Shown here piece after piece: positions 1 to 64,000 of a DNA stretch of 64,000 nucleotides (position 1 is the first letter of the stretch; every line of letters starts with the position of its first letter). Source of the DNA: Panopea generosa. Lineage: Eukaryota; Mollusca; Bivalvia; Adapedonta; Hiatellidae. Where the stretch lies: NCBI GenBank assembly GCA_029582155.1, contig CM055894.1:29319707-29383706 (forward strand). The letters run 5' to 3'. A model generated the notes under the pieces. That model was not told where the DNA came from. It did no database searches and was given only the letters and a program-made list of their open reading frames with translations. Both the position numbers and the translations under genes were made by a program.

Positions 1-290
1 AGGGTTTTCCAGAAAAATGCATGGAAAATTACCAGCCAGGAAAACCCTGGAGTATTCGGACCAAGTTTTCCGGCCTCTTTTCACATGTGTTTGAAAAACA
101 TGGAAAAACATGGACATGTTATGGGGGAAAACTGTGAAATATATTCCGTGAAAGCCCTGGAATATTCGGAGAAGCTTTCTGGCCTTTTTTCACATCCAAA
201 ACCCTGGAAAACTATTGATTATAAGTGCAGAAATACCTGGAAAACAACGGAAAAAAATAAAAATGATTTTGGCTAGGGTTCTATATGAAA
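1..290. repeat. Diverged TTTTCCAG/CTGGAAAA-rich repeat, cut by the window start
   Basis: It has repeated blocks such as CCCTGGAATATTCGG and CTGGAAAA. A short block (ttttccag, nine bases, tggaaaatt, then ccagg or tcagg) recurs at about 6043-6080 in the same orientation, while 5880-6040 reads like a reverse-complement copy of the rest. Probably an interspersed element with fold-back structure; family unknown. Confidence 0.4.
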
Positions 291-914
291 TGGGAGTGAT
301 TTCAATGAAAAAAAAATACAGATGGACTAATAAATTACCATGAAATACCAGTATGCATTTTCTAATTATGATAGCTGAAACAAAAAAAGTAATATCATAC
401 TTGTCCATTAACATTTATAAATCTAAAATACAAACAGCAAAGCTATTTTCAAGTTCACATTTTAGTCCTGTTTTTATATAACACAAGTTAATCTGCCATC
501 TGTAGGAATATAACTTCCCTATAAGATGATATGTCTACTTGTATGGTGGATTTATTTAAAGGAAACAACTGAAACGACTCTGCCATCTATTTAGATTGAT
601 ATTGTTTTCTTCCATGAGATCTGTCACGTGTCCTTATCGCACTTTTCCTTTTATTCTTTACAGGTCTGTTTCTGAAAACAGTTTATTGTAGATCTTTGAA
701 ACCAATCAATACAAAAAATACAATACCAAAGACTTACAGACGTCTCTTTTAATTAACTTTTAATAAAACAAACTGCACACCAAAATGTCTGTAAGAATAT
801 CGCAATTTTAATTTTTTTTGTTTAGTCTGGGATGACCAAATTCAAAGCTAATTTACAAATACAAGTGCTAAAGTGTTAACAGATTTAAATCAAGTATCAT
901 AGAATCTCTAAGTA
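291..914. other. AT-rich sequence without recognised features
   Basis: No exon with paired splice sites, no RNA gene and no clear repeat border was seen. A possible acceptor (tctttacag at about 662) leads into a short open frame without a usable donor. Confidence 0.5.
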
Positions 915-1290
915 TTGGTATAAGAATAATTTCAAAACAGTCTGGACTTATAGAACTGCAAATACCAATGACAATAAAAAAACATTTCGCCATCAATGAC
1001 GATTAAAATGTACACAGTCATTTTAACCATAAATTACCAAAATTTGCCATATATAAAGTAACACTATAAAAAAGCATGTGCATTATCAACAAAATTTTAG
1101 ATTTTGGTATCAAAATAATTTCAAAACAATCCTTGTTTAGAATCGCGAATACCAATGGCAATAAAAACATTTCGCTGGCTTATACATTTACTACGTTATA
1201 TTGGTGTAATCCATCACTGACAATTAAAATGTACAGCTATTAACCAAAAGTTACAGTTTGCTGTTAATAGCATATATGAAGAAATTAGAA
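915..1290. repeat. Diverged tandem duplication, period about 191 bp
   Basis: The block starting ggtataagaataatttcaaa near 917 recurs as ggtatcaaaataatttcaaa near 1108. Further matches follow, including aataccaatg.caataaaaa and acatttcgc, and then caattaaaatgtaca. Two diverged copies. Confidence 0.55.
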
Positions 1291-1589
1291 CATTGATTTT
1301 TGGAAGATGAGTGTAGCGAGGCTTCTATAGTCATCAAATTGCCTATTTATGATTTTGTTCTATAACGTTTGTTATACTGTGGATGGCAGGGCTTATGTCT
1401 TGATAAATTGTCCGTCGTTTGTCTGTCCATTAACCTTATTCTTGTAGATGCGATAGCACTTTCATTTTTTATTGAACCTTAACTAAACTTGCAAAGCTGT
1501 TATATGACGACAAGATCTCGGACGAGTTTTTGAATCAGCATAATTCGACCACAAATGCCTCCGCCACAGGGCTTACAAGTACATTTTAT

Positions 1590-2798
1590 TTATTTATTTA
1601 TTTTTTTTCAGACTCCCATTTGGATGACCCATTTATTCTCCCCATCCTAGGTGTGCGGTGGTCGGGGAGGACCATCCCCCTACACACCTTACAATTTCAA
1701 AATAAATATATATATCTATATCAATAGCATATAAAATAATTCAACACATTCATTCATCTTTCATTCCTCAAAGAATTCAATTTTGTAAATGTACAATACT
1801 TTATAACTGTATATATATTACTTGATCTCTATTAAGAATGGGGAGAATAAAAAATAAAAAAAGAGAAAAGAAAGGTGAAGATAATAGTAATGATAATAAA
1901 AAATATTGGGGATAAGGTGGGGGGGGGGGGGGGGGGGGTTGCCAAAAGAGGTTGAAGCAAATACCAAAAACATATACAATCCACATCCAAGTTTGATTTT
2001 TTTTTTAAATTAAAGAGAAAAAAACAATAACAAAAACAGACTATATATAAATATGTTATTTTACAGGATAAGTTTAAGTATGATACTCCAGTCTTCCTCA
2101 TATTTGTCAGATAGTCCGTTCTTAACAGATATACATCTATTTACGTCAAACATGGATTTCATACTCATCAGGAGTCCTTTATAGGAAGGAGTGGCCTCCA
2201 AGCATCTACTTGCATAAATGTATCGTTTTATCTCAAGAATTAACAAGTTCTCTGTTAATGTTCTTTTATCATTTTTTAAAATCCCAAATAGAAGCTGAGT
2301 TTCATTCCATTGTACTTGAATATTTATATTATTTAGATGCATTATTACATTTGATAAAAGTTCTTGTGTTTGAGAGCAATGCCAAAAGATACGTTGCAAT
2401 GTTTCTGTCTGTTTCTTACAAAAAGTACATTTTGCATTTGATTTAATCTTTATCAAAGTGAGGTACCTATTAGTGGGGAGAAATCAATGTAGAAGTCGAT
2501 ATTGTAACCACTGGAGTTTAGTGTCTCTTGTTACTTGGAAAGGAATGTTATAGTATATATTCCAATCATTTTCATTTATATCATTCATTTCATTCCATTT
2601 ATTCTGGCTTGTTGGTTTCTCATTATTTCTATTTAAAACGTCATATATTGGTTTAGTCCAAGTTTTGTTTTTCAATATTGGAAACACATGTAATGGAATG
2701 AAAGGATTTGGTTCCTTTTTATGTTCACTTTACAGTTTATTGACTTTTTTAAATTGTTTGATTGCTGTTGTCATACCGAGCAAATGTAGATAGTTATT
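1590..2798 (-). mobile_element. 5'-truncated non-LTR retrotransposon (LINE), C-terminal part of ORF2
   Basis: Two minus-strand frames, 2687-2484 and 2456-2061, together resemble the end of a LINE ORF2. The first has FQVTRDTKLQWLQYRLLH, a motif typical of the region after the reverse transcriptase in L1/Tx1-like LINEs. The second has the Cys/His knuckle CTFCKKQTETLQRIFWHC. A frameshift separates them and no reverse transcriptase remains, so the copy is dead on arrival. Its 3' end (low coordinates) has an A/T-rich tail (tttatttatttatt at 1588 on the plus strand) and a run of about 20 G at 1919-1938. Flanks at about 1468-1589 and 2799-2920 are near-identical direct repeats. The clade assignment is tentative. 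Confidence 0.72.
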
Positions 2799-3784
2799 TT
2801 TTATTGAATCTTAACTAAACTTGCAAAGCTGTTATATGACGACAAGATCTCGGATGAGTTCTTGAATCAGCACAATTCGACCACAAATGCCTCCGCCACA
2901 GGGCTTACAAGTACATTTTAAGCAAACTTTTAAAAAACATTTTCTCTGAAAGTTTAAGGCCTAGAACTCAGATATTTTACATGTAACATTGCATGGGAGT
3001 CTCCTAAGATTTGTTGAAGTCAGGGTCCCTGAGGTTAAATTTGGCGCCACCACAAGGGTCACCGTTTTACATAGTTATATAGGGATAATGTTGTAGACAC
3101 GATATCACCTTCATTTAACATTGAATCTTAATAAAACTTGCAAAGCAGTTATATACACGATCTCCCATGAGTTCTTGAACCAGCGTGATTCGATCACAAA
3201 TGGCCCCACCACATCGCTTATAAGCACATTTTAAGCAAAACTTTAATAACATTTTCTCTGAAAGTTTAAGATCTAGACCTTAGATAATTTACATATTGCA
3301 TTGCATGGAGGTTCCCTAAAAGATTTGTTGAAGTCGAGTTCCTGGGATCAAATTGGGGACCGCAACTATGTTTTACATAGAATTATATAGGGAAAATGTT
3401 GTAGATGTGATGGCACTTTCATTTTTCATTAAATATTGACCAAACCTGCACAACAATTATATAATCACAAGATTTCGGAAGAGTTGTTGAACCAGCGGGA
3501 TTTGACTATGAATGCCCCCACCACATATAAGCACATTTTAAGTAAAATTTTAAAAAACTATTTTCTCTGAAAGTTCAAGTCCTAGACCTTAGATATTTTA
3601 CATGTAGCATTGCATGGAGGTCCCGTTTGTTGAAGTCAGGTCCCTGGGGTCAAATTTGGGGCCGCCACAGGGGTCACTGTTTTAAATATCGAGTTATATA
3701 AGGAAAATGTTGTAGATGTAATAGCACCTTCATTTTTCATCGAATCTTAACCGAACTTGCACAGCAGTATATAACCACAAGATC

Positions 3785-4463
3785 GTCCGTCTTGCGCCTG
3801 TAAACAATTGATATTTACCACTTCTTCTCATTAGCTGTAAGCTCAATTGTAATGAAATGCTGTATGCAGCTTTGGTACCTAAGTGTGAATCAAAATTGTG
3901 AATTGCATGGTCCCCACACCACTGGGGCCCTGGGGGTGGGGCCAAAACAGTTAAATTTAAGATGTTTTTTAATGGTTTTTAGTGATATCTGTTGCTGCTG
4001 ACATGGCGGTAAATGTTTATGTTATAGTGAGTGCTTGCTCCCACACCCCCCACTCTGTAATCTTGGGCCTGGGCCAGAACAGTCAAATTTAAGGTAAACA
4101 TTAAAAAGGTGATCGCAATATAAATCCCTTGAAACTAAGTCTCAGGTGACCTAAAAATCTTCTTATTATAGGAAGCACTTGAAAACAAATTGTAAGCATA
4201 TTTAATGAGGTTTATGACTGAGTCCATTAAAAAAATTGTGAATTTCATGCCCCTGGGTCTAATGGTTTGATCCTTGTGGTGGGTTCTACTTTACTAAATT
4301 CATATAAGAGAATAGGATGTGATTCGTTGATGCTGATATGACATTCACAATCACAATTCATGTTTGGATTTTCCCCGCATCCCTTAGGACAAAAGTTTGA
4401 ACATAAATTCATATATCTTTATGTCATTAAGGATAATCAGGTGACTGTTAAGGCCCATGGGCC
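3785..4463 (+). mobile_element. Fragment of family 6 tandem-core element nested in family 5
   Basis: It shares blocks with 45201-46266, including CAATTGTAATGAAATG, GCAGCTTTGGTA, GAATTGCATGGTCC and GGGGCCAAAACAGT. It ends in a perfect hairpin (AGGCCCATGGGCCT) plus CTTTT. The host unit is cut at ccacaagatc (3784) and a family 5 unit resumes at about 4464. Confidence 0.62.
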
Positions 4464-4775
4464 TCTTTTCATTTAATCTTTACCAAACTTGCACAGCAGA
4501 TATGTTATCACAACATCTTAGACAAGTTCTTGAACCAGCGTGATTTGACCACAAATGCCCCCGCCGCAGGGCTTATACGCACATTTTAAGCGAAACTTTA
4601 AAAAACATTTCCTCTGAAAATTCAAGTCCTAGACCTTAGATATATTAAGTCTAGCATTGCAATGTGGTCTCTTAAAAGATTTTTTGAAGAGGAACTTACA
4701 AAAAACATTTCCTCTGAAATGTTTATCTGTCCATTTATTGCCAAGGGGACGATTTAGGCCCTCTTGGGCCTTTTG

Positions 4776-5860
4776 TTTAAAGTGAATATGTTTTTGAGGC
4801 AAATAAAAAATCAAGTTTTCCATGAGCTGTGTCAAATTGCTTACAAAGAATGAATATTGTGTGGTATTGAAAATATATTTAGAATACCTTATATTCATAA
4901 TTTCTCACGTTCTAGCGTGTCTATCATGACGCAAGCTCGGGTTTTCAAAATGGATTACATCATTAAAGCAAACACGCAACACCAGTTAGTGACGTCAATA
5001 TCCATTATGGGTTATTCATTAGATTCTAATTAACTTTGTGAAAACATGAATATAATTGAAACATTTTTTTTTATATGAAAAAAAAATCTATACTGTTATT
5101 GTTATTTATAGTTTTGGTGCAATAACTTGTTTTTTGTTTGGTAGATCTAGATTATAATCAACTCATGAGATCATACCTAGGACCTTAGTAACCCCACCCA
5201 CCAAAAGCAAATGCACAATATCTTAAGTTTCCTTCAAAATAATGTGTATGTGTGTGTCTGTGTGTGTATAGGATCCTGACAACTAAATGCAACTTAAGGC
5301 TTGTTTTGAGGTAAATTGTATCACTGTTACTAAAAATAGAAAAATGATTACCATCTCATAACTTTTGTTTTCTTTGACTTATTTTGATGACATTTTCTGT
5401 ACAGGTTCCTGACAGTTAACAAAAGTCTTGGATAAATTGGTTAAGATCACTTTACTAAAAAATAAAAACAATGTTTCCACTAAAAAACTCAGTAAGTTTC
5501 TGTCTAAGAAATATATATAGATCTACATTTATATATATATATATTTTTTTTTAACAAACTTACAATTTATTTAATATATAATTATGAGCTCAATGCAGTT
5601 AAACTGGTGTGATTAAGATCTCCAAGTAGGTATCCATTGTATATTTTTAGATAAAGTTGATGCATAAGCATAATTCCTTTTAAGCAATTGTAATTTATCA
5701 AATATAAAATTATTTGTTCCATTTTGACTTCAAGAATTTTAATTTATAAAATTTTTTAAACAGATCAACGGTTTTTATTTCGTACAATCTAACCATAAAA
5801 ATCATAAAAAAAAAGTGTTTATAATAAAAAAAAGTCCATAATCAAGTCTTTTCCAGTCTA
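4776..5860. other. AT-rich spacer with short microsatellites
   Basis: A TG-rich tract lies at about 5245-5270 and a TA-rich tract at about 5505-5545. No coding exon, RNA gene or element border was identified. Confidence 0.5.
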
Positions 5861-6085
5861 TTTCGTGTCAAAATATTCTCAAAAAAGTCCAAACTTTCCA
5901 GGTTTTTCCACTTATTTTCTCCACAATATTGCTATCTAAAAAATCAATGAAATCTTTTTCCAGCCTTTGAGAAAAAATGTCTGATTTTCTATAATATTCC
6001 AGGGTTTCTGTGTATTTCCGTGTGTTTCAAGGCCATTTTCTTGTTTTTCCAGTCAACATCCTGGAAAATTTACAGTCAGGTAAGC
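5860..6085. repeat. Second copy of the TTTTCCAG-rich repeat
   Basis: It is mostly in reverse orientation relative to 1-290 (CCAGGTTTTTCC, AATATTCCAGGG) and ends with a direct-orientation block (ttttccag, tggaaaatt, tcagg) that matches the window start. Confidence 0.4.
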
Positions 6086-6967
6086 CAGTAGAGCAATCAA
6101 GCCCATTTGGACTTCTTGTTCTATCAGCAGACTGCAAGGTCTACACTCTTGTGCATTAATTTGTTTGAATATAGAGACCTAAGATTCTTGAATACCTCTC
6201 TGGACAGAGACTTTTAAAGGATTTTAACATAGTAATACTTTAGGTCATAGTGTACACAGCAGGCACCTCATAATAATTATTGTGATTTTTCAATATTCTT
6301 TATGTAACCCTTTATGTGTCAGAATGTACCAGAATACACTGGATTGTTTTGTGGTAGTTTAATTGGATTACAATATTCAAACCTGGAAAGACATACAAAG
6401 ACTACATAAATACATTGACAGACAAGGTGTTAGTGGCATGCACGATTAATCTCATGCAACATATAGATAGGCCGACAACATGAATTCACACGCACTTACA
6501 TACATAACTCTGTCTATAATCAGGTTATGTATATTTGACACTCATGACTCTCATGCATAATTGCTTAAACACTTACATTCCTAAAACAACACCGTACACA
6601 ACAGGTAGCACAAAATACAATCACCGTAGTGATACTTAGAGACCTGGATTACATTTATTAGGACTTGGCATAGGACTGCAGTTCCGTTGAAGAGCTGCTG
6701 TTTTCCTAGTTTATTAGGCAGCTAAATAAAGAGAAGTGGGAAACAACAATCTGACATTTTTATTGGTCAATACACAGTTGTTGGATTAAATTAAATATAA
6801 ATGGTCTAGGGAACATAAAGATTCCATCAAAATTCATAATGTACTTTAAACTTTATATAGGGATACTACATATTTTGAATGAATACTTTTCTTCTTTTAG
6901 CTTGAAGCATTGTTTAGCAATGGCATTTCAGATTTAGTCCAATTAAAGGGAAGATGACTATAAAATA
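6086..6967. other. Unannotated intronic or upstream sequence
   Basis: No extracellular exon of the receptor gene could be supported here. No repeat family was recognised. Confidence 0.4.
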
Positions 6968-7622
6968 CAGTCGAAACTCGGTATCTCGTTACTGAAGGGA
7001 ATGTCAAAAAACATTGAAATCTCAAAATATCAACATAGATTTGGCCTCGAGATCAATATTTTTTTTCATAACCTGATAAAAGTCTGTCGTAATATGTCAG
7101 TCATATGTTCGCTTTCATATTAGGGTCAGTGCAGTAGAATTACACTGTTGTGATAAATGCTCATATTTGGGGCCTTTGAATTGCTCGGCAGTGTGAGATA
7201 ATAATTGAGGCATATTGATTAAATTAAAAGGTATTTATATAATTTACATGCAATAACTCAATTCGATGTCGCGATGTTTGCAACATTCTGTCAATCATTA
7301 AAACTGACACCTTTACCGTAGGCCAGTAATTAGTGTTGTGTCTTAAACAAACTGAAAAATATTATGCATAGATTTTCACATGACATGGACAAAACACACA
7401 CTATTATCATTTATGTCAACAATAATTATATGTGTGAAATGGTTAATCTGGAACTAAAACTTGGATCGAGATATCCAAAATATCGACACAGATAATATCG
7501 GGGAAAAAAAGATACGATATATATTTACATACACAAAGAATGGCAAAAGTTGGGAATGGCAAAAAATATTGACAAAGCCGGAATATCGACTCGAGCAATA
7601 TTGAGATAATGAGTTTCAACTA
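6968..7622. mobile_element. MITE-like element with TA target site (pogo/Tc1-mariner type ends)
   Basis: The left end is TA then CAGTCGAAACTCGGTATCTCG; the right end is GAGATAATGAGTTTCAACTA then TA. Both arms read approximately CAGTTGAAACTC..TATCTC, giving imperfect inverted repeats of about 22 bp and a 655-bp element. There is no transposase ORF. More GATATC-rich inverted blocks lie inside (7020-7060 against 7440-7600). Assignment to pogo or Tc1/mariner rests on TA and the CAGT-like start. Confidence 0.65.
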
Positions 7623-8304
7623 TATTTGATTGTTTTCTAAATAAATATTTTATTAGTCCTGTACAGGTCATATCTGAGGGGACTATAGGTTTTAAATTAC
7701 CCACTGTCCATTCATCCATATGACAAAAATTGTCACAAAATTTGTAAACCAGAAGGGACTTTACCAATACGTTGGTGTCTTGTTAACCTTATCATTTTTT
7801 ATTATTCTGTATCATTAGTACATTATATGTTTCATAAAGTTTCTGTTTTCTATCTTTTCTTTGCATAATCTGACAATCCAGATACCATCTCGAGATTGTG
7901 CACATCAAAGTGTGTATATTAATTTATGTTACCCCGAACATTGACTAAATACAAATGTAAACAGATAGCTTAAATGAAAGAACCGCTCTTTTAAGAAATA
8001 CACATTTCATTCAAAGTTATATGTTTTTTACATTTTCAAAAATCAGCCAATAATAGGTTTGTAGGAATGGCTTCAGCAAACACATTAAATCTCATTCATT
8101 TTTTGTGAGTATCAAAAATTGTATTTTTCAGAATTTTTATGGGGATTTAAATAACTGTCTAGATCATGACCATCAATTGCCAAAAAAAAAAGTTATAATT
8201 GTGTTTAGGACACCTGAGGTGATTACTCTGAAGCCAACTACATAAAACTATTCCGTTCCTGAGATGTGGAATTAATACTATCTTGTTTGTCCGGATTTTT
8301 TCAG
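7623..8304. other. Intron upstream of the transmembrane exon
   Basis: Nothing recognisable except the polypyrimidine tract and acceptor at 8296-8304. Confidence 0.5.
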
Positions 8305-8430
8305 TTGCTGATACCACAGAGTCCCCGAGTTCAGATGCATTGATTGGTGGTGCTGTAGGTGGTGGAATTGTGGCAGCAGCCATTGTTATTATTGTTGTGG
8401 TTGTTCTGTTCAGAAGATACCAAGGATCAG
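8305..8430 (+). CDS. Internal exon 1: stalk and transmembrane helix of a type I membrane protein (partial gene)
   Basis: The acceptor follows a T-rich tract (tttttcag) and the donor is cag|gtttta. The 126-nt exon is entered and left in phase 1. After a codon split with the previous exon it reads ADTTESPSSD, a Ser/Thr/acidic stalk, then a Gly/Ala/Ile/Val helix of about 25 residues starting ALIGGAVGGGIV, then the stop-transfer residues RR and YQGS. That order places the N-terminal side outside the cell and the next exons in the cytoplasm. No signal peptide or extracellular domain was found upstream, so those exons should lie before the window. Immunoglobulin-type, EGF-type or other adhesion and scavenger receptors of invertebrates often end this way, but the exon alone cannot separate them. 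The glycine-rich helix could also favour helix packing, which is inference. Confidence 0.8.
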
Positions 8431-8543
8431 GTTTTATTTCTTTTTCGTAGTTCTTGTCACTATTGGTCACAAAATAAAATACACATAGATGAAAATATTT
8501 TATGTTATATCGGCATGTTACTGTAGAGTGATTATAACTGTTA

Positions 8544-9300
8544 AAAGATGAGCTTTTGTGATCGCTCCTTGTCTGTTGTCCACCCGTTGTTAACTTTTAC
8601 TTCAAACAACTTCTCTGATACTATCTGATAAAATTTGACTTAATGTGTTGTGAGCATTGTTACATGAAGCTCTCCCAAATTTCTTCAAATCATGACCCTA
8701 GGGTTTAATTTGGTACTGCCCAGGAACTTTTTTTTCTTCTCAAAATTAGAAAAAAATCTTCTCCAAAAGTACAATGCTTGGCACTTTGATTTTCTACATC
8801 CAGTATCTACTAATCAAACAGGAAATTCTGTTTTTCTCACCTAATTGGGTATTATTTTAACTATCATAATGTGTGGTTATTGTTTAGTTATAACAGTTGA
8901 GACTGGGCCTTTAAATGGATAAGGGGCCAGCAGTGGCCCAAAACAGGAACAAATGTTAAAGTTCAAAAACTTCCTACTCAAGAACTGATAAGCCAAATTT
9001 GTTCATATTTAGTTAAAATGATCCCTCTCAGTAGGGGTTTTGATTTTGTTCAAATGAAGGGACTAGGATCTATTTGGGCCCAATAAGGGGACTTTGATTT
9101 TTACATAGGAATTCTATAGGAAAGCAGTCAGTTCTGTTTTTCTTATATATTTTAGGTATTATTTTAAACATTATTTGGAACATTGTTAAGTCTTTACATT
9201 TGAGACTGTATCCTTTGCAAGGACTATATTATCCATAAAGGGTCATCAGGGGCGTAATAGGGATACAATTGTGAATTTTCAAAATCTTTTTCTCAAGAAC
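8544..9300 (+). mobile_element. Tandem-core element, family 2 (degraded)
   Basis: The start GATGAGCTTTTGTGATCGC with TGTCTGTTGTCC matches the right arm of the family 1 5' hairpin. Units carry CATGAAGCTCTC, CAAATCATGACCCTAGGG, GGGACTTTGATTTTTACATA and CTCAAGAACTGATAAGCC. The 5' hairpin arm and the 3' end are lost. Related pieces are at 16201-16641 and 19551-19860. Confidence 0.5.
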
Positions 9301-9700
9301 CTGCCAACCTCCACGCAGTGTATAAGAATTACAAAATGCTCTCTTGCAAAAATGGAACAACATACCACCGCAAAAAATTGCAGCAGTAATTCTCTCTATG
9401 CGACAGAGATATATAACATGTATCCAGGTGAATGGTTAAGTACACTCGTCATTGACACCTGTGAAGTTTCACTTTGGGGGTAGATTCGAAAAAGGGAAAA
9501 AATGCAAATAAAAATCAAGTCATAGTCATGAAATTTTGACAGTAGGAGACAGAGATGGCGCTATTAACGTATATAAACTTTCTTTGAAATCAGATGATAT
9601 TTTCTTCACTAAAATTACCTATATGTAAGTGGTGCACTTTCAAAGTCCCTGAGTATATTATTATGTAAACTTTATATGGCGAATTCAAGGCGAAGTCAAC

Positions 9701-10242
9701 TTAGCTTTTCCAGACCCAGAAATGGAAGCGTGGACACTTATAAAGGGAAGTCCCTGATATCCACTTTGCTTTTCTGTGCCATTGCAACTTTTCTTGCAGC
9801 CCAATCACCAGTCGTAAAACTTGCCAATTTTGTAGAGATTTACAGTAACATTTAAGGTATGAGAGGCAATCAGAAATGTTTGAGTACTCCACATTAATCG
9901 AAACTCACTTTTCCAAATGAGAAATTCATTGCTGGAAAGCCCTAGCGTAGTTTGTAACAGGTATACTCTACAGATACTGAAAAGTGATGACATCAAGAGC
10001 ATCTTTTTCAGTCGAAGAAACAGGAAGAAATCACAAGGCTTCATATATATGGAAAGTACTTGTATGATGTGGTAACTGTACAACTTGGCTCTTATGGGCA
10101 GGTGCATTATTGGCAGGTGAATTATCATATAGGAGGCATATACCAGTTTCTGGTCTTCTTTTTTCACATACCTGTTTGACCAAATATTTGTAAAAATTAC
10201 CAGTAATTGATCGACCAATTGGGGTAGGAGAATGAATGACAA
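9701..10242 (-). pseudogene. Decayed mariner-type transposase
   Basis: Two overlapping minus-strand frames (10242-9805 and 9892-9701) give a broken C-terminal part of a mariner/IS630-type transposase. The clearest stretch is KPCDFFLFLRLKKML, which matches the family block around the third catalytic Asp (usually SPDLAPCDFFLFPRLKK). It is followed by a decayed helix region and, in the next frame, EKLQWHRKAKWISG, corresponding to the usual end with a conserved Trp and Lys/Arg cluster. No intact N-terminal HTH was found, and a SINE has landed next to it at 10257. It is an inactive relic in the intron of the receptor gene. Confidence 0.65.
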
Positions 10243-10256
10243 ACCATGTAAAGGAA

Positions 10257-10543
10257 GCCGGGCTGATTAGCTCAGTTGGTTACGTGTCTGACTATCAATG
10301 AGTTTGAATCCCCGCCCCGCAACAGTCTCCGTGATGATTGATATACGATATTTGTCTCATTATTATTCGTCTCTCACTGCTGATTCAAATGGGAAAATTA
10401 TTAGTTACTTGTGGAGATGGCGTGTGCTGGAGTACTGGTTAACCTTTCAGGATCCCAGGAGACACTGTTTAGGTTAACTGATTATCTGTTAGTCCTCGAT
10501 GGCATAAAAATGACACTAAATATTCAATCAAATTCAATCCAAT
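10257..10543 (+). mobile_element. tRNA-headed SINE, copy 1
   Basis: The head has a Pol III A-box-like TTAGCTCAGTTGGTTA and a B-box-like GTTTGAATCCCC. The body includes CAACAGTCTCCGTGAT, GATGGCGTGTGCTGG and CCTCGATGGCATAAAAATGA, and the tail is ATTCAATCAAATTCAATC. It is flanked by the direct repeat TGTAAAGGAA (10247-10256 and 10544-10553). Two other copies occur at 31812 and 52611. The head of this copy is shortened between the boxes, so it is not a functional tRNA. Confidence 0.88.
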
Positions 10544-10757
10544 TGTAAAGGAAATATAGTTGAAAGTGGCGCTGTATGTAGTATAACATTTTGCTATACT
10601 ATGTAATGTGATTACATTCAAGTCAATTTAGTACATTACTATGAAGCTTAAGATACATATTTTTTTCACTGTACACAACATAATCATTCTTATTATGGAA
10701 ACACAATCTTCTGTATGCCTGGTTGTAGTAATGAAATAAAAAATATTTTCATTTCAG

Positions 10758-10791
10758 GGAAACCAAAGGGTGATATGGAACTCAATAACAG
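10758..10791 (+). CDS. Internal exon 2: juxtamembrane cytoplasmic segment
   Basis: This 34-nt micro-exon lies between atttcag and the donor ag|gtacat. It enters in phase 1, exactly matching the end of the transmembrane exon, and leaves in phase 2. With the carried base it reads GKPKGDMELNN plus a split Arg codon. It is basic and then acidic, as expected just inside the membrane. It carries no recognisable domain and is too short to assign alone; its support is the splice sites and the phase match on both sides. Because exons 2 and 3 have phases 1-2 and 2-1, they can only be skipped as a pair (75 nt) without a frameshift. Confidence 0.68.
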
Positions 10792-12000
10792 GTACATTTC
10801 ATTACATGATTTTTTTTCTAATACCTAATTTGTTTTATATGGAAATAGTATATTGTATTAATTCCATTTGTCGCTCATACTCTAGTAAATGCCAAACCTG
10901 TCTTTTCTGATAAATAAATTACATATTTTCTCTGTTTTACTGAAAACATATAGACAGGGGATGTTTTTGTACTTGCCCCTGTCTAGTAATATAAGTCCCA
11001 CCTGCGTTAAAGTCACGAATGCTAAACGCACATTTGGTACAAATGCATTGTAGACACTGAACAGATAAAGGATATACAAATAACTGGTATTTCACTTATC
11101 ATGGACTCCACAGTCATGACATTGATGGGGAAAATCTTGGGCCAACTTTTGTTTAATGTCAACTTTTGACATTAAGCTCTTAAAATTAATAATGGATTTT
11201 TAAGCAGTTTAACATAAAGTTGAAAATAAATAGTTCCTCCGCATCTGCCAATAATTATTATAAGCGTGTATGTATCACGTTCAAGCTTAAAAGCCCATTC
11301 ACAGGACAGAGTGGAATTAAAACATTTTTCAGAAGGATGGACATTATGCATGTTGATTACGTTTCAACAGTTTTGTTACACACAAAAGTCACATAAGTAT
11401 TTTGTTCTTTTTTTCATACAGAATGAAAATCGTTTTAAAACCTACCCAAAACACTTCGAAAACTTTTAATTAACAAATGCTAAATGCAAACGGTTAGTTG
11501 ATCGTTATGCAATTAAAAGTTAATTAAATTGTTTCAACTAATCGGGAACCAGAACGTTTAACAGTAACTGTTTGTCCAATCAGCAACAAGAATGCTGTTA
11601 TCAAATCAGAAACCACAACACTTAGCAGGTGTCACTTCCTGTTCCGGTCTCAATGGAGGCAGCCATTTTTATGTGCTTAAGATTCTGAATCTCAAATTCT
11701 TTATCAAATTGCCGACACGGGATTATTTGGATAGATCATAATGACGGCATCCACAGTGTCACACCTTGCAGTAACCTTGTAACTCCCTCTTAGCCTGTCT
11801 TGTCTCTTTTTGAACACATTTAGGCTCACTCAAAATTCAGTTTCTTTGTTTACATCTGTTTATGTTTTGTTATACCCCAACCAATTTTTTAATGTACTGT
11901 GTTCACCAAATTGCCCCATCAAAATTTGTTAGTTTAGAATACGTCTACATATTTATCAATAACAAGTCACATTCGCCCCAGTCATTTTGGAAGCAGGAAA
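10792..12000. other. Intron 2, first part: no recognised element
   Basis: AT-rich. Short open frames on both strands lack domains and splice support. Confidence 0.45.
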
Positions 12001-12168
12001 GAATCATCATTAATTTTTTCTTATCAATCAATCAGAATAAATCAATCATCATCAATCATCATTGTCTTCATAATAATCATCTTCATGTTCATCACAGAAG
12101 TACATAGTTTATGTTCATCAAATGGTGTTGTTTATTTTGATAAGTGACTGTTTTAACAGTATACATAA

Positions 12169-12597
12169 ATGGATTCGGTGCAAAATAACAGTATAAAGAC
12201 CTTTGTCAATGGAGTTAGTTACAGTTGTGCTTCGTATCATCATGATCAGCCTCGTGTGCCCATGGACATGCATTATTTGTCTAAAAACCTGCGGGCACAC
12301 AGGCTGATCATAAAATCAGCTAGGCCAGCTCCCGTATTGGACAGTATCTCATTAGTCAATTTCACCAAATCAATTCATAGGGAGCTGGCCAATAAACTAA
12401 AAAAGATTATACCACTGAGGTCAGGAGCATTTATGTTTGAGCTTGCATCAGCTGAATCTGTGAGTGGTACTTCAGAATTCATGCTAGCTAAGATACCATT
12501 AGTGGCTTATATCCCACAAGGAGGAAATACAGTGGCCGGAGAAATACACAATGTACCCTTGCCAGTTGACCTTGGGGACCTCTGCCCTCACCTGTGA
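12169..12597 (+). CDS. Unidentified 142-codon ORF overlapping strong inverted repeats
   Basis: This is an open frame from ATG to TGA with mixed, fairly hydrophobic composition and no domain I recognise. Two inverted repeats lie inside it: a stem of about 19 bp with arms 12242-12261 and 12293-12311, and an 11-bp perfect stem with arms 12323-12333 and 12380-12390. The bases around it (about 12000-12850) look less AT-rich than the neighbouring intron, so a distinct insertion is likely. It could be a fragment of a mobile element or a chance ORF through a structured repeat. It sits in an intron of the plus-strand receptor gene and has no phase-compatible splice sites that I could support. Confidence 0.2.
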   Translation: MDSVQNNSIKTFVNGVSYSCASYHHDQPRVPMDMHYLSKNLRAHRLIIKSARPAPVLDSISLVNFTKSIHRELANKLKKIIPLRSGAFMFELASAESVSGTSEFMLAKIPLVAYIPQGGNTVAGEIHNVPLPVDLGDLCPHL

Positions 12598-13202
12598 CCA
12601 ATATTACCAGAAGCTGGTAGGCGTGTAGGGCTCCTCAAGGCCGACAGGCTGAAGGATAAGTTTTGGCATTAGTTTGAAGAAGATAACTTTCTCAGGCTGG
12701 TCCAAGTGGCCGATATACACCTACATATTTTATGGTGGAAGACAGTGCTGCACCAGAGGTTTGGACATGAAAGCTTGGGCTGCAAATTCGAAGTCGTAAT
12801 GCAGAACAAAATGCAATCTCGCCAGTGCATTGATTTTAATTTAATACAATGTATATAAGAAAAACAAGTTATTAATAATTAATATATTTAAAATAATATA
12901 CAATAAATCACTGCACCAGGGAAAGAGCTTTTATCCACTTAGGCCTTACTTGGTCTAAGCCTAATTTATATTGCATATCCCTACTGAAGCCAGGGCCCTT
13001 AATATATAATCTCATCTCCTATGGTGTAAGTACTAGACCAGGTACCCCAGATACTGTCCCTGGGTCAGCCATTATTTAAATTATTTACTTATTTATAACT
13101 TTAGATATATTTTTGCACTTATTATAAAATAACAAGTACATAATTAAAATTATGACAGGCCTGTAATATTGTAAAGCAAGAGAAATGTTGCTATTTCAGT
13201 CT
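12598..13202. other. Intron sequence, no recognised element
   Basis: It includes a short hairpin (ACCAG aag CTGGT at about 12606-12619), probably part of the same structured insertion as the preceding ORF, followed by ordinary AT-rich sequence. Confidence 0.4.
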
Positions 13203-13320
13203 AGTTCCCACATAGCTCAGTGGTGAAAGGTGGGTTGGGGCTGCAACCCAGACCACACATGATTATATGTGGGCTGCATTGGAGCACTAACCCCTTCTCC
13301 CACCATAAAAATACAATTTT
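13203..13320 (+). mobile_element. Possible SINE fragment with tRNA-like head
   Basis: CACATAGCTCAGTGGTGAAAGG resembles a tRNA 5' half with an A box. No B box, tail or target duplication was established. Confidence 0.25.
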
Positions 13321-13969
13321 CAGCAATTATAACACATGTCAGCTGTAGACTTGTAGCTAAGCCATGCTAAAACATCCAAAATCAGTACAAATCTGAGAAA
13401 TTTGGCTGACCAGAGGGAGAGTTTGGGATATGTAATGAGATATAGGGCCTGGAATCACTCTCTATATTTTATCAGACATCTAGCAATCCAAAATGTAGCA
13501 TTTCAGACCCTATATACTTAAGTTTTGACTGCCTTGCTGGGATTTAAGATATTTGTTATATTAAAATCTAATTTTTTTTCAGCAAGTGCAGTCCTATTTA
13601 GTCCAGTCCGGTGGACAGTAGGGCAAACTAGTAAGAAATGTTTGTGAATTCTCATGGATTTCGATATATTCATAACAACCAATACCTCTCTTAAATGTGA
13701 ATAAATCATCATGTTTTAAATCTATATTTATTGATCAGTAAATTAGCTGCTCCTCTGACAGAAATTATCAATTTTCGATTCAGCCATAAATATTCGGCTA
13801 ATTCCGGCATCCTTTAGTAGTACATGTATCTCTAACTGTCACCAGAATGATGTGTGCAATGATTTATTTGCTTATTTGAACAAAATTGTATTATTCTTTT
13901 TCCATTGTGTTGGTACATACTTTTTGTCTCGCCACGACGAAGGAGAGACGAGATTAAGGTGTTGCTTTT

Positions 13970-14001
<32 letters not shown>

Positions 14002-14017
14002 AAACATTTATATTTAG

Positions 14018-14490
14018 CTCCAACGTTAAGTTTTCGTTTTTACACTATTTCTCAACAAGTACAAGTGCTAGGACACTCATACATGACTCATAGTTACAAC
14101 TAACACCCTGTATCACATTATATACTGCAGATGCTGAGTGTGACCTACATTTCATGGTCCATTGACATTGTTTGATGCTGAATTTTGCATTTACCTCCAA
14201 CGTTAAGTTTTCATTTTTACACTATTTCTCAACAAGTACAAGTGCTAGGACACTCATACTTGGATCATAGTTACAACTAACACCCTGCATCACATTATAT
14301 ACTGCAGATGCTGAGTGTGACCTACATTTCATGGTCCAATGACATTGTTTGATGCTGAATTTTGCATTTACCTCCAAGGTTAAGTTTTCATTTTTACACT
14401 ATTTCTCAATAAATACTAGTGCTAGGACACTCATACTTGGATCATAGTTACAACTAACACCCTGCATTATATAATGCAGATGCTGAGTAC
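14018..14490 (+). repeat. Tandem repeat, period 177 bp, about 2.7 copies
   Basis: CTCCAACGTTAAGTTTTC starts copies at 14018, 14195 and 14372 (the last reads CTCCAAGG). Copies are more than about 90% alike by eye, with blocks AAGTGCTAGGACACTCATAC and ACATTTCATGGTCCA. Confidence 0.9.
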
Positions 14491-14499
14491 TTTTCTAAT

Positions 14500-15200
14500 T
14501 ATACCCCCGACAAACAAAGTTTGAGGGGGTATATTGGAGTCACCCTGTGGTCGGTATGTCGGTCTGTCGGTCGGTCTGTCTGTTGCAATTTTCCTTGTCC
14601 GGAGCATCACTTGAAAAGTACTGGATGGAATTTCATCAAACGTCATACAATGGTAGAATATAATGAGAGGAAGTGCAGTGTACAAGAATCATAACTATAT
14701 TCTTGCTAATTACAGAGTTATTGCCCTTTGATATTTTTTTCTTGTCCGGAGCATAACTTGAAAAGTACCGGATGGAATTTCATCAAGCTTCATACAATGG
14801 TAGAATATAATAAGAAGAAGTGCAGTGTACAAGAAACATAACTCTCTTCTTGCTAATTACAGAGTTATTGCCCTTTGATATATTTCCCTTGTCCTGAGCA
14901 TTACTTTTAAAGTACTGGATGGAATTTCATCAAACTTCATACAATGGTAGAATATAATGAGAGGAAGTGCAGTGTACACGAAACATAACTCTATCCTTGC
15001 TAATTACAGAGTAATTGCCCTTTGATAAAAAATTTGTTTCTTGTGTTACTGTTTCTTGTCAAACTTTTGTCCTTTTTGTCTGGAGCATAACTTTAAAACT
15101 ATTGGATATAATTTAATAAAACTTCACACAATGGTAAACAATTTTCTGTCATGGCGGCGTTCGGGGGTATTCATCACCTTCAGTGATAGCTCTAGTTTTT
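14500..15200 (+). mobile_element. Tandem-core element, family 7 (ATACCCCC hairpin)
   Basis: The 5' hairpin ATACCCCC...GGGGGTAT (14504-14531) is followed by a GTCGGTCTGTCGGTC tract and three units of about 150-160 bp containing TTGTCCGGAGCATAACTTGA, ATGGAATTTCATCAAAC and GAGGAAGTGCAGTGTACA. The end is CGGGGGTATTCATCACCTTC followed by a T run. A diverged relative lies at 21720-22135. Confidence 0.72.
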
Positions 15201-15510
15201 TTTAAATATGTTTGACTTAGAAATACTTGTTATTTTTTTTTTCTTTTAAATATGTTTTACTTGGAAATACTGGTTAAAGTTTTGTATGCAACTACCATCA
15301 AGTTCATATCTCAAAAATCACTGAATGTGTTTGATCGAAACTTCACACAATACTTCCTACAATATTTCTTAGTCATTAAACCTACTACATTAACCAAGTT
15401 AGATAACTCTTGCATGAATATAATATTTTAATTTTTTTCTCTCCCATGTGTGTATTAACGGTCAAAGCGGACACGGCGAGACATATCATTCCGCGGAATT
15501 TTTGTTTTAT

Positions 15511-16127
15511 ATGACAAGCCGTTTATGAAGCACTTTAGGAAAAATTATGGTTGCTAAAGAAATTAACAAAAATAGTTTAACTTGTATCCAGATCGCCTAG
15601 TCATAATCCATAGATGTAGCCACTATTTCAAGTAGGACAATAAGAAGTTTAATCTACAAATATAAGTTCAAACTTAACTGCCTACTATGAAATTTCTGAA
15701 TGTTTATGGATCATATTACACAATATTATCTATGTTTTTCCATGGGTAAGGTTTAATTCAAGTGTCTACCATAATAGCGAGTTTCAATACATGTTTTTGA
15801 TGATAAACAACTGATTTTGCACCAGATATGATCCAGATAGACACAAAGTTTTTTATTGAATAAAAAGGGTAGAACTTACAAGTTATGCCGCTTTAATATA
15901 GGTCAGAAAAGTGAATAATTAAACTACAACCGAAGTTGTCAGGTTCAGGTGGTGGGCATATGAAATTATTGTGATATGAACAAAGAAGCATACCGTTCAT
16001 AACTTTTGTCTAATCTTTCTTGAGAAAAAACAAACCGGGTTGCGGCGTCAACAATTCAATGTTAATTGTTCGTGTTTGGTCTAAAGTCATTTTAAAAGTC
16101 TAAATTTATCCACTAAATTTTTTTCAG
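15511..16127. other. Intron 2, last part
   Basis: AT-rich; no feature except the strong polypyrimidine tract before exon 3. Confidence 0.5.
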
Positions 16128-16168
16128 GCACATAAATGAAGGTGCTGACAATGACTCTGATGATGAAG
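16128..16168 (+). CDS. Internal exon 3: acidic cytoplasmic segment
   Basis: A strong acceptor (aattttttttcag) and the donor aag|gtaatg enclose 41 nt. Entry in phase 2 fits exon 2, and exit is in phase 1. The peptide, starting with the split Arg codon, is RHINEGADNDSDDE followed by a split codon. The DSDDE stretch fits the casein kinase 2 consensus (Ser followed by acidic residues), which is a prediction only. The next supported exon is about 15 kb away across an intron filled with nested repeats, so a further small exon between them could have been missed; the phases remain compatible either way. Confidence 0.68.
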
Positions 16169-16200
16169 GTAATGTAGTTAATTTTATTTGCTCAATTAAG

Positions 16201-16641
16201 TCAAAGGTGAGCTTTTTTGTTCAGGTTGTGTTGTAAACTGTTCTAAAACAGCTTGACAGATATCACCAAATTTTGTGTGAAACATCTCTCATGAAGCTCT
16301 CTAAATTTATTTAAATCATGACACTGAGGCACGTTTGGCCCAACCATAGGGGCTTATCTTTTTATTTCTTCATAATGTCTTCCCTTTAAGCGAAAAACCT
16401 GGAGCTTTGATATTCTGCATGTGGTTTTACCTACTTATCGTTTTCTCTCAGGTTTGTTCATGCCAAAACACTAGGGTCAGAGTCGACCTCATCCTGGGGA
16501 CTAAATCTTATTCTCAAAAACCGACAAGTCAAAGCTGTTCATAAGAGTAAGGAAATATAGTGGATAGGGTTCATCGGAGCCCAGTAAGAGGAATTTGATT
16601 TTTACATAGGAATAGAAAATTCTCTTTTTCTTGTCTGTTTT
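16201..16641 (+). mobile_element. Tandem-core element, family 2, left part
   Basis: It shares CATGAAGCTCTC, CAAATCATGACACTGAGG and GGAATTTGATTTTTACATA with 8544-9300. It is split by the family 3 element and resumes at 19551-19860. Confidence 0.55.
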
Positions 16642-17085
16642 CAGCAAAGCTCAAGGTGAGCTATTCTGATCATTCTGTTTCTGTCCTCTGTCTATGAACT
16701 ATTTGTTGTGTGCACTTGAGCACCTGCATTTTTTATTGGATCTTCACTAAACTTACATCATAGTTGTATAACCAGAATATCTTGGACAACTTCTTGAACT
16801 GGCCAAATCGGATGATTGATGTCAGAGTTATGGCCATTGAAACATAAAAATTGCACTAGTACTATTTGACTTTGTGTGTACTCTGCTACCGTTGATACTC
16901 TCCAAACTTACATAATAGTTTGATAACAATAATATCTCAGACAAATTCTTGAACTGGTGATATTGATTAATTAAATATGAAGTTAAGGCTCTTGAAACGT
17001 ATTTGACCTTGTGGTAACTCTAGCACCTGCATTTTGAATTTGATGCACACCAAACTTACACAGTAGTTATTTAGAGGTTAATACA

Positions 17086-17188
17086 TGACAGAGTCGGGCC
17101 GGGAGGTGATACTCGGTTGGAAAATGAATAATGGCCCGAGGGCCATTATGAATTCGGGCCGATTATCACCTCCCAGCCCGGCTTGTCA
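17086..17188. repeat. Large two-arm palindrome
   Basis: The outer arms TGACAGAGTCGGGCC..GAGGTGAT and ATCACCTC..GCCCGGCTTGTCA pair over about 30 bp with few mismatches. An inner perfect palindrome, ATAATGGCCC gag GGCCATTAT, sits at the centre. It is inside an insertion bounded by TTAATACATG and CATGTGTATTAA (about 17078-17876). Confidence 0.88.
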
Positions 17189-17399
17189 TTTATTAATGTC
17201 TTTAATACACATGTTCCGTTACGGCACTCAATGGGAGTAATAACGTTTTTACATACCACTACAAGGCAATGCTCATGATGTCCATTAATCAACCTCTTTA
17301 TTTCACGTGCTTCTAAATTATGTGTACACATACGTTATTTATATTTTAACTGAGTATACAATGAAAGAAAAATAATAATAAAAACAATTTTAATTTAAA

Positions 17400-17510
17400 A
17401 CAAAAATAAAGCCCCGTCATTGGCGTGTTTTGAACACCCGACGTTCAGGTTGATAAAATGTTATATGACGTGCACGTTAACCAACAGAGCTATTGCGCCA
17501 TTATGACGTT
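17400..17510 (-). other. tRNA-like promoter remnant inside the palindrome-bearing insertion
   Basis: On the minus strand GCGCAATAGCTCTGTTGGTTAA is A-box-like and GGGTGTTCAAAACAC is B-box-like, about 45 bp apart. This could be a SINE head or a decayed tRNA gene; a cloverleaf was not established. Confidence 0.3.
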
Positions 17511-18693
17511 GACGTCTTATTTTAAGATATTTATTTGCTTTTCAGTTTCAAATGTAGGTTTATGCAGTTGCTTCCCTTGATTTGTTCAGATTAGAAACAG
17601 AATAATGTACACAAACACTTAAAACCATATCAGCGATTTTCTTTAAAAAAAAAACATTTACTTTTTATCCGTGAAAGAATATACCGACAAGCTGAAAACA
17701 AACTGACAATAATGACGTTTTACGTGGCCATTGGTTTCACGCGCACGCGTTCACCGGGCCGATTATAATTACCTATGAGTTTTCGGCCCAGGCCGATAAG
17801 TGATAATCAGCGCGTGAAGGCAATAACCAGCTTAAAACAAGCCCATTTTTGTTACTATATATAGTAACATGTGTATTAAATAACCATGATATATCAGACA
17901 ATTTCTTGAACTGGCCAAATCGGATAATTAGATTTGGTGTTATGGCCCTTGAAACAGACAAACATGCACTATTTGACATAGCACTCTAGCACATGCATTT
18001 TTAATCCTCACCAAACTTATACAGTAGTTATTTAGTCATAATATCTCGGACATAAAGTTCATGAACTGGTCAAATTAGACAATCATGGCCCTTGATTTAT
18101 CAATAATTTCACCATTTGACCTTGTGTGTTCTCTAGGACTCGTATTTTTAATTTGATCCTCACCAAGCATACACAGTCATTGTATAACGATAACATTTTA
18201 GACAAGGTCTTGAACTGGCTATATTGAATAATTGTCGGAGTCCTGGCCCTTGACTCATCAAATATTGCGTTAATTGATGTTATATGCACCCTAGCACCTG
18301 CATTTTTGATCTGATCTTCGTAAAACTTACACAGTAGTTATATAACCATAATATCTTAAACAAGTTCATGAACTGGCAAAGTCTAATAATTACTGTTGGG
18401 GTTATGACTCTTAAATTGTCAAAAATTGTATATATTTTATTCTCAGTTTTCATTTGATCTTAATCAAACTTACACAGTAGTTATATAACCAAAATATCTT
18501 GTTTATATGTAAATAAAACAGTGTTGCTTTGAACCCCCCGATTTGATCTTCACCAATCTTACCCAGTAGCTATATAACCATAATATCTTCGATATTAAAG
18601 TTTTAGACCTGGCCAAATCAGATAAATATTGTTGTCAAAAAAGAGTTATTTGAAGTTATGTGCACTGTAGCGTAAGGAGGGTGGAAATACAAT

Positions 18694-18965
18694 ATTCACA
18701 AGTTAGCTGAGATTATAAATGTTTATTATAAATTCAATCTTAAATCATTACAAGTCTAATTCAAAGTTATAACGATTCCAATTTCTAAAGTTACTATAAG
18801 TTCAGTTCTTAAGTTATCACTATTATAAAATTCACAAGTTAGCTGAGATTATAAATGTTTATTATAAATTCAATCTTAAATCATTACAAGTCTAATTCAA
18901 AGTTATAACGAGTCCAATTTCTAAAGTTACTATTAGTTCAATTCTTAAGTTATCACTATTATAAA
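18694..18965. repeat. Tandem duplication, period 136 bp, two copies
   Basis: ATTCACAAGTTAGCTGAGAT begins copies at 18694 and 18830. They are nearly identical throughout (a few substitutions), so the duplication is recent. It lies within an insertion into the family 3 element. Confidence 0.92.
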
Positions 18966-19236
18966 TTCCTAAGGTTGTTACAGTTCCTAAAGTAAACACA
19001 AGTTTGATTTCTGAAACTTTCGTAGCTAATGAGACGTTTGATAAATGGTTCAGGTGAGCGGCGGTACAAAATGCCCCGTGTTCCATATTTTCCATGTTTA
19101 ATTACTACAGAAATCCAATATATTCTTATAAATCCATATTGGATTCCTGATATTGTTACAGCACTAAAGCACCTGTAGTTTTCATTTGATATTCGCCAAT
19201 CTTACGCAGTAGTCTCATATCTATAATGTCTCAACT

Positions 19237-19442
19237 ATGTATAGCTTGTGGCCCAGTGGCAGAGCACCAAACTTATGATCGGAGGGTCGTGGGTTCAAGC
19301 CTTTGCCATGACTATGTGTGGTGTCCTTGAGCAAGACACTTTTCTGCATATTCTTAGTACTAGTTCTAACCAGGAAGACTTAAGAGTGTGAGTTTTAAGC
19401 ACTTTTTTCACAATCGAAGTAAAATAATCAGATTAAACTATA
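19237..19442 (+). mobile_element. Second SINE type with tRNA-like head and GAGCAAGACACTT domain
   Basis: The head contains GTGGCCCAGTGGCAGAGCA (A-box region) and GGGTTCAAGCC (B box). The following domain, GTGTCCTTGAGCAAGACACT, is of a kind shared by widespread SINEs of aquatic animals (V- or Meta-type; exact name not certain). The insertion interrupts a family 3 unit and is flanked by TCTCAACT at 19229-19236 and 19443-19450. Confidence 0.8.
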
Positions 19443-19550
19443 TCTCAACTGACCAAATTCATGGCCTTGCACTATCAAAATTTCCTTCTTTGGCATTGTC
19501 TCCTTTGCCATAAGTGAGTGCTTTAGGGTAAATCTGGCCCTCTTGTTGTT

Positions 19551-19860
19551 ATTATTTCAAATATCTTGATAAACAGACTATTGTTTAGACATAAAAATGG
19601 ACAAAACATTGACATATCAATAACCTTCTTCAAGAACTGATGAACCAGATGTGTTCATGATTTGTTGAAATGAGCACTATGATGAAAGTGTCAAATTTGT
19701 TTAATTAAAGAGGGTCCATTTAAGGGACTTTGATTAGATGGATACATTTGTTAAGATTAAGCAGTCGCGTATTGAAGCTTATAAGGATATATATCTTATA
19801 AATAGTTATCATTTTCAAAACCAGAATGACATCCATGATATAGTTCAACAGGTGAGTTGA
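19551..19860 (+). mobile_element. Tandem-core element, family 2, right part
   Basis: It continues the unit interrupted at 16641, with TTCAAGAACTGATGAACCAG and AAGGGACTTTGATTAGATGG. The GAGTTGAGACTC palindrome at 19855-19866 may be its 3' hairpin. Confidence 0.45.
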
Positions 19861-19888
19861 GACTCACTAATTATTCTAATTTTTGGTA

Positions 19889-21568
19889 ATTTTTATGTCC
19901 CCCCCATCCCCCCTCCCCAAAAAATTTTTGGGGTGGCATATACGGTAGTTATCGCAGCGTCCGTCCGTCTGTCAAGGTCAAGGTCACACTTTGAGTCTGT
20001 GTGAGATTTCGTGTTCGGCCTATAACTTTGTCATGCATAGATGAATATTAATGATACTTGCTACAAATGATCAACATAACAAGACGACGTGTTGTGAGTA
20101 AAACCCACATCCGTACCTCAAAGGTCAAGGTCACAATTTGGGTTTGTTTAACAACACTTTGAGTCTGTGTGAGATTTCTTGTCCGACCTGTAACTTTGTC
20201 ATGCATAGATGGATTTTATAAATACTTGCTACAAATGATCAACATGACATGACGACGTGTCGTGAGTAAGACCCATACACGTACCTCAAAGGTCAAGGTC
20301 ACACTGAGTTTGTTTGACAACACTTTCAGTCTGTTTGAAATTTCGTGTCTGGCCTGTAACTTTGTCATGCATAGATGGATTTTGTTAATACTAGCTACAA
20401 ATGAGCAGCATAACATGACGACATGTCATGAGTAAGATCCACACCAGTACCTCAAATGTGAAGGTCACAATTTGAGTTTGTTTGACAACACTTTCAGTCT
20501 GTTTGAGATTTCATGTCTGGCCTGTAACTTTGTCATGCAAAGATGGAATTTGTTAATACTAGCTACAAATGATCAACATAACATGGCGATGTGTCGCGCA
20601 TTACACCCAGATTCCCATTTCAAAGGTCAAGGTCACAATTTAACTTTGTTTGATGACACTTTCAGTCTGATTGAAATTTCTTATCCAGTCTGTAACTTTG
20701 TCACCTATGAATACATTTTAAAAACACTTGGGCTCAATTCATCAATATGTCGTGATGTGTCACGCGTAAGACCCACATGTGTACCTCAAAGGTCAAGATT
20801 ACACTTTGAGTTTGTTTGACAACACTGAGTCTGTGAGATTTCATGTCCAGCCAGTAACTTTGTCATGCATAGATGGATTTTATTAATACTTCTTACAAAT
20901 GATCAACATAACATGACGACCTAATGCACTTAATACCTAGACTCTCACTTGGCTCAGTTGATCAACATGACATAATTAAATGTCCCATGTAAGACCCAGA
21001 ACCTTTCCTCAACAGTCAAAGTCACACTTTCAATTTGTTTGATATTGCGTGTCTGGTCCGTGACTTTAACTTGGCTCAATTTATCAAGATGACATGACGA
21101 CATGTCATAAGTAAGACGTAAACCTGTTCCTCAAATGTCAAGGTCATACTTTTAGTATGTATGACAACACTTTGAATCTGTTTGAGATTTCAAGTCCGTC
21201 CTTTAACTTTATCATACATGGATGGATTTCATAAACACTTGGCTCAATTTATCAATTGATCAACAATTTATCTGTAACTTTTGTCTTACATTTAGGGATT
21301 TTAAAATAGCTTGACACAAGTGATGAGCATGTCATGATGATGTTTCACCTGCATTTAACTGTTGAAATACCGAGACCATTACATCAGATGTCAAGGTCAA
21401 GGTTACACAAAGGTCAAGGTCATGCTTTAATGTAAAATAAACATGAAATTGCATGTGTCCATTACTTTTGATATTCATGGATACATCGCTACCTATTATA
21501 ACATATATTATTATTTTTCACAGACCATTTGGGGGGCATGCGACACTTACCAGTGACATTTCTTGTTT
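19889..21568 (+). mobile_element. Tandem-core element, family 4, copy 1
   Basis: The 5' hairpin is CCCCAAAAAATTTTTGGGG, then GCGTCCGTCCGTCTGTC. Units of about 170-190 bp contain CAAAGGTCAAGGTCACA, CTGTAACTTTGTCATGCATA and CAACATAACATGACGA. The end is GGGGGGCATGCGACACTTA...CTTGTTTTT. A second copy lies at 36313-38218 and a distant relative at 42880-43470. Confidence 0.82.
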
Positions 21569-21719
21569 TTTGGTAGGGGCACGGGGGTCATTTCACTGGA
21601 AATATTTTTTTTTATAGTACTCCATAAGCGTTATCCTATAAAAAAAAACTTTTAAAAAGAAATAAAAAATTAATGTGTCCATAATTATATATGCTTAAAT
21701 CTAGCAAACCTTCTTTGTT

Positions 21720-22135
21720 ATTATACTCCAGATACAAAGTATAAGGGTGCTATATAGGAGTCACCCTCGTCTGTCAGTTGGTCAGTCCGTCCATTTGTCT
21801 GTGGACAATTTTTGTGATGACTATTTCTCAGCAACGATTGACCAGAATTGAATGAATTACCGAGCCTGGTTGTGCATATTGTCAACATGTTGCACGAAAT
21901 AATTTTTCAATGAGTTATGGCCCTTTGAATTTCTCATACATGTATGTCTGTGGACAATTTTTTTGATCGCTATATCTCAGCAACCATTGGCCGGAATTCA
22001 ATGAAATGGATGAATGGTACTAAGCCTAATTGTGCATATGTCAGCATGTTGCGCAAGAATAACTTTTTAATGAGTTATGTGCAATAACTGTGTCAGGGCA
22101 ACATCTGGGGGTATTCATCACCTTCAGTTTCAACA
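21720..22135 (+). mobile_element. Diverged family 7 element
   Basis: TATACTCCAGATACAAAGTATAAGGG starts like family 7. There are GTCAGTCCGTCCATTTGTCTG tracts, two units with TCAGCAACGATTG-type blocks, and the end GGGGGTATTCATCACCTTCA. Confidence 0.6.
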
Positions 22136-22187
22136 ACATATACCAGGGGGGGAGTGGGGGGGGGGGGGGGTCAGAAAGTTTGAAGAC

Positions 22188-23535
22188 TTTTTAGCTCACC
22201 TGAGCCAAAGGCTCGCAGGTGAGCTTTTGTGATCGCTTGGTGTCCGTCGTCTGTCATCCGTCGGCCGTCGTCTTTCGTCCATGCTTAACTTTTAGCTTCT
22301 AACAACTTCTCCTCTAAAAACACTGGACCAATTTTGATATAACTTTACAGAAATGTTCCTTGTGTGACCCTCTACCAAGTTTGTTCAAGCCATCTTGATT
22401 CTTCAAAAAACATGGCCACCAGGGGGCGGGGCAATGTTCCTTGGGTGACCCTCTACCAAGCTTGCTCAAGTCATCTTGGTTCGTCAGAAAACATGGCGGC
22501 CAGGGGGGCGGGGCAATGTTCCTTGGGTGACCCTCTACCGAGCTTGTTCAAGTCATCTTGGTTCGTCAAAAAACATGGCGGCCAGGGGGTGGGGTTAGTT
22601 TATTATGTAAGCTAATTAGTAAAATCTTAAAATATCTTCTTGTCAAAAACTACTTGCTCAATTTTAAAATAATATCACAGAAATGGTCCTTGTGTGACCC
22701 TCTACCAAGTTTGTTCAAGTCATCTTGATTCGTCAAAAAACATGGCGGCCAGGGAGTGGGGTTTGTTTACAATATAAGCTATAGTAAAAACTTAAAAAAT
22801 CTTCTTGTCAGAAAGTACTGGCTCAATTTTAAAATAATTTCACAGAAATGTTCCTTGGGTGACCGTCTACCAAGTTTGTTCAACCCATCTTGATTTGTCA
22901 AAAAACATGGTGGCCAGTGGGTGGGGTTAGTTTACTAAATAAGCTATAGTAAAAACTTAAAAAATCTTCTTGTCAGAAACTACTGGTTCGATTTTAAAAT
23001 AATTTCACAGAAGTGTTTCTTGGAGGAACCCCTACCAGTTTTGTTCAAACCGTAGTGATTCGTCAAAAAATATGGCGGTCAGGGGATGGGGTTAGTTTAC
23101 TATATAAGCTTTAGTTAAAACTTAAAAAATCTTCTTGTCAGAAACCACCGGATCAATTTTAAAACAACTTCGCAGAAATGTGCCTTGGGTGACCCTTTAC
23201 CAAGTTTGTACGAGCCGTTGTGATTTGTTGAAAACATGACCGCCACAGTGAGGTGCTAGTTTACTATATAGGCAACTATAGTAAAAACTTCAAAAGCCTT
23301 TTTGTCAGAATCTACTGACCTGATTTCAATGTTAGTTCACTGACATTTATCATGGGTGAACCCTCTACCAAGTTTGAACTCTTCTACGCATCTGTTACAT
23401 CTTCAAAACAAATCAAAATTCTTGCCCATCTCGTTTTCATGGAATTTTAAGTGTACATGTATTATATAATCTTCTAAGTTGGGTGACTCAAGGTCAGTCA
23501 GGTGAGTGATATAGGGCCATCTTTACCCTCTTGTT
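22188..23535 (+). mobile_element. Tandem-core element, family 1, copy 1
   Basis: It starts TTTTTAGCTCACCTGAGCC aaa GGCTCGCAGGTGAGC, a long 5' hairpin. Next come GTCCGTCGTCTGTC and GGCCGTCGTC tracts, then about seven units of about 155-175 bp with CCTTGGGTGACCCTCTACCA, AAAAACATGGCGGCCAGGG and AATCTTCTTGTCAGAAAC. The end is GACTCAAGGTCAGTCAGGTG followed by TATAGGGCCATC and CTCTTGTTT. The CAGGTGAGC word occurs in the 5' hairpin and near the 3' end. Short frames through the array are not genes. Confidence 0.85.
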
Positions 23536-23727
23536 TATATACCAAAGTATTTTAATAAAACTCTGAGAAGACCTCCCGTTATATATTTGCAAAACTTTGA
23601 TGATTTTCCCTTATTAGTTTATATTCTATGGTGACTTTGGAAACGTTGATTTAGGTAGTCGGGGCTGTTTTTGCTTTTTTCTACCTGTACTATTCAAACA
23701 AGTGAAGTGTTGCCAAAATGGCTTTTA

Positions 23728-25917
23728 TTTTTAGCTCTACTGGCCAAAGGCCAGAAGGGCTTATGCGGTGGCGTGTTGTCTGTAGTTTGTCGTCTGACGT
23801 CTGTCATCTATTAGCAGCCTTTTCTCTGAAACCATTAAGCCAATTAAACAACTTCACATGGATGTTTCTGTTGCATAGGAGACTATACAGAATTTTTACA
23901 GAACCGCCATTACTTAAAATAGTCTAAAACTTAAAAAATCTTCTTCTCATGAACGGCCCAACAGATTTTGAAAATGTTTATGTAGTTATGATAACCACCT
24001 ATAGTTCTACTAGATTTTTTCAAATGGTTTCCCTGGGGTTAAGAATGACCCCGCCTTGAGGGTTTAATTCGGGGACACAATCATGTCATTAAAATAAACA
24101 TTAAAAAAATTTTTTAAAAAGGAACTGATTTTGCCTATATTTTCACAAAAGCATTGATTGGTCAAGGAGGTTCAAATTTAATAGAAATCTATAGCAACAG
24201 ATATAGGCTAAAAGTCAATTATTTGTTTTTAATCCTAAATTCTGTTAAGGTTAAAAAAATACATAAACTAAAAAACTCTTATTATTTTTAGCGGAGGGTT
24301 CAATTAGGGGACACATGTCAATTATAATATTTTTTTTTTTTTTTATCAATAGAAATGAGTTTGCCTATATCTTCACAAAAGCATTGTTAGGTGAAGGAGG
24401 TTCAGATTTGTAAAAATGACTGGGTTCCAATGTCTTAAGGGGTCAGGAGGGCAAAAGGGTAAAAATTTGGAATTACAAAAAATGTTTTCTTAAGAACCAG
24501 TAAGTCAGATTTGTTCATATTTGGCATAAATTATCCTAATGTGTAGGGGTTTGATTCCAGATAAGAATTTAGGGACTAATATTTATAGGGGCCCTGTAAG
24601 GGGACTTGGAATTTTACATAGGGATACTATGGGAAATCAGAATTTTTTTTCATCTTTTTAGGCAAAATTATTATTTAATATGAGTTCTGAAGTATCATCT
24701 AGTCATAGGAAATTAGATTTGGTTCAATAAGGAGAATTGACTTTCCATAACCGGCCAGGGCGGGGAAAAAAGGGTCAAAATAGAAAAAAATTAAAAATTT
24801 TCTTTTCAACAACCGGTCAGTCAAATTTGTTCATATTCATATAAATTATCCCAATGAGTATGGGTTTAAAGTTTGTACAAATCAAGGGTGTTGGTATTTA
24901 TAGGGGCGCTGTAAGGGGGCTTTGAGTTTTATATAGAAATACTTTTGGAAAACAGTAAATTCTCTCTTTTTTTCATTCATTTATGACTTTTTTATTCAGT
25001 TTGAGTTTTGAAGCATATTCTAGTCATAACAAAAAAGGTTTTGTTCAATACTTATATGGATTGACTTTCTAAAAGGGGCCAGGTGGGGTCATGAAATGAT
25101 TTCAACAATCGGTCAGTCAAATTTGTTCATATTTGATATAAATTATCTCTATGATTAAGAAATCTAAGTTTGTACAAATCAAGGGGCACTGGGATTTATA
25201 GAGGCCCTGTAAAAGGTCTTTGAGTTTTACGTATGAATACTATGGGAAAATGGAAAATTCTCATTTTTGTAAATATGTTGTTTAATTTGAGATCTTAAAT
25301 ATTGTCTAGTAACAATAAATTCGATTTTGTTCAGTAAAGATGATTGAATTTCCATAAGGGGCCTGGGGGTGGGTGGGGCAATAAGGTTAAAATTTGGAAT
25401 TTCACAAAGCTTCCTCTCAATAACCTTTCAGTCAAACTAGTTCATATTTGATATAAATATCCTTACATCAGTAAGTTTTGGAGATTCTGCATATCATTGG
25501 GTTGGGATCTATTGGGGCCCTGTAATATGACTTTTATTGTTACATAGGAATATTATAGGGAAAGCTGATTATTTTAATTTTTTGCATCCATGTACAAAAA
25601 CTTCTTTTTAAAATCTAAAGCATTTCTGCTCATAACATATCCCCAAAAGTGAGTGATTGAAGTTCTGACAAATTAAGGGGCTGGGTTGTATAAGGGTTCT
25701 GTACGGGGGCTATATGTGTTTACAGATGAATGGTATGGACATTTAAAGTATTTACTTTCATTGCAATAAGGTTTTTGTTCAGTATGGGTGTGGTGGGGGT
25801 ATTTATCCATAAGTTGTTAAAAGGACCCTCGAAGAGGGTAAATATTGTGAAATTTCAAAAAGGCTATGGCCACTATGATTCAGTAGAGTGTCATCAGACC
25901 CTTTTGGGCCTCTTGTT
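23728..25917 (+). mobile_element. Tandem-core element with CTGGCCaaaGGCCAG start (family 10)
   Basis: It starts TTTTTAGCTCTACTGGCC with hairpin CTGGCC aaa GGCCAG, then TTTGTCGTCTGACGTCTGTC. Units of about 300 bp contain GTTCATATTTG, GGGGCCCTGTAAGGGG, TTTTACATAGGGATACTATG and CTCAATAACC. The end is AGACCC tttt GGGCCTCTTGTT. The 59-bp block at 24181-24239 is shared exactly with 62865-62923. A related copy ends the cluster at 55014-56260. Confidence 0.78.
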
Positions 25918-27129
25918 AATTAAAAAAGAGAAATGAGTGTTGAATTTTATGCTTTACCACATCCTTTAGAATATGGCACCATTATTTAAGTGCATCTTAA
26001 AACGAAGTCAATATTATAACGTTACGGTATGACGTGTTGTTTGAAACAAATTGACGTCAGGGCACTTTAAAATTAATAAGCATGATGAATTATCGCAGTT
26101 CCATAAAGTTCTTCTCTTTGTTTGGTTATACAGCCCAACTCAAACAGAGAAACATTTTTAGAGTGCATATCGTAAGGCTAATATTTCAACGGATCTATAA
26201 TTAAAATTGCACAAATGTTTTCGAGATTGCTAGAAATTATTCATTAAAAAGAACTTTTGAGCATGTTTTGAAGACATTAGAACTAAAACGTGCTTTACAG
26301 AATGTTGTGGCCAGCATACCATTTTTGGATTTCATTGATACGTTTACTTAATGGTGTCAATGGTAACAAAAATATATAGACCTGCATAGAGGCTAGTATT
26401 TTGAGAAGAAGTGACGCAGTAAATGTGATATGAATTCACCTGTTCATAATATTGATGTCGGATATGGCAAATACAAAGTCATCAATTTGCCCCGACATAG
26501 TTAACTGTTAAGGTTTGAATATCGCCTTATTTTTTTAATAGTTGACATATCATTCCAAAATTTTCAAAATGTATCCCATATACATTTATTACAAACACAA
26601 TAATAATATTGCGCATAGCTTAATTGATAAAAATAATGATACAAAAATTAATGAACTTTCTGATTCCTCCATGTACATAATTAAATAGTATACTAACTCT
26701 GAGCTAATGATGTGCTGATGTCAAAATTTAACTTCCTTTGAAATACAGTATTCAACTCGGAGACTGGACTTTTTTTTAAAAATATATTCAATGTATATAT
26801 AGTTTCTCATTGAGATTGAACTTGAAGATTGACATTTTAATAATATATATTATTCAATTTAAAGAATGAAATTATTTTTTAAATATACTCATTTAGATGA
26901 ACTTTGATATATTGTCTTAAATATACACAGTAATATAAACTTGAGTATTGAATTTTATATGTATACCTGTATATGTTGTAGATTGTCTAGGTGATTGAAC
27001 TGTCTTCAACATGTGAGGGGTGATCTAAATGTATTATGTATTTATTAGTCGCCCAAAATTCATGTGAAATTTAACATCAATATATATACGAATGAATAGC
27101 TGTATTCAATACTTACACAATGGTATATA
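25918..27129. other. AT-rich intron sequence
   Basis: No exon, RNA gene or element border was recognised. It is noticeably richer in A and T than the flanking elements. Confidence 0.5.
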
Positions 27130-29273
27130 CAGACCCTAAACCGCTCAAGTACCCCAAATGCACGCAAACGGAGTGCACTCAGAGCGTAAGCGGAGCGCGA
27201 GCGTAGCGCAGACGGAGCGCGAACGGAGCGCAGATTGAGCGCTGACGGAGCGGACCTGGACCGTAAGCAAACGCTGAATTTTTAATAATAAACGCACTCC
27301 TGAACGCATGAAATAGATCGAGTGCACTCAGACACGCTGAATGCACACAGATACGCTGAGTGCACTCAGATGCGCAGTATATGCAGTATACGCTAGACAC
27401 AGTAAGATAACTGATAACAGAACTATTCGTGCGCTACTGAGTGCACTCGTTCATTCGGATACACTCTTTTTTCATCATTTGATCGTGAAATCGATACTTA
27501 AAATCGAGATTAAAAAGAAAATTTCTTTCACATAAATATAAACCATGTATTTTATATAAATGTTTTATTGTAAAACGCATGATAAAACTTATTTTTGTCA
27601 ACAATTTATCAATTATAGCATAAATATCAATATTTAGCTGATCAATACAATAATGTTTAAAATACCTATTATACAATAGACGACACATCAACGGTTATCT
27701 ACGGTTAATTTAGTTGCATGTTTAAGTATGTTTTGGTTTGCGCAACAAAAATATAAATAATTAAAAATGTAATAAAATGTATATATATTGTGTAAATAAC
27801 AATTCGAAAAGATGTAATATGAATTCACTATTTGCCGTGTTATTTCGATATAAATTAGTTATAGAACATACAATACATTTACTTTATTTCGATTTAAGCG
27901 TATACTGTTCCAAATACAAAAATATCAAAGCATGCGTGAAACAAACAAAACATAGATATGCGGAAAATTATATGATTATGATTCTATTGTTTGGGTATTT
28001 CGGCAAAATAAAAATTACCAATTTTCAATTTAATTTGGACTTTAGTTTTATATTTTCCCCAAACATAGTTACACTGAGTTTGTGCTTAGTTGTGAACAAA
28101 TGTACGTAAAACTGTATAGCACAGTGGGTGTAGTTTCAAACAAGTTTAATATAGTTTGTCATTTTAAATAATATATTAACATAAAGCATACTATCAGTAA
28201 AATAATAGTTTGAGAAACCCGCTGAAAAAAGTTCATTGCAAGTATATTTATATACATAATGATAACGAAAATTATTATAAAAACTTAAAATATCAGAATA
28301 TATTTTTTAAGTCTAGTGAAGCCACAATTGGACCCAAATCGAGAAAAACACTACAAGATTATTATTTTTCAAAAATCATTTATTATAATGTCGAATTGCA
28401 TTGCACGGGTTATAATAAATTTTTCATCACCCTTGCAGTGCATATTATTGATTATAAAGCTTATTTTAGTTTGAACATTAACAAAACCAGTGATATATCC
28501 ACATGTTGTTAAGTCACTGCTTACACTGAGCAGATTTATGGATTATTATAAGGCCAACGAGGTATCAACAGTATGGAATTATTAATTAAATTTAATTATT
28601 AATAACAATATATTTAGTTTATGTTGATGATGTATGTGTAAATTTTGTGGACAAACTTATTGCTTTCCTGTCACAAACGGCTTACGGTATATCAAAGAAG
28701 ATACTGACGCAAACACATGTTGGTCTGGATAACAGACGCCGGTATAACTTACGATATTCTTTGACCACCCAGACCACTGATCACATATCAAAACATAGAC
28801 ATTTCCGTTAAACATGCCTACTATCGATACTAGCTTATCGGAAATTTACAACCTTTCGCCCAGCGGGTGACATAATATGTAGACAAACAATCGGATTATG
28901 AATTAATTTACCTTGACTAAATCCCATGGATACATTTTATTGCTCCATTGGAACAGATTAAATTAAAAAGTCAATATAGAATCATTTTAAGAGTTGAGAT
29001 GTTGCGATTGGTTATTGGCCGGAAACCGAACTGAGCGAACTGAACGTTGAGTGAACGCTGAACGAAGCGAACGATAAGAGGAGTATTAAACAGAGCACTC
29101 AGATATACAGCGCTCGTGAGCGAATACCTGCGTTTGTGAGTGCATTAAATTAACCGCGTTTAATCGAGTGCACGCAAACGGAGCGCGAACGGAGTGCGAA
29201 CTAAGCGCGAACGGAGTGCAAACTGAGCGCAAACGGAGTGCAATTATGGGGTACTTGAGCGGTTTAGGGTCTG
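27130..29273. mobile_element. 2.14-kb terminal-inverted-repeat element with GAGCGC-rich subterminal arrays
   Basis: Both ends carry CAGACCCTAAACCGCTCAAG followed by TACCCCA, in opposite orientation, an inverted repeat of about 27 bp with TA on each side. Inside each end is a cluster of roughly 10-bp GC-rich words of the type AACGGAGCGCG/GGAGTGC, in the same orientation at both ends. The middle (27500-29000) is very AT-rich. Open frames of 110 and 100 codons at 27777-28109 and 28210-28512 have no domain I recognise, so it is probably non-autonomous. TA targets suggest Tc1/mariner or a relative, but the long subterminal arrays are unlike simple mariners. Confidence 0.8.
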
Positions 29274-29429
29274 TACATGTATCTGCTGAAACACGAGATT
29301 TCAGAGTTATAGTCATTTCAATATAGACAGTCGTTGACCAATATGTTAAAAATGGTTGGGAAATGATTAGCAAATGTATTAAAGTTAGTACTAAACTCAG
29401 TTATTCTCTAAAATATATTTTTGATGAGA

Positions 29430-29795
29430 TAACACAGGTTTATGAATTGACGAAAGTGTGTTATGAGAAAGTTTGTAGATGAAAAAAGTAATTTGATTCT
29501 GATGTAGAGTCTGTTGAAAAGGCAACAAAATCTGGTCGGCCAAAGATAGCAACATGTAAGAAAATTGTGTCTAAAATTAGAGAATTTGTTTGAAATGATG
29601 CGCGATATTATATGCATGATTTAGCACGCATTGCAGTTATATCACTATCTTCAGTTCATTTCATTCTTAGAAAAAAAACATGAAATTCGGGAAAATTTCT
29701 ACTAGGCGGGTGTCAAACTTGTTGCATGATGACCAAAAAGAGGCATGTGTTGGAACTGCCAAAAACTGCTTAAAATGTTCCTTGTTAGGTGTGTG
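29430..29795 (+). pseudogene. Decayed mariner transposase N-terminal region
   Basis: Reading through an internal stop, the plus strand gives SVEKATKSGRPKIATCKKI, then REFV, a stop, DARYYMHDLARIAVI, SLSSVHFIL, KISTRRVSNLLHDDQKEACV. This follows the order of the mariner second helix-turn-helix and linker (SGRPK, then SVHxIL, then a Val/Leu-rich linker). The frame is broken and no catalytic domain follows. It begins about 150 bp after the 2.14-kb element, so the two may be unrelated insertions side by side. Confidence 0.72.
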
Positions 29796-31102
29796 GAGTA
29801 TATAACTAATAAGAATGAAACACTTTAAAAATTGTTTTTTGCCCTGTGGTTTACAGGACTATTTGTCCGAACAAAGTGAAAGTATGATTAACTAAAATTA
29901 GATCACAGTGTATTATTAAGGGTATTTTGCAAATAAACAAAACTATGAAACCGTCTTCTCAGCATCTTATTTCAACAAAGGATAAAATCACCAATTAAAA
30001 CATTTTTGTTTTTTTTACAAAAATTGAAGCAATTCCTTTCATTGTTTCCCAGCAAGTACGAAATACCCGGATGTTGGATGAGAAATCCAGTCTAAAAGCC
30101 AACACCATCAAATTTTCTGTTATCGCTGCTTGGTTTTAATATGAGGGCCATAAAATTATAACAGCCATGGAAAATATTATTTTAAAAGTTAATTATTAAT
30201 GTTTACTTTTATAAAACTCATATTTATTTGGAAATACACAAATAATAAGTGAAAAATATAATTTTCATCATTACAGAATCAAAAACTAAAATTAAAAACA
30301 TATCAATTGTAACTTATAGATAATATGATAATTGGCAAAACTATTCTTATATTAGATGCCCAAATATAATTATTGAGGCATATGTGTAAATTGTGAATTT
30401 CATGCCCCTGGGTCTCACTATTTGGCCCTGGCCCTTTAATAACTTTACTATACCTAGAGAAAATGACAAAAAAAGTTATTTCTCATGGATGAATAGATTT
30501 ATTTGAATGTTTTTGATGTGATTGGTGTAGCTGACATAACAGCCAAAATCCATGTTGAATTTTTGCCTCTGACCACCCATGGACCTAGGGCAGAGACATA
30601 TTATGTTTGGGGTGGGGTAGGCATTTTGTTTGTATTAAAAATCTGATTATAAATTACATGCCTTTTTTGTATGGTTTTAAACACTATTTTCAAGTGTTAA
30701 CATTTCATTGGGATTTATTTGACAATTTTTGAATAAAATTAAAACTAAAAATAGTAAAATGTCTTTGTTGAATGTTGCTTTTTAGCTAAACTAAAAAACA
30801 GTTTCATGTAGATTTTAACCTTATTGGGGACCTGTCAGGGGACTTTACATTTTTTACAAAGAAACGTTATGGTAAACTGTAAATCCAATTTAATCTATTT
30901 CCTTTTCATAGTACTTAAATAACTGTTTGTTCAGTAGTTGTGAGATGAGAATATTTTCCCAAATGGGGTTAAAACAATCCGTCTCCCAAAATAATCACTT
31001 TAGTGAAATTTTAAAAAGTACCATGATCACTATAAGCTCCATATGCCCTCTTATATTGAAATTAAACGAGAAACTTAACATATTTATTTTGTTTTGCAAC
31101 AG
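29796..31102. other. Intron 3, last part, with small family 6 and family 10 fragments
   Basis: 30385-30560 shares GTGAATTTCATGCCCCTGGG and GAGAAAATGACAAAAAA with family 6. 30820-30890 shares GGGACCTGTCAGGGGACTTTA with family 10. The rest is unassigned. Confidence 0.45.
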
Positions 31103-31282
31103 TAATAACAGAAAATGCCACTTATGATTCTGCTGGACCAAGACCTCAGGATAATCCGACAGCAGGACCATCCAACAAAGATAATACATATGCTATAGTC
31201 AACAAGCACAATAAACCACTAATAGCACCAAATAATATGGATGTATATGCTGAAGTGAAGAAACCCCAGAAAAAGCACAACG
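31103..31282 (+). CDS. Internal exon 4: tyrosine-motif segment of the cytoplasmic tail
   Basis: At 180 nt this is the largest exon. The acceptor is ttttgcaacag, the donor is aacg|gtaggc, and it is phase 1-1. It encodes a split Val codon and 59 residues of hydrophilic, Asn/Pro/Lys-rich sequence with three tyrosines: ENATYDSAG near residue 7, DNTYAIVNK near 29 and MDVYAEVKK near 48. The two YAxV sites resemble SH2-binding or ITIM-like sites (YxxV), but the -2 residues (Asn, Asp) do not fit the strict ITIM consensus and the 15-residue gap between them is too long for an ITAM. Such tails occur on invertebrate adhesion and phagocytic receptors. The likely role, docking of signalling proteins after tyrosine phosphorylation, is inferred from motif shape. 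Confidence 0.82.
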
Positions 31283-31811
31283 GTAGGCATTACCAATCTT
31301 TTCACTCACAAAATGTACTATATTGTAAATAAACAACTTTAGGGAAGAATTTCCACACCAAGGTATCATACTAAAAAGAGATGTGAACTAATTGGATTAC
31401 CTAGCCAGCAATTAAACCCACAATATCCTGTTGAGGAGATGGTTGCATATCCATCTAAACATCTCTGTTAAAATATGATTGAAGAATTGTCCTTATTAAA
31501 TGTGAAAGTGACTTATGTGACCATGAAAGGTGGAAATACAAGTGTTTAAAACTTTTGATCATCAATAAAATAATAACTAAATTGTTAAAAATTTGTATTA
31601 CCATATGTGCAGTATTTGTAAAATGATGTTCTGACATAATACAAGATTAACTTGCAATGTCAGTTATTGGAAAGAAGGATGTTTTTATCAAGGTGGTACA
31701 TGTATAATCATTAATAAATGTAACACGTTTTCCTTATTTTTACCCCTGATTTTTATGGTTATGCTATTAAATAAACTTCACAAAATCATGGGTCGTAATT
31801 TCTATATTGTT
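31283..31811. other. Intron 4, first part, no recognised feature
   Basis: AT-rich; no RNA gene, exon or repeat border seen. Confidence 0.5.
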
Positions 31812-32105
31812 GTGCTGAGCCTGATTAGCTCAGTCGGTTATGCATCTGACTATCAATCCAGGGGTTGTGAGTTTCAATCCCCGCCAGGCAACAGTCTCCG
31901 TGATAATTGATAAACGACATTGTGTCTCACTATCATTCGTCTCTCACCACTGATTCAATTAGGGAAGTTATCAGTTACTTGCGGAGATGGTGTGTGCTCG
32001 AATACTGCTTAACCTTCAAGGAAACAGTGGTTAGGTTAACTGATCATCTGTTAGCCCTCGATAGAATAAAAATAATGCTAAATATTCAATCAATAAGTCA
32101 ATCAA
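31812..32105 (+). mobile_element. tRNA-headed SINE, copy 2
   Basis: Same family as 10257-10543. The head GATTAGCTCAGTCGGTTATG with GTTTCAATCCCCGCC is more complete here. The body has CAACAGTCTCCGTGATAAT and the tail AATCAATAAGTCAATCAA. It is flanked by TCTATATTGTT at 31801-31811 and 32106-32116. Confidence 0.9.
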
Positions 32106-32334
32106 TCTATATTGTTATACATTTAATTATTAATGTGTTGTTTCTCTGGCTTCTTCTAAGTATGTAGGCTGTAGCATTACTCATTTCTTTATATAAATGT
32201 TGAGATAATTATTTGTGAATAACCAGACATAAATTTACAGACTAAACTACGGCGAATGTGTCTAGCTACAATGCAAATCAAGAACACACAACTATAGAAT
32301 CAACCAACATTAAGTAACTTCATGAAAGTTCGAT

Positions 32335-34010
32335 TTTTTAAAAACAAAAATCCATTTTCATGAAGGGTATCCAGCTGTGATAAACTGTGGATGCTGGTAC
32401 AAGATTATTTAAAAAAAATCTATTTTCATTACAGGGTATCCAGCTTTGATAAACTGGATGCTGGTACAAGATTATTTCAAAAATAAATCAATTTTCATGA
32501 CGGTATCCAGCTGTGATAAACTGCGGATACTGGTACAAGATTATTTCAACCATAGATCCATTTTCATGACAGGGTATCCAGCTGTGATAAACTGCGGAAA
32601 CTGGTACAAGATTAGTTCAACCATAGATCCATTTTCATGACAGGGTATCCAGCTGTGATAAACTGCGGAAACTGGTACAAGATTAGTTCAACCATAGATC
32701 CATTTTCATGACAGGGTATCCAGCTGTGATAAACTGCGGATACTGGTACAAGATAAGTTCAACGATAGATCCATTTTCATGACAGGGTATCCAGCTGTGA
32801 TAAACTGCAGATACTGGTACAAGATTATTTCAAAAATAGATCAATTTTCATGACAGGGTATCCAGCGGTGATAAACTGTGGATACTGGTACAAGATTATT
32901 TCAAAAATAGATCCATTTTCAGCTGTGATAAACTGTGGATACTGGTACAAGATAAGTTCAACCATAGATCCATTTTCATGACAGGGTATCCAGCTGTGAT
33001 AATCTGTGGGTACTGGTACAAGATTATTTCAAAAATAGATCCATTTTCGTGACAGGGTATCCAGCTGTGATAAACTGTGGATACTGGTACAAGATTAATT
33101 CCACAATATATCAATTTTCATGACAGGGTATCCAGCTGTGATAAACTGTGGATACTGGTACAAGATTATTTCAAAAATAGATCCATTTTTATGAAAGGAT
33201 ATCCAGCTGTGATAAACTGTGGATACTTGTACAAGATAAGTTCAACCATGGATCCATTTTCATGACAGGGTAACCAGCTGTGATAATCTGTGGGTACTGG
33301 TACAAGATTATTTCAAAAATAGATCCATTTTCATGACAGGGTATCCAGCTGTGATAAACTGTGGATACTGGTACAAGATTAGTTCAACTATAGATCCATT
33401 TTCATGATCCATCTGTGAAAAACTGTGGATACTGGTACAAAATTATTTCAAAAATAGATCCATTTTCATGACAGGGTATCCAGCTGTGATAAACTGTGGA
33501 TACTGGTACAGTATTAGTTCAACCATAGATCCATTTTCATGACAAGGTAATCTGTGGATACTGGTACAAGATTATTTCAAAAATAGATCCATTTTCATGA
33601 CAGGGTATCCAGCTGTGATAAACTTTGGATAGTGGTACAAAATTATTTCAAAAATAGATCCATTTTCATGACAGGGTATCCAGCTGTGATAAACTGTGGA
33701 TACTGGTACAGTATTAGTTCAACTATAGATCTATTTTCATGACAGTGTATCCATCTGTGATAAACTGTGGATACTGGTACAAAATTATTTCAAAAATAGA
33801 TCCATTTTCATGACAGGGTATCCAGCTGTGATAAACTGTGGATACTGGTACAGTATTAGTTCAACCATAGATTCATTTTCATGACAAGGTAATCTGTGGA
33901 TACTGGTACAAGATTATTTCAAAAATAGATCCATTTTCATGACAGGGTATCCAGCTGTGATAAACTTTGGATAGTGGTACAAGATTATTTCAAAAGTAGA
34001 TCCATTTCTA
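32335..34010. repeat. 71-bp minisatellite, about 24 copies
   Basis: The unit contains GATCCATTTTCATGACAGGG, TATCCAGCTGTGATAAACTG and TGGATACTGGTACAAGATTA. Exact 71-bp spacing is visible at AGGGTATCC 32571, 32642, 32713 and 32784. Two subtypes differ in the joint: ATTTCAAAAATA and AGTTCAACCATA. Several copies in the second half lack part of the unit (for example at 33540 and 33890). Degenerate copies trail off to about 34370. The short frames across it follow from the repeat and are not genes. Confidence 0.95.
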
Positions 34011-34526
34011 TGACTGGTACTGATATATTGCCTTATGATGTGAAGTTAGTGCATAAGTATAATATATGTAAAACAGTGAAACAATGTAGAATGTGAATGA
34101 GTATCCAGGTGTGATAAACTGTGCATGCTGGTATGAGATTATTTCAACTAAAGATTAATTTTCATGAACTGGTACCAATATATTGCACTATGATGTGAAG
34201 TTTGTGCATATATTACATATGCTAAACAACTGGAACAACTTAAAATGTGAAAGGATATCCTGCATTGATAAATTGTATGTGTTGGTACAAGACTATAGAT
34301 CCATTTACAAGAACTGGTATATTACCATCCGATTTGAAGGTAGTGCATATATCGCACATGTAAAACATTGATAAACTACTCCTGAAACTTTTGAAACAGA
34401 AAATCATCTCAACAAAGCTTACATTTTATTTTAAAATCTTGCTTGAATTATTTCTGGTAATCAAGGACACAGCACTATAGAATCAAACAACTCGATATAA
34501 TTGTTTGCTGGTAATATATATATTTA

Positions 34527-34704
34527 CAGTCAAACCTGTCTTAAGCAACCACTGAAGTGAAAGAGCAAAAATGATGTCTTAGGACAGGGTGCTGCTTAAT
34601 ATAGGTTGATTTTAACTTAAAGTATTAACATGGTAAATGGAAAATGAGGCTGTTTAAAACAAGTGGTTGCTTAATAGAGGTGACCAATAACACAGGTTTG
34701 ACTG
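34527..34704. mobile_element. 178-bp MITE with TA target (Tc1/mariner or pogo type)
   Basis: The left end is TA then CAGTCAAACCTGTCTTAAGC; the right end is ACAGGTTTGACTG then TA. The outer 14 bp of the arms match perfectly. Inner blocks (AAGCAACC and GGTTGCTT) also pair. It is too short to encode anything. Confidence 0.88.
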
Positions 34705-34706
34705 TA

Positions 34707-35494
34707 TATCCAAAATTAATTTTACAACAATGCGTATATAAGTATCGGAAAAAAAAAGAAGTTGAAGGTATTCCACATACTGATATAGTGATTGATTTAT
34801 TAAGTACTCTCCAGCAAAAAATATATAAATACACTTTGCAGATAATCAGGGTATTAAAAATAATGTGACTGGCGTTGCATGATTATGACTTCAAAGAACA
34901 TAATATGAAGGGAGGTTACTCTTAGGAACATCTTTTATATCATGTAGATAGTTTACTGTTTGCATTATCTGTTCATATTTTGTACATAGGAATATCAATA
35001 TGCTCACTCACAAGTTTCTGTCATTTATAAGTTGTCTCTGCGCAGTAATTCGCTTTCACAGGAAGTTTCCACTTTCACCAATGTATTCTTTTATCCGAAA
35101 TGATTTTTCTGCTGCTGAAAATAAACTTATTACCCTCCAGAAGATGCTGAGGCAGTCTGCAGTTTGATCTCTCGCATTGCGTTACTGTAGAATTTCTTTA
35201 TATGTCTTCAAACTTTTGTCTTGTTAGCAGGTTTTTTACTTATTTATAAATTTCATGTATGTGACATTATGCACACTATTATTTTTATCTTTAATTCAAG
35301 ATGGCCTTCATAACTAGAATAGTGAAACAAAAATATCTTCCTGTAACGCTGAATGAAAATAATTAATTAGAAATGATCATGGGGTATAGTTCTGTCGGAA
35401 TTATCATGTCCCTTCAATTATAAATGACACCTGCTTGAGTATTTTTAACTTGAATATTTTATGAATAAGGGAGGTTTTATGCACCCCTCCCCCA
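34707..35494. other. Intron sequence, no recognised feature
   Basis: Nothing supportable on either strand. Confidence 0.45.
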
Positions 35495-36300
35495 TTTTTA
35501 GCTCCCCATGAGCAAACCTCAAGGTCAGCTATTCTAATTGCCAGTTGTCCATCTTCTGTCGTCCGCCGTCTGTCACCCGTCTGTGAACTTTTTGTTGTGT
35601 GCACTCTAGCACCAACATTTTTCATTGGATCTTCACTAAACTTGTAGTAGTTATATAACTATAAAATCTCGGACAAGTTCTTGAACTGGCCAAATCGGAT
35701 TATTAATGTAAGAGTTATAGCCCTTGAAACATTAAAAATGCACTATTTGACCTTGTGTGCGCTCTACCACCCGTATTTCTCATCAGATGTATACCAAACT
35801 TACACAGTAACTATATAACCATAATATCTTGGACAAGTTTTTAAACTGCCTAAATCACATTATTAATGTCAGAGTAGGCCCATGAAATATTAAAAAAATA
35901 CACTTTTTTGACCTTGTGTGCAGTATAGTGCCCGCATTTTTCATTTGATCCTCATTAAACTTACACAGTAGTTATAAAACCATAATATATTGGACAATAT
36001 CTTTTACTGGCCAAATCAGATTATTAATGTCAGAATTATGACCCTTGAAATATTAAAACATATATAACACTTTTTGATCGTGTGTGAACTCTAGCACCAG
36101 CATTTTTCTTTTGATTTTCACAAAACTCACACAGTAGTTATATGACCATGAAATCTTTGGACAAGTTTTTGAACTGGCCAAATCAGATAATTAATGTCTG
36201 ATTTATGGATAGAATTTTATGAAACTTTCCAGTATTTAAGTTTAATGTAATACTTTGCTCATGCCAGGACTTCTAAAATTCCAAAATGCAAAATTCTGTA
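35495..36300 (+). mobile_element. Tandem-core element, family 3, copy 2 (3' end lost)
   Basis: It starts TTTTTAGCTCCCCATGAGC with GTCGTCCGCCGTCTGTC. Four units with CTTACACAGTAGTTATA and GAACTGGCCAAATCAGA follow. It runs directly into a family 4 element without its own 3' hairpin. Confidence 0.72.
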
Positions 36301-36312
36301 AGAATCACACTT

Positions 36313-38218
36313 TTTATGCGCCCCCAAATTATTTGGGTGGCATGGGTAGTAATCGCAGCGTCCGTCTGTCCTTCCGTCTGGTATTTCGTTTCCGGCCTGT
36401 AACTTTGTCATGCATAGATGGATTTTGTTGATACTAGCTACAAATGATCAACACAACATGACGGCGTGTCGCGAGTAAGACCCACACCTGTACCACAAAG
36501 GTCAAGGTCACAATTTGAGTTTGTTTGACAACACTTTGAGTTTGTGTGACATTTCGTTTCCAGCCTGTAACTTTGTCATGCATAGATGGATTTTGTTGAT
36601 ACTTGCTACAAATGATCAACATAACATGACGACGTATCGCGAGTAAAACCAACACCCGTACCTCAAAGGTCAAGGTCACAATTTGAGTTTGTTTCACAGC
36701 ACTTTGAGTTTGTGTGAGATTTCGTTTCCAGCCTGTAACTTTGTCATGCATAGATGATTTTTAATGATGCTTGCTACAAATGATCAACATAACATGATGA
36801 CGTGTCACGAGAAAGACCCACACCAGTACCTCAAAGGTCAAGGCCATAATTTGAGTTTGTTTTACAACACTTTGAGTTTGTGTGAGATTTTGTGTCCGGT
36901 CTGTAACTTTGTCATGCATAGATGAATTTTTATGATACTTGCTACAAATGATCACCATAACATCATGACATGTCGAGAGTAAGACCTACACCCGTACCTC
37001 AAAGGTCAAGGTCACAATTTGAGTTTGTTTTACAACTCTTTGAGTTTGTGAGATTTCGTGTCCGGTCTGTAACTTTGTCACGCATAGATGGGTTTTATAA
37101 ATACTTGTTACAAATGATCAACATAACATGACGTGTCGCGAGTAAGACCCATACCTCAAAGGTCAAGGTCACACTTTGAGTTTGTTTGACAACACTTTCA
37201 GTCTGTTTGAGATTTCGTGTCTGGCCTTTAACTTTGTCATGCGTAGATGGATTTTTATGATACTAGCTACAAATGACCTACATAACATGACGATGTGTTG
37301 GGCGTTACACCCAGAATTCCACTTCAAAGGTCAAGGTCACAATTTAACTTTAGTTGATGACACTTTCAGTCTGATTGAAATTTCGTGTCCGGTCTGAAAC
37401 TTTGTCACCTATGGATAAATTTCAAAAACACTTGACTCAATTCATCAGCATGACATCACAAAGTGTCACGTGTAAGATCCACATGCGTACCTCAAAGGTC
37501 AAGGTCACACTTCGAGTTTGTTTGACAACACTTTCAGTCTGTTTGAGATTTCTTGTCCGATCTACAACTTTGTCATCTATGGATATAATTTAAAAACACC
37601 TGGCTCAGTTGATAAACATGACATAATTAAGTGTCGCAAGTAAGACCCAGAACCTTTCCTCAAAGGTCAAGGTCACACTTTCAATTTGTTTGATATTGCG
37701 TGTCTGGTCTGTGACTTTGTCTTTAACTTGGCTCAATTTATCAAGATGACATGACGACGTGTCATAAGTAAAACTTAGACACGGTCACACTTTGTGTATG
37801 TATAACACTTTGAATCTGTTTAAGATTTCAAGTCTGTCCTTTAACTTTATCATAGTATTACATGGATGGATTTCAAAAACACTTGGCTCAATTTATCAAT
37901 TGATCAACAATTGATCTGTAACTTACATTTAGGGATTTTAAAATAGTTTGACACAAGTGATCAGCATGTCATGATGTTTCACCTGCATCTAACTGTTGAA
38001 ATACCCAGACCATTACATCAGATGTCAAGGTCAAGGTTACACAAAGATCAAGGTCATGCTTTAATTTAAAAAAACATAAAATTGCATGTCTGGTCTGAAA
38101 CATTAGTCCATTACTCTTGATATTCATGGATACATCGCTACCATTTATATCATATATTGTTATTTTTCACAGACCATTTGAGGGGCATGTGGCACCTAAC
38201 AGTGACATGTCTTGTTCC
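36313..38218 (+). mobile_element. Tandem-core element, family 4, copy 2
   Basis: The 5' hairpin is CCCAAATtATTTGGG, then GCGTCCGTCTGTCC. CTGTAACTTTGTCATGCATA recurs with an exact 168-bp spacing at 36397, 36565, 36733 and 36901, then in more diverged units. The end is GGGGCATGTGGCACC, ACATGTCTTGTT. Frames inside, such as those at 36434-36958 minus, are repeat-derived. Confidence 0.88.
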
Positions 38219-39626
38219 TTTTAAAACCACTCTACGTATATATATCCCAATACCCCACCCACCGCGCAATTTATCATGCTACCTGTGTTTAATTTGACTA
38301 AACTTTTCTAAATATGTACAATATTTTTACCAACATCATGTATTCTCATTTGAACGAGCCAGTTTCAATCAATTTCATGCAAAAAATAGTTTCAGGATGT
38401 AAAAGGGAAGTATTGTGTATACCGGATATAGCCTTGGTTCTTCTCGAGCTGATGCCACATTCAATGGTTTGAACATTGTCAGAAGCACTTTTTATTGAAT
38501 GTGACATTTAAACAGTATTATTCTCGCATAACTAAATATGAATATATGTAAATTTGCGTACAATCACTTTCAACTCTGTTTCCTATTATATTATAATCAA
38601 TTCATTAAAAAAACATTCGCATCTAATGGAAGATATTTAAAATGGAATATAATACTTATTGAAGAAATCCTATTTTAAGTGAACACAAACAAACTGCACA
38701 ATTTCATTACATGTATTGAATGAAACAACACATTTGATGTCTGTGACGTCACTGTGTGTCGGCTAACATCAAAAGGATAGTGTAAAGGTGAAACGTACAT
38801 GATTTCAAGTCCTTGAAAGTGACATGTTTATGTCGTTTCTTTTTGAAAAATGAAGCATGTTTTTTGGATTGCGAAGTTAGTAATATGGAGGAAATATATC
38901 AATTTAATGGATAAGATATATAAACGGTATGGAAATTTTGTATTGATTATCAAGTTCAAGTTACGTTGATGATGCACAGATCTGTTCTCTGTGGACAACT
39001 TTTTTTCAAAACGTTATGCCTAACGCAAACAATTCTGGTCCGACATCAAAATAAATTTGGTCCAGGTTGGATCACTTTCCTTAATTAATGTCATTAATAT
39101 TATAATTAAAGTCATTGTTAAAAAACTCAAACAAACAAGTAATACTGCGCGTTTTTATTAAATATTTTAATGACGCAAGCAATTTTCGGCCCACAGCCCC
39201 AGCTTTGACCACTTGGAAAAAAAGCATGACACGAGCAAGCAAGTTAACACATTACGGCAAGTGGTACCGAAGCAAAACCATCTTGATGAACTGATATGGG
39301 TGGCTGATCACACATCGAAGGCATGTTACGTAGCGATAGACTCTTCCGAAAAACTCCCCTACTATCCGTAATGGCTTAGACAAAATTGACCTCTTTTCCC
39401 ATAGAGGGTGACAAAACAATCTAATGTTATTGCCGCAAAGCGTGTTTCACAGCTTAGTAAAGCATGATAAGCCTCAGGGTAATTTATACGTCCGATAGAA
39501 AATATCTGGACTGATTTTTTATTAAATTTTGAAATGAAAACTGGTTTTGAACAGTAGAAATCAGTCACAAAACAAACAAAAAACAGTGATTTTAGAAGCC
39601 CTTGTTCATGCAATATCAGAAATAAA
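38219..39626. other. Intron sequence, no recognised feature
   Basis: No element border, exon with splice sites or RNA gene could be supported. A minus-strand frame at 39362-39613 has no recognisable domain. Confidence 0.45.
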
Positions 39627-40240
39627 CTAGAAATGTGTCCATGGGATACAGATGCCCCCGCTTTGTAACTACATTGTAGGTGGCAGCTATCGCAAGTTTC
39701 AGCAAGTTTGACTATCGCAAGAGGTCAGAAACCGTCAGCCAATCAGAGTCCACCTAATTAGTATGTGCTGATTCCGTCCATTGTTGAACATGATCTGGGT
39801 CTTGTTGATATAAAGCCAAATATCAACTTTGGTCAAAATTGGTCCATAATTAAAGATTTTAGAGGTCGGAAACTATCAGCTAATCAGAGCCCAGAACACC
39901 TTATTGATATACAGGGATAATGACGGAAATCGAACTTGAGCTGTAGTTTATCACCATACATCTTTCTACCAAATATGAATCAAAACCATCCAATCCTCCA
40001 AGAGATATCGAGCGGAAACCAATTTCTGGACATTGTCAATAATCTAAATCCAAAAAGGGAAATAACTCCATCTAAAATTATCAGACCGGAACTAAATACA
40101 AACTTGACCTGTATTACCTGAATGTGAAGTCACACACAAAATTTGGTTTATATCTGTTCATTAAAACTAAAGATATAAGTTGTGATACTATATGCCCCCC
40201 CCCCCCCTCCTCCTCCATTATAAATAGCGGGGGCATAAAA
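39627..40240 (+). mobile_element. Element with ATGCCCCCGCT inverted ends (family 12)
   Basis: ATGCCCCCGCT at 39652-39662 and AGCGGGGGCAT at 40226-40236 are perfect inverted matches. The GGGGG near the 3' end can also pair with the C run at 40195-40207 to form a terminal hairpin. Inside are two diverged copies of AGAGGTCGGAAACTATCAGC-like sequence (39721 and 39862). Frames here, including 40124-40606, show no protein domain. Confidence 0.6.
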
Positions 40241-40369
40241 ACACATGTTACCTTACATACTATTTGGTATTACTTCCTCATAAACATACCCGTCCTCAAC
40301 ATTTGGCGAACAAATGTAGATTTAACAATCAATGCAAATACAACATCTAAAATTGTTTTCATCTGGTAT

Positions 40370-40740
40370 TTTATTATACCCCTACCATTTTATGCTTATC
40401 TATGCAACAACTCATTGGATGTGAATGAAACTTCGCATGTATGTTCACCATCATCAATAGAACACACACAGACAAGAGCCATAACTTGGGATTGCATTGT
40501 GGTACAGTTATGGCCGTTTTTGGACTTAGACACCCAGGTTACACTTTTGCGTTTAGTTGCGTTTAAGTCTAAGATATCTATGCAACCACTCATTGGATAT
40601 GATTGAAACTTCGTATGTGTGTTCACCATCATCAGTGGAACACACAGAGACAAGAACCATAACTCTGGATTGCATATTGGCAGAGCTATGTGCCTTTTTC
40701 GACTTAATTTGACTTAACCCCATGTGCCTGGGGTATGATA
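40370..40740 (+). repeat. Tandem-core element, family 8, two units of about 177 bp
   Basis: ATCTATGCAACAACTCATTGG at about 40398 recurs as ATCTATGCAACCACTCATTGG at about 40575, with GTTCACCATCATCA and CATAACTTGGGATTGCAT-like blocks. It starts near TATACCCCTACC and ends CCTGGGGTATGATACTCCA. Confidence 0.65.
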
Positions 40741-41230
40741 CTCCATTGTGACAGTGTCAGAATACTGTCTCGAGTAAAAACTGATATGACAGAACAATGT
40801 TGAAAGCGACTAAACACCACACAACAACGAGATTCATTTTAAACTTTAAAATAAATATGATTGCACATGATAATATGATGCACTTCTTGAAATCAAGAAA
40901 GCATGAAATAATAGCAATTACAGATTTATATTGTTTGTAAATATAAATACAATTTAAATAGCAGTAAGCAGGAGAAAATAAGTATAGAAATGTTTCAATA
41001 TATATATATAATATCGAGAGATTAAAGAATGAAAGAGAAAATCATTCAGACTATTTATTATTATATTTTCTAATTAATAAAGTTTGTATTGATGATTATC
41101 TACGAGTATATAAATATTCTGTTGGAGACAATTGTACCAATTTTTTTACCAATTTTGAAACTAAATTGATTCTTAAACAATATGCGACAACTATTACTAC
41201 TTTATAAACCCAAAACTAAACAAGACTTAC
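40741..41230. other. AT-rich intron sequence
   Basis: A TA-rich tract lies near 40998-41012. No feature otherwise. Confidence 0.45.
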
Positions 41231-41339
41231 CTTGGGTAAAGTTGAAGTTTAGGTTGGATTTTATGTAGTCATAACTAACTGGAGGGATCAAATGAGATGC
41301 GCATCGAACCATATCATAATCGTCAGTGTTTAAAGCCAT
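41231..41339 (-). CDS. Candidate first coding exon of an unidentified antisense gene
   Basis: On the minus strand an ATG at 41339 opens 36 codons and one extra base, ending at a consensus donor (caag|gtaagt). The peptide starts MALNTDDYDMVRCASHLIPP and continues with SYDYIKSNLNFNFTQ. The ATG is directly preceded by a T-rich stretch ending in AG, so the exon may start at an acceptor with the 5' UTR further upstream. It lies within the intron between exons 4 and 5 of the plus-strand gene. It is not obviously repeat-derived, and its mixed composition looks coding-like. I do not recognise the protein, and no second exon was found at lower coordinates, so a chance ORF with a good donor remains possible. 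Confidence 0.35.
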
Positions 41340-41503
41340 CTTTGAAATAAACAAAAATAGCAAACAGTAATCACAGTAATTATATATATCCATTATATAT
41401 TTTATTTATTTGGCCAGAAAAAGGTAAATTATCTGAAAAATTTCAACTTTCTACCTTGTGTGCAACATGGATATTTTTCAATAGATATATTCTTTTTTTG
41501 CAG

Positions 41504-41539
41504 TTCCAGATATCTATGCATTGCCAGTAAAGAAAAAGG
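41504..41539 (+). CDS. Internal exon 5: micro-exon with a fourth tyrosine motif
   Basis: A strong acceptor (tctttttttgcag) and the donor aagg|gtatgt bound 36 nt, phase 1-1. With the carried base it reads VPDIYALPVKKK, ending in a split Gly codon. The tyrosine context DIYALP echoes the DVYAEV site of exon 4, so this looks like a further copy of the same tail theme. The exon adds exactly 12 residues and could be skipped without a frameshift. It is small, but it is supported by splice sites, phase and the repeated D-[IV]-Y-A motif. Confidence 0.75.
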
Positions 41540-41887
41540 GTATGTAGCTTTTATTATCAACACACAATTTTACAAAGGTTCGTATCTCACTCAAAAATGT
41601 GTTGTGGGGGGATATATACTGTAAATTGGGGTTTAATACCAAGTCTCTATAACAGTGGTTAAAGTTTTATAGATAATTTGGACATATATTTTCTTTATAC
41701 ACATATCTGATAGTGCTTACATAGGACCACAGGAAACTGAACTATAAAAAGTGTAATTATCCCAAATTTTAATTTTTGACACTTTAGGCGAGCCTATATA
41801 ATCGTTACAATGGCGATAAGATGCATGTGTGTGCGTATGTTCTTGTCAGGGTTGTGCCTTTCTCATGCATAGTGAGGTTTTGAAATA

Positions 41888-42860
41888 CGAGGTATGTCCC
41901 AAAATAGCGCGACAAACACCAGTAAATCCCTGTAATCCTTATTCAATTTTAGGCAAAATTGGACGATTTCATCAATTCTATACGTCTTTTATTGATTCTA
42001 CAAGCAATTTATTCATATCATATATGTCTGACTGGCGCAGCCCTAAAATGTCTCAATTTCATTTGTTTATGTTGGTAATATGTATTTCATTTAAATAATA
42101 ATAAGGTATGTTTGCCGCTAAAAAAATCAGGAACGTTAACATCAAAGACAGTGATGTCATACCATATTTTAAAATTTGAAGAAAATTCTATTATTAACGA
42201 TTGAGTGGTGCTCGTTTCATTACAAGTTTCTATAAGAAGTTTGAAAAAAATGGCGACATCAAACTACAGTGCGAAACACAGAAAGTTATAAAGTTGTGTA
42301 CAGAGCTTGGACTGACTCCAGTGGATATTTGCAAGAAAATGAAAACCGTTGAAAGGCACAAGAACATGTCAAGACAATGCCCCGGGTCATACAGCTGTGA
42401 CGATACTGGGTGTACATCCGCTCACTCCCCAGACCTCTTTCCTTCTTGACTTTAGGTATATTGCTAAACTTAAGGAGTCTCTGTGTGGCCAGTGGTTCGA
42501 CACGGTTGATGAATGTATGATAGAAACATTAAAATTTAATAATAGGCTCGGCACAGAATGGTTTGGAATCATTTACAAAAAGTGGGTAAAACGCCATAGA
42601 TGCATTGAAAATAATGGAGAATATTTTGAAAAGAACTGACTTTTATGTTGACATCCTGTAAATATGTCATGAGCTGCGCCTGTGGTCGGTGTGTTACAGT
42701 GCTTAAATTCATGTAAAATTGTTGTTTGTATATATAAACTTTTGTAAATTTGTGATAATGCACAAATATGATGTATGAAATGGATGTGAAAATCTTATAA
42801 AATATTATTTATTACTTCCCAATATATAGTAAAAGTCACATTGTTTTGGGACCACCCTCA
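41888..42860 (+). mobile_element. Internally deleted mariner transposon, nearly full-length ends
   Basis: It is flanked by TA (41886-41887, 42861-42862). The left end CGAGGTATGTCCCAAAATAG and right end TTTTGGGACCACCCTCA are inverted repeats (CGAGGGTGGTCCCAAAA-like). The 973-bp length is below the usual 1.3 kb. A plus-strand frame from 42201 gives the N-terminal helix region (ETQKVIKLCTELGLTPVDIC), then jumps to the second catalytic Asp motif (DNAPGHTA at about 42381, other frame). The C-terminal part follows: RYIAKLKESLCGQWFDTVDE, EWFGIIYKKWVKRH, CIENNGEYFEKN and the stop at 42639. HSPDLFPS, the third-Asp block, is in the other frame. The first catalytic Asp region is deleted, so it cannot make an active transposase, but intact ends could allow mobilisation in trans. 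Confidence 0.88.
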
Positions 42861-42879
42861 TAACATTGCACAAATGTTC

Positions 42880-43470
42880 AACATCATGAGACGATGGTCT
42901 GGTCTGTAGCCCAAATGTCAAGCTAAGAGATTTAAGGTCATAAATAGGTAAACATACACATCGCAGATTTTAAAAGAACATTGACACACATTTTCGCCAT
43001 AATCAGAATCTGATGACGTGTGGTGTTTTAAAAGGTCTGTAGCTTATAGGTCAATGTCACACTTAGAGGTTCAAGGTCAGAAACAGGTACTATAATTAAT
43101 GTCTTCTCTAAATCTTTTAAAGTACTTGCCATATTTTGAAAGAACATGACGCATATGTTTACCATTATAAGTAGATGTGTTATGCGTACTTAGATGTTAA
43201 AGGTCAGGAATAAGTACAATATTTTGTGTCCACTCCATATCTTGTAAAACTCTTGACATATATCTAAATAACATGGAACGAATGATCATCATGAACAAAT
43301 GATGTGTCGTGTACAAGACCCAGGTCAATAGTCAAAGGTCAAGGTAACATTTAGAGTTTCAAGGTCAGAAATAGATACCCTATTTGGTATCCGTTTCATA
43401 TCTTGTAAACATTTTAAAATACTGTGCCACGAATGTTCACAATAATGAGACACCTCTTATCACACTTTAT
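42880..43470 (+). repeat. Diverged tandem units related to family 4
   Basis: Units of about 140-150 bp contain GGTCAATGTCACACTTAGAG, TTCAAGGTCAGAAA and ATATCTTGTAAA. No 5' or 3' hairpin was identified. Confidence 0.5.
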
Positions 43471-44821
43471 AAACTAGCAAGTGGAGAAGTTCGGCATAGA
43501 AATATTGATAACAAACTAAGATATGCAGCAATTGTAATATGAAAATAATTGAAAACGAATAGCATTTCATATTAGTTTGTCCTAAATATTGATGTTTGCG
43601 TAATGAATGCCTGACAATCTATTCTTGTTTTTGGCTTTCCATACATTAATTTCATCTTCTTTTGAAATCACAAAAGTCGGGTTTGTGACAAAAACTAGCT
43701 ATTAATACTCAAGTAACGAGATATACACTCAAGAGATATGAAATTGAACATATTTAACACAAGTGTATATCTCCATATTCTACTGTAATGATTGTCTGTT
43801 GATGTTTGGTTGTGTTCTTGAGATGTTACTGACTATCTAGGTAGGTCTTGCATTGATGTCACTTTTTTCCTTTCCTAGTAAGTCCCATCTAAACTCTGCA
43901 TGATCGTTTCCATATCTATTCTTGATTTGCATTTTCATAACTTTTGACTTAATTAATAACTATTTATCATTAATTTCATCATTTAAAAATTATAATATAT
44001 GTTGTTTGCTATGTTAAAGCACCATTTAGACAAGATTTTCTTATTTAGTATAGTTTTACTGTGAAAATTACGGTATGAAGAGGTACTTCTATCATTATTA
44101 TTACCATCCATTTGTTGTTTTCTTACATTTATATAATTTGGTTATATGTTAGAGTATTTAAAATATTTCACATCTATTTATTAATTAATTTGAAGGATCT
44201 GTCTTGGAATAAACGATGGGAGTTATATTGTTTTTAGTATCATTATACAAAAATACACACAGTGTATAATAAGTATGTGGATTACCTTAAAGTTTGATAC
44301 TGTCAATGTTTGTTTGAACTCTTCTATATAATTTTTGGTTCATTCATTAGTTATATTATAACCACCTTATAAAAAGGTAATAAACATAATAACTGTATGC
44401 ATAATTTAGTATTGATTTGAATTTGATTGATTGTAAAATATAAATGTGGCTACCACACAGATGTAAAATTTACTAACAAGTATACAAAAATGTCAACTAT
44501 TCTAAAGAATTTCTATTAAAATGTACAACATCATTCTCAGGGGTTTATGTTGACAAAGCTGTTTCCTTTGGCAGTATTCTTTTATCATCATCCATGATTC
44601 AAAATGGAACATTTTGTCGAAATATACCTCAGTCTAAAGGAACCAGCAAGTGTTCCCAGATTGGAAAAATCACAATTAAACAAGGGTACCGAGAGTTTCT
44701 TGATCAATCATTACTGTCTGACATGTGGATCTGAATCTGAATTTTGTTGTTCTTTTAAGCTCTTGCCATATATTCAAACATTTTTGCTCTATTTGCTTAT
44801 TTCTGTATGCATCTTTTTTAG
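43471..44821. other. AT-rich intron upstream of exon 6
   Basis: No element was recognised. A phase-compatible pseudo-exon reading GVYVDKA after ttctcag at 44540 has no usable donor. The polypyrimidine tract of exon 6 starts about 44800. Confidence 0.45.
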
Positions 44822-44878
44822 AAGACAAGGCACAAGTCAAACCAAAGCCAAAAGAAAAAGAGAAGAAAAAACCTAAAG
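44822..44878 (+). CDS. Internal exon 6: lysine-rich tail segment
   Basis: The acceptor is catctttttttag and the donor aaag|gtaaac. The exon is 57 nt, phase 1-1. It reads EDKAQVKPKPKEKEKKKPK with a split codon at the end: 10 of the 19 residues are Lys, with Pro and Glu. This is low-complexity, highly basic sequence, plausible as a membrane-lipid or cytoskeleton contact or a simple charged linker; the function is unknown. The same Lys-rich style continues in the next exon, which supports both being part of one tail. Confidence 0.7.
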
Positions 44879-45200
44879 GTAAACTGAATAAGATAAAGTA
44901 TTAGCTCATCTGATTGTCATATTTTTGTAATATATTACAGTCATGTACCATACATACTCGAGATACGATACTGTTACACCATTTACAAGTAGCATACACC
45001 CACAACGCAGTAAAGGCCCTGCACACAAAATAGGGTTATCTTGCTTTCATGTATACATTTTGTATATATACAATTTGTAGAAATAGTTTTGAGAGAAAAT
45101 TTATCAAAATTACTGTATTTTAAAATATTTTGTGATGTGATGTGGTTTGAGGTGTGATTTTCTTAGGAGTCAGATTCTTCCCTATCATAATAGGCAGCAT

Positions 45201-46266
45201 TTTAGGTCACCCGAGACTTTGTCTCAAGGGACCTTTTGCGATCGCCTTTTGTCCATCGTTGTGCGTCCATAAACAATTAACATTTTCAACTTCTCAAAAA
45301 CCGTAAGTTCAATTGTAATGAAATGTTGTATGCAGCTTTGGTATGTAAGGGTGAATCAAAATTGTGAATTGCATGGTCCCCTCCCCCCTGGGGCATTGGG
45401 GGTGAGGCCAAAACTGTCAAATTCAAGGTAAACTTTAAAAATCTTCTTAATATACGAAGCACTGGGAAACAAATGGTGAGCATGATCATAGACAGATATG
45501 GGTCCTTTATAAAAATTGTGAATTGCATATGCAGTCCCTGGGTCTTGCTAATTGGCCCTAAAAAAATTTAGTGCATCTGTAAACAATTAATATTTTCGGT
45601 TTCTTCTCAAAACAGTGAGCTCAGTTGTAACAAAATGTTGTTTGCAGCTTTGGTACCTAAAGGTGAATGAAAATTGTAAATTGCATGGTCCACATCCCCC
45701 TTGGGCTTTAGAGACAGGGTCAAAACAGTCAAATTTAAGGTAAACCTTAAAAATCTTCTGGGACTGGGAAACAATATGGACACATATGGGTCCTTCATAA
45801 AAATTGTGATTTGCATGTCCCTGGGTCTCAGGGTCTGGCCCCAGGGGTGGGGCCTACTTTACTAAATCTATATAAGAGAAAATGACAAAAAACGTTATTT
45901 CTTATGACTAATTAGACTTGTGTGAATGTCTTTTTGTGTGATTTGTTGTTGCTGACCTGGTGGTTAATATCTATATCCAAAATGTCTTAGGGGCGGATTG
46001 GGGCCAAAACAGTCCAGTTCAAGGTAAACTTTAGGAATCTTATTATTATAGGAAACACTTAGAAATAAATTGTGAGCATGATTATTGATGACTATGGGTC
46101 CTTAAAAAAAAATTGTGTATTTCATGTCCCTGTGTCTCACCGTTTGGCCATGGGGGGTGGGGCCTACTTTACTTAATTTATATAAGAGAAATTGACAAAA
46201 AACATTATTTCTTATGACTGAATAGACTTACATGAATGTTTTCTTTGATAATAAGGCCCTCTTGTC
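45201..46266 (+). mobile_element. Tandem-core element, family 6, complete copy
   Basis: The 5' hairpin AGGTCACCCGAGAC ttt GTCTCAAGGGACCT is followed by TCGCCTTTTGTCCATCGT. Units of about 310-330 bp contain GTGAATTGCATGGTCC, GGCCAAAACAGTCAAATT and TATAAGAGAAAATGACAAAA. The end is AATAAGGCCCTCTTGTC. Confidence 0.75.
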
Positions 46267-46529
46267 TTTATATCCAAATGCTCAAAGATGAAATTATATA
46301 CTATTTAAATATCATAGCGAAAATTTAGCTTTCTTGTTGTTAAAACATTAAAGTTTTAAGTGTAAACTAAATACCTTCTTTAAACGCACCATTCATGTAT
46401 TACCCCAACTTTCCAAGGCTAGGACATAGGGAGGGACTGCAAGTAATAAAATCTCCTGTTGCTTCGCATGAATGTCCCAGTGCATTGCTTAGAAAGTGCA
46501 GGAGTTTTGCTTTTCCACAAAAAATAGCC

Positions 46530-46889
46530 GGGCAAAGGGTGATATGTTAATAGTATCTGTGCATTTGTCTGTAACACTTTTGTCCTGAGCATAGTTACAA
46601 ACTATTCAAGCAATTTTGTTGAATATTCACACAATGACAGACTGCATTGAGATGAAGTGCAGTGTACAAGAACCATAACTCTACCTTGCTTTTTAAATGA
46701 TCTTCCTTTTATTAAATATAGTTAATAGTCTCCGTGCATTTATCTGTAACACTTTTGTCAAGAGCATAATTACAAAACTATTCAAGCAATATTGTTGAAT
46801 ATTCAGACAATGACAGTTGACATTGAGAGGAAGTGCAGTGCACAAGAACCATATCTCTACCTTGACTCCTTTTTTAATTATCTCCCTTT
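46530..46889 (+). repeat. Family 13 tandem units (no clear 5' hairpin)
   Basis: Two units of about 165 bp with AACTATTCAAGCAATTTTGT, ATTCACACAATGACAG and GAAGTGCAGTGTACAAGAAC. Related units lie at 48840-49430 and 51600-52020, and it resembles family 7. Confidence 0.6.
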
Positions 46890-48838
46890 ATTAGCTCACC
46901 TGAGCAAAGTTATTCTGATCTCCTGTTGTCTGTAATCCCTCTGTCCATTAACTTATTTGTTGTGTGCACTCTAGCACCTGCAATTTTCATTTGATATTCA
47001 CTAAACTTTTAGAGTAGTTATATAACCATAATAACTCAGACAAGTTCTTGAACTGGCCAAATCCGATTATTAATGTCAGAGTTATGGCCCAGGAAACATT
47101 AAAAAATGCACTGTTTGACCATGTGTGCATTCATTTTTATTTGATCCTCAGCAAACTTACCTATTAGTTATATAACCATAAGTTCTTTAACTGGCTAAAT
47201 CAGAATATTAATGTCAGAGTAATGTCCCTTCAATTGCCAAAAACTGCACTATTTGACTGTGTATGCATCTAGCACTTGCAGTTTTCATTTAATCTTCGAC
47301 AGACTTACACACTTATTATGTAACCAAAATATATTGAACGAGTTCTTGAGCTGGCCAATCATATAAATATTGTCAGAGTAATGGCCCTTAAATTGTCAAA
47401 AATTGGGTGTATTTGATGCTGTGTGCTCTCTAGCACTCACAGTTTATATTTGATCCTCATTAAACTTACACAGTTGTTATGTGACCATACTATCTTGGAG
47501 TTCTTGAACTGGCCATATTGGATAATTAATGTTGGGTGTTATGGTCCTTGAATCAACAAAAAATACTTTATATGAATTTATGTACACTCTAGCACCTGCA
47601 AAAATTGCCTTCTTTGGCATTGTCTCCTCAACCGCAGGTGAGCGATTTAGGCCTATTCTGGCCCTCTTGTTGCATTTGATCTTCATCAAACTTAAACAGT
47701 AGTTATATTAGCATAATATCTCCGACAGGTTCTTGAACTAGCTAAATCAGAATATTAATGTCGGAGTAATGGCTCTTGAATTTTCAAAAACTGCACTTTT
47801 TTACCTTGTGTGCACTCTAGCACCAGCATTTTGCATTTGATTCTCACAAAATTTATACAGTTGGCATATAACCATAAAATCTTGGATAAGTTCTTGAAAT
47901 GGCCAAATCGGGTAATTAACGTCAGATTTTACCCTTTACTTCATATTGACGCCTTTGGACACCTAATATAGAAGGCTTTTGAATTACTGGGTGAATTATG
48001 TTTATATTAACTGACAGAGTGGAAAATAGTGCAGGAAGTGTTCAGATTGCTCATTACGAGCAATCTGAACTCTTCCTGGATTTTTTTAAAGGCCTTCAGT
48101 GATTGGTGCGGGAAAACGCATATCTATAGAGTAAAGGGTTAAGGCCCTTGAATTGTCAAAAATTGCATTATTTGACCTTGTGTGCATTCTAGTACTCACA
48201 ACTTTCACTTGATGTCAACGAAACTTACATAGTAGTTACATAACACTAATATCTTGAAGTACAGTTTCTGCTTAAATCAGATAACTATTGTCACAGTTAT
48301 AACCTTTGAATCATCAAAAATGTGTTTTTCTAGCATATGGAGTTTTTATTTGATCCTCATTAAACTGATAGAGTAATTATATACTATAATATCAAGGACA
48401 AGTTTTTGAAACCGCCCTTGAATTGTCAAAAATTGTGATATTTGTCCTTGTGTGCATCTAACACTTGCAGTTTTCATATAATATTCGACACACTTACACA
48501 GTTATTATGTAACCATAAAATATTGAATAAGTTCTTGAACTGGTCAATCGGATAAATATTGTCAGAGTTATGGCCCTTGAATTGTCAAAAGTTATGTGTA
48601 TTTGATGTTGTGTGCACTCTAGCACACACAGTTTATACTTGATCTTCATTAAACTTACACAGTTGTTAACCTTAATATCTTGAACTGGTGAAATTGGATA
48701 ATTAATGTCGGTGTTATGGTCCTTGAATCAACAAAATTGCATTATAAGAATTTTTGTACACTCTAGCACCTGCACAAATTTGGCGTTGTCTCCTCTGCCA
48801 CAGGTGAGCAATTTAGGGCCAGTTTGGTTGGCCTCTTT
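46890..48838 (+). mobile_element. Tandem-core element, family 3, copy 3, apparently two elements joined
   Basis: It starts TTAGCTCACCTGAGCAAAG. Units as in 16642-19550. A first 3' end (CGCAGGTGAGCGATTTAGGC, CTGGCCCTCTTGTT) occurs at about 47632-47673, after which units continue to a second end (CACAGGTGAGCAATTTAGGG, GGCCTCTTTGTT) at 48838. A 207-bp MITE sits at 47932-48138. Confidence 0.72.
47932..48138. mobile_element. 207-bp fold-back MITE with TTA target duplication
   Basis: It begins CCCTTTACTT and ends GAGTAAAGGG, with TTA at 47929-47931 and 48139-48141. The target inside the family 3 unit can be read from other copies. In the centre, 48032-48078 forms a hairpin with 20-bp arms (CAGGAAGTGTTCAGATTGCT pairing with its complement, one mismatch). 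TTA targets point to PIF/Harbinger or a relative. Confidence 0.85.
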
Positions 48839-48839
48839 G

Positions 48840-49430
48840 TTTATTTACTTGTCCGGAGAATAACTCAAAAACTATTCAAGCAATTTTTTTGAATCTTCAC
48901 ACAGTGACAGAGGACATTGAGAGGAAGTGTTGTGTACAAGAACCATAACTTTACCTTGCTTACTTTTTGAATTTGCTCCCTTTATTAAATTTATTTGTCC
49001 TGGGCATCACTCTAAAAGTGCTGAAACTGCATACAAAGATAGAGGACATTAAGGGGAAGTGCACTGTCTAAGAACCAGAGTTGAATTTCACAAAAAAACT
49101 TACGATAAAAATAGGTTGTAAACGTAAAGTAAGTATTGTTCATAATATTTTATATATTACTCCAAATGAAACCAAACTTGAATGAAATATACAATCATAA
49201 ACTCATGTAGATGACTATTAAAAATACTATGCATATTTGTTACTTTACATTTTCCCAGATTTTTATCATAATTTTTTTTGAAAAATGCAACCCATCACTC
49301 TACCTTGCCTTATTTTTCAATCATCACTTTTAGTATACTTCTCATAAAGATTACTCAAGAACTATTCAATGGATTTGGTTCATATTACAAATATGATAGA
49401 GGACATTGAGAGGAAGTGCATTGTCCAAAA
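48840..49430 (+). repeat. Family 13 tandem units, interrupted
   Basis: Units carry TTGTCCGGAGAATAACTCAA and GACATTGAGAGGAAGTG. The stretch from about 49081 to 49290 does not match the unit and is probably an insertion; its borders are unclear. Confidence 0.5.
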
Positions 49431-49436
49431 ACTACA

Positions 49437-52030
49437 GCTCTACTTGCCAAAGGCCAGCAGGGCTTATGTCATGGTAAATTGTCCGTTGTCCGTTTGTCTG
49501 TTAATCTTTTTCTTTTAGACACCTAGACGTTATATATTTTACATGTAGCATTTCATTGGGGCCCCCTAAAAGATTTGTTGAAGTCGCATCCCGTGGGTCA
49601 AATTTGTGGCTGCCACGGGGGTCACCGTTTAACATAGAGTTATGTAGGGAAAATGTTGTAGACACAATAGCACCTTCATTTTTAGCTCACCTGAGCCAAA
49701 GGCTCACAGGTGAGCTTTTGTGATCGCCTGGTGTCCGTTGTCTGTCGTCCGTCGTTAACTTTTAGCTTCTAACAACTTCTCCTCTGAAACCACAATTTTG
49801 GTATAACTTTACAGAAATATTCCTTGGGTGACCCTCTACCAAGTTTGTTCAAGCCATCTTGATTCTTCAAAAAACATGGCCGCCAGGGGGAGGGGCAAGT
49901 TTAATTATTAAAACTTAAAAAATCTTCTTGTCAGAAACTACTGGCTCGATTTTAAAATAATTTCACAGAAATGTTCCTTGGGTGACCCTCTACCAAGTTT
50001 GTTCAAGCCATAGTGATTCATCAAAAAATATGGTGGGCAGGGGGTGTGGTTAGTTTACTATATAAGCTACTTAGCTGTAGTATAAACTTAAAAAATCTTC
50101 TTGTCAGAAACTTTTGGTTCGATTTTAAAATCATTTCACAGAAATGATCCTTGGGTGACCCTCTACCACGTTTGTTCAACCCATCTTGATTTATCAAAAA
50201 ACATGGCGGCCAGGGGTTGGGGTTAGTTTACTATAAAAGCTATAGTAAAAATTTAAAAAATCTTCTTGTGAAAAACTACTGGCTGGATTTTAAAATCATT
50301 TCACAGAAATGATCCTTGGGTGACCCTCTACCAAGTTTGTTCAAGCCATCTTGATTCGTCAAAAAACATGGCGGCCAGGGAGTGGGGTTAGTTTACTATA
50401 TAAGCTATAGTAAAAACTTCAAATATCTTCTTGTCAGAAACTACTGGCTCGATTTTAAAATAATTTCACAGAAATGTTCCTTGGAGGAACCCCTACCAAG
50501 TTTGTTAAAACCGTAGTGATTTGTCAAAAAATATGGCGGTCAGGGATGGGGTTAATTTACTCTATAAGCTACATAGTAAAAACTTGAAAAATCTTCTTGT
50601 CAGAAACCACCGAATCAATTTTAAAACAATTTCACAGAAATGTTCCTTGGGTGACCCTTTATCAAGTTTGTTCGAGCCGTTGTGATTTGTTAAAAAACAT
50701 GACCACCACAGTGAAGTGCTAGTTTATTATATAGGCAGCTATAGAAAAACTTCAAAAGCCTTCTTGTCAGAATCTACTGACCTAATTTCAATGTAATTTC
50801 ACTGACATTTACCATGGGTGAATCTCTACCAAGTTTGAACTCTTCTATGCATCTGTTACATCTTCAAAACAAATCAAAATTATTGCCCATCTCCTATTTC
50901 TGGAATTTTAAGTGTAATTGTATTATATAATCTTCTTAAGTTGGGTGACTCAAGGTCAGTCAGGTGAGCGATATAGGGCCATCTTGGCCCTCCTGTTCAT
51001 TGAATCTTAACCAAACTTGCACAGCAGTTATATAACCATAAGATCTCGGACGAGTTCTTGAACCAGCGTCATTCGACCATAAATATTCCCACCACAGGGC
51101 TTATAAGCACATTTTAAGAGAAACTTTAAAAAATATTTTCTCTGAAAGTTCAAGACCTAGACCTTAGATATTTTACATGTATCATTGCATGGGGGTCCCC
51201 TAAAAGATTTCTTGAAATTTTGTAAAAATGACTGGGTTCAACTGTCTTAAGAGGTCAGGAGTGGCCCCAAAAGGGTACAAATTGGGAATTACAAAAACTG
51301 TTTTCTTAAGGACCGGTCAGTCAGATTTGTTCATATTCGGCATAAATTATCCCTATATGAAGGGGTTTGACTGAAAATAAGAAATAAGGGACTAATTTTT
51401 TTAGGGGCACTGTAAGGGGGACTTAGAACTTTACATAAGGATACTATGGAAAAACAGAAAATTCTCATTTTTTTATCCATTTTATAAGCACATTTTAAAA
51501 GAAATTTTCTCTGAAAGTTTAATACCTAGACCTTAGATTTTTTACATGTAGTATTGCATGGAGATCTAGTAAAGCATCTGTTGCCAGTAGAGCTTTCAGG
51601 TCTTTCTTATTTAATTATCTCCCTTTATTATATTTTATTATGCTTGTCCTGAACATAACTCAAAAAGTTTTCAAGGGATTTAGTTGATATTTCACACAAT
51701 TATAGAGGACATTGAGAGGAAGAGCAGTGTGCAAGAATCATAACTCTTTCTTCTGTCTTTACATATTTTTTTCTTTGTTATTATATTTATTATGCTAGTC
51801 CAGAACATAACTCAAAAAGTGTTCAAGGGATTTAGTTGATATTTCACACAGTGATAGAAGACAATGAGAGGAAGTGTCTTCACAGAATTAGTTTCCTTTG
51901 TTTTTTCCCCTTGTTTGGAACATACCTTGAAAAGTTTTGAAGTGAATGCTTTGAAATTGCGTACAGTGATTTGCTTTGGCAGGGGGATTGGACATGTCCA
52001 ACAAGGCTCTTGTTGATCTGGTATATATGC
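49437..52030 (+). mobile_element. Nested mosaic: family 5 broken by family 1, then family 10 and family 13 pieces
   Basis: Family 5 starts at 49437 (CTACTTGCCAAAGGCCAGCA, TTGTCCGTTGTCCGTTTGTC) and is cut at CACCTTCATT. A whole family 1 element follows (49678-50998), and family 5 resumes with CATTGAATCTTAACCAAAC. At about 51215 it switches to family 10 (CTGGGTTCAACTGTCTTAAG), returns to family 5 near 51480, and from about 51600 becomes family 13, ending AAGGCTCTTGTTG. Confidence 0.72.
49678..50998 (+). mobile_element. Tandem-core element, family 1, copy 2 (complete)
   Basis: Perfect 5' hairpin AGCTCACCTGAGCC aaa GGCTCACAGGTGAGCT, then CCGTTGTCTGTCGTCCGTCG. Seven units match the copy at 22188 closely and in the same order. 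The 3' end has hairpin AGGGCC atctt GGCCCT and CCTGTT. It interrupts a family 5 unit, which fixes both borders. Confidence 0.88.
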
Positions 52031-52313
52031 CATAGCACTCTCATTTATCGTTTATAACATACATATTAGTCATATAATCATAAGAGATCCTTTGGACAAT
52101 AGGGTTTTGTTAGGGCTACCAACAAAATATCTCTATAGGGTAAGGACTTTATTTTGTCTCTGTAGAGAGAAAAGTCCTGGCCTGGGGAGGATCGGGGTTG
52201 CTATTGGCTAGTGCCAACATCATAGTAACGTCAGCTCATACGCTACATTTAGAAAAATCAAACATGATTGTCTTTAAATTGTAAATTTACTTTAAGTTTT
52301 ATTTATGTTACAG

Positions 52314-52355
52314 ATGACAAAAATAAAAAGAAAGATGGAGGAAAGCAGAAGAAAG
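52314..52355 (+). CDS. Internal exon 7: second lysine-rich tail segment (last exon found)
   Basis: The acceptor is tatgttacag and the donor aaag|gtattt. The exon is 42 nt, phase 1-1, reading DDKNKKKDGGKQKK and ending in a split codon. It resembles the preceding exon in charge and starts with the same acidic-Asp-Lys pattern (EDK versus DDK), so the two may be old duplicates. The frame stays open through the donor, so at least one further exon with the stop codon is needed; I found none that is convincing before 64000. The seven exons together total 516 nt, in frame. Confidence 0.66.
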
Positions 52356-52610
52356 GTATTTTCATTATGATAGTAGAAAAATAAAAAGGGCTTTGTATCA
52401 GCATTGGTTTAAATTTCATAAAGCTTTCCATAAAACTTTCATCTATTACTACTCAAAGTCTTTTTTTTTTAGCTAATATTGCGAAATTTCAATTTGTACC
52501 AATTGATTTCCCCATATGTAACATATTCGCTGCCAAACGGAATGTGTTTAACTTTGCTAACCTAGTTTTTATTTTGTCATTTCCAAACATTGTTTTAACA
52601 TACCTAACAT

Positions 52611-52611
52611 G

Positions 52612-52682
<71 letters not shown>

Positions 52683-52949
52683 TTTAGCGTCATTTTTATG
52701 CCATCGAGGGCTAACAGACGATTAGTTAACCTAACCACTGTTTCCTGGGATTAACCAGTACTCGAGCACACCCCATCTCCGCAAGTAACTGATAACTTTC
52801 CCATTTGAAACAGTGGTGAGAGACGAATGATAATGAGACACAATGTCATATATCAATCATCACGGAGACTGTTGCCGGGCGGGGAGTTCAAACTTACGAC
52901 CGCTGGATTGATAGTCAGACTCGTAACCGACTGAGCTAATTGGGCCCGG
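52611..52949 (-). mobile_element. tRNA-headed SINE, copy 3, with long TGAT tail
   Basis: This is the reverse-strand member of the family at 10257. It has the fullest head (TTAGCTCAGTCGGTTACGAG and GTTTGAACTCCCCGCC on the minus strand, with outer GCCGGGC and GCCCGGC able to pair). Its tail is a long run of TGAT/ATCA repeats (52613-52678). It is flanked by CATACCTAACAT at 52599-52610 and 52950-52961. The long uniform tail suggests a young copy. Confidence 0.92.
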
Positions 52950-52961
52950 CATACCTAACAT

Positions 52962-53290
52962 TTGTCATTCTAGTTATTTTTATCCAGTATTGGATTCATC
53001 TTTTTAGTTTACAGATTTTATCAATTTTGGATAACGCCCAAAATCTGCTACATTTATTTACCATTGTTTATACACATGTATCTCTTACAGGCATATCTGT
53101 GTTTGATTTCTGTTGCATTTCACTCATCAATACTCTATAGTTAAAACTCATATAATAATATCAGTGCGATTTCACAGCTAAACCATTTGTCATACAGTTA
53201 AAGGATAATTTCATTGAGAAAGGTAATCCCACATAATATGAAACAGTTGACAACTTCAATAGGTTCTCCTTTATAAACAGGAATGCATCT
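52962..53290. other. Intron sequence after the SINE
   Basis: It contains an acceptor-like site (tctcttacag at 53081-53090) with a 16-codon frame to TAG, judged unconvincing as the terminal exon. Nothing else. Confidence 0.35.
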
Positions 53291-56260
53291 ATTTTTAGAT
53301 CTACTGGCCAAAGGCAAGAAGGGCTTATGTGATAGTGCGTTGTCCGTCTTCTGTCTTCCTGTCATACGTCGTCTATCGTCTGTTAGCAGCACTATCTATG
53401 ATACCACTAGGCCAATTAAACTCAAACTTCACATGGATGTTTCTCTTGCATAAGAGACTATACAGAAGAATTTTTTTGTTCAATCTGAAATTCAAGATGG
53501 CCACCATTACTAAAAATAGTCCAAAACTTCTCGTGAACTGCCTTAAAAGATTTTGAAAATATTTATGTAGTAATGCTAACCAACTATAGTTCTATTAGAT
53601 TTGTTCAGATGATGTCCCTGGGGTTAAAAATGACCCCGCCCCGAGGGTTCAATTAGGGGACACATGTCACTATAATGAACATTTTTTTTTTTAAAAAGGT
53701 ACTGACTTTGCCTATATTTTCACAGAGGCATTGTTTGGTCAAGGGATTCAGATTTGTAAAATCGACTGAGTTCCTCTGTCTTAAGGGTAAAAGTTGGGAA
53801 TTACAAAATTCGTTTTCTTAAGAACTGATCAGTTTGTTAATATATGGCATAAATTATTCGTATGTGTAGGGATTTGAATGAAGATAATAAGTAAGGGGCT
53901 AATATTTAAAGAGGCCCTGTAAGGGGACTTAGAATTTTACATAGGGATACTATGAGAAAATTCTCATTTTTTCATCCATTAGAGCAAAATTATTATTCAA
54001 TTTGAGTTCTGAAGCATCATCTAGTCATAGGAAATAAGATTTGGTTCAATAAGTAGAATTTACTTTCCATAAGAGGTCAGGGTAGGTGAAAAATGGGTTG
54101 AAAGAGAAAATTTTAAAAATCTTCCTCTCAACAATTGGTCTGTCAAATTTGTTCATATTTGATATATATATTATCCCATTGAGTATGGGTTTAAATTTTG
54201 TACAAATCGAGGGGCTTGTATTGATAGGGGCTCTGTTTGGGGACTTTAATTTTTACTTAGAAATTCCATGGGAAAATAGAAAAGTTCTATTTTAGCTCTT
54301 CTGGCCAAAGGCCAGCAGGGCTTATATTATGGTAAATAGTCCGTCATCCTTCATCGTCGTCTATCCGTTAACCATTTTCATGTCAACGTGATAGCACCTT
54401 CATTTTTCATTGAATTTTAACCAAACTTCCACAGCAGTTATATAATCACAAGATCTTGAACCAGCATGATTTGACCACAAATGCTCCCATCACAGGACTT
54501 ATAAGCATTCTTTAAGCCAAAACAATTTCTCTGAATGTTTAAGGCCTAGACCTAAGATATTTTACATGTAGCATTGCATGGAGGTCCCCTAAAAGATTTG
54601 TTGAAGTTTAATTTGGGTCCCTTGGGTTAAATTTGGGCCGCCACAGGGGTCACTGTTTTACATAGAGTTATATAGGAAAAATGTTGTAGACACGATAGCA
54701 CCATCATTTTTCATTGAAACTTGCACAGCAGTTATATAACTACAAGATCTCGGACGAGTTCTTGAATCAGCGTCATTCGACTACAAATGCCTCCGCCACG
54801 GGGCTTATAAGCACAGTTTAAGAGAAACTTTAAAAAACATTTTCTCTGAAAGTTCAAGGCCTAGACCTTAGATATTTTACATGTATTATTGCATGGAGGT
54901 CCCCTAAAAGATTTGTTTAATTTGCAACCCTGAAGTCAAATTTGGGGCCGCCACGGGGGTCACTGTTTTACATAGAGTTATATAGACGTTGTAGATGCAA
55001 AAGCACCTTCATTTTTAGCTCAACTGGCCAAAGGTCAGAAGTGCTTATGCGATGGTGCGTTGTCTGTCGTCCGTCGTCTGTCGTCTGTTAGCAGCACTTT
55101 CTCTGAAACTACTAGGCCAATTAAACTGAAACTTCACATGCATGTTTCTGTTGCATAGGAGACTATACAGAAGATTTCTTTTTTTCCATCTGAAGTTCAA
55201 GATGGCCGCCATTACTAAAAATAGTCCAAAATTTAAAAAATCGTTTTCTCATGAGCGGCTCAACAGATTTTCAAAATGTTTATGTAGTAATGATGACCAA
55301 CTATAGTTTTGTTAGATTTGTTCAAATTGTGTCCCTAGGGTTAAATATGACGCCGCCCCGAGGGTTCAATTAGGGGACACATGTCATAATAATATTTTTT
55401 TTATTTTTTTTTTAAATGGAAATGATTTTGCCTATATCTTCACAGAAGCATTGTTTGTTGAAGGAGGTTCAGATTTGTTAAAATGACTGGGTTCCACTGT
55501 CTTAAGGGGTCAGGAAGGGCCCCAAAAGGGTAAAAATTGCGAATTACTAAAATCGATTTCTTAAGAACCGGTATGTCAGATTTGTTCATATTTGGCATAA
55601 ATTATTCCTATGTCTGGGGGTTTGACTGCAGATAAGAATTAAGGGGCTAAAATTTATAGGGGCCCTGTAAGGGGACTTGGAATTTTACATAGGGATACTA
55701 TGGGAAAACAGAAAATTCTCTTGGATGGAGTATCCAAAAGGGCCCAAGCTAAGGATTAAAATTGTGAAATTGAAAAAGTCTTGCTCTCAATAACCTTTAT
55801 ATTACACTTGTTCATTATCCTTATACCAACAATGGATTAAATATTCTGTAAATCAAGAGACTGGGATGTATAGGGCCCATGTAAGGTTTTACTTTTACAT
55901 TTGAATATTATAGGGGAAAACTGCACTTGTTCATTTTCATATTCATGTGTAAAAAAAACCTTCTATTTATATTCTTAGCATTTCTGCTGATAACAAATCA
56001 CTATGAGTGGATGATTAAAAATTTGACAAATCAAAGGGCTGGGTTGTATAAAGATCCTATACAGGGACTATTTGATTGGTATGGGAATTTAAAATATTTC
56101 CTTTTCATAGCAATTAACTTTTTGTTAAGTATGGGTGTGGTGGGGGTATTTATCCATAAGCGGTTAACACGACCCCCAAAGAGGGTTAATTATTATAAAA
56201 TTTCCAAAAAAGAGCAATGGCCACTATAAACAAGTAGAGAGGCCTCAGGCTTCTTGTTTA
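53291..56260 (+). mobile_element. Serial cluster of family 10, family 5 and family 10 elements
   Basis: Three 5' ends are visible: TAGATCTACTGGCCAAAGGC at 53296, AGCTCTTCTGGCCAAAGGCC at 54296 and AGCTCAACTGGCCAAAGGTC at 55017, each followed by a GTCCGTC- or GTCTGTC-type block. Only one clear 3' end is present, GAGAGGCCTCAGGCTTCTTG at 56236-56255. The first two therefore look truncated or interrupted by the next. Frames such as 55927-56229 are repeat-derived (the same peptide pattern appears at 25730-25936). Confidence 0.72.
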
Positions 56261-57420
56261 AATAAGTAACTATTATTGCACAACTCCAATTGTCTGTGTA
56301 TTCACCTCTGTTATATATTCTGATGAAGAGTATACTGAAATAATGGTAAAATAATGTCAATGCTGTGTATGAAATTATGAATATACCCAATTAATTTTTG
56401 CCACCTGCCTTTTGCTCTTTAAGACAACTAACAGATTTGAGAATTTCTTCGTCTGTTATTTGGGAACTGTCAATAATATTTTCTAGTTCATCATAAGTAA
56501 AATTGATGTCAATATCAGCTTAAGCATTATTGTTATCCTCAGCATGTCACAGTAAAATTATCCTATTCACTGAAAGGGTGTCCCACATATAAGTCACATA
56601 TCAGTGATACAGACTGCAATTCATTCAAGCACATCAAAATGCACATAAAATGCGTTTGTAACACATTTTAAACAAGTTTGTTATGCAATTCAAATGCATT
56701 TTAGTTTCATTTATGGTTTTATTTCTAAACAATAAATTTTGGAAATAAATGTAGTAACTCATTTCAAAATGAAACTAAAAGCAATGTACGTTATATATAT
56801 TTTTAGCATGCATTTATGTTTCAATCATTTATTGTTTCACCATTCGCATCATTTCTGGCAATACTGACTATCTGTAGACGCAGACATCAAAACAGCACAG
56901 ATATTTACTGAGAACAACAGACAACATAATATAGCACTATTTTTTTTTAATAAATGCAAGCAGTTTTTTGTCATTAGTATATTAAAAATAATGAATACAA
57001 TAATAAAAATCTCATTGTTTATACTTTCTAACAAAATAATTTTCGGGAGTAATCATTTAATGAAAAATATATCAAATGGTTGCAACTGATTAATTAAATT
57101 GGAATGTGGGTCTTAGTTGTGATACCGACAAACAGATCCAGCATTTGTTTAATACAAAGGTTAATAACCTATAAGCATCAAAAAGTGTCATGGACTTTAT
57201 TTGTCTAAATAGTATACTAATGCTTATGTAATTATCATATCCAAAATTTAATTATTATAAGATCAATATTTAAATGAATGAATGACATTCAAATAGTTTT
57301 ATTTACTCATATGGTTGCTGTCGATTGCAAATAAATCATTTTGTTACATGCAGTCTATAAGCATCAAGAAGTGCTCTGGACAATATAACTTTAAGAAGCA
57401 TCACTTTGCATGAATATGAT
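56261..57420. other. AT-rich sequence without recognised features
   Basis: No exon, RNA gene or repeat border was seen on either strand. Confidence 0.5.
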
Positions 57421-57842
57421 TTTTAGCTCGACTATTCGAAGAATAAAGAGCTATTCTACTCACCCTGGCATCTGCATCACACCTTAGTTAAAGTTTTGCA
57501 TGAAAGTTACTATGATCTCAGTTACCATTGCATGTATTGGATTGAAACATTATACAAGACTTTCCAGTCACCAAACTACTACAATAAATAAGTTAGATAA
57601 CTCTTGTATGAATATAATGCAAATAATGGCCCTTCTTTGACTTAGAAATTCTGGTTAAAGTTTTGCATGCAAGTACCATCAAGTCCATATCTCAGCAAAC
57701 AATCAATGTATTTGATTGAAACTTTACACAGGACTTTTCAGTGACAAACCTACTACAATAACTAGGTTAGATAACGCTTACATGAAACTATTGCAAGTTA
57801 TGGCTCTTGTTTGATTTAGGGCTTTTCCAGAATTAAATGAAT

Positions 57843-57882
<40 letters not shown>

Positions 57883-60255
57883 GGACGGCACTTATTTTTT
57901 TTACCCACAGAGCATAAAATTTAATTGTGATATATACCACCATGCATAAAATTTTAATTAGATAAAATACCACCATGCACAAAATAAAAATAAAAAAGAG
58001 GCTAAAATCCCCTTTCTAATGTTTTCTTATTGTAACGCATCCAAAATTACTAGTCTGGACGGTTGCCTACTTTCTTTGAAGTACGCTGACGTTACACTTT
58101 TGATCTAATACCGATATGCAAGTGATTACGTCACAAATTACCTCAGGTCGAGAATTAAATAAAGGGGCACTACAGATAACAAACGAGAAAAAAAACCCAC
58201 AACATAATAATAATTAAAGGTTAGTGTTTGTTTGTAACTAGTTGTCTTCTAAAATGTTTATTTACAGTATACTAATTTCTTAAAAAAGAATTACTATTAA
58301 ATTGATACGATCCGTAAAGAGAGTTATGCTACACATGCCTAAATGTATGCACAGAATGAACACGCTGTCCCTTTCATTAACGCCTTGTGCCAATGTCCGA
58401 TGACGTCACTCTGACAGTGAAACAAACATTATTATGACACATGTTATTTACTCCCTACTATCTATAAAAGTTTAACCTAATTTGACCTCATTTCGCACAC
58501 CCGATGTCAAACAATCCAGTTATGGATGCTCAAAGACAATTTCACTGTCCAATTTATGTTTTTGTACGACCGTTAAGAAATATCTGCTTTTCGCCATGAT
58601 TTTTTCAGACACTGGGGTAAGAATGAGGCGTATAGGGTGTGGGATGACATATCTGAGAATGTGGATTTTATTTTCACTGCTAACGCAATGTCCTAATTTA
58701 GATTTTTTGTCACAATAGACTTTGCATTTCTTGGTGTTTCTTTTTGTGCCGAGTAAATTAGTGTTTTACACTACCTGACAAACAGCGCGGATATGTATAT
58801 AATTATAGCAATGCCACCGTAGAGTTGAATCGTAGTTTTTGCGGTATTTAATAATATACACGCCTGTATATTCATATCCGTATTGGAGTATTTGTTAACA
58901 TATCCGATACGTCAAATATTGATATATAATTCGTAAAATTTACTTGAGGAGATAATTTTGTGACACGGCATCTCGGCATCAATTTAATAAAGTAGACATG
59001 GTTACGGCCTGCTACGAGTGTATTCCGCCATCTGATTAGCTCGTACATTTCCGTGTTAATAATTTATTCACGACTAAGAGTATGTTTCTTGTCCCTTTTC
59101 GGGAAGTCTGAAGGTAGATAATTATACTTTGTTTCAAACAAACAAATTAAATCATATGTTGTTGTCAGGTGATGTAATTATATTATGGCGGTCTTAACAA
59201 AAAAAGATCAATCAGTATGAGATGAAAAAGTTAATTGAAGACAATTCCTAATATTAACATCACCAGTGTGTCCAGTGTCCAACTGTGTAGTCGCGTAAAA
59301 CGTTCACTTGGTCATGATGTCTGGAGGTTATGTATTACAATCGTTACAACACGCGTGTTAGTGGCAAACATAAAGGTCAAATCAAGGTAAATTTAAAAGA
59401 CCTGCAGTTTCTGCTGCGATAAAGATAAGACACTCGCCGAAATCTAGACGCTGCGGGATGTTGACTCGGTGCGGTACATGGGGAAGGACAATTTTATGTT
59501 TTTGTATATGACAGGAGGAAATATCTGGGCAGAAAATGTATAAAATTTCGAGAAGAAAAACGGTGTTGAAGAAAAAATTCGGTTCAGAGACGGAAATACC
59601 GGCAAGGCATAAAATTTTAATAAGCTTTTACCCCGCAAGGCATCATTTTTTTTTATGAAAACACCCGCCAGGCATAAAATTTTAATTAAACTGCCGTCCG
59701 ACCCCCCCCCCCCCCCATACATTTAATTTTGGAAAAGCCCTTAGAAATTCTGGTTAAAGTTTTGCTTGCAAGAACTATCAAGTCCATATCTCACCAACCA
59801 CTCCATGTATTTGACTGAAACTTCACACTGCACTTTCAAGTCATCAAACCTACTACAATAATAAGTGAGATAACTTTTGCTTGACATGTAATGCAAATTA
59901 TGGCCTTTATTTGACTTGGAAATTCTGGTTAAAGTTTTACGTGCAAGTACGATCAAGTCCATATTGCACCAACCACTCAATGTATTTGAATGGAACTTCA
60001 CACAAGACTTCACAGTCATCAGTAACCAAGTTATATAACTCTTGCTTGAATATAATGCAAATTATGGCCCTTATTTGAATTAGAAATTTTGGTTAAAGTT
60101 TATATCTCAGCAGGCACTGCATGTTTTGGATTGAAACTTTATACTAGGTTTTGAAGTTATAAGACTGACACAATTAAGTGAGACAACTCTTATTTGTACT
60201 TTTGTGACAAATGATTTGAATAGTCCAGCATGCTGTCTCACGGACTGCTCTTGTT
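57421..60255 (+). mobile_element. Tandem-core element, family 9, interrupted by a Harbinger-like element
   Basis: The 5' hairpin AGCTC gac TATTC gaa GAATA aa GAGCT is followed by units of about 170 bp with AAATTCTGGTTAAAGTTTTG, AAGTACCATCAAGTCCATAT and GAAACTTCACAC. There is no strong GTCCGTC tract in this family. The end is CATGCTGTCTCACGG, CTGCTCTTGTT. The insertion at 57819-59740 splits one unit cleanly. Confidence 0.75.
57819..59740. mobile_element. 1.92-kb PIF/Harbinger-like element (TTA target), non-autonomous
   Basis: Inverted ends GGGCTTTTCCAGAATTAAAT and ATTTAATTTTGGAAAAGCCC continue through a G run (57843-57880, 38 G; on the right 59702-59716, 15 C) into TTGGACGGCA and TGCCGTCCGA. 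TTA is duplicated at 57816-57818 and 59741-59743, and the unoccupied site can be read from neighbouring family 9 units. Subterminal copies of GCATAAAATTTTAAT occur on both sides. The interior has only short frames and no transposase that I recognise. Confidence 0.85.
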
Positions 60256-60919
60256 CACAAAACTATTAGCTTCAAGAAGCATCACTTTGTATAAATATTA
60301 AATTGTTAAAAATATATCAGCTTATATAACTAGCGTATATCAGAGTCAAGCAGTATATAACTTATGAGCCATATTGAAAACTAAATTTTGTTTGCCTACA
60401 CCTAAATGACTGTGTCAAAAAGCTAAAGAAAAATCTGCAGTTTTTATTTACTGCCTGTATATGTAGCCTATGAATAAATAATAATGTAAAAGTAACCTAC
60501 CAACTTATAAATCAATTTTATTAGGTTTAACACAAGTATGCTTAGCTTTGCAAACAAATACCAATGCCTTTGGACAATCACGTCTTTCTTATGGAAAGTT
60601 TAGAGTTAAAATCGAATAATATTATAAAAAGTCATTGATATTTATCATTTTAAATTTATTGTGTAACCAAACATCTAATTATACAATTCGGAAAAAGACT
60701 AATCCAACCAATTTTATCCTTTATGTAAATTTTATTTCACTATAGAGTATATACAAAAACAGATTGGATTTATTGTATTATGAAAGTACAATGTGTAATA
60801 TAGATAATGTTGATTTAATTATTGATAATGTAATAAGAAAAAAAAATCAAAATTGGTTGAAACATTTGCACCCATTTTATATTGAATATTTGCAATACTG
60901 TTTTATAACATTACACTAT
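60256..60919. other. AT-rich sequence without recognised features
   Basis: Nothing supportable on either strand. Confidence 0.5.
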
Positions 60920-62183
60920 ATTTTAAGCTCACCTGAGCCGAAGGCTCACAGGTGAGCTTTTGTAATCGCCTGATGTCCGTCGTCTGTCGTCCGTCGTTAA
61001 CTTTAAGCTTTTAACAACTTCTCCTCTGAAACCACTGGGCCAATTTTTATATAATTTCACAGAAATGTTCCTTGGGTGACCCTCTACCAAGTTTGTTCAA
61101 ACCATTTTGATTCGTCAAAAAACATGGCGGCCAGGGGTTGGGGTTAGTTTACTATATAAGCTATAGTAAAAACTTAAAAAATCTTCTTGTCAGAAACTAC
61201 TGGCTTGATTTAAAAATATTTTCACAGAAATGTTCCTTGGGTGACTTTCTACCAAGTTTGTTCAAGCCATCTTGATTCGTCAAAAAACATGGCAACCAGG
61301 GGCTGGGTAATTTTTTTTATGTCAAATTTACTCCCCCTGTTTTGTCTGTATATAGCAATTATTATAAGAAGAGGTAATAAACTCTTTAAATAAACTTTTT
61401 TTTGCTATTATTATACAATATTATACTAGATATAAGTTTTAAAAGATAATTCATCATAAAAAGATGAATGATACAATTATAATCAATTATTGAATATTAT
61501 TCAAATATCATTAACCATTTTAAAGTAGGTGTTTTTCTGAATATAACAGTCAGAGTTTTTATGGTTCAGACAGGGATGGTTAACTGCTTCACAACAAAGC
61601 AATACCATATTTTTAGCTAGTTTCTTCACAGCAAGAAGTCTGCTTGAGATTTTCAGTGTCGAAGTGTAACTGAAATGTTGGAGGAGGAGCTTAATTGTTT
61701 TTTGGGGAGAGTGCACTGCGACAATGATTCTTTCAAGTGATATACTTTGGGAAGGCTTGTGTTTGAAACTCATAGGAATATTTATTGTGCTGGAACTGAG
61801 GATTGTTTCATGCACAATAGTTTGGTCTGATGCTTTAGTTTGAAACCGTTCTCAAACATAACAGGTTAGTTTTGTGCTGGAACTGGATATTTATCTTACT
61901 AGTTCGAAAACTAGTCATCTATAGTAAAAACTTCAGAAGCCTTCTTGTTAGAATCTACTGACCTGATTTTGATGTAATTTCACTTACATTTACCATGGGT
62001 GAACCTCTACCAAGTTTGATTTCTTTTACGCATCTGTTACATCTTCAAAACATAAAAATTCTAACTACTTGCCCATCTCGTCTTTCTGGAATTTTGAGCG
62101 TACATGTATTATATAATCTACTTATGTTGGGTGACTCAAGGTCAGTCAGGTGAGCGATATAGGGCCATCTTGGCCCTCTTGTT
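60920..62183 (+). mobile_element. Tandem-core element, family 1, copy 3, with a foreign block of about 0.6 kb
   Basis: It starts AAGCTCACCTGAGCC gaa GGCTCACAGGTGAGCTTT and CGTCGTCTGTCGTCCGTCG. After about two units it breaks at CAACCAGGGGCTGGG (about 61306), then resumes at CTATAGTAAAAACTTCAGAAG (about 61921). The end is CAGGTGAGCGATATAGGGCC, TTGGCCCTCTTGTTA. The intervening 61307-61918 holds a minus-strand frame (61815-61501, 104 codons) without a known domain; the exact edges and any target duplication are unclear. Confidence 0.78.
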
Positions 62184-64000
62184 ATTCTTGTGACCGCCAA
62201 TACATGTAAGCTGATAATTAAAGTAATGGCATTTTGGTTTCATTTAACTGTGTTTAATGTAGATCTTGAAGATTATTAATAATATATTTAAGTTTTTATT
62301 TTTATAATTAGACTCTCACTGGTCAGTCAGTAAAGACAATATGATAATTTCGTCTAATCAGATTGGGTGAAATGTTGTTTTTACAATTACTCGCAGCACC
62401 AGTCCCTAACAATTTGACATCTCAGCTTAACACCTTTGCACAGCTAAAATTTGGGCTACGGGGAGGAGTCTATAGTTTATTGAGCTAAATTCTCAATAAT
62501 ATATGTTAAACATGTAGAATAAATCTACAATCTTGGTAAATTTATCAAGAAGAACCATTTTCACCGATCTACATTAATTGTTAAACCAAGATTTTCGAAT
62601 TGTTTAAACTGACTTAATTATAAGTCTCTGGTTTAAATAAACTTTGTAATATAATTATAATATTAAGTTTGTATCAGAGAAAATAGTTATCTTCACAATG
62701 CCTTTATTTTAAGTATTATATTGTACCTACATATATTATAAATTGCACCAGATAAACAGAAATTATATTGAGGATAAAATAGAACTACAATTTACAGTTT
62801 TCTTATTCCATGTGTGAATGTGTATTTGCTGATGGCCGCAGATGTTTCTATACATTTAAAATAAATAGAAATCTATAGCAACAGATATAGGCTAAAAGTC
62901 AATTATTTGTTTTTAATCCTAAACTGAGGAGAAAAAAATGAACCTAACTTAGCCATTTGCTTTTAAGATATAATATCCGAATGAAATGATACTATACTAA
63001 TCAAATATGTTGACAAGAGGTGTTTGGCATGGTGATCTTGTTTGCCAAACCATTTGATTAGTTACATATATATTACCTTATTTGATAGGATACTTTTGGT
63101 GGAACGATATGAAGATTGTTATAAATGCACACCGCTTGTCATTAAAATGTAATCGCGGCAACATCAACTGTGCAGTTCTTTAAATAGACGGCAACGTTTA
63201 ATTTTTCTAACAACATTTATTACTGTTTAGTTTATAAAATTGACACATATGACAGATTTATACAATCATAAACTTGCATGAAGCAGTGTTGGCATTAATT
63301 ATATAGTGATCAAAACAGGAGACGACAATAACAAGCTATTACTTACATCGTATTTGTAATTATAAACATTAACTATAACTTAATATTAAACTTAACAAAG
63401 TTGTATTATTCATTTCATAATGAAGACTGGCAAACAAACACAATAGTGGTTTAAAATAGCATTTCGTTTAACTATTTATATCATCGCCAACACAATTACG
63501 ATAAAACCAGAGTGTATCCAAATCTCCGAAAATACATTTCCTAGCATTTACTACAAACACATTGATCATCCTTTCATTTATCGTTTGTATTGATAGTATT
63601 GCATCATTTGTTTTACGTCAGTGGACCATTCGTTCGATAGCATCCGTGGAAAATTTCTTTTAAAATATGTTAAATTGCATTTGTTTGGTGTACTTAAATG
63701 AATTAAGGTCTGAAGTACATTTATAGATGCATGGGTATAATTAACTTATCACACTCTCTAAAGGTTGCAATTTTCAGAACCTGCTATGTGATATGGTCGA
63801 CATGAGTTTAACATACTGTAGATTAGTGCCGAAACGAGGTCCAAACATAAAGCAACACATCCACGTTTAAACTTTTTTAAAAAAAAATTTCAGTTGAGTT
63901 GTGAGCACATTTCCCATACATAAATATATGGTCAGTGAGCTGTATATGTGCTAACAAACACTATCCAGAACGCTTTAGAATTATAAAAAAAAGATGTTCA
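62184..64000. other. AT-rich sequence, only one shared block recognised
   Basis: 62865-62923 is identical to 24181-24239. No exon with a phase-1 acceptor and no RNA gene could be supported, so the terminal exon of the receptor gene is probably further downstream. Confidence 0.45.

Follow-up and report, generated by a model that had tools for sequence, protein, structure and literature searches.

The 64,000-nucleotide stretch of Panopea generosa DNA analysed here (hereafter, the window) contains many repeats with tandem cores, and the initial annotation sorted them into about ten families with unrelated cores and one end architecture. The locus therefore raises the question of which class of mobile element would furnish such different cores with the same ends. 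We conclude that the elements are very probably non-autonomous rolling-circle transposons of the Helentron/Helitron2 class (HINEs), as had been proposed, and that they are further members of the published HINE plan, like those described in oysters. This dense set of tandem-core elements is thereby assigned to a transposon class that is already established.

Seven families with both ends (A and C-H) and an eighth, B, with an uncertain 3′ end, have a shared end plan in the window (Table 1). On the 5′ side, a T run is followed by a subterminal inverted repeat (subTIR) located inside a 5′ hairpin and, usually, by a GTCY microsatellite. On the 3′ side, the tandem core is followed by the matching 3′ subTIR, a palindrome, and a CTCTTGTT-like end. 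The words of the subTIR vary between most families, whilst the two ends within one family agree. All five 5′ hairpin types quoted in the initial annotation are present in the sequence, and the word that it placed near both ends of one family was borne out as CAGGTGAGC in family A, where it occurs as GCTCACCTG at the 5′ end and as the reverse complement of GCTCACCTG at the 3′ end. The GTCCGTC/GTCTGTC block is indeed found in most families, but by eye it is absent from family H; likewise, families F, G, and H have only a weak 3′ palindrome.

Table 1. Elements, partial elements and remnants found in the window, by family
Feature	Position	Strand	Description
Family A, element 1	22188..23535	+	T5-AGCTCACCTGAGCC hairpin, GTCY block; core ~165 bp, 82-bp units at its start; 3′ part: subTIR CAGGTGAGTG, degenerate palindrome, then CTCTTGTT
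Family A, element 2	49684..50997	+	Nested in family B core; two-flank empty site
Family A, element 3	60926..62183	+	Interrupted: 60926-61314 and 61912-62183, ~600 bp of other sequence between
Family B	54294..55014	+	CTGGCCAAAGGCCAG 5′ hairpin, 312-bp core; 3′ end uncertain
Family B, other 5′ ends	49436; 1386		Truncated 5′ part at 1386
Family B, other cores	2796-3784; 4466-4690; 50998-51216		
Family C, element 1	23733..25917	+	CTGGCCAAAGGCCAG hairpin, subTIR CTCTACTG/CAGTAGAG, 3′ GACCCTTTTGGGCCTCTTGTT
Family C, element 2	53297..54293	+	5′ end plus core, adjoining family B with no 3′ end seen
Family C, element 3	55017..56258	+	5′ end at T5 tract of family B core
Family D, element	46893..47671	+	subTIR GCTCACCTG/CAGGTGAGC
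Family D, other 5′ ends	near 35499 and 16640 (degenerate)		
Family D, other 3′ ends	48841; 19547		
Family E	45204..46200	+	5′ end (GGTCACCCGAGAC-TTT-GTCTC..) and core
Family E, separate remnant	3785-4467		3′ end CAGGTGACTG, GGCCCATGGGCC; inverted 5′-end piece at 4104-4153
Family F, element 1	19895..21567	+	CCCCAAAAAATTTTTGGGG hairpin, 168-bp core, 3′ subTIR ATTTGGGGGGCAT
Family F, element 2	36312..38216	+	CCCAAATTATTTGGG hairpin, 168-bp core x7.9, 3′ subTIR ATTTGAGGGGCAT
Family G, element	14501..15197	+	ATACCCCC 5′ hairpin, GTC block, 147-bp core, 3′ subTIR GGGGGTAT
Family G, extras	22107; 46542, 48846, 51615		3′-end-like stub at 22107; related cores at the other three
Family H	57424..60255	+	5′ hairpin TATTCGAAGAATA (57433); core in pieces at 57487-57819 and 59740-60083, interrupted and hence a single element or possibly two; 3′ subTIR GAATAGTCCAG at 60218, end CTCTTGTT at 60255

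In all 13 3′ ends measured, the inverted repeat stands 19-32 nt in from the end, and for 10 of them the gap between the 3′ subTIR and the 3′ terminus measures 27-29 nt. Runs of 2-5 Ts precede 11 of 11 ends in a measurement that left out B1, B4, and F1; the 5′ end of B4 (49436) has no T run. Counts of short words in the window were 14 plus and 0 minus for GTCCGTC, 16 and 3 for GTCTGTC, 9 and 0 for CTCTTGTT, 6 and 0 for TTTTTAGCTC, and 13 and 3 for the shorter TTAGCTC. Family B offers no 3′ end that pairs with its 5′ end, and neither the 71-bp array at 32343-34276 nor the 177-bp array at 14012-14488 shows, by eye, ends of the HINE-like kind. The matched subTIRs, the 27-29 nt spacing, and the common orientation are additions to the first reading.

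Pairing of the ends was scored by permuting the family labels. Among the 5040 labellings of the seven families, the observed sum was reached by two, namely the true one and the one with A and D exchanged; these two families have a subTIR word in common. The 3′ end of family G had been located by its own subTIR word; the permutation without G gave 2/720, and without both D and G, 1/120. The direct-orientation control gave 40 vs 61. As scored, the subTIRs have 6-10 matches, and the best pairs are 6-12 nt long, with or without a mismatch. The 5′ arm of E scores 7 with A and H, and only 6 with its own 3′ end.

Hairpins are present at both termini, with weak 3′ ends in F, G, and H. The folded 5′ ends (n = 14) and 3′ ends (n = 14) were more stable than 3000 random 45-mers from the window (Mann-Whitney p-values of 1e-8 and 9e-7, respectively, which are descriptive only, since the ends were chosen partly by their hairpins). 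Eight of the 28 ends (5′ C2 and D1; 3′ A1, C1, D7, F1, G1, and H2) are ordinary, in that 17-37% of random 45-mers fold equally well or better. Five of the 14 3′ ends (A2, A3, B3, D1, and E2) surpass 95% of the random 45-mers in folding, and the other nine, which include all of F, G, and H, fall below that level. The loop of the 5′ hairpin reads C(A/G AA)G in seven of nine clear cases, compared to none of 93 background hairpins, and may be a new detail. The 5′ hairpin itself, which had been thought to mark something undescribed, corresponds to the subTIR and complementary inverted repeat of DINE-1 and Cg_HINE (PMC4067079; PMC7492417); that question is therefore answered, as the hairpin belongs to a known plan.

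One machinery for all families is conjectural, and the idea of convergent, unrelated cores holds only in part, as "unrelated" was too strong. Of 55 core pairs, five reached p<=0.01 for relatedness when compared on the same strand, vs one on the opposite strand, and four pairs (14588/46542, 2796/35595, 14588/19986, and 22515/24768) are clearly related, with z of 7 to 24. Judged by sequence, several supposedly unrelated cores are thus homologous.

Evidence on target sites came from comparing A2 with four other copies of the family B core, found by pattern. A2 provides the sole two-flank empty site: its flanks, CACCTTCATTTTT and CATTGAATC, are represented by uninterrupted CATTTTTCAT or CATTTTTTAT in the other copies, so that the element lies in a T5 tract, at T5|C, with no duplication beyond the ambiguous Ts. 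Three insertions share this T5 tract of B cores: A2, C3 as judged by its left flank, and the E remnant as judged by its right. The empty-site check proposed in the initial annotation gave a duplication-free T-tract site at A2, but family H lies between the two copies of an imperfect direct repeat of 32 bp (57386-57417 and 60267-60298; 87.5% identical). This repeat may be a duplication made by insertion, and it lowers our confidence in the Helentron/HINE assignment. The left flank of family H looks repetitive at the repeat.

Hits in the window number 799 on the plus strand and two on the minus strand. Such one-strand orientation may be a new detail. Part of it follows from the nesting of elements within one another, and insertion into T tracts of older plus-strand elements is, on balance, a probable explanation for the whole. 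Element sequence in the same orientation lies within 150 bp to the left of nine of the 16 5′ ends (A1, A2, B1, B4, C3, D1, D3, F2, and G1), which nesting could potentially account for, and the shared T5 tract of A2, C3, and the E remnant agrees with it. However, A3, C1, C2, E1, F1, and H1 have no element match on their left and yet all are plus, as is D2, whose left match is only at chance level; with a fair coin, the chance of an all-plus outcome is 0.03 for six ends and 0.016 for seven. Nor are T runs of at least 5 commoner than A runs (90 vs 114 inside elements, 150 vs 176 outside), so that T-tract density is unsupported as a cause of the common orientation.

We also considered that Helentron-type insertion might be strand-coherent over tens of kb, with a single-strand intermediate entering one template strand that would be set by the direction of the replication fork or of transcription. 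Bacterial IS200/IS605 elements insert on the lagging-strand template. Given that nesting is able to explain nine of the 16 5′ ends, we regard strand coherence as improbable. Its companion would be a 5′ hairpin read by shape, and the C(RAA)G triloop may have been kept over different stems in that way. Our literature search surfaced nothing linking Helitron or Helentron orientation with replication direction, which does not prove the link unpublished. Were orientation to track replication or transcription, the host genome would carry in these elements a lasting record of that process; under strand coherence, the direction of forks in an animal genome would be readable from them.

Assignment to the Helentron/HINE class is supported by the paired ends, the hairpins, the nearly fixed 3′ spacing, one empty site with both flanks, and nesting seen repeatedly at a single T tract. 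In this scheme, the Rep-helicase protein of an autonomous element elsewhere would recognise the paired subTIRs and terminal hairpins, copy one strand, and insert the copy at T tracts, with the tandem core as passenger sequence. We infer the single-strand intermediate, the part played by the hairpins, the enzyme, and its presumed service to all families. The window has no stop-to-stop frame of at least 200 aa. A Pfam scan of the 29 stop-to-stop frames of at least 90 aa matched no Helitron or transposase family, giving one zf-RVT match and a few others (E 0.01-0.08), all below their cut-offs; minus-strand frames were scanned without their first codon, and a badly broken Rep-helicase remnant could escape such a scan. 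No autonomous partner was found among these frames. A search for relatives of the elements among viral contigs and among bacterial and archaeal genomes was negative, Rfam gave no match in the window at gathering scores, and ARAGORN found no tRNAs there. Full-text searches for five end words returned only papers that were unrelated by their titles and the starts of their abstracts.

Within the class, the driver could be Helitron2 (a Rep-helicase without endonuclease) as opposed to a Helentron in the strict sense, although we consider this unlikely. Helitron2 elements are reported with hairpins at both termini and insert where TTTT is followed by T or C, while CTCCTGT forms the end of one FoHeli group (PMC5148889); the T5|C site of A2 fits this preference. 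Against it, the FoHeli group ending in CTCCTGT has no 3′ hairpin (PMC5148889), oyster HINEs assigned to Helentrons share the end plan and a TT preference (PMC7492417), and a single site cannot separate the two.

Other known classes fared worse. Canonical Helitrons (Helitron1) begin with 5′ TC and end with 3′ CTRR. They insert between A and T (PMC5148889). They are ruled out by the 5′ T run followed by AGCTC or similar and by the 3′ CTCTTGTT or similar, and are also contradicted by the A2 site in a T tract. A MITE or other TIR DNA transposon, which would have inverted repeats at its very extremities and a duplicated target, was rejected on the inverted repeat lying 19-32 nt inside the 3′ end (13/13) and the lack of duplication at A2; family H nevertheless has flanking direct repeats. 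A chance likeness of unrelated repeats (MITEs, satellites, SINEs) in T-richness and short hairpins is a very improbable account of the families. In its favour, the folding of eight of the 28 ends is no better than that of ordinary window sequence, two arrays (32343 and 14012) show no such ends, and direct repeats flank family H; against it, the ends pair within families and 10 of 13 share the 27-29 nt spacing.

Among known systems, the Helentron/HINE elements of the window most resemble, as judged by description, Cg_HINE of the Pacific oyster (11 elements, some with unrelated cores), with its 5′ subTIR and complementary inverted repeat 1-12 bp away, 3′ subTIR and palindrome, GTCY/GTCC/GTCK-type microsatellite in several, T-rich target, and satellite-like cores, mostly 140-180 bp, including differing ~165-bp cores (PMC7492417). 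Cg_HINE occurs in both orientations (PMC7492417), whereas here a single strand of the 64-kb window carries nearly all the elements. The classification rule asks for subTIRs of at least 11 bp identical within a family (PMC4067079), and those of oyster are normally 11-12 bp (PMC7492417); as scored, the matches in the window are shorter than both. DINE-1 and the HINEs of insects and a mite share the subTIRs, the inverted repeat (in the 5′ end of DINE-1), the 3′ palindrome, and a T-rich target without modification, but mite subTIRs are 12-15 bp and lie 38-60 bp from the 3′ end (PMC4067079), whereas those in the window are shorter and mostly 27-29 nt from it. An asymmetric terminal inverted repeat is also a feature of the Helitron2-type FoHeli elements of Fusarium; FoHeli1 and 2 form a hairpin at each terminus, with a 5′ loop printed as GAA, but insert at TNAT|A and end in ATTTT, FoHeli3-5 resemble the window elements in ending in CTCCTGT but differ in having no 3′ hairpin, and the FoHeli elements described are 5-11 kb long with transposase genes (PMC5148889). 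Finally, the bivalve elements Pearl, MgE, and DTC84 have a comparable architecture according to the Discussion of PMC7492417, which describes Pearl as carrying short arrays of ~160-bp core repeats.

The window contains numerous tandem arrays, with units of 71–338 bp among the longer-period ones, and no stop-to-stop frame of at least 200 aa. Comparison of the window with itself showed that the arrays, together with their flanks, make up dispersed families, and families A to H of tandem-core elements were defined by reading those flanks. In the seven families with both ends (A and C to H; the 3′ end of B is uncertain), the 5′ hairpin has an outer arm that matches a word near the 3′ end in reverse complement, giving a pair of subterminal inverted repeats (subTIRs). 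Summed over the seven families, the within-family match score was 61, compared with 40 for the direct-orientation control. Two of the 5040 label permutations reached 61, namely the true labelling and the one in which A and D, two families with a word in common, are exchanged. The 3′ end of family G is not independent in this test, since it was located by its own subTIR word; the result was 2/720 without G, 1/120 without D and G, and 1/24 without D, E, and G. Single pairs are not fully separable, as some between-family scores were 9–10 (nearly all A versus D), and the 5′ arm of family E scored 7 with A and H versus 6 with its own 3′ end.

SubTIR pairs, related core units, and SINE-like repeat copies
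Feature	Sequence or position	Remark
subTIR pair, families A and D	GCTCACCTG/CAGGTGAGC	
subTIR pair, family C	CTCTACTG/CAGTAGAG	
subTIR pair, family E	GTCACC/GGTGAC	these words only
subTIR pair, family F	CCCCCAAAT/ATTTGGGGG	
subTIR pair, family G	ATACCCCCGA/TCGGGGGTAT	
subTIR pair, family H	GCTCGACTATTC/GAATAGTCCAGC	one mismatch
Related core group	14588, 46542, 19986	units at these positions
Related core group	2796, 35595	units at these positions
Related core group	22515, 24768	units at these positions
~300-bp repeat, probably SINE	10234–10539 (+), 31813–32110 (+), 52655–52970 (−)	tRNA-like head by eye

In 10 of 13 ends, 27, 28, or 29 nt separate the end of the 3′ subTIR from the last base; C3 (19 nt), D6 (32 nt), and E (20 nt, with the end cut at CTCTT) are the exceptions. 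T runs of 2–5 nt lie 0–3 nt ahead of the subTIR in all 11 measured 5′ ends; B1, B4, and F1 were left out of the measurement script, and a T run is present in B1 and F1 and absent in B4. Mean folding energies of the 45-nt ends were −8.1 (5′) and −4.8 kcal/mol (3′) versus −2.1 kcal/mol for 3000 random 45-mers from the window, a comparison that is descriptive and no proof because hairpins helped pick the ends; 8 of the 28 ends fold no better than ordinary window sequence. A hairpin with a stem of at least 5 pairs and a 3-nt loop occurs within the first 30 nt of 9 of the 14 5′ ends examined (D1 and F1 have none). Its loop, which was spotted first and counted later, is C(AAA)G or C(GAA)G in seven of the nine (A1, A2, A3, B1, C1, G1, H1), with C(TTT)G in E1 and A(TTA)T in F2; by distinct stems the tally is four of six (A, B/C, G, and H versus E and F). 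Outside the elements, C(RAA)G was found in 0 of 93 equivalent hairpins, and in 1 of 273 with stems of at least 4 pairs. The AAA loop is also present in B4, C2, and C3, there on stems of 2–3 pairs.

The initial annotation had taken the cores to be unrelated. We compared eleven core units in 55 pairs with 200 dinucleotide shuffles per pair, leaving out two duplicate units (families A and F) and delimiting three units (C, E, and H) by hand. Five same-strand pairs versus one opposite-strand pair reached p ≤ 0.01, four with z > 7. Thus, not all cores are unrelated: three groups of related units emerged, and the units at 57641, 45262, 14012, and 32343 had no clear relative. A gap in family H is bounded by a G38 run and its inverted C-rich counterpart (57818–57880 and 59702–59741; 57818–57857 matches the latter at 95%), so the stretch between them may be a separate insertion. 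Approximately 600 bp (61315–61911) interrupt element 3 of family A.

Element A2 (49684–50997) lies inside a family B core, with left flank ..CACCTTCATTTTT and right flank CATTGAATC.. Four other B-core copies, located with a pattern, are uninterrupted here: three have CATTTTTCAT and one has CATTTTTTAT. This empty-site comparison revealed no duplication except Ts not assignable to either side. In other B cores, the same tract is abutted by the C3 5′ end and the 3′ end of a family E remnant (4467). Counting against duplication-free insertion, family H is flanked by a 32-bp direct repeat whose two copies are 87.5% identical (57386–57417 and 60267–60298). The left flank holds a second, weaker match, which suggests that the repeat is local and older, with a duplication as the possible alternative.

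The ~300-bp repeat, whose head resembles a tRNA by eye, is probably a SINE; ARAGORN called no tRNA. Its minus copy adjoins a perfect (TTGA)17 array (52612–52679). A frame at 2061–2480 (−) matches zf-RVT weakly (E 7e-5, below the curated cut-off) and is probably a non-LTR retrotransposon remnant. Between two family D pieces, a ~85-bp imperfect inverted repeat (17097–17180; GGGAGGTGATA..) may be a small TIR transposon. The 98-aa open frame at 42343–42639 (+), which we take to resemble part of a mariner-like transposase, had no match in Pfam. An 11-bp unit of the CGCAAACGGAG type forms two short arrays ~2 kb apart (27163–27252 and 29173–29243).

Counting repeats, not insertions, 31 query pieces (including the two arrays without ends) had 799 plus and 2 minus matches outside their own places, both minus matches reflecting one relation, an inverted family E 5′-end piece (4104–4153). 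Among self-comparison matches more than 1500 bp apart, 4 of 220 were inverted: that E piece, two of the SINE-like repeat, and the G-run/C-run piece in family H. Element sequence in the same orientation lies within 150 bp to the left of 9 of the 16 5′ ends; the 150 bp left of A3, C1, C2, E1, F1, and H1 held no element match, and those of D2 a chance-level match only. These six or seven free insertions are all plus; on a fair coin this would happen with a chance of 0.03 or 0.016, so nesting may explain most of the same-strand coherence, and one 64-kb window cannot separate a same-strand domain from chance plus nesting. T-tract density was not supported as the cause of orientation, as T runs are no commoner than A runs, inside or outside elements. 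In the parts of PMC5371812 available, bacterial IS200/IS605 transposons favour the lagging-strand template, which makes them a record of the direction of replication.

The available sections of PMC7492417 describe 11 Pacific oyster elements with a 5′ subTIR and complementary inverted repeat, a 3′ subTIR, and a palindrome; the cores are satellite-like, related ends can enclose unrelated cores, microsatellites are present (in several, GTCY, GTCC, or GTCK), and targets are T-rich, without duplication. Non-autonomous Helentron elements (HINEs) and their Helentron partners are defined in the accessible text of PMC4067079, and Helitron2 has hairpins at both termini in that of PMC5148889. The end plan in the window matches these accounts, so that we regard its elements as new examples of the known HINE-type plan. 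The 5′ hairpin, initially thought to be perhaps undescribed, belongs to that plan, as the oyster 5′ subTIR with its complementary repeat and the Helitron2 hairpins indicate. Oyster HINE copies are reported in both orientations in the same sections of PMC7492417, whereas nearly all in the window are plus. At the position of the RAA loop, the part of PMC5148889 available prints GAA for FoHeli1 and FoHeli2 of Fusarium.
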